From Zeus faber (Eukaryota; Chordata; Actinopteri; Zeiformes; Zeidae), in assembly GCA_960531495.1 (NCBI GenBank), contig CAUIJY010000071.1, positions 372,001 through 436,000 of the forward strand: a DNA stretch of 64,000 nt, read 5' to 3'. Shown piece by piece: positions 1 through 64,000 of the stretch; position 1 is the first letter of the stretch, and every line of letters begins with the position of its first letter. The notes below the pieces were generated by a model. The model was not told where the DNA came from and ran no database searches. It worked only from the letters and a program-made list of their open reading frames with translations. A program made the translations under genes and the position numbers.

Positions 1-202
1 CAGCCGATTTAAACGTCGAAAAGGAGAATTGGTTAAACGCTTCAGTCATTACTCTGTGTGACAGTGCCAGACAGTTTAAATACAATGGTGAACTAGTATA
101 TGCTGCTAAAGTGTTGTTTGTCAACCAGTTTTAGGCCCATCTAACATGTATTTGTCGAGTTATGATCATTTTCATCATTATGTGTACATGTGGGAAAAAA
201 CG

Positions 203-223
203 CATTTTCAGCCGATTTAAACG
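203..223. other. A-tract to CpG-rich core of monomer A (example)
   Basis: Each A has gggaaaaaacgc followed closely by gccgattt and acgtcg. A six-base A-tract once per 208 bp and a cluster of five CpG within about 50 bp recur through the array. Neither matches a binding site I can name. Confidence 0.4.
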
Positions 224-264
224 TCGAAAAGGGGAATTGCTTAAACGCTTCAGTCATTACTCTG

Positions 265-285
265 TGTGACAGTGTCAGACAGTTT
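265..285. other. 21-bp quasi-palindrome in monomer A (example)
   Basis: Arms CTGTGTGACA and TGTCAGACAG flank a central G; the arms are complementary at 9 of 10 positions, and the inner TGACA-G-TGTCA is perfect. It occurs in nearly every A. A subset (for example 4,066, 11,087, 16,411 and 17,451) has gtctc for gtgtc and loses one inner pair. It could be a dimeric-protein site or a hairpin; nothing in the window decides this. Confidence 0.5.
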
Positions 286-340
286 AAATGCAATGGTGAA
301 CTAGTATATGCTGCTAAAGAGTTGTTTGTCAAACAGTTTT

Positions 341-732
341 AGGCCCATACAACATGTATTTGTCGAGGTATGAGCATTTTCAGAACATTGGACGGGTTGC
401 TGTCTAGCTGAATTAGAGAAACACCGAACCATTGTCTCTTCAGAGGTGAATGATTCAGAATGCTGCAGTACAGCATTGAAATTTAATTAATATGATGAAC
501 TATTATGTGCTTCCTAAGTTTTTCTCTCAGATTTCTATGCCCATCTAACATGTATTTCTGGAGTTATGATCATTTTCAGAACTTGTGACGGTTTGCTGTC
601 TAGCTGAATTAGAGAAACACCGAACCATTGTCTATCCAGTGGTGTATGATTCAGAATGCTGCAGTACAGCATAGAAATTTAATTAATATGATGAACTATT
701 ATGTGCTTCTTAAGTGTTTCTCACAGATTTCT
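341..732 (+). repeat. B1-B2 pair (first)
   Basis: Two B monomers of 196 bp: B1 at 341-536 and B2 at 537-732. B1 starts aggcccatacaac, has gaggtatgagc and gaacattgg, and ends cctaagtttttctctc. B2 starts atgcccatctaac, has ttctggag and gaacttgtgac, and ends cttaagtgtttctcac. Both carry the inverted repeat ATGCTG-cagta-CAGCAT. Private variants here include gacgggttgc in B1 and tctatccagtgg in B2, so this pair is among the more diverged. Confidence 0.95.
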
Positions 733-1148
733 AGGCCCATCTAACATGTATTTGTGGAGTTATGATCATTTTCATCATTGTGTGCACATGTGGGAAAAAA
801 CGCATTTTCAGCCGATTTAAACGTCGAAAAGGGGAATTGGTTAAACGCTTTAGTCATTACTCTGTGTGACAGTGTCAGACAGTTTAAATACAATGGTGAA
901 CTAGTATATGCTGCTAAAGTGTTGTTTGTCAACCAGTTTTAGGCCCATCTAACATGTATTTGTCGAGTTATGATCATTTTCATCATTATGTGTACATGTG
1001 GGAAAAAACGCATTTTCAGCCGATTTAAACGTCGAAAAGGGGAATTGGTTAAACGCTTCAGTCATTACTCTGTGTGACAGTGTCAGACAGTTTAAATACA
1101 ATGGTGAACTAGTATATGCTGCTAAAGTGTTGTTTGTCAAACAGTTTT

Positions 1149-1351
1149 AGGCCCATGTAAAATGTATTTGTCGAGTTATGATTATTTTCATCATTGTGTG
1201 CACATGTGGAAAAAAACGCATTTTCAGCCGATTTAAACGTCGAAAAGGGGAATTGGTGCTTCAGTCATTACTCTGTGTGACAGTGTCAGACAGTTTAAAT
1301 ACAATGGTGAACTAGTATATGCTGCTAAAGTGTTGTTTGTCAACCAGCTTT
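1149..1351 (+). repeat. A monomer shortened to 203 bp
   Basis: This A unit lacks 5 bp (the taaac of ggttaaacgcttcag; here it reads ggtgcttcag). It is the only complete A monomer in the window that is not 208 bp. No later copy shares the deletion, so it post-dates the amplification of its neighbours or was not included in it. Confidence 0.93.
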
Positions 1352-1559
1352 AGGCCCATCTAACATGTATTTGTCGAGTTATGATCATTTTCATCATTAT
1401 GTGTACATGTGGGAAAAAACGCATTTTCAGCCGATTTAAACGTCGAAAAGGGGAATTGGTTAAACGCTTCAGTCATTACTCTGTGTGACAGTGTCAGACA
1501 GTTTAAATACAATGGTGAACTAGTATATGCTGCTAAAGCGTTGTTTGTCAAACAGTTTT

Positions 1560-1813
1560 AGGCCCATACAACATGTATTTGTCGAGGTATGAGCATTTTC
1601 AGAACATTGGACGGTTTGCTGTCTAGCTGAATTAGAGAAACGAGGTATGAGCATTTTCAGAACATTGGACGGTTTGCTGTCTAGCTGAATTAGAGAAACA
1701 CCGAACCATTGTCTCTTCAGAGGTGAATGATTCAGAATGCTGCAGTACAGCATTAAAATTTAATTAATATGATGAACTATTATGTGCTTCTTAAGTGTTT
1801 CTCACAGATTTCT
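1560..1813 (+). repeat. Single B monomer of 254 bp with 58-bp internal tandem duplication
   Basis: The segment at 1,583-1,640 (cgaggtatgagc ... gagaaa) is repeated directly at 1,641-1,698, taking the monomer from 196 to 254 bp. The head is B1-type (aggcccatacaac) and the tail is B2-type (cttaagtgtttctcac), so it is also a B1/B2 chimera. The same long monomer recurs at 7,749. Confidence 0.95.
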
Positions 1814-2021
1814 AGGCCCATCCAATATGTATTTGTCGAGTTATGATCATTTTCATCATTATGTGTACATGTGGGAAAAAACGCATTTTCAGCCGATTTA
1901 AACGTCGAAAAGGGGAGTTGCTTAAACGCTTCAGTCATTACTCTGTGTGACAGTGTCAGACAGTTTAAATGCAATGGTGAACAAGTATATGCTGCTAAAG
2001 CGTTGTTTGGCAAACAGTTTT

Positions 2022-2413
2022 AGGCCCATACAACATGTATTTGTCGAGGTATGAGCATTTTCAGAACATTGGACGGTTTGCTGTCTAGCTGAAATAGAGA
2101 AACACCGAACCATTGTCTCTTCAGAGGTGAATGATTCCGAATGCTGCAGTACAGCATTGAAATTTAATTAATATGATGAACTATTATGTGCTTCCTAAGT
2201 TTTTCTCTCAGATTTCTATGCCCATCTAACATGTATTTCTGGAGTTATGATCATTTTCAGAACTTGTGACGGTTTGCTGTCTAGCTGAATTAGAGAAACA
2301 CCGAACCATTGTCTCTTCAGAGGTGAATGATTCAGAATGCTGCAGTACAGCATAGAAATTTAATTAATATGATGAACTATTATGTGCTTCTTAAGTGTTT
2401 CTCACAGATTTCT
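2022..2413 (+). repeat. B1-B2 pair
   Basis: B1 is at 2,022-2,217 and B2 at 2,218-2,413. B1 has the private variants gaaatagag and gattccgaatg, shared only with the pair at 8,211. B2 is of the gaacttgtgac class. Confidence 0.94.
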
Positions 2414-3245
2414 AGGCCCATCTAACATGTATTTGTGGAGTTATGATCATTTTCATCATTGTGTGCACATGTGGGAAAAAACGCATTTTCAGCCGATTTA
2501 AACGTCGAAAAGGGGAATTGGTAAAACGCTTTAGTCATTACTCTGTGTGACAGTGTCAGACAGTTTAAATACAATGGTGAACTAGTATATGCTGCTAAAG
2601 TGTTGTTTGTCAACCAGCTTTAGGCCCATCTAACATGTATTTGTCGAGTTATGATCATTTTCATCATTATGTGTACATGTGGGAAAAAACGCATTTTCAG
2701 CCGATTTAAACGTCGAAAAGGGGAATTGGTTAAACGCTTCAGTCATTACTCTGTGTGACAGTGTCAGACAGTTTAAATACAATGGTGAACAAGTATATGC
2801 TGCTAAAGTGTTGTTTGTCAACCAGTTTTAGGCCCATCTAACATGTATTTGTCGAGTTATGGTCATTTTCATCATTATGTGCACATGTGGGAAAAAATGC
2901 ATTTTCAGCCGATTTAAACGTCGAAAAGGGGAATTGGTTAAACGCTTTAGTCATTACTCTGTGTGACAGTGTCAGACAGTTTAAATACAATGGTGAACTA
3001 GTATATGCTGCTAAAGTGCTGTTTGTCAAACAGTTTTAGGCCCATCTAACATGTATTTGTCGAGTTATGATCATTTTCATCATTATGTGTACATGTGGGA
3101 AAAAACGCATGTTCAGCCGATTTAAACGACGAAAAGGGGAATTGCTTAAACGCTTCAGTCATTACTCTGTGTGACAGTGTCAGACAGTTTAAATACAATG
3201 GTGAACTAGTATATGCTGCTAAAGCGTTGTTTGTCAAACAGTTTT

Positions 3246-3441
3246 AGGCCCATACAACATGTATTTGTTGAGGTATGAGCATTTTCAGAACATTGGACGG
3301 TTTGCTGTCTAGCTGAATTAGAGAAACACCGAACCATTGTCTCTTCAGAGGTGAATGATTCAGAATGCTGCAGTACAGCATAGAAATTTAATTAATATGA
3401 TGAACTATTATGTGCTTCTTAAGTGTTTCTCACAGATTTCT
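3246..3441 (+). repeat. Single chimeric B monomer (B1 head, B2 tail)
   Basis: It starts aggcccatacaac with tgttgagg and gaacattgg (B1 side) and ends gcatagaaattt ... cttaagtgtttctcac (B2 side). The length is exactly 196 bp, as expected if crossing over between B1 and B2 collapsed a pair into one unit. Confidence 0.92.
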
Positions 3442-4481
3442 AGGCCCATCTAAGATGTATTTGTGGAGTTATGATCATTTTCATCATTGTGTGTACATGT
3501 GGGAAAAAACGCATTTTCAGCCGATTTAAACGTCGAAAAGGGGAATTGGTTAAACGCTTCAGTCATTACTCTGTGTGACAGTGTCAGACAGTTTAAATAC
3601 AATGGTGAACTAGTATATGCTGCTAAAGTGTTGTTTGTCAAACAGTTTTAGGTCCATCTAACATGTATTTGTCGAGTTATGGTCATTTTCATCATTATGT
3701 GCACATGTTGGAAAAAACGCATTTTCAGCCGATTTAAACGTCGAAAAGGGGAATTGGTTAAACGCTTTAATCATTACTCTGTGTGACAGTGTCAGACAGT
3801 TTAAATACAATGGTGAACTAGTATATGCTGCTAAAGTGTTGTTTGTCAACCAGTTTTAGGCCCATCTAACATGTATTTGTCGAGTTATGGTCATTTTCAT
3901 CATTATGTGCACATGTGGGAAAAAATGCATTTTCAGCCGATTTAAACGTCGAAAAGGGGAATTGGTTAAACGCTTTAGTCATTACTCTGTGTGACAGTGT
4001 CAGACAGTTTAAATACAATGGTGAACTAGTATATGCTGCTAAAGTGTTGTTTGTCAAACAGTTTTAGGCCCATCTAACATGTATTTGTCGAGTTATGATC
4101 ATTTTCATCATTATGTGTACATGTGGGAAAAAACGCATTTTCAGCCGATTTAAACGTCGAAAAGGGGAATTGGTTAAACGCTTCAGTCATTACTCTGTGT
4201 GAGAGTCTCAGACAGTTTAAATACAATGGTGAACTAGTATATGCTGCTAAAGTGTTGTTTGTCAAACAGTTTTAGGCCCATGTAAAATGTATTTGTCGAG
4301 TTATGATTATATTCATCATTGTGTGCACATGTGGGAAAAAACGCATTTTCAGCCGATTTAAACGTCGAAAAGGGGAATTGGTTAAACGCTTCAGTCATTA
4401 CTCTGTGTGACAGTGTCAGACAGTTTAAATACAATGGTGAACTAGTATATGCTGCTAAAGCGTTGTTTGTCAAACAGTTTA

Positions 4482-4676
4482 AGGCCCATACAACATGTAT
4501 TTGTTGAGGTATGAGCATTTTCAGAACATTGGACGGTTTGCTGTCTAGCTGAATTAGAGAAACACCGAACCATTGTCTCTTCAGAGGTGAATGATTCAGA
4601 ATGCTGCAGTACAGCATAGAAATTTAATTAATATGATGAACTATTATGTGCTTATAAGTGTTTCTCACAGATTTCT
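4482..4676 (+). repeat. Single chimeric B monomer, 195 bp
   Basis: B1 head and B2 tail, with one base missing (gtgcttataagtg instead of gtgcttcttaagtg). The preceding A ends in tttaagg rather than tttaggg-type tttagg. It has no close copy elsewhere in the window. Confidence 0.92.
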
Positions 4677-5092
4677 AGGCCCATCTAACATGTATTTGTG
4701 GAGTTATGATCATTTTCATCATTGTGTGCACATGTGGGAAAAAACGCATTTTCAGCCGATTTAAACGTCGAAAAGGGGAATTGGTTAAACGCTTTAGTCA
4801 TTACTCTGTGTGACAGTGTCAGACAGTTTAAATACAATGGTGAACTAGTATATGCTGCTAAAGTGTTGTTTGTCAACCAGTTTTAGGCCCATCTAACATG
4901 TATTTGTCGAGTTATGGTCATTTTCATCATTATGTGCACATGTGGGAAAAAACGCATTTTCAGCCGATTTAAACGTCGAAAAGGGGAATTGGTTAAACGC
5001 TTCAGTCATTACTCTGTGTGACAGTGTCAGACAGTTTAAATACAATGGTAAACTAGTATATGCTGCTAAAGCGTTGTTTGTCAAACAGTTTT

Positions 5093-5484
5093 AGGCCCAT
5101 ACAACATGTATTTGTCGAGGTATGAGCATTTTCAGAACATTGGACGGTTTGCTGTCTAGCTGAATTGGAGAAACACCGAACCATTGTCTCTTCAGAGGTG
5201 AATGATTCAGAATGCTGCAGTACAGCATTGACATTTTATTAATATGATGAACTATTATGTGCTTCCTAAGTTTTTCTCTCAGATTTCTATGCCCATCTAA
5301 CATGTATTTCTGGAGTTATGATCATTTTCAGAACTTGTGACGGTTTGCTGTCTAGCTGAATTAGAGAAACACCGAACCATTGTCTCTTCAGAGGTGAATG
5401 ATTCAGAATGCTGCAGTACAGCATAGAAATTTAATTAATATGATGAACTATTATGTGCTTCTTAAGTGTTTCTCACAGATTTCT
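5093..5484 (+). repeat. B1-B2 pair opening a 1,224-bp unit
   Basis: B1 is at 5,093-5,288 (gaattggag, gacattttattaat) and B2 at 5,289-5,484 (gaacttgtgac). Together with the four following A monomers it forms a B1-B2-A4 unit repeated immediately downstream. Confidence 0.94.
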
Positions 5485-6316
5485 AGGCCCATCTAACATG
5501 TATTTGTGGAGTTATGGTCATTTTCATCATAGTGTGCACATGTGGGAAAAAACGCATTTTCAGCCGATATAAACGTCGAAAAGGGGAATTGCTTAAACGC
5601 TTCAGTCATTACTTTGTGTGACAGTGTCAGACAGTTTAAATACAATGGTGAACTAGTATATGCTGCTAAAGTGTTGTTTGTCAAACAGTTTTAGGCCCAT
5701 GTAAAATGTATTTGTCGAGTTATGATTATTTTCATCATTGTGTGCACATGTGGGAAAAAACGCATTTTCAGCCGATTTAAACGTCTAAAAGGGGTATTGG
5801 TTAAACGCTTTAATCATTACTCTGTGTGACAGTGTCAGACAGTTTAAATACAATGGTGAACTAGTATATGCTGCTAAAGTGTTGTTTGTCAACCAGTTTT
5901 AGGCCCATCTAACATGTATTTGTCGAGTTATGGTCATTTTCATCATTATGTGCACATGTGGGAAAAAACGCATTTTCAGCCGATTTAAACGTCGAAAAGG
6001 GGAATTGCTTAAACGCTTCAGTCATTACTCTGTGTGACAGTGTCAGACAGTTTAAATACAATGGTGAACTAGTATATGCTGCTAAAGTGTTGTTTGTCAA
6101 CCAGTTTTAGGCCCATCTAACATGTATTTGTCGAGTTATGGTCATTTTCATCATTATGTGCACATGTGGGAAAAAACACATTTTCAGCCGATTTAAACGT
6201 CGAAAAGGAGAATTGGTTAAACGCTTCAGTCATTACTCTGTGTGACAGTGTCAGACAGTTTAAATACAATGGTGAACTAGTATATGCTGCTAAAGCGTTG
6301 TTTGTCAAACAGTTTT

Positions 6317-6708
6317 AGGCCCATACAACATGTATTTGTCGAGGTATGAGCATTTTCAGAACATTGGACGGTTTGCTGTCTAGCTGAATTGGAGAAACAC
6401 CGAACCATTGTCTCTTCAGAGGTGAATGATTCAGAATGCTGCAGTACAGCATTGAAATTTTATTAATATGATGAACTATTATGTGCTTCCTAAGTTTTTC
6501 TCTCAGATTTCTATGCCCATCTAACATGTATTTCTGGAGTTATGATCATTTTCAGAACTTGTGACGGTTTGCTGTCTAGCTGAATTAGAGAAACACCGAA
6601 CCATTGTCTCTTCAGAGGTGAATGATTCAGAATGCTGCAGTACAGCATAGAAATTTAATTAATATGATGAACTATTATGTGCTTCTTAAGTGTTTCTCAC
6701 AGATTTCT
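6317..6708 (+). repeat. B1-B2 pair
   Basis: B1 is at 6,317-6,512 and B2 at 6,513-6,708. It opens the second 1,224-bp unit and matches the pair at 5,093 apart from at least one base in B1. Confidence 0.94.
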
Positions 6709-7748
6709 AGGCCCATCTAACATGTATTTGTGGAGTTATGGTCATTTTCATCATAGTGTGCACATGTGGGAAAAAACGCATTTTCAGCCGATATAAACGT
6801 CGAAAAGGGGAATTGCTTAAACGCTTCAGTCATTACTTTGTGTGACAGTGTCAGACAGTTTAAATACAATGGTGAACTAGTATATGCTGCTAAAGTGTTG
6901 TTTGTCAAACAGTTTTAGGCCCATGTAAAATGTATTTGTCGAGTTATGATTATTTTCATCATTGTGTGCACATGTGGGAAAAAACGCATTTTCAGCCGAT
7001 TTAAACGTCTAAAAGGGGTATTGGTTAAACGCTTTAATCATTACTCTGTGTGACAGTGTCAGACAGTTTAAATACAATGGTGAACTAGTATATGCTGCTA
7101 AAGTGTTGTTTGTCAACCAGTTTTAGGCCCATCTAACATGTATTTGTCGAGTTATGGTCATTTTCATCATTATGTGCACATGTGGGAAAAAACGCATTTT
7201 CAGCCGATTTAAACGTCGAAAAGGGGAATTGCTTAAACGCTTCAGTCATTACTCTGTGTGACAGTGTCAGACAGTTTAAATACAATGGTGAACTAGTATA
7301 TGCTGCTAAAGTGTTGTTTGTCAACCAGTTTTAGGCCCATCTAACATGTATTTGTCGAGTTATGGTCATTTTCATCATTATGTGCACATGTGGGAAAAAA
7401 CACATTTTCAGCCGATTTAAACGTCGAAAAGGAGAATTGGTTAAACGCTTCAGTCATTACTCTGTGTGACAGTGTCAGACAGTTTAAATACAATGGTGAA
7501 CTAGTATATGCTGCTAAAGTGTTGTTTGTCAACCAGCTTTAGGCCCATCTAACATGTATTTGTCGAGTTATGATCATTTTCATCATTATGTGTACATGTG
7601 GGAAAAAACGCATTTTCAGCCGATTTAAACGTCGAAAAGGGGAATTGGTTAAACGCTTCAGTCATTACTCTGTGTGACAGTGTCAGACAGTTTAAATACA
7701 ATGGTGAACTAGTATATGCTGCTAAAGCGTTGTTTGTCAAACAGTTTT

Positions 7749-8002
7749 AGGCCCATACAACATGTATTTGTCGAGGTATGAGCATTTTCAGAACATTGGA
7801 CGGTTTGCTGTCTAGCCGAATTAGAGAAACGAGGTATGAGCATTTTCAGAACATTGGACGGTTTGCTGTCTAGCTGAATTAGAGAAACACCGAACCATTG
7901 TCTCTTCAGAGGTGAATGATTCAGAATGCTGCAGTACAGCATTAAAATTTAATTAATATGATGAACTATTATGTGCTTCTTAAGTGTTTCTCACAGATTT
8001 CT
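7749..8002 (+). repeat. Single 254-bp B monomer, second copy
   Basis: It repeats the 58-bp internal duplication of the B at 1,560 (halves 7,772-7,829 and 7,830-7,887), with a t-to-c change in the first half (tctagccgaa). It therefore descends from the same event. Confidence 0.95.
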
Positions 8003-8210
8003 AGGCCCATCCAATATGTATTTGTCGAGTTATGATCATTTTCATCATTATGTGTACATGTGGGAAAAAACGCATTTTCAGCCGATTTAAACGTCGAAAA
8101 GGGGAGTTGCTTAAACGCTTCAGTCATTACTCTGTGTGACAGTGTCAGACAGTTTAAATGCAATGGTGAACTAGTATATGCTGCTAAAGCGTTGTTTGGC
8201 AAACAGTTTT

Positions 8211-8602
8211 AGGCCCATACAACATGTATTTGTCGAGGTATGAGCATTTTCAGAACATTGGACGGTTTGCTGTCTAGCTGAAATAGAGAAACACCGAACC
8301 ATTGTCTCTTCAGAGGTGAATGATTCCGAATGCTGCAGTACAGCATTGAAATTTAATTAATATGATGAACTATTATGTGCTTCCTAATTTTTTCTCTCAG
8401 ATTTCTATGCCCATCTAACATGTATTTCTGGAGTTATGATCATTTTCAGAACTTGTGACGGTTTGCTGTCTAGCTGAATTAGAGAAACACCGAACCATTG
8501 TCTCTTCAGAGGTGAATGATTCAGAATGCTGCAGTACAGCATAGAAATTTAATTAATATGATGAACTATTATGTGCTTCTTAAGTGTTTCTCACAGATTT
8601 CT
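8211..8602 (+). repeat. B1-B2 pair
   Basis: B1 is at 8,211-8,406 and B2 at 8,407-8,602. It is the counterpart of the pair at 2,022, sharing gaaatagag and gattccgaatg; B1 differs by cctaatttttt. Confidence 0.94.
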
Positions 8603-9434
8603 AGGCCCATCTAACATGTATTTGTGGAGTTATGATCATTTTCATCATTGTGTGCATATGTGGGAAAAAACGCATTTTCAGCCGATTTAAACGTCGAAAA
8701 GGGGAATTGGTAAAACGCTTTAGTCATTACTCTGTGTGACAGTGTCAGACAGTTTAAATACAATGGTGAACTAGTATATGCTGCTAAAGTGTTGTTTGTC
8801 AACCAGCTTTAGGCCCATCTAACATGTATTTGTCGAGTTATGATCATTTTCATCATTATGTGTACATGTGGGAAAAAACGCATTTTCAGCCGATTTAAAC
8901 GTCGAAAAGGGGAATTGGTTAAACGCTTCAGTCATTACTCTGTGTGACAGTGTCAGACAGTTTAAATACAATGGTGAACAAGTATATGCTGCTAAAGTGT
9001 TGTTTGTCAACCAGTTTTAGGCCCATCTAACATGTATTTGTCGAGTTATGGTCATTTTCATCATTATGTGCACATGTGGGAAAAAATGCATTTTCAGCCG
9101 ATTTAAACGTCGAAAAGGGGAATTGGTTAAACGCTTTAGTCATTACTCTGTGTGACAGTGTCAGACAGTTTAAATACAATGGTGAACTAGTATATGCTGC
9201 TAAAGTGCTGTTTGTCAAACAGTTTTAGGCCCATCTAACATGTATTTGTCGAGTTATGATCATTTTCATCATTATGTGTACATGTGGGAAAAAACGCATG
9301 TTCAGCCGATTTAAACGACGAAAAGGGGAATTGCTTAAACGCTTCAGTCATTACTCTGTGTGACAGTGTCAGACAGTTTAAATACAATGGTGAACTAGTA
9401 TATGCTGCTAAAGCGTTGTTTGTCAAACAGTTTT

Positions 9435-9630
9435 AGGCCCATACAACATGTATTTGTTGAGGTATGAGCATTTTCAGAACATTGGACGGTTTGCTGTCTA
9501 GCTGAATTAGAGAAACACCGAACCATTGTCTCTTCAGAGGTGAATGATTCAGAATGCTGCAGTACAGCATAGAAATTTAATTAATATGATGAACTATTAT
9601 GTGCTTCTTAAGTGTTTCTCACAGATTTCT
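9435..9630 (+). repeat. Single chimeric B monomer
   Basis: Counterpart of the B at 3,246, with the same tgttgagg head and B2-type tail. Confidence 0.92.
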
Positions 9631-11502
9631 AGGCCCATCTAAGATGTATTTGTGGAGTTATGATCATTTTCATCATTGTGTGTACATGTGGGAAAAAACG
9701 CATTTTCAGCCGATTTAAACGTCGAAAAGGGGAATTGGTTAAACGCTTCAGTCATTACTCTGTGTGACAGTGTCAGACAGTTTAAATACAATGGTGAACT
9801 AGTATATGCTGCTAAAGTGTTGTTTGTCAAACAGTTTTAGGTCCATCTAACATGTATTTGTCGAGTTATGGTCATTTTCATCATTATGTGCACATGTTGG
9901 AAAAAACGCATTTTCAGCCGATTTAAACGTCGAAAAGGGGAATTGGTTAAACGCTTTAATCATTACTCTGTGTGACAGTGTCAGACAGTTTAAATACAAT
10001 GGTGAACTAGTATATGCTGCTAAAGTGTTGTTTGTCAACCAGTTTTAGGCCCATCTAACATGTATTTGTCGAGTTATGGTCATTTTCATCATTATGTGCA
10101 CATGTGGGAAAAAATGCATTTTCAGCCGATTTAAACGTCGAAAAGGGGAATTGGTTAAACGCTTTAGTCATTACTCTGTGTGACAGTGTCAGACAGTTTA
10201 AATACAATGGTGAACTAGTATATGCTGCTAAAGTGTTGTTTGTCAAACAGTTTTAGGCCCATGTAAAATGTATTTGTCGACTTATGATTATTTTCATCAT
10301 TGTGTGCACATGTGGGAAAAAACGCATTTTCAGCCGATTTAAACGTCGAAAAGGGGAATTGGTTAAACGCTTCAGTCATTACTCTGTGTGACAGTGTCAG
10401 ACAGTTTAAATACAATGGTGAACTAGTATATGCTGCTAAAGTGTTGTTTGTCAAACAGTTTTTGGCCCATGTAAAATGTATTTGTCGAGTTATGATTATA
10501 TTCATCATTGTGTGCACATGTGGGAAAAAACGCATTTTCAGCCGATTTAAACGTCGAAAAGGGGAATTGGTTAAACGCTTCAGTCATTACTCTGTGTGAC
10601 AGTGTCAGACAGTTTAAATACAATGGTAAACTAGTATATGCTGCTAAAGTGTTGTTTGTCAAACAGTTTTAGGCCCATCTAACATGTATTCGTCGAGTTA
10701 TGATCATTTTCATCATTATGTGCACATGTGGGAAAAAACGCATTTTCAGCCGATTTAAACGTCGAAAAGGGGAATTGGTTAAACGCTTCAGTCATTACTC
10801 TGTGTGACAGTGTCAGACAGTTTAAATACAATGGTAAACTAGTATATGCTGCTAAAGTGTTGTTTGTCAAACAGTTTTAGGCCCATGTAAAATGTATTTG
10901 TCGAGTTATGATTATTTTCATCATTGTGTGCACATGTGGGAAAAAACGCATTTTCAGCCGATTTAAACGTCGAAAAGGGGAATTGGTTAAACGCTTCTGT
11001 CATTACTCTGTGTGACAGTGTCAGACAGTTTAAATACAATGGTGAACTAGTATATGCTGCTAAAGTGTTGTTTGTCAAACAGTTTTAGGCCCATCTAACA
11101 TGTATTTGTGGAGTTATGATCATTTTCATCATTGTGTGCACATGTGGGAAAAAACGCATTTTCAGCCGATTTAAACGTCGAAAAGGGGAATTGGTTAAAC
11201 GCTTCAGTCATTACTCTGTGTGACAGTCTCAGACAGTTTAAATACAATGGTGAACTAGTATATGCTGCTAAAGTGTTGTTTGTCAAACAGTTTTAGGCCC
11301 ATGTAAAATGTATTTGTCGAGTTATGATTATATTCATCATTGTGTGCACATGTGGGAAAAAACGCATTTTCAGCCGATTTAAACGTCGAAAAGGGGAATT
11401 GGTTAAACGCTTCAGTCATTACTCTGTGTGACAGTGTCAGACAGTTTAAATACAATGGTGAACTAGTATATGCTGCTAAAGCGTTGTTTGTCAAACAGTT
11501 TT

Positions 11503-11894
11503 AGGCCCATACAACATGTATTTGTCGAGGTATGAGCATTTTCAGAACATTGGACGGTTTGCTGTCTAGGTGAATTAGAGAAAGACCGAACCATTGTCTC
11601 TTCAGAGGTGAATGATTCAGAATGCTGCAGTACAGCATTGAAATTCAATTAATATGATGAACTATTATGTGCTTCCTAAGTTTTTCTCTCAGATTTCTAT
11701 GCCCATCTAACATGTATTTCTGGAGTTATGAGCATTTTCAGAACATTGGACGGTTTGCTGTCTAGCTGAATTAGAGAAACACCGAACCATTGTCTCTTCA
11801 GAGGTGAATGATTCAGAATGCTGCAGTACAGCATAGAAATTTAATTAATATGATGAACTATTATGTGCTTCTTAAGTGTTCCTCACAGATTTCG
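11503..11894 (+). repeat. B1-B2 pair, class with B1-like core in B2
   Basis: B1 at 11,503-11,698 has gtctaggtgaa, gaaagaccg and gaaattcaatt. B2 at 11,699-11,894 has a B2 head (atgcccat, ttctggag) but the B1 core gagcattttcagaacattgg, and a tail gtgttcctcac ... tttcgagg. This suggests conversion of the B2 core by B1. Confidence 0.93.
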
Positions 11895-12310
11895 AGGCCC
11901 ATCTAACATGTATTTGTGGAGTTATGATCATTTTCATCATTGTGTGCACATGTGGGAAAAAACGCATTTTCAGCCGATTTAAACGTCGAAAAGGGGAATT
12001 GGTTAAAGGCTTCAGTCATTACTCTGTGTGACAGTGTCAGACAGTTTAAATACAATGGTGAACTAGTATATGCAGCTAAAGTGTTGTTTGTCAAACAGTT
12101 TTTGGCCCATGTAAAATGTATTTGTCGAGTTATGATTATATTCATCATTGTGTGCACATGTGGGAAAAAACGCATTTTCAGCCGATTTAAACGTCGAAAA
12201 GGGGAATTGGTTAAACGCTTCAGTCATTACTCTGTGTGACAGTGTCAGACAGTTTAAATACAATGGTGAACTAGTATATGCTGCTAAAGCGTTGTTTGTC
12301 AAACAGTGTT

Positions 12311-12506
12311 AGGCCCATACAACATGTTTTTGTCGAGGTATGAGCATTTTCAGAACATTGGACGGTTTGCTGTCTAGCTGAATTAGAGAAACACCGAACC
12401 ATTGTCTCTTCAGAGGTGAATGATTCAGAATGCTGCAGTACAGCATAGAAATTTAATTAATATGATGAACTATTATGTGCTTCTTAAGTGTTTCTCACAG
12501 ATTTCT
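12311..12506 (+). repeat. Single chimeric B monomer
   Basis: Preceded by acagtgtt in place of acagtttt; the head reads acaacatgtttttgtcgagg and the tail is B2-type. The same form recurs at 14,979, 19,715 and 23,411 at the same HOR position. Confidence 0.93.
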
Positions 12507-14170
12507 AGGCCCATCTAACATGTATTTGTGGAGTTATGATCATTTTCATCATTGTGTGCACATGTGGGAAAAAACGCATTTTCAGCCGATTTAAACGTCG
12601 AAAAGGGGAATTGGTTAAACGCTTCAGTCATTACTCTGTGTGACAGTGTCAGACAGTTTAAATACAATGGTGAACTAGTATATGCTGCAAAAGTGTTGTT
12701 TGTCAAACAGTTTTAGGCCCATGTAAAATGTATTTGTCGAGTTATGATTATATTCATCATTGTGTGCACATGTGGGAAAAAACGCATTTTCAGCCGATTT
12801 AAACGTCGAAAAGGGGAATTGGTTAAACGCTTCAGTCATTACTCTGTGTGACAGTGTCAGACAGTTTAAATACAATGGTGAACTAGTATATGCTGCTAAA
12901 GTGTTGTTTGTCAAACAGTTTTAGGCCCATCTAACATGTATTTGTCGAGTTATGATCATTTTCATCATCATGTGTACATGTGGGAAAAAACGCATTTTCA
13001 GCCGATTTAAACGTCGAAAAGTGGAATTGGTTAAACGCTTCAGTCATTACTCTGTGTGACAGTGTCAGACAGTTTAAATACAATGGTGAACTAGTATATG
13101 CTGCTAAAGTGTTGTTTGTCAAACAGTTTTAGGCCCATCTAACATGTATTTGTCGAGTTATGATCATTTTCATCATTATGTGCACATGTGGGAAAAAACG
13201 CATTTTCAGCCGATTTAAACGTCGAAAAGGGGAATTGGTTAAACGCTTCAGTCATTACTCTGTGTGACAGTGTCAGACAGTTTAAATACAATGGTGAACT
13301 AGTATATGCTGCTAAAGCGTTGTTTGTCAAACAGTTTTAGGCCCATCTAACATGTATTCGTCGAGTTATGATCATTTTCATCATTATGTGCACATGTGGG
13401 AAAAAACGCATTTTCAGCCGATTTAAACGTCGAAAAGGGGAATTGGTTAAACGCTTCAGTCATTACTCTGTGTGACAGTGTCAGACAGTTTAAATACAAT
13501 GGTAAACTAGTATATGCTGCTAAAGTGTTGTTTGTCAAACAGTTTTAGGCCCATGTAAAATGTATTTGTCGAGTTATGATTATTTTCATCATTGTGTGCA
13601 CATGTGGGAAAAAACGCATTTTCAGCCGATTTAAACGTCGAAAAGGGGAATTGGTTAAACGCTTCTGTCATTACTCTGTGTGACAGTGTCAGACAGTTTA
13701 AATACAATGGTGAACTAGTATATGCTGCTAAAGTGTTGTTTGTCAAACAGTTTTAGGCCCATCTAACATGTATTTGTGGAGTTATGATCATTTTCATCAT
13801 TGTGTGCACATGTGGGAAAAAACGCATTTTCAGCCGATTTAAACGTCGAAAAGGGGAATTGGTTAAACGCTTCAGTCATTACTCTGTGTGACAGTCTCAG
13901 ACAGTTTAAATACAATGGTGAACTAGTATATGCTGCTAAAGTGTTGTTTGTCAAACAGTTTTAGGCCCATGTAAAATGTATTTGTCGAGTTATGATTATA
14001 TTCATCATTCTGTGCACATGTGGGAAAAAACGCATTTTCAGCCGATTTAAACGTCGAAAAGGGGAATTGGTTAAACGCTTCAGTCATTACTCTGTGTGAC
14101 AGTGTCAGACAGTTTAAATACAATGGTGAACTAGTATATGCTGCTAAAGCGTTGTTTGTCAAACAGTTTT

Positions 14171-14562
14171 AGGCCCATACAACATGTATTTGTCGAGGTA
14201 TGAGCATTTTCAGAACATTGGACGGTTTGCTGTCTAGGTGAATTAGAGAAAGACCGAACCATTGTCTCTTCAGAGGTGAATGATTCAGAATGCTGCAGTA
14301 CAGCATTGAAATTCAATTAATATGATGAACTATTATGTGCTTCCTAAGTTTTTCTCTCAGATTTCTATGCCCATCTAACATGTATTTCTGGAGTTATGAG
14401 CATTTTCAGAACATTGGACGGTTTGCTGTCTAGCTGAATTAGAGAAACACCGAACCATTGTCTCTTCAGAGGTGAATGATTCAGAATGCTGCAGTACAGC
14501 ATAGAAATTTAATTAATATGATGAACTATTATGTGCTTCTTAAGTGTTCCTCACAGATTTCG
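14171..14562 (+). repeat. B1-B2 pair
   Basis: B1 is at 14,171-14,366 and B2 at 14,367-14,562; same class as the pair at 11,503. Confidence 0.94.
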
Positions 14563-14978
14563 AGGCCCATCTAACATGTATTTGTGGAGTTATGATCATT
14601 TTCATCATTGTGTGCACATGTGGGAAAAAACGCATTTTCAGCCGATTTAAACGTCGAAAAGGAGAATTGGTTAAAGGCTTCAGTCATTACTCTGTGTGAC
14701 AGTGTCAGACAGTTTAAATACAATGGTGAACTAGTATATGCAGCTAAAGTGTTGTTTGTCAAACAGTTTTTGGCCCATGTAAAATGTATTTGTCGAGTTA
14801 TGATTATATTCATCATTGTGTGCACATGTGGGAAAAAACGCATTTTCAGCCGATTTAAACGTCGAAAAGGGGAATTGGTTAAACGCTTCAGTCATTACTC
14901 TGTGTGACAGTGTCAGACAGTTTAAATACAATGGTGAACTAGTATATGCTGCTAAAGCGTTGTTTGTCAAACAGTGTT

Positions 14979-15174
14979 AGGCCCATACAACATGTTTTTG
15001 TCGAGGTATGAGCATTTTCAGAACATTGGACGGTTTGCTGTCTAGCTGAATTAGAGAAACACCGAACCATTGTCTCTTCAGAGGTGAATGATTCAGAATG
15101 CTGCAGTACAGCATAGAAATTTAATTAATATGATGAACTATTATGTGCTTCTTAAGTGTTTCTCACAGATTTCT
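14979..15174 (+). repeat. Single chimeric B monomer
   Basis: Same form as the B at 12,311 (catgtttttgtcgagg head, B2-type tail), 2,668 bp downstream. Confidence 0.93.
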
Positions 15175-16214
15175 AGGCCCATCTAACATGTATTTGTGGA
15201 GTTATGATCATTTTCATCATTGTGTGCACATGTGGGAAAAAACGCATTTTCAGCCGATTTAAACGTCGAAAAGGGGAATTGGTTAAACGCTTCAGTCATT
15301 ACTCTGTGTGACAGTGTCAGACAGTTTAAATACAATGGTGAACTAGTATATGCTGCAAAAGTGTTGTTTGTCAAACAGTTTTAGGCCCATGTAAAATGTA
15401 TTTGTCGAGTTATGATTATATTCATCATTGTGTGCACATGTGGGAAAAAACGCATTTTCAGCCGATTTAAACGTCGAAAAGGGGAATTGGTTAAACGCTT
15501 CAGTCATTACTCTGTGTGACAGTGTCAGACAGTTTAAATACAATGGTGAACTAGTATATGCTGCTAAAGTGTTGTTTGTCAAACAGTTTTAGGCCCATCT
15601 AACATGTATTTGTCGAGTTATGGTCATTTTCATCATTATTTGCACCTGTGGGAAAAAACGCATTTTCAGCCGATTTAAACGTCGAAAAGGAGAATTGGTT
15701 AAACGCTTCAGTCATTACTCTGTGTGACAGTGTCAGACAGTTTAAATACAATGGTGAACTAGTATATGCTGCTAAAGTGTTGTTTGTCAACCAGTTTTAG
15801 GCCCATCTAACATGTATTTGTCGAGTTATGATCATTTTCATCATCATGTGTACATGTGGGAAAAAACGCATTTTCAGCCGATTTAAACGTCGAAAAGTGG
15901 AATTGGTTAAACGCTTCAGTCATTACTCTGTGTGACAGTGTCAGACAGTTTAAATACAATGGTGAACTAGTATATGCTGCTAAAGTGTTGTTTGTCAAAC
16001 AGTTTTAGGCCCATCTAACATGTATTTGTCGAGTTATGATCATTTTCATCATTATGTGCACATGTGGGAAAAAACGCATTTTCAGCCGATTTAAACGTCG
16101 AAAAGGGGAATTGGTTAAACGCTTCAGTCATTACTCTGTGTGACAGTGTCAGACAGTTTAAATACAATGGTGAACTAGTATATGCTGCTAAAGCGTTGTT
16201 TGTCAAACAGTTTT

Positions 16215-16410
16215 AGGCCCATACAACATGTATTTGTCGAGGTATGAGCATTTTCAGAACATTGGACGGTTTGCTGTCTAGCTGAATTAGAGAAACACCG
16301 AACCATTGTCTCTTCAGAGGTGAATGATTCAGAATGCTGCAGTAGGGCATAGAAGTTTTATTAATATGATGAACTATTATGTGCTTCCTAAGTTTTTCTC
16401 TCAGATTTCT
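16215..16410 (+). repeat. Single B with B1 tail and altered inverted repeat
   Basis: Head and tail are both B1-type (cctaagtttttctctc), so it looks like a B1 whose B2 partner is missing. The usual ctgcagtacagcat reads ctgcagtagggcat, which weakens the ATGCTG/CAGCAT dyad, and gaagttttattaat follows. The next A begins atgcccat, the B2 form. Confidence 0.92.
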
Positions 16411-16618
16411 ATGCCCATCTAACATGTATTTGTGGAGTTAGGATCATTTTCATCATAGTGTGCACATGTGGGAAAAAACGCATTTTCAGCCGATTTAAAC
16501 GTCGAAAAGGGGAATTGGTTAAACGCTTCAGTCATTACTCTGTGTGACAGTCTCAGACAGTTTAAATACAATGGTGAACTAGTATATGCTGCTAAAGTGT
16601 TGTTTGTCAAACAGTTTT
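16411..16618 (+). repeat. A monomer with a B2-type start
   Basis: It begins atgcccat, otherwise the mark of B2, then continues as an A with tgtggagttaggatc. It follows a B1-type tail. The simplest reading is a crossover inside the head shared by A and B2, which removed the B2 body. Copies lie at 21,147, 24,843, 36,127 and 39,823. Confidence 0.85.
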
Positions 16619-17450
16619 AGGCCCATGTAAAATGTATTTGTCGAGTTATGATTATATTCATCATTGTGTGCACATGTGGGAAAAAACGCATTTTCAGCCG
16701 ATTTAAACGTCGAAAAGGGGAATTGGTTAAACGCTTCAGTCATTACTCTGTGTGACAGTGTCAGACAGTTTAAATACAATGGTGAACTAGTATATGCTGC
16801 TAAAGTGTTGTTTGTCAAACAGTTTTTGGCCCATGTAAAATGTATTTGTCGAGTTATGATTATATTCATCATTGTGTGCACATGTGGGAAAAAACGCATT
16901 TTCAGCCGATTTAAACGTCGAAAAGGGGAATTGGTTAAACGCTTCAGTCATTACTCTGTGTGACAGTGTCAGACAGTTTAAATACAATGGTAAACTAGTA
17001 TATGCTGCTAAAGTGTTGTTTGTCAAACAGTTTTAGGCCCATCTAACATGTATTCGTCGAGTTATGATCATTTTCATCATTATGTGCACATGTGGGAAAA
17101 AACGCATTTTCAGCCGATTTAAACGTCGAAAAGGGGAATTGGTTAAACGCTTCAGTCATTACTCTGTGTGACAGTGTCAGACAGTTTAAATACAATGGTA
17201 AACTAGTATATGCTGCTAAAGTGTTGTTTGTCAAACAGTTTTAGGCCCATGTAAAATGTATTTGTCGAGTTATGATTATTTTCATCATTGTGTGCACATG
17301 TGGGAAAAAACGCATTTTCAGCCGATTTAAACGTCGAAAAGGGGAATTGGTTAAACGCTTCTGTCATTACTCTGTGTGACAGTGTCAGACAGTTTAAATA
17401 CAATGGTGAACTAGTATATGCTGCTAAAGTGTTGTTTGTCAAACAGTTTT

Positions 17451-18490
17451 AGGCCCATCTAACATGTATTTGTGGAGTTATGATCATTTTCATCATTGTG
17501 TGCACATGTGGGAAAAAACGCATTTTCAGCCGATTTAAACGTCGAAAAGGGGAATTGGTTAAACGCTTCAGTCATTACTCTGTGTGACAGTCTCAGACAG
17601 TTTAAATACAATGGTGAACTAGTATATGCTGCTAAAGTGTTGTTTGTCAAACAGTTTTAGGCCCATGTAAAATGTATTTGTCGAGTTATGATTATATTCA
17701 TCATTGTGTGCACATGTGGGAAAAAACGCATTTTCAGCCGATTTAAACGTCGAAAAGGGGAATTGGTTAAACGCTTCAGTCATTACTCTGTGTGACAGTG
17801 TCAGACAGTTTAAATACAATGGTGAACTAGTATATGCTGCTAAAGCGTTGTTTGTCAAACAGTTTTAGGCCCATCTAACATGTATTCGTCGAGTTATGAT
17901 CATTTTCATCATTATGTGCACATGTGGGAAAAAACGCATTTTCAGCCGATTTAAACGTCGAAAAGGGGAATTGGTTAAACGCTTCAGTCATTACTCTGTG
18001 TGACAGTGTCAGACAGTTTAAATACAATGGTGAACTAGTATATGCTGCTAAAGCGTTGTTTGTCAAACAGTTTTAGGCCCATCTAACATGTATTCGTCGA
18101 GTTATGATCATTTTCATCATTATGTGCACATGTGGGAAAAAACGCATTTTCAGCCGATTTAAACGTCGAAAAGGGGAATTGGTTAAACGCTTCAGTCATT
18201 ACTCTGTGTGACAGTGTCAGACAGTTTAAATACAATGGTAAACTAGTATATGCTGCTAAAGTGTTGTTTGTCAAACAGTTTTAGGCCCATGTAAAATGTA
18301 TTTGTCGAGTTATGATTATTTTCATCATTGTGTGCACATGTGGGAAAAAACGCATTTTCAGCCGATTTAAACGTCGAAAAGGGGAATTGGTTAAACGCTT
18401 CTGTCATTACTCTGTGTGACAGTGTCAGACAGTTTAAATACAATGGTGAACTAGTATATGCTGCTAAAGTGTTGTTTGTCAAACAGTTTT
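17451..18490 (+). repeat. Five-A insertion (1,040 bp) between two 3,696-bp units
   Basis: The A monomers at 17,451 and 17,659 match 18,491 and 18,699, which open the next unit, but here no B pair follows. Both 17,659 and 17,867 carry 'aaagcg', normally found only just before a B. The segment looks like a HOR unit whose interior, including all B blocks, was removed by unequal exchange. Confidence 0.85.
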
Positions 18491-18906
18491 AGGCCCATCT
18501 AACATGTATTTGTGGAGTTATGATCATTTTCATCATTGTGTGCACATGTGGGAAAAAACGCATTTTCAGCCGATTTAAACGTCGAAAAGGGGAATTGGTT
18601 AAACGCTTCAGTCATTACTCTGTGTGACAGTCTCAGACAGTTTAAATACAATGGTGAACTAGTATATGCTGCTAAAGTGTTGTTTGTCAAACAGTTTTAG
18701 GCCCATGTAAAATGTATTTGTCGAGTTATGATTATATTCATCATTGTGTGCACATGTGGGAAAAAACGCATTTTCAGCCGATTTAAACGTCGAAAAGGGG
18801 AATTGGTTAAACGCTTCAGTCATTACTCTGTGTGACAGTGTCAGACAGTTTAAATACAATGGTGAACTAGTATATGCTGCTAAAGCGTTGTTTGTCAAAC
18901 AGTTTT

Positions 18907-19298
18907 AGGCCCATACAACATGTATTTGTCGAGGTATGAGCATTTTCAGAACATTGGACGGTTTGCTGTCTAGGTGAATTAGAGAAAGACCGAACCATTG
19001 TCTCTTCAGAGGTGAATGATTCAGAATGCTGCAGTACAGCATTGAAATTCAATTAATATGATGAACTATTATGTGCTTCCTAAGTTTTTCTCTCAGATTT
19101 CTATGCCCATCTAACATGTATTTCTGGAGTTATGAGCATTTTCAGAACATTGGACGGTTTGCTGTCTAGCTGAATTAGAGAAACACCGAACCATTGTCTC
19201 TTCAGAGGTGAATGATTCAGAATGCTGCAGTACAGCATAGAAATTTAATTAATATGATGAACTATTATGTGCTTCTTAAGTGTTCCTCACAGATTTCG
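18907..19298 (+). repeat. B1-B2 pair
   Basis: B1 is at 18,907-19,102 (gtctaggtgaa, gaaagaccg) and B2 at 19,103-19,298 (gagc core, tttcgagg end). Confidence 0.94.
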
Positions 19299-19714
19299 AG
19301 GCCCATCTAACATGTATTTGTGGAGTTATGATCATTTTCATCATTGTGTGCACATGTGGGAAAAAACGCATTTTCAGCCGATTTAAACGTCGAAAAGGGG
19401 AATTGGTTAAAGGCTTCAGTCATTACTCTGTGTGACAGTGTCAGACAGTTTAAATACAATGGTGAACTAGTATATGCAGCTAAAGTGTTGTTTGTCAAAC
19501 AGTTTTTGGCCCATGTAAAATGTATTTGTCGAGTTATGATTATATTCATCATTGTGTGCACATGTGGGAAAAAACGCATTTTCAGCCGATTTAAACGTCG
19601 AAAAGGGGAATTGGTTAAACGCTTCAGTCATTACTCTGTGTGACAGTGTCAGACAGTTTAAATACAATGGTGAACTAGTATATGCTGCTAAAGCGTTGTT
19701 TGTCAAACAGTGTT

Positions 19715-19910
19715 AGGCCCATACAACATGTTTTTGTCGAGGTATGAGCATTTTCAGAACATTGGACGGTTTGCTGTCTAGCTGAATTAGAGAAACACCG
19801 AACCATTGTCTCTTCAGAGGTGAATGATTCAGAATGCTGCAGTACAGCATAGAAATTTAATTAATATGATGAACTATTATGTGCTTCTTAAGTGTTTCTC
19901 ACAGATTTCT
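19715..19910 (+). repeat. Single chimeric B monomer
   Basis: Counterpart of 14,979 in the second full 3,696-bp unit. Confidence 0.93.
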
Positions 19911-20950
19911 AGGCCCATCTAACATGTATTTGTGGAGTTATGATCATTTTCATCATTGTGTGCACATGTGGGAAAAAACGCATTTTCAGCCGATTTAAAC
20001 GTCGAAAAGGGGAATTGGTTAAACGCTTCAGTCATTACTCTGTGTGACAGTGTCAGACAGTTTAAATACAATGGTGAACTAGTATATGCTGCAAAAGTGT
20101 TGTTTGTCAAACAGTTTTAGGCCCATGTAAAATGTATTTGTCGAGTTATGATTATATTCATCATTGTGTGCACATGTGGGAAAAAACGCATTTTCAGCCG
20201 ATTTAAACGTCGAAAAGGGGAATTGGTTAAACGCTTCAGTCATTACTCTGTGTGACAGTGTCAGACAGTTTAAATACAATGGTGAACTAGTATATGCTGC
20301 TAAAGTGTTGTTTGTCAAACAGTTTTAGGCCCATCTAACATGTATTTGTCGAGTTATGGTCATTTTCATCATTATTTGCACCTGTGGGAAAAAACGCATT
20401 TTCAGCCGATTTAAACGTCGAAAAGGAGAATTGGTTAAACGCTTCAGTCATTACTCTGTGTGACAGTGTCAGACAGTTTAAATACAATGGTGAACTAGTA
20501 TATGCTGCTAAAGTGTTGTTTGTCAACCAGTTTTAGGCCCATCTAACATGTATTTGTCGAGTTATGATCATTTTCATCATCATGTGTACATGTGGGAAAA
20601 AACGCATTTTCAGCCGATTTAAACGTCGAAAAGTGGAATTGGTTAAACGCTTCAGTCATTACTCTGTGTGACAGTGTCAGACAGTTTAAATACAATGGTG
20701 AACTAGTATATGCTGCTAAAGTGTTGTTTGTCAAACAGTTTTAGGCCCATCTAACATGTATTTGTCGAGTTATGATCATTTTCATCATTATGTGCACATG
20801 TGGGAAAAAACGCATTTTCAGCCGATTTAAACGTCGAAAAGGGGAATTGGTTAAACGCTTCAGTCATTACTCTGTGTGACAGTGTCAGACAGTTTAAATA
20901 CAATGGTGAACTAGTATATGCTGCTAAAGCGTTGTTTGTCAAACAGTTTT

Positions 20951-21146
20951 AGGCCCATACAACATGTATTTGTCGAGGTATGAGCATTTTCAGAACATTG
21001 GACGGTTTGCTGTCTAGCTGAATTAGAGAAACACCGAACCATTGTCTCTTCAGAGGTGAATGATTCAGAATGCTGCAGTAGGGCATAGAAGTTTTATTAA
21101 TATGATGAACTATTATGTGCTTCCTAAGTTTTTCTCTCAGATTTCT
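20951..21146 (+). repeat. Single B with B1 tail, agtagggcat form
   Basis: Counterpart of 16,215, with the same weakened dyad and the same atgcccat start in the following A at 21,147. Confidence 0.92.
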
Positions 21147-22602
21147 ATGCCCATCTAACATGTATTTGTGGAGTTAGGATCATTTTCATCATAGTGTGCA
21201 CATGTGGGAAAAAACGCATTTTCAGCCGATTTAAACGTCGAAAAGGGGAATTGGTTAAACGCTTCAGTCATTACTCTGTGTGACAGTCTCAGACAGTTTA
21301 AATACAATGGTGAACTAGTATATGCTGCTAAAGTGTTGTTTGTCAAACAGTTTTAGGCCCATGTAAAATGTATTTGTCGAGTTATGATTATATTCATCAT
21401 TGTGTGCACATGTGGGAAAAAACGCATTTTCAGCCGATTTAAACGTCGAAAAGGGGAATTGGTTAAACGCTTCAGTCATTACTCTGTGTGACAGTGTCAG
21501 ACAGTTTAAATACAATGGTGAACTAGTATATGCTGCTAAAGTGTTGTTTGTCAAACAGTTTTTGGCCCATGTAAAATGTATTTGTCGAGTTATGATTATA
21601 TTCATCATTGTGTGCACATGTGGGAAAAAACGCATTTTCAGCCGATTTAAACGTCGAAAAGGGGAATTGGTTAAACGCTTCAGTCATTACTCTGTGTGAC
21701 AGTGTCAGACAGTTTAAATACAATGGTAAACTAGTATATGCTGCTAAAGTGTTGTTTGTCAAACAGTTTTAGGCCCATCTAACATGTATTCGTCGAGTTA
21801 TGATCATTTTCATCATTATGTGCACATGTGGGAAAAAACGCATTTTCAGCCGATTTAAACGTCGAAAAGGGGAATTGGTTAAACGCTTCAGTCATTACTC
21901 TGTGTGACAGTGTCAGACAGTTTAAATACAATGGTAAACTAGTATATGCTGCTAAAGTGTTGTTTGTCAAACAGTTTTAGGCCCATGTAAAATGTATTTG
22001 TCGAGTTATGATTATTTTCATCATTGTGTGCACATGTGGGAAAAAACGCATTTTCAGCCGATTTAAACGTCGAAAAGGGGAATTGGTTAAACGCTTCTGT
22101 CATTACTCTGTGTGACAGTGTCAGACAGTTTAAATACAATGGTGAACTAGTATATGCTGCTAAAGTGTTGTTTGTCAAACAGTTTTAGGCCCATCTAACA
22201 TGTATTTGTGGAGTTATGATCATTTTCATCATTGTGTGCACATGTGGGAAAAAACGCATTTTCAGCCGATTTAAACGTCGAAAAGGGGAATTGGTTAAAC
22301 GCTTCAGTCATTACTCTGTGTGACAGTCTCAGACAGTTTAAATACAATGGTGAACTAGTATATGCTGCTAAAGTGTTGTTTGTCAAACAGTTTTAGGCCC
22401 ATGTAAAATGTATTTGTCGAGTTATGATTATATTCATCATTGTGTGCACATGTGGGAAAAAACGCATTTTCAGCCGATTTAAACGTCGAAAAGGGGAATT
22501 GGTTAAACGCTTCAGTCATTACTCTGTGTGACAGTGTCAGACAGTTTAAATACAATGGTGAACTAGTATATGCTGCTAAAGCGTTGTTTGTCAAACAGTT
22601 TT

Positions 22603-22994
22603 AGGCCCATACAACATGTATTTGTCGAGGTATGAGCATTTTCAGAACATTGGACGGTTTGCTGTCTAGGTGAATTAGAGAAAGACCGAACCATTGTCTC
22701 TTCAGAGGTGAATGATTCAGAATGCTGCAGTACAGCATTGAAATTCAATTAATATGATGAACTATTATGTGCTTCCTAAGTTTTTCTCTCAGATTTCTAT
22801 GCCCATCTAACATGTATTTCTGGAGTTATGAGCATTTTCAGAACATTGGACGGTTTGCTGTCTAGCTGAATTAGAGAAACACCGAACCATTGTCTCTTCA
22901 GAGGTGAATGATTCAGAATGCTGCAGTACAGCATAGAAATTTAATTAATATGATGAACTATTATGTGCTTCTTAAGTGTTCCTCACAGATTTCG
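22603..22994 (+). repeat. B1-B2 pair
   Basis: B1 is at 22,603-22,798 and B2 at 22,799-22,994; gtctaggtgaa class. Confidence 0.94.
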
Positions 22995-23410
22995 AGGCCC
23001 ATCTAACATGTATTTGTGGAGTTATGATCATTTTCATCATTGTGTGCACATGTGGGAAAAAACGCATTTTCAGCCGATTTAAACGTCGAAAAGGGGAATT
23101 GGTTAAAGGCTTCAGTCATTACTCTGTGTGACAGTGTCAGACAGTTTAAATACAATGGTGAACTAGTATATGCAGCTAAAGTGTTGTTTGTCAAACAGTT
23201 TTTGGCCCATGTAAAATGTATTTGTCGAGTTATGATTATATTCATCATTGTGTGCACATGTGGGAAAAAACGCATTTTCAGCCGATTTAAACGTCGAAAA
23301 GGGGAATTGGTTAAACGCTTCAGTCATTACTCTGTGTGACAGTGTCAGACAGTTTAAATACAATGGTGAACTAGTATATGCTGCTAAAGCGTTGTTTGTC
23401 AAACAGTGTT

Positions 23411-23606
23411 AGGCCCATACAACATGTTTTTGTCGAGGTATGAGCATTTTCAGAACATTGGACGGTTTGCTGTCTAGCTGAATTAGAGAAACACCGAACC
23501 ATTGTCTCTTCAGAGGTGAATGATTCAGAATGCTGCAGTACAGCATAGAAATTTAATTAATATGATGAACTATTATGTGCTTCTTAAGTGTTTCTCACAG
23601 ATTTCT
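23411..23606 (+). repeat. Single chimeric B monomer
   Basis: Counterpart of 19,715 in the third unit (catgtttttgtcgagg head). Confidence 0.93.
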
Positions 23607-24646
23607 AGGCCCATCTAACATGTATTTGTGGAGTTATGATCATTTTCATCATTGTGTGCACATGTGGGAAAAAACGCATTTTCAGCCGATTTAAACGTCG
23701 AAAAGGGGAATTGGTTAAACGCTTCAGTCATTACTCTGTGTGACAGTGTCAGACAGTTTAAATACAATGGTGAACTAGTATATGCTGCAAAAGTGTTGTT
23801 TGTCAAACAGTTTTAGGCCCATGTAAAATGTATTTGTCGAGTTATGATTATATTCATCATTGTGTGCACATGTGGGAAAAAACGCATTTTCAGCCGATTT
23901 AAACGTCGAAAAGGGGAATTGGTTAAACGCTTCAGTCATTACTCTGTGTGACAGTGTCAGACAGTTTAAATACAATGGTGAACTAGTATATGCTGCTAAA
24001 GTGTTGTTTGTCAAACAGTTTTAGGCCCATCTAACATGTATTTGTCGAGTTATGGTCATTTTCATCATTATTTGCACCTGTGGGAAAAAACGCATTTTCA
24101 GCCGATTTAAACGTCGAAAAGGAGAATTGGTTAAACGCTTCAGTCATTACTCTGTGTGACAGTGTCAGACAGTTTAAATACAATGGTGAACTAGTATATG
24201 CTGCTAAAGTGTTGTTTGTCAACCAGTTTTAGGCCCATCTAACATGTATTTGTCGAGTTATGATCATTTTCATCATCATGTGTACATGTGGGAAAAAACG
24301 CATTTTCAGCCGATTTAAACGTCGAAAAGTGGAATTGGTTAAACGCTTCAGTCATTACTCTGTGTGACAGTGTCAGACAGTTTAAATACAATGGTGAACT
24401 AGTATATGCTGCTAAAGTGTTGTTTGTCAAACAGTTTTAGGCCCATCTAACATGTATTTGTCGAGTTATGATCATTTTCATCATTATGTGCACATGTGGG
24501 AAAAAACGCATTTTCAGCCGATTTAAACGTCGAAAAGGGGAATTGGTTAAACGCTTCAGTCATTACTCTGTGTGACAGTGTCAGACAGTTTAAATACAAT
24601 GGTGAACTAGTATATGCTGCTAAAGCGTTGTTTGTCAAACAGTTTT

Positions 24647-24842
24647 AGGCCCATACAACATGTATTTGTCGAGGTATGAGCATTTTCAGAACATTGGACG
24701 GTTTGCTGTCTAGCTGAATTAGAGAAACACCGAACCATTGTCTCTTCAGAGGTGAATGATTCAGAATGCTGCAGTACAGCATAGAAGTTTTATTAATATG
24801 ATGAACTATTATGTGCTTCCTAAGTTTTTCTCTCAGATTTCT
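24647..24842 (+). repeat. Single B with B1 tail, intact dyad
   Basis: It keeps the gaagttttattaat tail of 16,215 and 20,951 but has an intact ATGCTG/CAGCAT dyad. The following A at 24,843 begins atgcccat. Confidence 0.92.
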
Positions 24843-25258
24843 ATGCCCATCTAACATGTATTTGTGGAGTTAGGATCATTTTCATCATAGTGTGCACATG
24901 TGGGAAAAAACGCATTTTCAGCCGATTTAAACGTCGAAAAGGGGAATTGGTTAAACGCTTCAGTCATTACTCTGTGTGACAGTCTCAGACAGTTTAAATA
25001 CAATGGTGAACTAGTATATGCTGCTAAAGTGTTGTTTGTCAAACAGTTTTAGGCCCATGTAAAATGTATTTGTCGAGTTATGATTATATTCATCATTGTG
25101 TGCACATGTGGGAAAAAACGCATTTTCAGCCGATTTAAACGTCGAAAAGGGGAATTGGTTAAACGCTTCAGTCATTACTCTGTGTGACAGTGTCAGACAG
25201 TTTAAATACAATGGTGAACTAGTATATGCTGCTAAAGCGTTGTTTGTCAAACAGTTTT

Positions 25259-25454
25259 AGGCCCATACAACATGTATTTGTCGAGGTATGAGCATTTTCA
25301 GAACATTGGACGGTTTGCTGTCTAGCTGAATTAGAGAAACACCGAACCATTGTCTCTTCAGAGGTGAATGATTCAGAATGCTGCAGTACAGCATAGAAAT
25401 TTAATTAATATGATGAACTATTATGTGCTTCTTAAGTGTTCCTCACAGATTTCG
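25259..25454 (+). repeat. Single chimeric B monomer
   Basis: B1 head (aggcccatacaac) with the gtgttcctcac ... tttcgagg tail otherwise seen in B2 of the 11,503 class. It is a crossover product distinct from the catgttttt form. Confidence 0.9.
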
Positions 25455-25870
25455 AGGCCCATCTAACATGTATTTGTGGAGTTATGATCATTTTCATCAT
25501 TGTGTGCACATGTGGGAAAAAACGCATTTTCAGCCGATTTAAACGTCAAAAAGGGGAATTGGTTAAACGCTTCAGTCATTACTCTGTGTGACAGTGTCAG
25601 ACAGTTTAAATACAATGGTGAACTAGTATATGCTGCTAAAGTGTTGTTTGTCAAACAGTTTTAGGCCCATGTAAAATGTATTTGTCGAGTTATGATTATA
25701 TTCATCATTGTGTGCACATGTGGGAAAAAACGCATTTTCAGCCGATTTAAACGTCGAAAAGGGGAATTGGTTAAACGCTTCAGTCATTACTCTGTGTGAC
25801 AGTGTCAGACAGTTTAAATACAATGGTGAACTAGTATATGCTGCTAAAGCGTTGTTTGTCAAACAGTGTT

Positions 25871-26262
25871 AGGCCCATACAAAATGTTTTTGTCGAGGTA
25901 TGAGCATTTTCAGAACATTGGACGGTTTGCTGTCTAGCTGAATTAGAGAAACACCGAACCATTGTCTCTTCAGAGGTGAATGATTCAGAATGCTGCAGTA
26001 CAGCATTGAAATTCAATTAATATGATGAACTATTATGTGCTTCCTAAGTTTTTCTCTCAGATTTCTATGCCCATCTAACATGTATTTCTGGAGTTATGAG
26101 CATTTTCAGAACATTGGACGGTTTGCTGTCTAGCTGAATTAGAGAAACACCGAACCATTGTCTCTTCAGAGGTGAATGATTCAGAATGCTGCAGTACAGC
26201 ATAGAAATTCAATTAATATGATGAACTATTATGTGCTTCCTAAGTTTTTCTCTCAGATTTCT
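25871..26262 (+). repeat. B1-B2 pair with B1-type tail on the second monomer
   Basis: B1 at 25,871-26,066 begins acaaaatgttttt. The second monomer at 26,067-26,262 has a B2 head but ends gaaattcaatt ... cctaagtttttctctc, the B1 tail, and the next A (26,263) starts atgcccat. Another exchange between B1 and B2 is implied. Confidence 0.9.
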
Positions 26263-27094
26263 ATGCCCATCTAACATGTATTTGTGGAGTTATGATCATT
26301 TTCATCATAGTGTGCACATGTGGGAAAAAACGCATTTTCAGCCGATTTAAACGTCGAAAAGGGGAATTGGTTAAACGCTTCAGTCATTACTCTGTGTGAC
26401 AGTGTCAGACAGTTTAAATACAATGGTAAACTAGTATATGCTGCTAAAGTGTTGTTTGTCAAACAGTTTTAGGCCCATGTAAAATGTATTTGTCGAGTTA
26501 TGATTATTTTCATCATTGTGTGCACATGTGGGAAAAAACGCATTTTCAGCCGATTTAAACGTCGAAAAGGGGAATTGCTTAAACGCTTCTGTCATTACTC
26601 TGTTTGACAGTGTCAGACAGTTTAAATACAATGGTGAACTAGTATATGCTGCTAAAGTGTTGTTTGTCAAACAGTTTTAGGCCCATCTAACATGTATTTG
26701 TGGAGTTATGATCATTTTCATCATTGTGTGCACATGTGGGAAAAAACGCATTTTCAGCCGATTTAAACGTCGAAAAGGGGAATTGGTTAAACGCTTCAGT
26801 CATTACTCTGTGTGACAGTGTCAGACAGTTTAAATACAATGGTGAACTAGTATATGCTGCTAAAGTGTTGTTTGTCAAACAGTTTTAGGCCCATGTAAAA
26901 TGTATTTGTCGAGTTATGATTATATTCATCATTGTGTGCACATGTGGGAAAAAACGCATTTTCAGCCGATTTAAACGTCGAAAAGGGGAATTGGTTAAAC
27001 GCTTCAGTCATTACTCTGTGTGACAGTGTCAGACAGTTTAAATACAATGGTGAACTAGTATATGCTGCTAAAGCGTTGTTTGTCAAACAGTTTT

Positions 27095-27486
27095 AGGCCC
27101 ATACAACATGTATTTGTCGAGGTATGAGCATTTTCAGAACATTGGACGGTTTGCTGTCTAGCTGAATTAGAGAAACACCGAACCATTGTCTCTTCAGAGG
27201 TGAATGATTCAGAATGCTGCAGTACAGCATTGAAATTCAATTAATATGATGAACTATTATGTGCTTCCTAAGTTTTTCTCTCAGATTTCTATGCCCATCT
27301 AACATGTATTTCTGGAGTTATGAGCATTTTCAGAACATTGGACGGTTTGCTGTCTAGCTGAATTAGAGAAACACCGAACCATTGTCTCTTCAGAGGTGAA
27401 TGATTCAGAATGCTGCAGTACAGCATAGAAATTTAATTAATATGATGAACTATTATGTGCTTCTTAAGTGTTTCTCACAGATTTCT
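27095..27486 (+). repeat. B1-B2 pair
   Basis: B1 is at 27,095-27,290 (gaaattcaatt) and B2 at 27,291-27,486 (gagc core, standard cttaagtgtttctcac tail). Confidence 0.94.
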
Positions 27487-28318
27487 AGGCCCATCTAACA
27501 TGTATTTGTGGAGTTATGATCATTTTCATCATTGTGTGCACATGTGGGAAAAAACGCATTTTCAGCCGATTTAAACGTCGAAAAGGGGAATTGGTTAAAC
27601 GCTTCAGTCATTACGCTGTGTGACAGTGTCAGACAGTTTAAATACAATGGTGAACTAGTATATGCTGCTAAAGTGTTGTTTGTCAAACAGTTTTAGGCCC
27701 ATGTAAAATGTATTTGTCGAGTTATGATTATTTTCATCATTGTGTGCACATGTGGGAAAAAACGCATTTTCAGCCGATTTAAACGTCTAAAAGGGGAATT
27801 GGTTAAACGCTTCAGTCATTACTCTGTGTGACAGTGTCAGACAGTTTAGATACAATGGTGAACTAGTATATGCTGCCAAAGTGTTGTTTGTCAACCAGTT
27901 TTAGGCCCATCTAACATGTATTTGTTGAGTTATGATCATTTTCATCATTATGTGTACATGTGTGAAAAAACGCATTTTCAGCCGATTTAAACGTCGAAAA
28001 GGGGAATTGCTTAAACGCTTCAGTCATTACTCTGTGTGACAGTGTCAGACAGTTTAAATACAATGGTGAACTAGTATATGCTGCTAAAGTGTTGTTTGTC
28101 AAACAGTTTTAGGCCCATCTGACATGTATTTGTGGAGTTATGATCATTTACATCATAGTGTGCACATGTGGGAAAAAACGCATTTTCAGCCGATTTAAAC
28201 GTCGAAAAGGGGAATTGGTTAAACGCTTCAGTCATTACTCTGTGTGACAGTGTCAGACAGTTTAAATACAATGGTGAACTAGTATATGCTGCTAAAGCGT
28301 TGTTTGTCAAACAGTTTT

Positions 28319-28710
28319 AGGCCCATACAACATGTATTTGTCGAGGTATGAGCATTTTCAGAACATTGGACGGTTTGCTGTCTAGCTGAATTAGAGAAAC
28401 ACCGAACCATTGTCTCTTTAGAGGTGAATGATTCAGAATGCTGCAGTACAGCATTGAAATTTAATTAATATGATGAACTATTATGTGCTTCCTAAGTTTT
28501 TCTCTCAGATTTCTATGCCCATCTAACATGTATTTCTGGAGTTAGGATCATTTTCAGAACTTGTGACGGTTTGCTGTCTAGCTGAATTAGAGAAACACCG
28601 AACCATTGTCTCTTCAGAGGTGAATGATTCAGAATGCTGCAGTACAGCATAGAAATTTAATTAATATGATGAACTATTATGTGCTTCTTAAGTGTTTCTC
28701 ACAGATTTCT
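28319..28710 (+). repeat. B1-B2 pair, ctctttagagg class
   Basis: B1 at 28,319-28,514 has gtctctttagagg. B2 at 28,515-28,710 has ctggagttaggatc and gaacttgtgac. These marks define all later pairs up to 60,811. Confidence 0.94.
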
Positions 28711-30998
28711 AGGCCCATCTAAGATGTATTTGTGGAGTTATGATCATTTTCATCATTGTGTGCACATGTGGGAAAAAACGCATTTTCAGCCGATTTAAAC
28801 GTCGAAAAGGGGAATTGGTTAAACGCTTCAGTCATTACTCTGTGTGACAGTGTCAGACAGTTTAAATACAATGGTGAACTAGTATATGCTGCTAAAGTGT
28901 TGTTTGTCAAACAGTTTTAGGCCCATGTAAAATGTATTTGTCGAGTTATGATTACATTCATCATTGTGTGCACATGTGCGAAAAAACGCATTTTCAGCCG
29001 ATTTAAACGTCGAAAAGGGGAATTGGTTAAACGCTTCAGTCATTACTCTGTGTGACAGTGTCAGACAGTTTAAATACAATGGTAAACTAGTATATGCTGC
29101 TAAAGTGTTGTTTGTCAAACAGTTTTAGGCCCATGTAAAATGTATTTGTCGAGTTATGATTATTTTCATCATTGTGTGCACATGTGGGAAAAAACGCATT
29201 TTCAGCCGATTTAAACGTCGAAAAGGGGAATTGGTTAAACGCTTCAGTCATTACTCTGTGTGACGGTGTCAGACAGTTTAAATACAATGGTGAACTAGTA
29301 TATGCTGCTAAAGTGTTGTTTGTCAACCAGTTTCGGGCCCATCTAACATGTATTTGTTGAGTTATGATCATTTTCATCATTATGTGTACATGTGGGAAAA
29401 AACGCATTTTCAGCCGATTTAAACGTCGAAAAGGGGAATTGCTTAAACGCTTCAGTCATTACTCTGTGTGACAGTGTCAGACAGTTTAAATACAATGGTG
29501 AACTAGTATATGCTGCTAAAGTGTTGTTTGTCAAACAGTTTTAGGCCCATCTAACATGTATTTGTCGAGTTATGGTCATTTTCATCATTATGTGCACATG
29601 TGGGAAAAAACGCATTTTCAGCCGATTTAAACGTCGAAAAGGGGAATTGCTTAAACGCTTCAGTCATTACTCTGTGTGACAGTGTCAGACAGTTTAAATA
29701 CAATGGTAAACTAGTATATGCTGCTAAAGTGTTGTTTGTCAAACAGTTTTAGGCCCATCTAACATGTATTTGTCGAGTTATGGTCATTTTCATCATTATG
29801 TGCACATGTGGGAAAAAACGCATTTTCAGCCGATTTAAACGTTGAAAAGGGGAATTGCTTAAACGCTTCAGTCATTAATCTGTGTGACAGTGTCAGACAG
29901 TTTAAATACAATGGTGAACTAGTATATGCTGCTAAAGTGTTGTTTTTCAAACAGTTTTAGGCCCATTTAACATGTATTCGTCGAGTTATGATCATTTTCA
30001 TCATTATGTGCACATGTGGGAAAAAACGCATTTTCAGCCGATTTAAACGTCGAAAAGGGGAATTGGTTAAACGCTTCAGTCATTACTCTGTGTGACAGTG
30101 TCAGACAGTTTAAATACAATGGTAAACTAGTATATGCTGCTAAAGTGTTGTTTGTCAAACAGTTTTAGGCCCATGTAAAATGTATTTGTCGAGTTATGAT
30201 TATTTTCATTATTGTGTGCACATGTGGGAAAAAACGCATTTTCAGCCGATTTAAACGTCGAAAAGGGGAATTGGTTAAACGCTTCAGTCATTACGCTGTG
30301 TGACAGTGTCAGACAGTTTAAATACAATGGTGAACTAGTATATGCTGCTAAAGTGTTGTTTGTCAAACAGTTTTAGGCCCATGTAAAATGTATTTGTCGA
30401 GTTATGATTATTTTCATCATTGTGTGCACATGTGGGAAAAAACGCATTTTCAGCCGATTTAAACGTCTAAAAGGGGAATTGGTTAAACGCTTCAGTCATT
30501 ACTCTGTGTGACAGTGTCAGACAGTTTAGATACAATGGTGAACTAGTATATGCTGCCAAAGTGTTGTTTGTCAACCAGTTTTAGGCCCATCTAACATGTA
30601 TTTGTTGAGTTATGATCATTTTCATCATTATGTGTACATGTGTGAAAAAACGCATTTTCAGCCGATTTAAACGTCGAAAAGGGGAATTGCTTAAACGCTT
30701 CAGTCATTACTCTGTGTGACAGTGTCAGACAGTTTAAATACAATGGTGAACTAGTATATGCTGCTAAAGTGTTGTTTGTCAAACAGTTTTAGGCCCATCT
30801 GACATGTATTTGTGGAGTTATGATCATTTACATCATAGTGTGCACATGTGGGAAAAAACGCATTTTCAGCCGATTTAAACGTCGAAAAGGGGAATTGGTT
30901 AAACGCTTCAGTCATTACTCTGTGTGACAGTGTCAGACAGTTTAAATACAATGGTGAACTAGTATATGCTGCTAAAGCGTTGTTTGTCAAACAGTTTT

Positions 30999-31390
30999 AG
31001 GCCCATACAACATGTATTTGTCGAGGTATGAGCATTTTCAGAACATTGGACGGTTTGCTGTCTAGCTGAATTAGAGAAACACCGAACCATTGTCTCTTTA
31101 GAGGTGAATGATTCAGAATGCTGCAGTACAGCATTGAAATTTAATTAATATGATGAACTATTATGTGCTTCCTAAGTTTTTCTCTCAGATTTCTATGCCC
31201 ATCTAACATGTATTTCTGGAGTTAGGATCATTTTCAGAACTTGTGACGGTTTGCTGTCTAGCTGAATTAGAGAAACACCGAACCATTGTCTCTTCAGAGG
31301 TGAATGATTCAGAATGCTGCAGTACAGCATAGAAATTTAATTAATATGATGAACTATTATGTGCTTCTTAAGTGTTTCTCACAGATTTCT
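30999..31390 (+). repeat. B1-B2 pair
   Basis: B1 is at 30,999-31,194 and B2 at 31,195-31,390; ctctttagagg and ttaggatc class. Confidence 0.94.
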
Positions 31391-33886
31391 AGGCCCATCT
31401 AAGATGTATTTGTGGAGTTATGATCATTTTCATCATTGTGTGCACATGTGGGAAAAAACGCATTTTCAGCCGATTTAAACGTCGAAAAGGGGAATTGGTT
31501 AAACGCTTCAGTCATTACTCTGTGTGACAGTGTCAGACAGTTTAAATACAATGGTGAACTAGTATATGCTGCTAAAGTGTTGTTTTTCAAACAGTTTTAG
31601 GCCCATTTAACATGTATTCGTCGAGTTATGATCATTTTCATCATTATGTGCACATGTGGGAAAAAACGCATTTTCAGCCGATTTAAACGTCGAAAAGGGG
31701 AATTGGTTAAACGCTTCAGTCATTACTCTGTGTGACAGTGTCAGACAGTTTAAATACAATGGTAAACTAGTATATGCTGCTAAAGTGTTGTTTGTCAAAC
31801 AGTTTTAGGCCCATGTAAAATGTATTTGTCGAGTTATGATTATTTTCATCATTGTGTGCACATGTGGGAACAAACGCATTTTCAGCCGATTTAAACGTCG
31901 AAAAGGGGAATTGGTTAAACGCTTCAGTCATTACTCTGTGTGACGGTGTCAGACAGTTTAAATACAATGGTGAACTAGTATATGCTGCTAAAGTGTTGTT
32001 TGTCAACCAGTTTCGGGCCCATCTAACATGTATTTGTTGAGTTATGATCATTTTCATCATTATGTGTACATGTGGGAAAAAACGCATTTTCAGCCGATTT
32101 AAACGTCGAAAAGGGGAATTGCTTAAACGCTTCAGTCATTACTCTGTGTGACAGTGTCAGACAGTTTAAATACAATGGTGAACTAGTATATGCTGCTAAA
32201 GTGTTGTTTGTCAAACAGTTTTAGGCCCATCTAACATGTATTTGTCGAGTTATGGTCATTTTCATCATTATGTGCACATGTGGGAAAAAACGCATTTTCA
32301 GCCGATTTAAACGTCGAAAAGGGGAATTGCTTAAACGCTTCAGTCATTACTCTGTGTGACAGTGTCAGACAGTTTAAATACAATGGTAAACTAGTATATG
32401 CTGCTAAAGTGTTGTTTGTCAAACAGTTTTAGGCCCATCTAACATGTATTTGTGGAGTTATGATCATTTTCATCATTGTGTGCACATGTGGGAAAAAACG
32501 CATTTTCAGCCGATTTAAACGTCGAAAAGGGGAATTGGTTAAACGCTTCAGTCATTACTCTGTGTGACAGTCTCAGACAGTTTAAATACAATGGTGAACT
32601 AGTATATGCTGCTAAAGTGTTGTTTGTCAAACAGTTTTAGGCCCATGTAAAATGTATTTGTCGAGTTATGATTATATTCATCATTGTGTGCACATGTGGG
32701 AAAAAACGCATTTTCAGCCGATTTAAACGTCGAAAAGGGGAATTGGTTAAACGCTTCAGTCATTACTCTGTGTGACAGTGTCAGACAGTTTAAATACAAT
32801 GGTGAACTAGTATATGCTGCTAAAGCGTTGTTTGTCAAACAGTTTTAGGCCCATCTAACATGTATTCGTCGAGTTATGATCATTTTCATCATTATGTGCA
32901 CATGTGGGAAAAAACGCATTTTCAGCCGATTTAAACGTCGAAAAGGGGAATTGGTTAAACGCTTCAGTCATTACTCTGTGTGACAGTGTCAGACAGTTTA
33001 AATACAATGGTGAACTAGTATATGCTGCTAAAGCGTTGTTTGTCAAACAGTTTTAGGCCCATCTAACATGTATTCGTCGAGTTATGATCATTTTCATCAT
33101 TATGTGCACATGTGGGAAAAAACGCATTTTCAGCCGATTTAAACGTCGAAAAGGGGAATTGGTTAAACGCTTCAGTCATTACTCTGTGTGACAGTGTCAG
33201 ACAGTTTAAATACAATGGTAAACTAGTATATGCTGCTAAAGTGTTGTTTGTCAAACAGTTTTAGGCCCATGTAAAATGTATTTGTCGAGTTATGATTATT
33301 TTCATCATTGTGTGCACATGTGGGAAAAAACGCATTTTCAGCCGATTTAAACGTCGAAAAGGGGAATTGGTTAAACGCTTCTGTCATTACTCTGTGTGAC
33401 AGTGTCAGACAGTTTAAATACAATGGTGAACTAGTATATGCTGCTAAAGTGTTGTTTGTCAAACAGTTTTAGGCCCATCTAACATGTATTTGTGGAGTTA
33501 TGATCATTTTCATCATTGTGTGCACATGTGGGAAAAAACGCATTTTCAGCCGATTTAAACGTCGAAAAGGGGAATTGGTTAAACGCTTCAGTCATTACTC
33601 TGTGTGACAGTCTCAGACAGTTTAAATACAATGGTGAACTAGTATATGCTGCTAAAGTGTTGTTTGTCAAACAGTTTTAGGCCCATGTAAAATGTATTTG
33701 TCGAGTTATGATTATATTCATCATTGTGTGCACATGTGGGAAAAAACGCATTTTCAGCCGATTTAAACGTCGAAAAGGGGAATTGGTTAAACGCTTCAGT
33801 CATTACTCTGTGTGACAGTGTCAGACAGTTTAAATACAATGGTGAACTAGTATATGCTGCTAAAGCGTTGTTTGTCAAACAGTTTT

Positions 33887-34278
33887 AGGCCCATACAACA
33901 TGTATTTGTCGAGGTATGAGCATTTTCAGAACATTGGACGGTTTGCTGTCTAGGTGAATTAGAGAAAGACCGAACCATTGTCTCTTCAGAGGTGAATGAT
34001 TCAGAATGCTGCAGTACAGCATTGAAATTCAATTAATATGATGAACTATTATGTGCTTCCTAAGTTTTTCTCTCAGATTTCTATGCCCATCTAACATGTA
34101 TTTCTGGAGTTATGAGCATTTTCAGAACATTGGACGGTTTGCTGTCTAGCTGAATTAGAGAAACACCGAACCATTGTCTCTTCAGAGGTGAATGATTCAG
34201 AATGCTGCAGTACAGCATAGAAATTTAATTAATATGATGAACTATTATGTGCTTCTTAAGTGTTCCTCACAGATTTCG
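33887..34278 (+). repeat. B1-B2 pair (image of 18,907)
   Basis: B1 is at 33,887-34,082 and B2 at 34,083-34,278, with gtctaggtgaa and gaaagaccg in B1. Confidence 0.94.
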
Positions 34279-34694
34279 AGGCCCATCTAACATGTATTTG
34301 TGGAGTTATGATCATTTTCATCATTGTGTGCACATGTGGGAAAAAACGCATTTTCAGCCGATTTAAACGTCGAAAAGGGGAATTGGTTAAAGGCTTCAGT
34401 CATTACTCTGTGTGACAGTGTCAGACAGTTTAAATACAATGGTGAACTAGTATATGCAGCTAAAGTGTTGTTTGTCAAACAGTTTTTGGCCCATGTAAAA
34501 TGTATTTGTCGAGTTATGATTATATTCATCATTGTGTGCACATGTGGGAAAAAACGCATTTTCAGCCGATTTAAACGTCGAAAAGGGGAATTGGTTAAAC
34601 GCTTCAGTCATTACTCTGTGTGACAGTGTCAGACAGTTTAAATACAATGGTGAACTAGTATATGCTGCTAAAGCGTTGTTTGTCAAACAGTGTT

Positions 34695-34890
34695 AGGCCC
34701 ATACAACATGTTTTTGTCGAGGTATGAGCATTTTCAGAACATTGGACGGTTTGCTGTCTAGCTGAATTAGAGAAACACCGAACCATTGTCTCTTCAGAGG
34801 TGAATGATTCAGAATGCTGCAGTACAGCATAGAAATTTAATTAATATGATGAACTATTATGTGCTTCTTAAGTGTTTCTCACAGATTTCT
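34695..34890 (+). repeat. Single chimeric B (image of 19,715)
   Basis: catgtttttgtcgagg head and B2 tail. Confidence 0.93.
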
Positions 34891-35930
34891 AGGCCCATCT
34901 AACATGTATTTGTGGAGTTATGATCATTTTCATCATTGTGTGCACATGTGGGAAAAAACGCATTTTCAGCCGATTTAAACGTCGAAAAGGGGAATTGGTT
35001 AAACGCTTCAGTCATTACTCTGTGTGACAGTGTCAGACAGTTTAAATACAATGGTGAACTAGTATATGCTGCAAAAGTGTTGTTTGTCAAACAGTTTTAG
35101 GCCCATGTAAAATGTATTTGTCGAGTTATGATTATATTCATCATTGTGTGCACATGTGGGAAAAAACGCATTTTCAGCCGATTTAAACGTCGAAAAGGGG
35201 AATTGGTTAAACGCTTCAGTCATTACTCTGTGTGACAGTGTCAGACAGTTTAAATACAATGGTGAACTAGTATATGCTGCTAAAGTGTTGTTTGTCAAAC
35301 AGTTTTAGGCCCATCTAACATGTATTTGTCGAGTTATGGTCATTTTCATCATTATTTGCACCTGTGGGAAAAAACGCATTTTCAGCCGATTTAAACGTCG
35401 AAAAGGAGAATTGGTTAAACGCTTCAGTCATTACTCTGTGTGACAGTGTCAGACAGTTTAAATACAATGGTGAACTAGTATATGCTGCTAAAGTGTTGTT
35501 TGTCAACCAGTTTTAGGCCCATCTAACATGTATTTGTCGAGTTATGATCATTTTCATCATCATGTGTACATGTGGGAAAAAACGCATTTTCAGCCGATTT
35601 AAACGTCGAAAAGTGGAATTGGTTAAACGCTTCAGTCATTACTCTGTGTGACAGTGTCAGACAGTTTAAATACAATGGTGAACTAGTATATGCTGCTAAA
35701 GTGTTGTTTGTCAAACAGTTTTAGGCCCATCTAACATGTATTTGTCGAGTTATGATCATTTTCATCATTATGTGCACATGTGGGAAAAAACGCATTTTCA
35801 GCCGATTTAAACGTCGAAAAGGGGAATTGGTTAAACGCTTCAGTCATTACTCTGTGTGACAGTGTCAGACAGTTTAAATACAATGGTGAACTAGTATATG
35901 CTGCTAAAGCGTTGTTTGTCAAACAGTTTT

Positions 35931-36126
35931 AGGCCCATACAACATGTATTTGTCGAGGTATGAGCATTTTCAGAACATTGGACGGTTTGCTGTCTAGCTG
36001 AATTAGAGAAACACCGAACCATTGTCTCTTCAGAGGTGAATGATTCAGAATGCTGCAGTAGGGCATAGAAGTTTTATTAATATGATGAACTATTATGTGC
36101 TTCCTAAGTTTTTCTCTCAGATTTCT
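35931..36126 (+). repeat. Single B, agtagggcat form (image of 20,951)
   Basis: Carries the weakened dyad; the next A (36,127) starts atgcccat. Confidence 0.92.
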
Positions 36127-37582
36127 ATGCCCATCTAACATGTATTTGTGGAGTTAGGATCATTTTCATCATAGTGTGCACATGTGGGAAAAAACGCATT
36201 TTCAGCCGATTTAAACGTCGAAAAGGGGAATTGGTTAAACGCTTCAGTCATTACTCTGTGTGACAGTCTCAGACAGTTTAAATACAATGGTGAACTAGTA
36301 TATGCTGCTAAAGTGTTGTTTGTCAAACAGTTTTAGGCCCATGTAAAATGTATTTGTCGAGTTATGATTATATTCATCATTGTGTGCACATGTGGGAAAA
36401 AACGCATTTTCAGCCGATTTAAACGTCGAAAAGGGGAATTGGTTAAACGCTTCAGTCATTACTCTGTGTGACAGTGTCAGACAGTTTAAATACAATGGTG
36501 AACTAGTATATGCTGCTAAAGTGTTGTTTGTCAAACAGTTTTTGGCCCATGTAAAATGTATTTGTCGAGTTATGATTATATTCATCATTGTGTGCACATG
36601 TGGGAAAAAACGCATTTTCAGCCGATTTAAACGTCGAAAAGGGGAATTGGTTAAACGCTTCAGTCATTACTCTGTGTGACAGTGTCAGACAGTTTAAATA
36701 CAATGGTAAACTAGTATATGCTGCTAAAGTGTTGTTTGTCAAACAGTTTTAGGCCCATCTAACATGTATTCGTCGAGTTATGATCATTTTCATCATTATG
36801 TGCACATGTGGGAAAAAACGCATTTTCAGCCGATTTAAACGTCGAAAAGGGGAATTGGTTAAACGCTTCAGTCATTACTCTGTGTGACAGTGTCAGACAG
36901 TTTAAATACAATGGTAAACTAGTATATGCTGCTAAAGTGTTGTTTGTCAAACAGTTTTAGGCCCATGTAAAATGTATTTGTCGAGTTATGATTATTTTCA
37001 TCATTGTGTGCACATGTGGGAAAAAACGCATTTTCAGCCGATTTAAACGTCGAAAAGGGGAATTGGTTAAACGCTTCTGTCATTACTCTGTGTGACAGTG
37101 TCAGACAGTTTAAATACAATGGTGAACTAGTATATGCTGCTAAAGTGTTGTTTGTCAAACAGTTTTAGGCCCATCTAACATGTATTTGTGGAGTTATGAT
37201 CATTTTCATCATTGTGTGCACATGTGGGAAAAAACGCATTTTCAGCCGATTTAAACGTCGAAAAGGGGAATTGGTTAAACGCTTCAGTCATTACTCTGTG
37301 TGACAGTCTCAGACAGTTTAAATACAATGGTGAACTAGTATATGCTGCTAAAGTGTTGTTTGTCAAACAGTTTTAGGCCCATGTAAAATGTATTTGTCGA
37401 GTTATGATTATATTCATCATTGTGTGCACATGTGGGAAAAAACGCATTTTCAGCCGATTTAAACGTCGAAAAGGGGAATTGGTTAAACGCTTCAGTCATT
37501 ACTCTGTGTGACAGTGTCAGACAGTTTAAATACAATGGTGAACTAGTATATGCTGCTAAAGCGTTGTTTGTCAAACAGTTTT

Positions 37583-37974
37583 AGGCCCATACAACATGTA
37601 TTTGTCGAGGTATGAGCATTTTCAGAACATTGGACGGTTTGCTGTCTAGGTGAATTAGAGAAAGACCGAACCATTGTCTCTTCAGAGGTGAATGATTCAG
37701 AATGCTGCAGTACAGCATTGAAATTCAATTAATATGATGAACTATTATGTGCTTCCTAAGTTTTTCTCTCAGATTTCTATGCCCATCTAACATGTATTTC
37801 TGGAGTTATGAGCATTTTCAGAACATTGGACGGTTTGCTGTCTAGCTGAATTAGAGAAACACCGAACCATTGTCTCTTCAGAGGTGAATGATTCAGAATG
37901 CTGCAGTACAGCATAGAAATTTAATTAATATGATGAACTATTATGTGCTTCTTAAGTGTTCCTCACAGATTTCG
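37583..37974 (+). repeat. B1-B2 pair (image of 22,603)
   Basis: B1 is at 37,583-37,778 and B2 at 37,779-37,974. Confidence 0.94.
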
Positions 37975-38390
37975 AGGCCCATCTAACATGTATTTGTGGA
38001 GTTATGATCATTTTCATCATTGTGTGCACATGTGGGAAAAAACGCATTTTCAGCCGATTTAAACGTCGAAAAGGGGAATTGGTTAAAGGCTTCAGTCATT
38101 ACTCTGTGTGACAGTGTCAGACAGTTTAAATACAATGGTGAACTAGTATATGCAGCTAAAGTGTTGTTTGTCAAACAGTTTTTGGCCCATGTAAAATGTA
38201 TTTGTCGAGTTATGATTATATTCATCATTGTGTGCACATGTGGGAAAAAACGCATTTTCAGCCGATTTAAACGTCGAAAAGGGGAATTGGTTAAACGCTT
38301 CAGTCATTACTCTGTGTGACAGTGTCAGACAGTTTAAATACAATGGTGAACTAGTATATGCTGCTAAAGCGTTGTTTGTCAAACAGTGTT

Positions 38391-38586
38391 AGGCCCATAC
38401 AACATGTTTTTGTCGAGGTATGAGCATTTTCAGAACATTGGACGGTTTGCTGTCTAGCTGAATTAGAGAAACACCGAACCATTGTCTCTTCAGAGGTGAA
38501 TGATTCAGAATGCTGCAGTACAGCATAGAAATTTAATTAATATGATGAACTATTATGTGCTTCTTAAGTGTTTCTCACAGATTTCT
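38391..38586 (+). repeat. Single chimeric B (image of 23,411)
   Basis: Preceded by acagtgtt, as in copy 1. Confidence 0.93.
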
Positions 38587-39626
38587 AGGCCCATCTAACA
38601 TGTATTTGTGGAGTTATGATCATTTTCATCATTGTGTGCACATGTGGGAAAAAACGCATTTTCAGCCGATTTAAACGTCGAAAAGGGGAATTGGTTAAAC
38701 GCTTCAGTCATTACTCTGTGTGACAGTGTCAGACAGTTTAAATACAATGGTGAACTAGTATATGCTGCAAAAGTGTTGTTTGTCAAACAGTTTTAGGCCC
38801 ATGTAAAATGTATTTGTCGAGTTATGATTATATTCATCATTGTGTGCACATGTGGGAAAAAACGCATTTTCAGCCGATTTAAACGTCGAAAAGGGGAATT
38901 GGTTAAACGCTTCAGTCATTACTCTGTGTGACAGTGTCAGACAGTTTAAATACAATGGTGAACTAGTATATGCTGCTAAAGTGTTGTTTGTCAAACAGTT
39001 TTAGGCCCATCTAACATGTATTTGTCGAGTTATGGTCATTTTCATCATTATTTGCACCTGTGGGAAAAAACGCATTTTCAGCCGATTTAAACGTCGAAAA
39101 GGAGAATTGGTTAAACGCTTCAGTCATTACTCTGTGTGACAGTGTCAGACAGTTTAAATACAATGGTGAACTAGTATATGCTGCTAAAGTGTTGTTTGTC
39201 AACCAGTTTTAGGCCCATCTAACATGTATTTGTCGAGTTATGATCATTTTCATCATCATGTGTACATGTGGGAAAAAACGCATTTTCAGCCGATTTAAAC
39301 GTCGAAAAGTGGAATTGGTTAAACGCTTCAGTCATTACTCTGTGTGACAGTGTCAGACAGTTTAAATACAATGGTGAACTAGTATATGCTGCTAAAGTGT
39401 TGTTTGTCAAACAGTTTTAGGCCCATCTAACATGTATTTGTCGAGTTATGATCATTTTCATCATTATGTGCACATGTGGGAAAAAACGCATTTTCAGCCG
39501 ATTTAAACGTCGAAAAGGGGAATTGGTTAAACGCTTCAGTCATTACTCTGTGTGACAGTGTCAGACAGTTTAAATACAATGGTGAACTAGTATATGCTGC
39601 TAAAGCGTTGTTTGTCAAACAGTTTT

Positions 39627-39822
39627 AGGCCCATACAACATGTATTTGTCGAGGTATGAGCATTTTCAGAACATTGGACGGTTTGCTGTCTAGCTGAATT
39701 AGAGAAACACCGAACCATTGTCTCTTCAGAGGTGAATGATTCAGAATGCTGCAGTACAGCATAGAAGTTTTATTAATATGATGAACTATTATGTGCTTCC
39801 TAAGTTTTTCTCTCAGATTTCT
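39627..39822 (+). repeat. Single B with B1 tail (image of 24,647)
   Basis: Intact dyad and gaagttttattaat tail. Confidence 0.92.
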
Positions 39823-40238
39823 ATGCCCATCTAACATGTATTTGTGGAGTTAGGATCATTTTCATCATAGTGTGCACATGTGGGAAAAAACGCATTTTCA
39901 GCCGATTTAAACGTCGAAAAGGGGAATTGGTTAAACGCTTCAGTCATTACTCTGTGTGACAGTCTCAGACAGTTTAAATACAATGGTGAACTAGTATATG
40001 CTGCTAAAGTGTTGTTTGTCAAACAGTTTTAGGCCCATGTAAAATGTATTTGTCGAGTTATGATTATATTCATCATTGTGTGCACATGTGGGAAAAAACG
40101 CATTTTCAGCCGATTTAAACGTCGAAAAGGGGAATTGGTTAAACGCTTCAGTCATTACTCTGTGTGACAGTGTCAGACAGTTTAAATACAATGGTGAACT
40201 AGTATATGCTGCTAAAGCGTTGTTTGTCAAACAGTTTT

Positions 40239-40434
40239 AGGCCCATACAACATGTATTTGTCGAGGTATGAGCATTTTCAGAACATTGGACGGTTTGCTG
40301 TCTAGCTGAATTAGAGAAACACCGAACCATTGTCTCTTCAGAGGTGAATGATTCAGAATGCTGCAGTACAGCATAGAAATTTAATTAATATGATGAACTA
40401 TTATGTGCTTCTTAAGTGTTCCTCACAGATTTCG
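40239..40434 (+). repeat. Single chimeric B (image of 25,259)
   Basis: B1 head joined to the gtgttcctcac ... tttcgagg tail. Confidence 0.9.
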
Positions 40435-40850
40435 AGGCCCATCTAACATGTATTTGTGGAGTTATGATCATTTTCATCATTGTGTGCACATGTGGGAAAA
40501 AACGCATTTTCAGCCGATTTAAACGTCAAAAAGGGGAATTGGTTAAACGCTTCAGTCATTACTCTGTGTGACAGTGTCAGACAGTTTAAATACAATGGTG
40601 AACTAGTATATGCTGCTAAAGTGTTGTTTGTCAAACAGTTTTAGGCCCATGTAAAATGTATTTGTCGAGTTATGATTATATTCATCATTGTGTGCACATG
40701 TGGGAAAAAACGCATTTTCAGCCGATTTAAACGTCGAAAAGGGGAATTGGTTAAACGCTTCAGTCATTACTCTGTGTGACAGTGTCAGACAGTTTAAATA
40801 CAATGGTGAACTAGTATATGCTGCTAAAGCGTTGTTTGTCAAACAGTGTT

Positions 40851-41242
40851 AGGCCCATACAAAATGTTTTTGTCGAGGTATGAGCATTTTCAGAACATTG
40901 GACGGTTTGCTGTCTAGCTGAATTAGAGAAACACCGAACCATTGTCTCTTCAGAGGTGAATGATTCAGAATGCTGCAGTACAGCATTGAAATTCAATTAA
41001 TATGATGAACTATTATGTGCTTCCTAAGTTTTTCTCTCAGATTTCTATGCCCATCTAACATGTATTTCTGGAGTTATGAGCATTTTCAGAACATTGGACG
41101 GTTTGCTGTCTAGCTGAATTAGAGAAACACCGAACCATTGTCTCTTCAGAGGTGAATGATTCAGAATGCTGCAGTACAGCATAGAAATTCAATTAATATG
41201 ATGAACTATTATGTGCTTCCTAAGTTTTTCTCTCAGATTTCT
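40851..41242 (+). repeat. B pair with B1-type second tail (image of 25,871)
   Basis: Monomers are at 40,851-41,046 and 41,047-41,242; acaaaatgttttt head retained. Confidence 0.9.
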
Positions 41243-42074
41243 ATGCCCATCTAACATGTATTTGTGGAGTTATGATCATTTTCATCATAGTGTGCACATG
41301 TGGGAAAAAACGCATTTTCAGCCGATTTAAACGTCGAAAAGGGGAATTGGTTAAACGCTTCAGTCATTACTCTGTGTGACAGTGTCAGACAGTTTAAATA
41401 CAATGGTAAACTAGTATATGCTGCTAAAGTGTTGTTTGTCAAACAGTTTTAGGCCCATGTAAAATGTATTTGTCGAGTTATGATTATTTTCATCATTGTG
41501 TGCACATGTGGGAAAAAACGCATTTTCAGCCGATTTAAACGTCGAAAAGGGGAATTGCTTAAACGCTTCTGTCATTACTCTGTTTGACAGTGTCAGACAG
41601 TTTAAATACAATGGTGAACTAGTATATGCTGCTAAAGTGTTGTTTGTCAAACAGTTTTAGGCCCATCTAACATGTATTTGTGGAGTTATGATCATTTTCA
41701 TCATTGTGTGCACATGTGGGAAAAAACGCATTTTCAGCCGATTTAAACGTCGAAAAGGGGAATTGGTTAAACGCTTCAGTCATTACTCTGTGTGACAGTG
41801 TCAGACAGTTTAAATACAATGGTGAACTAGTATATGCTGCTAAAGTGTTGTTTGTCAAACAGTTTTAGGCCCATGTAAAATGTATTTGTCGAGTTATGAT
41901 TATATTCATCATTGTGTGCACATGTGGGAAAAAACGCATTTTCAGCCGATTTAAACGTCGAAAAGGGGAATTGGTTAAACGCTTCAGTCATTACTCTGTG
42001 TGACAGTGTCAGACAGTTTAAATACAATGGTGAACTAGTATATGCTGCTAAAGCGTTGTTTGTCAAACAGTTTT

Positions 42075-42466
42075 AGGCCCATACAACATGTATTTGTCGA
42101 GGTATGAGCATTTTCAGAACATTGGACGGTTTGCTGTCTAGCTGAATTAGAGAAACACCGAACCATTGTCTCTTCAGAGGTGAATGATTCAGAATGCTGC
42201 AGTACAGCATTGAAATTCAATTAATATGATGAACTATTATGTGCTTCCTAAGTTTTTCTCTCAGATTTCTATGCCCATCTAACATGTATTTCTGGAGTTA
42301 TGAGCATTTTCAGAACATTGGACGGTTTGCTGTCTAGCTGAATTAGAGAAACACCGAACCATTGTCTCTTCAGAGGTGAATGATTCAGAATGCTGCAGTA
42401 CAGCATAGAAATTTAATTAATATGATGAACTATTATGTGCTTCTTAAGTGTTTCTCACAGATTTCT
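42075..42466 (+). repeat. B1-B2 pair (image of 27,095)
   Basis: Monomers are at 42,075-42,270 and 42,271-42,466. Confidence 0.94.
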
Positions 42467-43298
42467 AGGCCCATCTAACATGTATTTGTGGAGTTATGAT
42501 CATTTTCATCATTGTGTGCACATGTGGGAAAAAACGCATTTTCAGCCGATTTAAACGTCGAAAAGGGGAATTGGTTAAACGCTTCAGTCATTACGCTGTG
42601 TGACAGTGTCAGACAGTTTAAATACAATGGTGAACTAGTATATGCTGCTAAAGTGTTGTTTGTCAAACAGTTTTAGGCCCATGTAAAATGTATTTGTCGA
42701 GTTATGATTATTTTCATCATTGTGTGCACATGTGGGAAAAAACGCATTTTCAGCCGATTTAAACGTCTAAAAGGGGAATTGGTTAAACGCTTCAGTCATT
42801 ACTCTGTGTGACAGTGTCAGACAGTTTAGATACAATGGTGAACTAGTATATGCTGCCAAAGTGTTGTTTGTCAACCAGTTTTAGGCCCATCTAACATGTA
42901 TTTGTTGAGTTATGATCATTTTCATCATTATGTGTACATGTGTGAAAAAACGCATTTTCAGCCGATTTAAACGTCGAAAAGGGGAATTGCTTAAACGCTT
43001 CAGTCATTACTCTGTGTGACAGTGTCAGACAGTTTAAATACAATGGTGAACTAGTATATGCTGCTAAAGTGTTGTTTGTCAAACAGTTTTAGGCCCATCT
43101 GACATGTATTTGTGGAGTTATGATCATTTACATCATAGTGTGCACATGTGGGAAAAAACGCATTTTCAGCCGATTTAAACGTCGAAAAGGGGAATTGGTT
43201 AAACGCTTCAGTCATTACTCTGTGTGACAGTGTCAGACAGTTTAAATACAATGGTGAACTAGTATATGCTGCTAAAGCGTTGTTTGTCAAACAGTTTT

Positions 43299-43690
43299 AG
43301 GCCCATACAACATGTATTTGTCGAGGTATGAGCATTTTCAGAACATTGGACGGTTTGCTGTCTAGCTGAATTAGAGAAACACCGAACCATTGTCTCTTTA
43401 GAGGTGAATGATTCAGAATGCTGCAGTACAGCATTGAAATTTAATTAATATGATGAACTATTATGTGCTTCCTAAGTTTTTCTCTCAGATTTCTATGCCC
43501 ATCTAACATGTATTTCTGGAGTTAGGATCATTTTCAGAACTTGTGACGGTTTGCTGTCTAGCTGAATTAGAGAAACACCGAACCATTGTCTCTTCAGAGG
43601 TGAATGATTCAGAATGCTGCAGTACAGCATAGAAATTTAATTAATATGATGAACTATTATGTGCTTCTTAAGTGTTTCTCACAGATTTCT
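43299..43690 (+). repeat. B1-B2 pair (image of 28,319)
   Basis: Monomers are at 43,299-43,494 and 43,495-43,690; ctctttagagg class. Confidence 0.94.
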
Positions 43691-45978
43691 AGGCCCATCT
43701 AAGATGTATTTGTGGAGTTATGATCATTTTCATCATTGTGTGCACATGTGGGAAAAAACGCATTTTCAGCCGATTTAAACGTCGAAAAGGGGAATTGGTT
43801 AAACGCTTCAGTCATTACTCTGTGTGACAGTGTCAGACAGTTTAAATACAATGGTGAACTAGTATATGCTGCTAAAGTGTTGTTTGTCAAACAGTTTTAG
43901 GCCCATGTAAAATGTATTTGTCGAGTTATGATTACATTCATCATTGTGTGCACATGTGCGAAAAAACGCATTTTCAGCCGATTTAAACGTCGAAAAGGGG
44001 AATTGGTTAAACGCTTCAGTCATTACTCTGTGTGACAGTGTCAGACAGTTTAAATACAATGGTAAACTAGTATATGCTGCTAAAGTGTTGTTTGTCAAAC
44101 AGTTTTAGGCCCATGTAAAATGTATTTGTCGAGTTATGATTATTTTCATCATTGTGTGCACATGTGGGAAAAAACGCATTTTCAGCCGATTTAAACGTCG
44201 AAAAGGGGAATTGGTTAAACGCTTCAGTCATTACTCTGTGTGACGGTGTCAGACAGTTTAAATACAATGGTGAACTAGTATATGCTGCTAAAGTGTTGTT
44301 TGTCAACCAGTTTCGGGCCCATCTAACATGTATTTGTTGAGTTATGATCATTTTCATCATTATGTGTACATGTGGGAAAAAACGCATTTTCAGCCGATTT
44401 AAACGTCGAAAAGGGGAATTGCTTAAACGCTTCAGTCATTACTCTGTGTGACAGTGTCAGACAGTTTAAATACAATGGTGAACTAGTATATGCTGCTAAA
44501 GTGTTGTTTGTCAAACAGTTTTAGGCCCATCTAACATGTATTTGTCGAGTTATGGTCATTTTCATCATTATGTGCACATGTGGGAAAAAACGCATTTTCA
44601 GCCGATTTAAACGTCGAAAAGGGGAATTGCTTAAACGCTTCAGTCATTACTCTGTGTGACAGTGTCAGACAGTTTAAATACAATGGTAAACTAGTATATG
44701 CTGCTAAAGTGTTGTTTGTCAAACAGTTTTAGGCCCATCTAACATGTATTTGTCGAGTTATGGTCATTTTCATCATTATGTGCACATGTGGGAAAAAACG
44801 CATTTTCAGCCGATTTAAACGTTGAAAAGGGGAATTGCTTAAACGCTTCAGTCATTAATCTGTGTGACAGTGTCAGACAGTTTAAATACAATGGTGAACT
44901 AGTATATGCTGCTAAAGTGTTGTTTTTCAAACAGTTTTAGGCCCATTTAACATGTATTCGTCGAGTTATGATCATTTTCATCATTATGTGCACATGTGGG
45001 AAAAAACGCATTTTCAGCCGATTTAAACGTCGAAAAGGGGAATTGGTTAAACGCTTCAGTCATTACTCTGTGTGACAGTGTCAGACAGTTTAAATACAAT
45101 GGTAAACTAGTATATGCTGCTAAAGTGTTGTTTGTCAAACAGTTTTAGGCCCATGTAAAATGTATTTGTCGAGTTATGATTATTTTCATTATTGTGTGCA
45201 CATGTGGGAAAAAACGCATTTTCAGCCGATTTAAACGTCGAAAAGGGGAATTGGTTAAACGCTTCAGTCATTACGCTGTGTGACAGTGTCAGACAGTTTA
45301 AATACAATGGTGAACTAGTATATGCTGCTAAAGTGTTGTTTGTCAAACAGTTTTAGGCCCATGTAAAATGTATTTGTCGAGTTATGATTATTTTCATCAT
45401 TGTGTGCACATGTGGGAAAAAACGCATTTTCAGCCGATTTAAACGTCTAAAAGGGGAATTGGTTAAACGCTTCAGTCATTACTCTGTGTGACAGTGTCAG
45501 ACAGTTTAGATACAATGGTGAACTAGTATATGCTGCCAAAGTGTTGTTTGTCAACCAGTTTTAGGCCCATCTAACATGTATTTGTTGAGTTATGATCATT
45601 TTCATCATTATGTGTACATGTGTGAAAAAACGCATTTTCAGCCGATTTAAACGTCGAAAAGGGGAATTGCTTAAACGCTTCAGTCATTACTCTGTGTGAC
45701 AGTGTCAGACAGTTTAAATACAATGGTGAACTAGTATATGCTGCTAAAGTGTTGTTTGTCAAACAGTTTTAGGCCCATCTGACATGTATTTGTGGAGTTA
45801 TGATCATTTACATCATAGTGTGCACATGTGGGAAAAAACGCATTTTCAGCCGATTTAAACGTCGAAAAGGGGAATTGGTTAAACGCTTCAGTCATTACTC
45901 TGTGTGACAGTGTCAGACAGTTTAAATACAATGGTGAACTAGTATATGCTGCTAAAGCGTTGTTTGTCAAACAGTTTT

Positions 45979-46370
45979 AGGCCCATACAACATGTATTTG
46001 TCGAGGTATGAGCATTTTCAGAACATTGGACGGTTTGCTGTCTAGCTGAATTAGAGAAACACCGAACCATTGTCTCTTTAGAGGTGAATGATTCAGAATG
46101 CTGCAGTACAGCATTGAAATTTAATTAATATGATGAACTATTATGTGCTTCCTAAGTTTTTCTCTCAGATTTCTATGCCCATCTAACATGTATTTCTGGA
46201 GTTAGGATCATTTTCAGAACTTGTGACGGTTTGCTGTCTAGCTGAATTAGAGAAACACCGAACCATTGTCTCTTCAGAGGTGAATGATTCAGAATGCTGC
46301 AGTACAGCATAGAAATTTAATTAATATGATGAACTATTATGTGCTTCTTAAGTGTTTCTCACAGATTTCT
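45979..46370 (+). repeat. B1-B2 pair (image of 30,999)
   Basis: Monomers are at 45,979-46,174 and 46,175-46,370. The distance to the next pair (48,659) is again 2,680 bp. Confidence 0.94.
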
Positions 46371-48658
46371 AGGCCCATCTAAGATGTATTTGTGGAGTTA
46401 TGATCATTTTCATCATTGTGTGCACATGTGGGAAAAAACGCATTTTCAGCCGATTTAAACGTCGAAAAGGGGAATTGGTTAAACGCTTCAGTCATTACTC
46501 TGTGTGACAGTGTCAGACAGTTTAAATACAATGGTGAACTAGTATATGCTGCTAAAGTGTTGTTTTTCAAACAGTTTTAGGCCCATTTAACATGTATTCG
46601 TCGAGTTATGATCATTTTCATCATTATGTGCACATGTGGGAAAAAACGCATTTTCAGCCGATTTAAACGTCGAAAAGGGGAATTGGTTAAACGCTTCAGT
46701 CATTACTCTGTGTGACAGTGTCAGACAGTTTAAATACAATGGTAAACTAGTATATGCTGCTAAAGTGTTGTTTGTCAAACAGTTTTAGGCCCATGTAAAA
46801 TGTATTTGTCGAGTTATGATTATTTTCATCATTGTGTGCACATGTGGGAACAAACGCATTTTCAGCCGATTTAAACGTCGAAAAGGGGAATTGGTTAAAC
46901 GCTTCAGTCATTACTCTGTGTGACGGTGTCAGACAGTTTAAATACAATGGTGAACTAGTATATGCTGCTAAAGTGTTGTTTGTCAACCAGTTTCGGGCCC
47001 ATCTAACATGTATTTGTTGAGTTATGATCATTTTCATCATTATGTGTACATGTGGGAAAAAACGCATTTTCAGCCGATTTAAACGTCGAAAAGGGGAATT
47101 GCTTAAACGCTTCAGTCATTACTCTGTGTGACAGTGTCAGACAGTTTAAATACAATGGTGAACTAGTATATGCTGCTAAAGTGTTGTTTGTCAAACAGTT
47201 TTAGGCCCATCTAACATGTATTTGTCGAGTTATGGTCATTTTCATCATTATGTGCACATGTGGGAAAAAACGCATTTTCAGCCGATTTAAACGTCGAAAA
47301 GGGGAATTGCTTAAACGCTTCAGTCATTACTCTGTGTGACAGTGTCAGACAGTTTAAATACAATGGTAAACTAGTATATGCTGCTAAAGTGTTGTTTGTC
47401 AAACAGTTTTAGGCCCATCTAACATGTATTTGTCGAGTTATGGTCATTTTCATCATTATGTGCACATGTGGGAAAAAACGCATTTTCAGCCGATTTAAAC
47501 GTTGAAAAGGGGAATTGCTTAAACGCTTCAGTCATTAATCTGTGTGACAGTGTCAGACAGTTTAAATACAATGGTGAACTAGTATATGCTGCTAAAGTGT
47601 TGTTTTTCAAACAGTTTTAGGCCCATTTAACATGTATTCGTCGAGTTATGATCATTTTCATCATTATGTGCACATGTGGGAAAAAACGCATTTTCAGCCG
47701 ATTTAAACGTCGAAAAGGGGAATTGGTTAAACGCTTCAGTCATTACTCTGTGTGACAGTGTCAGACAGTTTAAATACAATGGTAAACTAGTATATGCTGC
47801 TAAAGTGTTGTTTGTCAAACAGTTTTAGGCCCATGTAAAATGTATTTGTCGAGTTATGATTATTTTCATCATTGTGTGCACATGTGGGAAAAAACGCATT
47901 TTCAGCCGATTTAAACGTCGAAAAGGGGAATTGGTTAAACGCTTCAGTCATTACGCTGTGTGACAGTGTCAGACAGTTTAAATACAATGGTGAACTAGTA
48001 TATGCTGCTAAAGTGTTGTTTGTCAAACAGTTTTAGGCCCATGTAAAATGTATTTGTCGAGTTATGATTATTTTCATCATTGTGTGCACATGTGGGAAAA
48101 AACGCATTTTCAGCGGATTTAAACGTCTAAAAGGGGAATTGGTTAAACGCTTCAGTCATTACTCTGTGTGACAGTGTCAGACAGTTTAGATACAATGGTG
48201 AACTAGTATATGCTGCCAAAGTGTTGTTTGTCAACCAGTTTTAGGCCCATCTAACATGTATTTGTTGAGTTATGATCATTTTCATCATTATGTGTACATG
48301 TGTGAAAAAACGCATTTTCAGCCGATTTAAACGTCGAAAAGGGGAATTGCTTAAACGCTTCAGTCATTACTCTGTGTGACAGTGTCAGACAGTTTAAATA
48401 CAATGGTGAACTAGTATATGCTGCTAAAGTGTTGTTTGTCAAACAGTTTTAGGCCCATCTGACATGTATTTGTGGAGTTATGATCATTTACATCATAGTG
48501 TGCACATGTGGGAAAAAACGCATTTTCAGCCGATTTAAACGTCGAAAAGGGGAATTGGTTAAACGCTTCAGTCATTACTCTGTGTGACAGTGTCAGACAG
48601 TTTAAATACAATGGTGAACTAGTATATGCTGCTAAAGCGTTGTTTGTCAAACAGTTTT

Positions 48659-49050
48659 AGGCCCATACAACATGTATTTGTCGAGGTATGAGCATTTTCA
48701 GAACATTGGACGGTTTGCTGTCTAGCTGAATTAGAGAAACACCGAACCATTGTCTCTTTAGAGGTGAATGATTCAGAATGCTGCAGTACAGCATTGAAAT
48801 TTAATTAATATGATGAACTATTATGTGCTTCCTAAGTTTTTCTCTCAGATTTCTATGCCCATCTAACATGTATTTCTGGAGTTAGGATCATTTTCAGAAC
48901 TTGTGACGGTTTGCTGTGTAGCTGAATTAGAGAAACACCGAACCATTGTCTCTTCAGAGGTGAATGATTCAGAATGCTGCAGTACAGCATAGAAATTTAA
49001 TTAATATGATGAACTATTATGTGCTTCTTAAGTGTTTCTCACAGATTTCT
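48659..49050 (+). repeat. B1-B2 pair
   Basis: B1 is at 48,659-48,854 and B2 at 48,855-49,050. B2 has a private gctgtgtagctg. An A shortly before (48,035) has a private cagcggattt. Confidence 0.94.
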
Positions 49051-50506
49051 AGGCCCATCTAAGATGTATTTGTGGAGTTATGATCATTTTCATCATTGTG
49101 TGCACATGTGGGAAAAAACGCATTTTCAGCCGATTTAAACGTCGAAAAGGGGAATTGGTTAAACGCTTCAGTCATTACTCTGTGTGACAGTGTCAGACAG
49201 TTTAAATACAATGGTGAACTAGTATATGCTGCTAAAGTGTTGTTTTTCAAACAGTTTTAGGCCCATTTAACATGTATTCGTCGAGTTATGATCATTTTCA
49301 TCATTATGTGCACATGTGGGAAAAAACGCATTTTCAGCCGATTTAAACGTCGAAAAGGGGAATTGGTTAAACGCTTCAGTCATTACTCTGTGTGACAGTG
49401 TCAGACAGTTTAAATACAATGGTAAACTAGTATATGCTGCTAAAGTGTTGTTTTTCAAACAGTTTTAGGCCCATTTAACATGTATTCGTCGAGTTATGAT
49501 CATTTTCATCATTATGTGCACATGTGGGAAAAAACGCATTTTCAGCCGATTTAAACGTCGAAAAGGGGAATTGGTTAAACGCTTCAGTCATTACTCTGTG
49601 TGACAGTGTCAGACAGTTTAAATACAATGGTAAACTAGTATATGCTGCTAAAGTGTTGTTTGTCAAACAGTTTTAGGCCCATGTAAAATGTATTTGTCGA
49701 GTTATGATTATTTTCATCATTGTGTGCACATGTGGGAAAAAACGCATTTTCAGCCGATTTAAACGTCGAAAAGGGGAATTGGTTAAACGCTTCAGTCATT
49801 ACGCTGTGTGACAGTGTCAGACAGTTTAAATACAATGGTGAACTAGTATATGCTGCTAAAGTGTTGTTTGTCAAACAGTTTTAGGCCCATGTAAAATGTA
49901 TTTGTCGAGTTATGATTATTTTCATCATTGTGTGCACATGTGGGAAAAAACGCATTTTCAGCCGATTTAAACGTCTAAAAGGGGAATTGGTTAAACGCTT
50001 CAGTCATTACTCTGTGTGACAGTGTCAGACAGTTTAGATACAATGGTGAACTAGTATATGCTGCCAAAGTGTTGTTTGTCAACCAGTTTTAGGCCCATCT
50101 AACATGTATTTGTTGAGTTATGATCATTTTCATCATTATGTGTACATGTGTGAAAAAACGCATTTTCAGCCGATTTAAACGTCGAAAAGGGGAATTGCTT
50201 AAACGCTTCAGTCATTACTCTGTGTGACAGTGTCAGACAGTTTAAATACAATGGTGAACTAGTATATGCTGCTAAAGTGTTGTTTGTCAAACAGTTTTAG
50301 GCCCATCTAACATGTATTTGTCGAGTTATGGTCATTTTCATCATTATGTGCACATGTGGGAAAAAACGCATTTTCAGCCGATTTAAACGTCGAAAAGGGG
50401 AATTGGTTAAACGCTTCAGTCATTACTCTGTGTGACAGTGTCAGACAGTTTAAATACAATGGTGAACTAGTATATGCTGCTAAAGCGTTGTTTGTCAAAC
50501 AGTTTT

Positions 50507-50898
50507 AGGCCCATACAACATGTATTTGTCGAGGTATGAGCATTTTCAGAACATTGGACGGTTTGCTGTCTAGCTGAATTAGAGAAACACCGAACCATTG
50601 TCTCTTTAGAGGTGAATGATTCAGAATGCTGCAGTACAGCATTGAAATTTAATTAATATGATGAACTATTATGTGCTTCCTAAGTTTTTCTCTCAGATTT
50701 CTATGCCCATCTAACATGTATTTCTGGAGTTAGGATCATTTTCAGAACTTGTGACGGTTTGCTGTCTAGCTGAATTAGAGAAACACCGAACCATTGTCTC
50801 TTCAGAGGTGAATGATTCAGAATGCTGCAGTACAGCATAGAAATTTAATTAATATGATGAACTATTATGTGCTTCTTAAGTGTTTCTCACAGATTTCT
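50507..50898 (+). repeat. B1-B2 pair
   Basis: Monomers are at 50,507-50,702 and 50,703-50,898. The preceding A (50,299) has tatggtc and aaagcg instead of the gacatg/tttacatc type seen before most pairs of this class. Confidence 0.94.
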
Positions 50899-53186
50899 AG
50901 GCCCATCTAAGATGTATTTGTGGAGTTATGATCATTTTCATCATTGTGTGCACATGTGGGAAAAAACGCATTTTCAGCCGATTTAAACGTCGAAAAGGGG
51001 AATTGGTTAAACGCTTCAGTCATTACTCTGTGTGACAGTGTCAGACAGTTTAAATACAATGGTGAACTAGTATATGCTGCTAAAGTGTTGTTTTTCAAAC
51101 AGTTTTAGGCCCATTTAACATGTATTCGTCGAGTTATGATCATTTTCATCATTATGTGCACATGTGGGAAAAAACGCATTTTCAGCCGATTTAAACGTCG
51201 AAAAGGGGAATTGGTTAAACGCTTCAGTCATTACTCTGTGTGACAGTGTCAGACAGTTTAAATACAATGGTAAACTAGTATATGCTGCTAAAGTGTTGTT
51301 TGTCAAACAGTTTTAGGCCCATGTAAAATGTATTTGTCGAGTTATGATTATTTTCATCATTGTGTGCACATGTGGGAACAAACGCATTTTCAGCCGATTT
51401 AAACGTCGAAAAGGGGAATTGGTTAAACGCTTCAGTCATTACTCTGTGTGACGGTGTCAGACAGTTTAAATACAATGGTGAACTAGTATATGCTGCTAAA
51501 GTGTTGTTTGTCAACCAGTTTCGGGCCCATCTAACATGTATTTGTTGAGTTATGATCATTTTCATCATTATGTGTACATGTGGGAAAAAACGCATTTTCA
51601 GCCGATTTAAACGTCGAAAAGGGGAATTGCTTAAACGCTTCAGTCATTACTCTGTGTGACAGTGTCAGACAGTTTAAATACAATGGTAAACTAGTATATG
51701 CTGCTAAAGTGTTGTTTGTCAAACAGTTTTAGGCCCATCTAACATGTATTTGTCGAGTTATGGTCATTTTCATCATTATGTGCACATGTGGGAAAAAACG
51801 CATTTTCAGCCGATTTAAACGTTGAAAAGGGGAATTGCTTAAACGCTTCAGTCATTAATCTGTGTGACAGTGTCAGACAGTTTAAATACAATGGTGAACT
51901 AGTATATGCTGCTAAAGTGTTGTTTTTCAAACAGTTTTAGGCCCATTTAACATGTATTCGTCGAGTTATGATCATTTTCATCATTATGTGCACATGTGGG
52001 AAAAAACGCATTTTCAGCCGATTTAAACGTCGAAAAGGGGAATTGGTTAAACGCTTCAGTCATTACTCTGTGTGACAGTGTCAGACAGTTTAAATACAAT
52101 GGTAAACTAGTATATGCTGCTAAAGTGTTGTTTGTCAAACAGTTTTAGGCCCATGTAAAATGTATTTGTCGAGTTATGATTATTTTCATCATTGTGTGCA
52201 CATGTGGGAAAAAACGCATTTTCAGCCGATTTAAACGTCGAAAAGGGGAATTGGTTAAACGCTTCAGTCATTACGCTGTGTGACAGTGTCAGACAGTTTA
52301 AATACAATGGTGAACTAGTATATGCTGCTAAAGTGTTGTTTGTCAAACAGTTTTAGGCCCATGTAAAATGTATTTGTCGAGTTATGATTATTTTCATCAT
52401 TGTGTGCACATGTGGGAAAAAACGCATTTTCAGCCGATTTAAACGTCTAAAAGGGGAATTGGTTAAACGCTTCAGTCATTACTCTGTGTGACAGTGTCAG
52501 ACAGTTTAGATACAATGGTGAACTAGTATATGCTGCCAAAGTGTTGTTTGTCAACCAGTTTTAGGCCCATCTAACATGTATTTGTTGAGTTATGATCATT
52601 TTCATCATTATGTGTACATGTGTGAAAAAACGCATTTTCAGCCGATTTAAACGTCGAAAAGGGGAATTGCTTAAACGCTTCAGTCATTACTCTGTGTGAC
52701 AGTGTCAGACAGTTTAAATACAATGGTGAACTAGTATATGCTGCTAAAGTGTTGTTTGTCAAACAGTTTTAGGCCCATCTGACATGTATTTGTGGAGTTA
52801 TGATCATTTACATCATAGTGTGCACATGTGGGAAAAAACGCATTTTCAGCCGATTTAAACGTCGAAAAGGGGAATTGGTTAAACGCTTCAGTCATTACTC
52901 TGTGTGACAGTGTCAGACAGTTTAAATACAATGGTGAACTAGTATATGCTGCTAAAGTGTTGTTTGTCAAACAGTTTTAGGCCCATCTAACATGTATTTG
53001 TCGAGTTATGGTCATTTTCATCATTATGTGCACATGTGGGAAAAAACGCATTTTCAGCCGATTTAAACGTCGAAAAGGGGAATTGGTTAAACGCTTCAGT
53101 CATTACTCTGTGTGACAGTGTCAGACAGTTTAAATACAATGGTGAACTAGTATATGCTGCTAAAGCGTTGTTTGTCAAACAGTTTT

Positions 53187-53578
53187 AGGCCCATACAACA
53201 TGTATTTGTCGAGGTATGAGCATTTTCAGAACATTGGACGGTTTGCTGTCTAGCTGAATTAGAGAAACACCGAACCATTGTCTCTTTAGAGGTGAATGAT
53301 TCAGAATGCTGCAGTACAGCATTGAAATTTAATTAATATGATGAACTATTATGTGCTTCCTAAGTTTTTCTCTCAGATTTCTATGCCCATCTAACATGTA
53401 TTTCTGGAGTTAGGATCATTTTCAGAACTTGTGACGGTTTGCTGTCTAGCTGAATTAGAGAAACACCGAACCATTGTCTCTTCAGAGGTGAATGATTCAG
53501 AATGCTGCAGTACAGCATAGAAATTTAATTAATATGATGAACTATTATGTGCTTCTTAAGTGTTTCTCACAGATTTCT
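53187..53578 (+). repeat. B1-B2 pair
   Basis: Monomers are at 53,187-53,382 and 53,383-53,578. Preceded by two A, the first of gacatg type with aaagtg and the second with aaagcg. Confidence 0.94.
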
Positions 53579-55034
53579 AGGCCCATCTAAGATGTATTTG
53601 TGGAGTTATGATCATTTTCATCATTGTGTGCACATGTGGGAAAAAACGCATTTTCAGCCGATTTAAACGTCGAAAAGGGGAATTGGTTAAACGCTTCAGT
53701 CATTACTCTGTGTGACAGTGTCAGACAGTTTAAATACAATGGTGAACTAGTATATGCTGCTAAAGTGTTGTTTTTCAAACAGTTTTAGGCCCATTTAACA
53801 TGTATTCGTCGAGTTATGATCATTTTCATCATTATGTGCACATGTGGGAAAAAACGCATTTTCAGCCGATTTAAACGTCGAAAAGGGGAATTGGTTAAAC
53901 GCTTCAGTCATTACTCTGTGTGACAGTGTCAGACAGTTTAAATACAATGGTAAACTAGTATATGCTGCTAAAGTGTTGTTTTTCAAACAGTTTTAGGCCC
54001 ATTTAACATGTATTCGTCGAGTTATGATCATTTTCATCATTATGTGCACATGTGGGAAAAAACGCATTTTCAGCCGATTTAAACGTCGAAAAGGGGAATT
54101 GGTTAAACGCTTCAGTCATTACTCTGTGTGACAGTGTCAGACAGTTTAAATACAATGGTAAACTAGTATATGCTGCTAAAGTGTTGTTTGTCAAACAGTT
54201 TTAGGCCCATGTAAAATGTATTTGTCGAGTTATGATTATTTTCATCATTGTGTGCACATGTGGGAAAAAACGCATTTTCAGCCGATTTAAACGTCGAAAA
54301 GGGGAATTGGTTAAACGCTTCAGTCATTACGCTGTGTGACAGTGTCAGACAGTTTAAATACAATGGTGAACTAGTATATGCTGCTAAAGTGTTGTTTGTC
54401 AAACAGTTTTAGGCCCATGTAAAATGTATTTGTCGAGTTATGATTATTTTCATCATTGTGTGCACATGTGGGAAAAAACGCATTTTCAGCCGATTTAAAC
54501 GTCTAAAAGGGGAATTGGTTAAACGCTTCAGTCATTACTCTGTGTGACAGTGTCAGACAGTTTAGATACAATGGTGAACTAGTATATGCTGCCAAAGTGT
54601 TGTTTGTCAACCAGTTTTAGGCCCATCTAACATGTATTTGTTGAGTTATGATCATTTTCATCATTATGTGTACATGTGTGAAAAAACGCATTTTCAGCCG
54701 ATTTAAACGTCGAAAAGGGGAATTGCTTAAACGCTTCAGTCATTACTCTGTGTGACAGTGTCAGACAGTTTAAATACAATGGTGAACTAGTATATGCTGC
54801 TAAAGTGTTGTTTGTCAAACAGTTTTAGGCCCATCTAACATGTATTTGTCGAGTTATGGTCATTTTCATCATTATGTGCACATGTGGGAAAAAACGCATT
54901 TTCAGCCGATTTAAACGTCGAAAAGGGGAATTGGTTAAACGCTTCAGTCATTACTCTGTGTGACAGTGTCAGACAGTTTAAATACAATGGTGAACTAGTA
55001 TATGCTGCTAAAGCGTTGTTTGTCAAACAGTTTT

Positions 55035-55426
55035 AGGCCCATACAACATGTATTTGTCGAGGTATGAGCATTTTCAGAACATTGGACGGTTTGCTGTCTA
55101 GCTGAATTAGAGAAACACCGAACCATTGTCTCTTTAGAGGTGAATGATTCAGAATGCTGCAGTACAGCATTGAAATTTAATTAATATGATGAACTATTAT
55201 GTGCTTCCTAAGTTTTTCTCTCAGATTTCTATGCCCATCTAACATGTATTTCTGGAGTTAGGATCATTTTCAGAACTTGTGACGGTTTGCTGTCTAGCTG
55301 AATTAGAGAAACACCGAACCATTGTCTCTTCAGAGGTGAATGATTCAGAATGCTGCAGTACAGCATAGAAATTTAATTAATATGATGAACTATTATGTGC
55401 TTCTTAAGTGTTTCTCACAGATTTCT
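55035..55426 (+). repeat. B1-B2 pair
   Basis: Monomers are at 55,035-55,230 and 55,231-55,426; counterpart of 50,507 at 4,528 bp. Confidence 0.94.
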
Positions 55427-57506
55427 AGGCCCATCTAAGATGTATTTGTGGAGTTATGATCATTTTCATCATTGTGTGCACATGTGGGAAAAAACGCATT
55501 TTCAGCCGATTTAAACGTCGAAAAGGGGAATTGGTTAAACGCTTCAGTCATTACTCTGTGTGACAGTGTCAGACAGTTTAAATACAATGGTGAACTAGTA
55601 TATGCTGCTAAAGTGTTGTTTTTCAAACAGTTTTAGGCCCATTTAACATGTATTCGTCGAGTTATGATCATTTTCATCATTATGTGCACATGTGGGAAAA
55701 AACGCATTTTCAGCCGATTTAAACGTCGAAAAGGGGAATTGGTTAAACGCTTCAGTCATTACTCTGTGTGACAGTGTCAGACAGTTTAAATACAATGGTA
55801 AACTAGTATATGCTGCTAAAGTGTTGTTTGTCAAACAGTTTTAGGCCCATGTAAAATGTATTTGTCGAGTTATGATTATTTTCATCATTGTGTGCACATG
55901 TGGGAACAAACGCATTTTCAGCCGATTTAAACGTCGAAAAGGGGAATTGGTTAAACGCTTCAGTCATTACTCTGTGTGACGGTGTCAGACAGTTTAAATA
56001 CAATGGTGAACTAGTATATGCTGCTAAAGTGTTGTTTGTCAACCAGTTTCGGGCCCATCTAACATGTATTTGTTGAGTTATGATCATTTTCATCATTATG
56101 TGTACATGTGGGAAAAAACGCATTTTCAGCCGATTTAAACGTCGAAAAGGGGAATTGCTTAAACGCTTCAGTCATTACTCTGTGTGACAGTGTCAGACAG
56201 TTTAAATACAATGGTAAACTAGTATATGCTGCTAAAGTGTTGTTTGTCAAACAGTTTTAGGCCCATCTAACATGTATTTGTCGAGTTATGGTCATTTTCA
56301 TCATTATGTGCACATGTGGGAAAAAACGCATTTTCAGCCGATTTAAACGTTGAAAAGGGGAATTGCTTAAACGCTTCAGTCATTAATCTGTGTGACAGTG
56401 TCAGACAGTTTAAATACAATGGTGAACTAGTATATGCTGCTAAAGTGTTGTTTTTCAAACAGTTTTAGGCCCATTTAACATGTATTCGTCGAGTTATGAT
56501 CATTTTCATCATTATGTGCACATGTGGGAAAAAACGCATTTTCAGCCGATTTAAACGTCGAAAAGGGGAATTGGTTAAACGCTTCAGTCATTACTCTGTG
56601 TGACAGTGTCAGACAGTTTAAATACAATGGTAAACTAGTATATGCTGCTAAAGTGTTGTTTGTCAAACAGTTTTAGGCCCATGTAAAATGTATTTGTCGA
56701 GTTATGATTATTTTCATCATTGTGTGCACATGTGGGAAAAAACGCATTTTCAGCCGATTTAAACGTCGAAAAGGGGAATTGGTTAAACGCTTCAGTCATT
56801 ACGCTGTGTGACAGTGTCAGACAGTTTAAATACAATGGTGAACTAGTATATGCTGCTAAAGTGTTGTTTGTCAAACAGTTTTAGGCCCATGTAAAATGTA
56901 TTTGTCGAGTTATGATTATTTTCATCATTGTGTGCACATGTGGGAAAAAACGCATTTTCAGCCGATTTAAACGTCTAAAAGGGGAATTGGTTAAACGCTT
57001 CAGTCATTACTCTGTGTGACAGTGTCAGACAGTTTAGATACAATGGTGAACTAGTATATGCTGCCAAAGTGTTGTTTGTCAACCAGTTTTAGGCCCATCT
57101 AACATGTATTTGTTGAGTTATGATCATTTTCATCATTATGTGTACATGTGTGAAAAAACGCATTTTCAGCCGATTTAAACGTCGAAAAGGGGAATTGCTT
57201 AAACGCTTCAGTCATTACTCTGTGTGACAGTGTCAGACAGTTTAAATACAATGGTGAACTAGTATATGCTGCTAAAGTGTTGTTTGTCAAACAGTTTTAG
57301 GCCCATCTGACATGTATTTGTGGAGTTATGATCATTTACATCATAGTGTGCACATGTGGGAAAAAACGCATTTTCAGCCGATTTAAACGTCGAAAAGGGG
57401 AATTGGTTAAACGCTTCAGTCATTACTCTGTGTGACAGTGTCAGACAGTTTAAATACAATGGTGAACTAGTATATGCTGCTAAAGCGTTGTTTGTCAAAC
57501 AGTTTT

Positions 57507-57898
57507 AGGCCCATACAACATGTATTTGTCGAGGTATGAGCATTTTCAGAACATTGGACGGTTTGCTGTCTAGCTGAATTAGAGAAACACCGAACCATTG
57601 TCTCTTTAGAGGTGAATGATTCAGAATGCTGCAGTACAGCATTGAAATTTAATTAATATGATGAACTATTATGTGCTTCCTAAGTTTTTCTCTCAGATTT
57701 CTATGCCCATCTAACATGTATTTCTGGAGTTAGGATCATTTTCAGAACTTGTGACGGTTTGCTGTCTAGCTGAATTAGAGAAACACCGAACCATTGTCTC
57801 TTCAGAGGTGAATGATTCAGAATGCTGCAGTACAGCATAGAAATTTAATTAATATGATGAACTATTATGTGCTTCTTAAGTGTTTCTCACAGATTTCT
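57507..57898 (+). repeat. B1-B2 pair
   Basis: Monomers are at 57,507-57,702 and 57,703-57,898. It precedes the longest A run of the window (14 A). Confidence 0.94.
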
Positions 57899-58106
57899 AG
57901 GCCCATCTAAGATGTATTTGTGGAGTTATGATCATTTTCATCATTGTGTGCACATGTGGGAAAAAACGCATTTTCAGCCGATTTAAACGTCGAAAAGGGG
58001 AATTGGTTAAACGCTTCAGTCATTACTCTGTGTGACAGTGTCAGACAGTTTAAATACAATGGTGAACTAGTATATGCTGCTAAAGTGTTGTTTGTCAAAC
58101 AGTTTT

Positions 58107-58938
58107 AGGCCCATGTAAAATGTATTTGTCGAGTTATGATTACATTCATCATTGTGTGCACATGTGCGAAAAAACGCATTTTCAGCCGATTTAAACGTCG
58201 AAAAGGGGAATTGGTTAAACGCTTCAGTCATTACTCTGTGTGACAGTGTCAGACAGTTTAAATACAATGGTGAACTAGTATATGCTGCTAAAGTGTTGTT
58301 TTTCAAACAGTTTTAGGCCCATTTAACATGTATTCGTCGAGTTATGATCATTTTCATCATTATGTGCACATGTGGGAAAAAACGCATTTTCAGCCGATTT
58401 AAACGTCGAAAAGGGGAATTGGTTAAACGCTTCAGTCATTACTCTGTGTGACAGTGTCAGACAGTTTAAATACAATGGTAAACTAGTATATGCTGCTAAA
58501 GTGTTGTTTGTCAAACAGTTTTAGGCCCATGTAAAATGTATTTGTCGAGTTATGATTACATTCATCATTGTGTGCACATGTGCGAAAAAACGCATTTTCA
58601 GCCGATTTAAACGTCGAAAAGGGGAATTGGTTAAACGCTTCAGTCATTACTCTGTGTGACAGTGTCAGACAGTTTAAATACAATGGTGAACTAGTATATG
58701 CTGCTAAAGTGTTGTTTTTCAAACAGTTTTAGGCCCATTTAACATGTATTCGTCGAGTTATGATCATTTTCATCATTATGTGCACATGTGGGAAAAAACG
58801 CATTTTCAGCCGATTTAAACGTCGAAAAGGGGAATTGGTTAAACGCTTCAGTCATTACTCTGTGTGACAGTGTCAGACAGTTTAAATACAATGGTAAACT
58901 AGTATATGCTGCTAAAGTGTTGTTTGTCAAACAGTTTT
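58107..58938 (+). repeat. Tandem duplication of an A dimer (2 x 416 bp)
   Basis: The A pair at 58,107-58,522 (gattacattc with gtgcgaaaaaacg, then catttaac with ggtaaac) is repeated at 58,523-58,938. The counterpart run from 61,411 has the pair only once, so this is a local step of array growth by two monomers. Confidence 0.9.
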
Positions 58939-60810
58939 AGGCCCATGTAAAATGTATTTGTCGAGTTATGATTATTTTCATCATTGTGTGCACATGTGGG
59001 AAAAAACGCATTTTCAGCCGATTTAAACGTCGAAAAGGGGAATTGGTTAAACGCTTCAGTCATTACTCTGTGTGACGGTGTCAGACAGTTTAAATACAAT
59101 GGTGAACTAGTATATGCTGCTAAAGTGTTGTTTGTCAACCAGTTTTGGGCCCATCTAACATGTATTTGTTGAGTTATGATCATTTTCATCATTATGTGTA
59201 CATGTGGGAAAAAACGCATTTTCAGCCGATTTAAACGTCGAAAAGGGGAATTGCTTAAACGCTTCAGTCATTACTCTGTGTGACAGTGTCAGACAGTTTA
59301 AATACAATGGTGAACTAGTATATGCTGCTAAAGTGTTGTTTGTCAAACAGTTTTAGGCCCATCTAACATGTATTTGTCGAGTTATGGTCATTTTCATCAT
59401 TATGTGCACATGTGGGAAAAAACGCATTTTCAGCCGATTTAAACGTCGAAAAGGGGAATTGCTTAAACGCTTCAGTCATTACTCTGTGTGACAGTGTCAG
59501 ACAGTTTAAATACAATGGTAAACTAGTATATGCTGCTAAAGTGTTGTTTGTCAAACAGTTTTAGGCCCATCTAACATGTATTTGTCGAGTTATGGTCATT
59601 TTCATCATTATGTGCACATGTGGGAAAAAACGCATTTTCAGCCGATTTAAACGTTGAAAAGGGGAATTGCTTAAACGCTTCAGTCATTAATCTGTGTGAC
59701 AGTGTCAGACAGTTTAAATACAATGGTGAACTAGTATATGCTGCTAAAGTGTTGTTTTTCAAACAGTTTTAGGCCCATTTAACATGTATTCGTCGAGTTA
59801 TGATCATTTTCATCATTATGTGCACATGTGGGAAAAAACGCATTTTCAGCCGATTTAAACGTCGAAAAGGGGAATTGGTTAAACGCTTCAGTCATTACTC
59901 TGTGTGACAGTGTCAGACAGTTTAAATACAATGGTAAACTAGTATATGCTGCTAAAGTGTTGTTTGTCAAACAGTTTTAGGCCCATGTAAAATGTATTTG
60001 TCGAGTTATGATTATTTTCATCATTGTGTGCACATGTGGGAAAAAACGCATTTTCAGCCGATTTAAACGTCGAAAAGGGGAATTGGTTAAACGCTTCAGT
60101 CATTACGCTGTGTGACAGTGTCAGACAGTTTAAATACAATGGTGAACTAGTATATGCTGCTAAAGTGTTGTTTGTCAAACAGTTTTAGGCCCATGTAAAA
60201 TGTATTTGTCGAGTTATGATTATTTTCATCATTGTGTGCACATGTGGGAAAAAACGCATTTTCAGCCGATTTAAACGTCTAAAAGGGGAATTGGTTAAAC
60301 GCTTCAGTCATTACTCTGTGTGACAGTGTCAGACAGTTTAGATACAATGGTGAACTAGTATATGCTGCCAAAGTGTTGTTTGTCAACCAGTTTTAGGCCC
60401 ATCTAACATGTATTTGTTGAGTTATGATCATTTTCATCATTATGTGTACATGTGTGAAAAAACGCATTTTCAGCCGATTTAAACGTCGAAAAGGGGAATT
60501 GCTTAAACGCTTCAGTCATTACTCTGTGTGACAGTGTCAGACAGTTTAAATACAATGGTGAACTAGTATATGCTGCTAAAGTGTTGTTTGTCAAACAGTT
60601 TTAGGCCCATCTGACATGTATTTGTGGAGTTATGATCATTTACATCATAGTGTGCACATGTGGGAAAAAACGCATTTTCAGCCGATTTAAACGTCGAAAA
60701 GGGGAATTGGTTAAACGCTTCAGTCATTACTCTGTGTGACAGTGTCAGACAGTTTAAATACAATGGTGAACTAGTATATGCTGCTAAAGCGTTGTTTGTC
60801 AAACAGTTTT

Positions 60811-61202
60811 AGGCCCATACAACATGTATTTGTCGAGGTATGAGCATTTTCAGAACATTGGACGGTTTGCTGTCTAGCTGAATTAGAGAAACACCGAACC
60901 ATTGTCTCTTTAGAGGTGAATGATTCAGAATGCTGCAGTACAGCATTGAAATTTAATTAATATGATGAACTATTATGTGCTTCCTAAGTTTTTCTCTCAG
61001 ATTTCTATGCCCATCTAACATGTATTTCTGGAGTTAGGATCATTTTCAGAACTTGTGACGGTTTGCTGTCTAGCTGAATTAGAGAAACACCGAACCATTG
61101 TCTCTTCAGAGGTGAATGATTCAGAATGCTGCAGTACAGCATAGAAATTTAATTAATATGATGAACTATTATGTGCTTCTTAAGTGTTTCTCACAGATTT
61201 CT
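60811..61202 (+). repeat. B1-B2 pair
   Basis: Monomers are at 60,811-61,006 and 61,007-61,202; last pair with the ctctttagagg and ttaggatc marks. Confidence 0.94.
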
Positions 61203-62866
61203 AGGCCCATCTAAGATGTATTTGTGGAGTTATGATCATTTTCATCATTGTGTGCACATGTGGGAAAAAACGCATTTTCAGCCGATTTAAACGTCGAAAA
61301 GGGGAATTGGTTAAACGCTTCAGTCATTACTCTGTGTGACAGTGTCAGACAGTTTAAATACAATGGTGAACTAGTATATGCTGCTAAAGTGTTGTTTGTC
61401 AAACAGTTTTAGGCCCATGTAAAATGTATTTGTCGAGTTATGATTACATTCATCATTGTGTGCACATGTGCGAAAAAACGCATTTTCAGCCGATTTAAAC
61501 GTCGAAAAGGGGAATTGGTTAAACGCTTCAGTCATTACTCTGTGTGACAGTGTCAGACAGTTTAAATACAATGGTGAACTAGTATATGCTGCTAAATTGT
61601 TGTTTTTCAAACAGTTTTAGGCCCATTTAACATGTATTCGTCGAGTTATGATCATTTTCATCATTATGTGCACATGTGGGAAAAAACGCATTTTCAGCCG
61701 ATTTAAACGTCGAAAAGGGGAATTGGTTAAACGCTTCAGTCATTACTCTGTGTGACAGTGTCAGACAGTTTAAATACAATGGTAAACTAGTATATGCTGC
61801 TAAAGTGTTGTTTGTCAAACAGTTTTAGGCCCATGTAAAATGTATTTGTCGAGTTATGATTATTTTCATCATTGTGTGCACATGTGGGAAAAAACGCATT
61901 TTCAGCCGATTTAAACGTCGAAAAGGGGAATTGGTTAAACGCTTCAGTCATTACTCTGTGTGACGGTGTCAGACAGTTTAAATACAATGGTGAACTAGTA
62001 TATGCTGCTAAAGTGTTGTTTGTCAACCAGTTTCGGGCCCATCTAACATGTATTTGTTGAGTTATGATCATTTTCATCATTATGTGTACATGTGGGAAAA
62101 AACGCATTTTCAGCCGATTTAAACGTCGAAAAGGGGAATTGCTTAAACGCTTCAGTCATTACTCTGTGTGACAGTGTCAGACAGTTTAAATACAATGGTG
62201 AACTAGTATATGCTGCTAAAGTGTTGTTTTTCAAACAGTTTTAGGCCCATTTAACATGTATTCGTCGAGTTATGATCATTTTCATCATTATGTGCACATG
62301 TGGGAAAAAACGCATTTTCAGCCGATTTAAACGTCGAAAAGGGGAATTGGTTAAACGCTTCAGTCATTACTCTGTGTGACAGTGTCAGACAGTTTAAATA
62401 CAATGGTGAACTAGTATATGCTGCTAAAGTGTTGTTTGTCAAACAGTTTTAGGCCCATCTAACATGTATTTGTCGAGTTATGGTCATTTTCATCATTATG
62501 TGCACATGTGGGAAAAAACGCATTTTCAGCCGATTTAAACGTCGAAAAGGGGAATTGCTTAAACGCTTCAGTCATTACTCTGTGTGACAGTGTCAGACAG
62601 TTTAAATACAATGGTGAACTAGTATATGCTGCTAAAGTGTTGTTTGTCAAACAGTTTTAGGCCCATCTAACATGTATTTGTCGAGTTATGGTCATTTTCA
62701 TCATTATGTGCACATGTGGGAAAAAACGCATTTTCAGCCGATTTAAACGTCGAAAAGGGGAATTGCTTAAACGCTTCAGTCATTAATCTGTGTGACAGTG
62801 TCAGACAGTTTAAATACAATGGTGAACTAGTATATGCTGCTAAAGTGTTGTTTGTCAAACAGTTTT

Positions 62867-63062
62867 AGGCCCATCTAACATGTATTTCTGGAGTTATGAG
62901 CATTTTCAGAACATTGGACGGTTTGCTGTCTAGCTGAATTAGAGAAACACCGAACCATTGTCTCTTCAGAGGTGAATGATTCAGAATGCTGCAGTACAGC
63001 ATAGAAATTTAATTAATATGATGAACTATTATGTGCTTCTTAAGTGTTTCTCACAGATTTCT
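62867..63062 (+). repeat. Single B monomer of B2 type
   Basis: It starts aggcccatctaac with ttctggag (B2-like), has the gagc/gaacattgg core and the B2 tail. It is the only lone B with a B2-type head. It may be what is left of a pair that lost its B1. Confidence 0.88.
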
Positions 63063-63478
63063 AGGCCCATCTAACATGTATTTGTGGAGTTATGATCATT
63101 TTCATCATTGTTTGCACATGTGGGAAAAAATGCATTTTCAGCCGATTTAAACGTCGAAAAGGGGAATTGGTTAAACGCTTCAGTCATTACTCTGTGTGAC
63201 AGTGTCAGACAGTTTAAATACAATGGTGAACTAGTATATGCTGCTAATGTGTTGTTTGTCAAAAAGTTTTAGGCCCATCTAACATGTATTCGTCGAGTTA
63301 TGATCATTTTCATCATTATGTGCACATGTGGGAAAAAACGCATTTTCAGCCGATTTAAACGTCGAAAAGTGGAATTGGTTAAACGCTTCAGTCAATACTC
63401 TGTGTGACAGTGTCAGACAGTTTAAATACAATGGTGAACTAGTATATGCTGCTAAAGCGTTGTTTGTCAAACAGTTTT

Positions 63479-63870
63479 AGGCCCATACAACATGTATCTG
63501 TCGAGGTATGAGCATTTTCAGAACATTGGACGGTTTGCTGTCTAGCTGAATTAGAGAAACACCGAACCATTGTCTCTTCAGAGGTGAATGATTCAGAATG
63601 CTGCAGTACAGCATTGAAATTTAATTAATATGATGAACTATTATGTGCTTCCTAAGTTTTTCTCTCAGATTTCTATGCCCATCTAACATGTATTTCTGGA
63701 GTTATGATCATTTTCAGAACTTGTGACGGTTTGCTGTCTAGCTGAGTTAGAGAAACACCGAACCATTGTCTCTTCAGAGGTGAATGATTCAGAATGCTGC
63801 AGTACAGCATAGAAATTTAATTAATATGATGAACTATTATGTGCTTCTTAAGTGTTTCTCACAGATTTCT
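63479..63870 (+). repeat. B1-B2 pair (last)
   Basis: B1 at 63,479-63,674 has catgtatctgtcgagg and gtctcttcagagg. B2 at 63,675-63,870 has ttatgatc, gaacttgtgac and a private ctgagttagag. It is closer to the pairs at 341-8,602 than to 60,811. Confidence 0.93.
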
Positions 63871-64000
63871 AGGCCCATCTAACATGTATTTGTGGAGTTA
63901 TGATCATTTTCATCATTGTGTGCACATGTGGGAAAAAACGCATTTTCAGCCGATTTAAACGTCGAAAAGGGGAATTGGTTAAACGCTTCAGTCATTAATC

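What the first reader, a model, noticed from the sequence alone, without database searches (positions are those of the whole stretch)
17451..47410. 14,980-bp tandem duplication inside the satellite, apparently near-identical
The 73-monomer block at 17,451-32,430 is followed directly by a second copy with the same order, including variants otherwise unique in the window (agtagggcat, acgtcaaaaagg, ctgtttgacag, tttcattattgtg, gggaacaaacg). The length equals 56x208 + 17x196. Flank comparison limits the exchange to about 65 bp (17,409-17,473), across an A-A junction, so it is in register and looks like one unequal exchange. It cuts across three HOR types and is therefore younger than all of them. 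It could also be an assembly duplication.
Basis: partly seen in the sequence, partly recalled or inferred. Interest (0 to 1): 0.72.

Follow-up and report, generated by a model that had tools for sequence, protein, structure and literature searches.

The report
Exact 15-kb duplication inside satellite DNA
A stretch of 73 satellite repeats (14,980 bases) sits twice in a row without a single difference, most likely a very recent unequal exchange of the ordinary kind that makes satellite arrays grow, although only sequencing reads can rule out an assembly error.

Summary
The next longest exact direct repeat in C78:290,001-466,000 is 4,039 bp. The block starts in one higher-order-repeat lineage (zone I) and ends in another (zone II), giving I|I-II|I-II|II. 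Both outer boundaries are neighbour pairs that recur exactly elsewhere; the middle joint does not at <=2 differences per monomer. Of 53 plus-strand copies of the tract in 236 kb, the recombinant flank combination A..G occurs once, at that joint. One tandem duplication predicts this. Random end-to-end joins reach such a tract in 0.14% of trials, so that artefact is unlikely; a homology-guided misjoin or a wrong copy number cannot be excluded without reads. Best reading: one recent out-of-register exchange (between sister chromatids, or break-induced replication) in monomer phase but not in higher-order-repeat phase. This is a known kind of event; a 56-kb germline candidate is reported in a human centromere (PMC12746033, passages). 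Mildly interesting.

The parts
17451..32430 (+). first copy of the 14,980-bp block (73 monomers: 56 of 208 bp, 17 of 196 bp)
32431..47410 (+). second copy, identical at 14,980 of 14,980 positions
17409..17473 (+). 65-bp exchange tract, left parental form (zone I; flanking bases G..G)
32389..32453 (+). 65-bp exchange tract, recombinant form at the copy 1/copy 2 joint (flanking bases A..G; 1 of 53 plus-strand copies of the tract in 236 kb)
   Evidence: adjacency unsupported at <=2 differences; the 460 bp over the joint matched at 100% only by itself among scored candidates
47369..47433 (+). 65-bp exchange tract, right parental form (zone II; flanking bases A..C)
10255..17450 (+). zone I satellite left of the block (3,696- and 4,736-bp higher-order steps); left limit approximate
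47411..61800 (+). zone II satellite right of the block (2,680-, 4,528- and 3,304-bp higher-order steps); right limit approximate

Best explanation
A 14,980-bp segment of a 208/196-bp satellite was duplicated in tandem by one recent homology-dependent, out-of-register exchange, most likely between sister chromatids: an unequal crossover or, equally well, break-induced replication restarting 73 monomers back. A zone II monomer near the right end (tract now at 47,369-47,433) paired with a zone I monomer near the left end (17,409-17,473) in the same monomer phase, and the switch fell within 65 identical bp. The result is the order I|I-II|I-II|II. Shown: the exact duplication, the new middle joint between two recurring outer pairs, the recombinant tract, the zone order. 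Inferred: that it exists in the organism and not only in the assembly, that exactly two copies exist, and which recombination pathway made it.
For: Zero of 14,980 differences. The monomer pair at 17,451 recurs exactly at 6 other places (4 if +14,980 counterparts are counted once) and the pair at 47,411 at 3 (2 if counterparts are counted once), whereas the pair at 32,431 recurs nowhere at <=2 differences per monomer in 147 kb. Tract flanks: A..C 6, G..G 9, G..C 37, A..G 1 (at the joint) of 53 plus-strand copies. Zone order I|I-II|I-II|II. Parental flanks are 95-96% identical in the 200-400 bp on either side, for which a 65-bp tract is ordinary: tracts <=65 bp hold 33% (minimum tract 20) or 7% (minimum 50) of the length-weighted exchange opportunity. 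A 40.0-Mb contig of the same genome (C3) has another exact tandem duplication of this satellite (5,360-bp step, 6,903 bp exact), so such events recur.
Against: Exact repeats of about 15 kb are a size at which long-read assemblies can miscount copies (recalled). New adjacencies are not rare here: at <=2 differences 19 of 252 adjacencies are unsupported elsewhere, 15 of them with both monomers multicopy (32,431 included, five mirrored pairs counted twice); at 0 differences 68 and 10; at <=4 differences 4, and 32,431 is then supported. [quoted passage not shown]
Confidence: 0.75

Rival explanations
1. Assembly error: the assembler walked the block twice through a false overlap between zone II and zone I repeats, and the genome has one copy.
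For: The copies are identical, the block is about as long as a long read (recalled), and a homology-guided misjoin would also be in register.
Against: The joint has only 65 bp of perfect identity in flanks that differ by 4-5%; over 4 kb on each side 220 mismatches plus gaps of 196-392 bp were counted, with some letters left unaligned. Accurate long reads would separate these (inference; read type unknown). A homology-free end-to-end join gives a tract of >=65 bp in 0.14% of 20,000 trials on the model array. No N lies in the 236 kb read.
Confidence: 0.2
2. The duplication is real but the copy number is wrong: the genome holds three or more identical copies that the assembly collapsed to two, or the haplotypes differ in number. 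(Overlaps with the best explanation; same mechanism.)
For: Identical 15-kb units leave nothing to count by except depth or reads longer than about 30 kb (inference).
Against: None available here.
Confidence: 0.25
3. The identity is kept by gene conversion between two older copies, so the duplication is not young.
For: Gene conversion in maize centromeres is reported (PMC2834710, start of the abstract seen in a search listing).
Against: Conversion would have to cover 15,045 bp to its last base; copies of four neighbouring steps keep 0.34-0.51% divergence.
Confidence: 0.04
4. A block copy was inserted here from elsewhere (transposition, circular-DNA reinsertion).
For: None beyond the presence of two copies.
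Against: An insertion makes two new joints unless it falls exactly at the tract; here both outer pairs recur elsewhere. Among the 40 of 261 candidates scored, no second 100% match of the joint was found. Reinsertion of a circle by homology at the tract would look the same and is not excluded.
Confidence: 0.03

Closest known systems
Unequal-exchange growth of satellite arrays (Smith 1976 model) and its break-induced-replication variant (Rice), as described in the review PMC8997354 (passages)
   Same: Tandem duplication with a new joint in homologous monomer phase, nested over older higher-order repeats.
   Different: Nothing categorical; the pathway (crossover or BIR) is not distinguished here.
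De novo structural changes in human alpha-satellite arrays (PMC12240836, passages; PMC12746033, preprint, passages)
   Same: Single-step changes of kilobases to tens of kilobases: 680 to 12,228 bp in the first; [quoted passage not shown]
   Different: In PMC12240836 all alpha-satellite HOR changes were whole numbers of HOR units. Here the exchange keeps monomer phase but joins two HOR lineages (zone II to zone I).
Medaka centromere satellites (PMC5705604, passages)
   Same: Long satellite regions (20-345 kb) in a vertebrate with a genome of about 0.7 Gb.
   Different: The monomer was not compared. That the present genome is a fish is recalled from the look of its retroelements, not tested.
C3 array of the same genome
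   Same: Same satellite, an exact tandem duplication (6,903 bp exact at a 5,360-bp step).
   Different: There the shared tract is 1,543 bp; here it is 65 bp.

Membership tests
Recent tandem duplication by unequal exchange in a satellite | two adjacent direct copies of the same order | tested here: met
   0 of 14,980 differences
Recent tandem duplication by unequal exchange in a satellite | one new joint, between copy 1 end and copy 2 start, and old outer boundaries | tested here: met
   pairs at 17,451 and 47,411 recur exactly elsewhere, pair at 32,431 does not at <=2 differences (it does at <=4); A..G tract 1 of 53 plus-strand copies
Recent tandem duplication by unequal exchange in a satellite | joint lies in homologous monomer phase with a shared tract | tested here: met
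   65-bp tract, A-A joint
Recent tandem duplication by unequal exchange in a satellite | joint present in genomic DNA (reads) | not testable with these tools
   no reads held
HOR-register unequal exchange (as in human alpha satellite) | change in whole HOR units; partners of one HOR lineage | tested here: not met
   partners have their nearest neighbours in different zones and flanks 95-96% identical
Assembly false duplication (end-to-end contig join) | joint without homology, often marked by N | tested here: not met
   0.14% of 20,000 random joins reach 65 bp; no N in 236 kb
Assembly false duplication (homology-guided) | joint unsupported by reads, halved depth | not testable with these tools
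   no reads held
Active centromere satellite | binds the centromeric histone | not testable with these tools
   no ChIP data; CENP-B box (motif recalled) has 0 matches in the window with up to one mismatch, 2.66 expected by chance

The most novel reading that the evidence does not exclude
In this satellite, large duplications can be made by pairing in monomer phase across different HOR lineages with only 65 bp of perfect identity in 4-5% diverged flanks, so the joint founds a new 73-monomer unit that mixes two lineages. In the human pedigree data read here (PMC12240836, passages), by contrast, every alpha-satellite HOR change kept whole HOR units.
Probability: 0.5. Interest if true: 0.4.

Novelty: new member of a known kind. 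Interest (0 to 1): 0.25.

Why it matters
It catches one step of satellite growth fresh enough that the joint, the two parental tracts and the zone order can all be read, so the state before the duplication can be inferred and the step size and shared homology stated. It is also a good test site for whether an assembly counts identical repeats of about read length correctly.

Tried and rejected
CENP-B box: 0 matches in the window with up to one mismatch, 2.66 expected by chance. Exact matches of >=600 bp between the window and the reverse complement of 30 kb of the C3 array: none, so the block was not copied unchanged from that stretch. Inverted exact repeats of >=500 bp in C78:290,001-466,000: none, so no exact palindrome ties the block to the strand switch. 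A second exact copy of the joint elsewhere in the assembly, which would have confirmed it independently, was not found; next best 98% (40 of 261 candidates scored). A word search with monomer lengths gave two papers, judged unrelated from title and abstract. A six-term search for recent identical kb duplications in centromeres gave none, which says little. Listings were used to choose papers.

Limits of the tests: the zone strip uses zone I of copy 1 as part of its reference, so zone I labels in copy 2 are partly circular; the matches of 32,431 at 11,087 and 13,755 lie outside both copies and are not. Of the exact matches of 32,223 only 59,355 lies outside both copies. Searches compare only monomers of equal length (unequal pairs were scored 99), and one search lists only runs in which every monomer differs by <=12, so its divergences lean low. 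The homogeneity profile counts the duplicate itself as a neighbour, so inside the block it is perfect by construction. The tract count covers the plus strand only. Flank alignments beyond 1 kb left some letters unaligned.

Full report
What is there. The window is C78:372,001-436,000 of an 803-Mb assembly in 153 contigs and consists of one satellite in one orientation, built mainly of 208-bp and 196-bp monomers. Positions 17,451-32,430 and 32,431-47,410 are identical at all 14,980 positions; the exact match runs 15,045 bp (17,409-32,453 against +14,980). The excess of 65 bp is the stretch shared by both outer boundaries and the joint. The block holds 73 monomers, 56 of 208 and 17 of 196 bp. In C78:290,001-466,000 the next longest exact direct repeat is 4,039 bp, and 54 pairs in all reach 1,000 bp, so this is the outlier of the part of the array that I read.

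The block spans two lineages. Nearest-neighbour typing splits this part of the array into a left zone I (3,696- and 4,736-bp higher-order steps) and a right zone II (2,680-, 4,528- and 3,304-bp steps), with a mixed stretch between them. With the block limits marked, the order is I | I-II | I-II | II (zone I labels in copy 2 are partly circular because copy 1 is in the reference). The monomer before the joint (32,223) has its exact matches in zone II (29,543; 44,523; 47,203; 59,355, of which only the last lies outside both copies), and the one after it (32,431) in zone I (11,087 and 13,755 outside both copies; 17,451, 18,491, 22,187 and 33,471 inside).

One new joint. The neighbour pair at 17,451 recurs exactly at 10,879, 13,547, 18,283 and 21,979, and at 33,263 and 36,959, the counterparts of the last two. 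The pair at 47,411 recurs exactly at 29,543 and 44,523 (counterparts of each other) and at 59,355. The pair at 32,431 recurs nowhere in the 147 kb of plus-strand array at <=2 differences per monomer. By itself this is weak: 19 of 252 adjacencies are unsupported at that threshold, 15 of them with both monomers multicopy (32,431 among them); at 0 differences the numbers are 68 and 10; at <=4 differences 4 are unsupported and the joint is not among them. The sharper test is the tract itself. Of 53 exact plus-strand copies of the 65-bp tract in 236 kb, 9 are flanked by G..G (form of the left parent), 6 by A..C (form of the right parent), 37 by G..C, and one by A..G, at the joint. A 460-bp stretch over the joint has one 100% match in the assembly, itself; the next are 98%, with 40 of 261 candidates scored.

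Mechanism. The parental flanks are 95-96% identical over 200-400 bp next to the tract. In a model array with one block removed, exact tracts of <=65 bp carry 33% of the length-weighted exchange opportunity if 20 bp suffice and 7% if 50 bp are needed; at shifts of 14-16 kb, 34% and 7%. So a 65-bp tract needs no hotspot. The partners belong to different higher-order lineages, so the exchange kept monomer phase, not HOR phase. [quoted passage not shown] The review PMC8997354 (passages) describes both unequal exchange and break-induced replication; nothing here separates them. Two published results speak against simple crossing over between homologues as the general route: none of 27 euchromatic de novo structural changes coincided with crossovers (PMC12240836), and the spread of new human HORs was read as implicating other mechanisms than simple unequal crossover (PMC11062924, passages). 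I therefore favour a sister-chromatid or replication-restart route; this is inference.

Age. Zero differences in 15,045 bp put the divergence below 2.0e-4 (95%, Poisson), i.e. fewer than about 20,000, 10,000 or 990 generations for rates of 5e-9, 1e-8 and 1.01e-7 (the last is the human centromeric estimate of PMC12240836; the others are assumed; none is from this species). Copies of neighbouring steps differ by 16/4,112 (3,696), 24/5,360 (4,736), 16/4,736 (4,528) and 16/3,130 (6,189), which would predict 51-77 differences over this length. The duplication is younger than these steps unless conversion intervened.

Artefact or real. A random end-to-end join gives a tract of >=65 bp in 0.14% and of >=20 bp in 0.26% of 20,000 trials on the model array, and no N lies in the 236 kb. 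A misjoin guided by homology would be in register, but would have to ignore 4-5% divergence on both sides. Another exact tandem duplication of the same satellite, 6,903 bp exact at a 5,360-bp step, lies on the 40-Mb contig C3 (30 kb read there). These arguments favour a real event, but reads decide, and there could be more than two copies.

Verdict. It is a clean, apparently very young example of a known process.

Noticed in passing
C78:436,187-436,199 (just beyond the window's right end): The satellite switches strand: plus orientation up to 436,186, minus orientation from 436,200 to 466,641 with one interruption. Nearly all monomers between about 382 and 434 kb have an identical neighbour, though inside the duplicated block this is so by construction.
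   Followed up: partly
C78:443,048-448,490 (L018, L019): A non-LTR retroelement interrupts the inverted arm: zinc-knuckle ORF (PF00098), endonuclease (PF03372) and reverse transcriptase (PF00078) in frames open as they stand.
   Followed up: partly
C78:466,642-526,000 (L021-L026): Beyond the satellite lies a mostly 23-25% GC stretch, on L022 a tandem repeat with TRF consensus AAGATTGAAAGA (TRF run on L022 only), and an endonuclease-bearing ORF at 504,412-505,737.
   Followed up: partly
G000 as a whole: A 27-base anchor of this satellite has 8,430 forward and 6,948 reverse exact copies in the assembly against 0 and 0 for the reversed control. Relatives of the window were met on C1, C3, C8, C11, C19, C20, C97, C140 and C149 (listings capped).
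   Followed up: partly
window 1,583-1,699 and 7,772-7,888: A 58-bp stretch is doubled; 254-bp monomers (196 + 58; 4 in 147 kb) probably come from this.
   Followed up: no
C3:39,705,652-39,717,914: Exact tandem duplication of the same satellite with a 5,360-bp step and 1,543 bp of further identity.
   Followed up: partly
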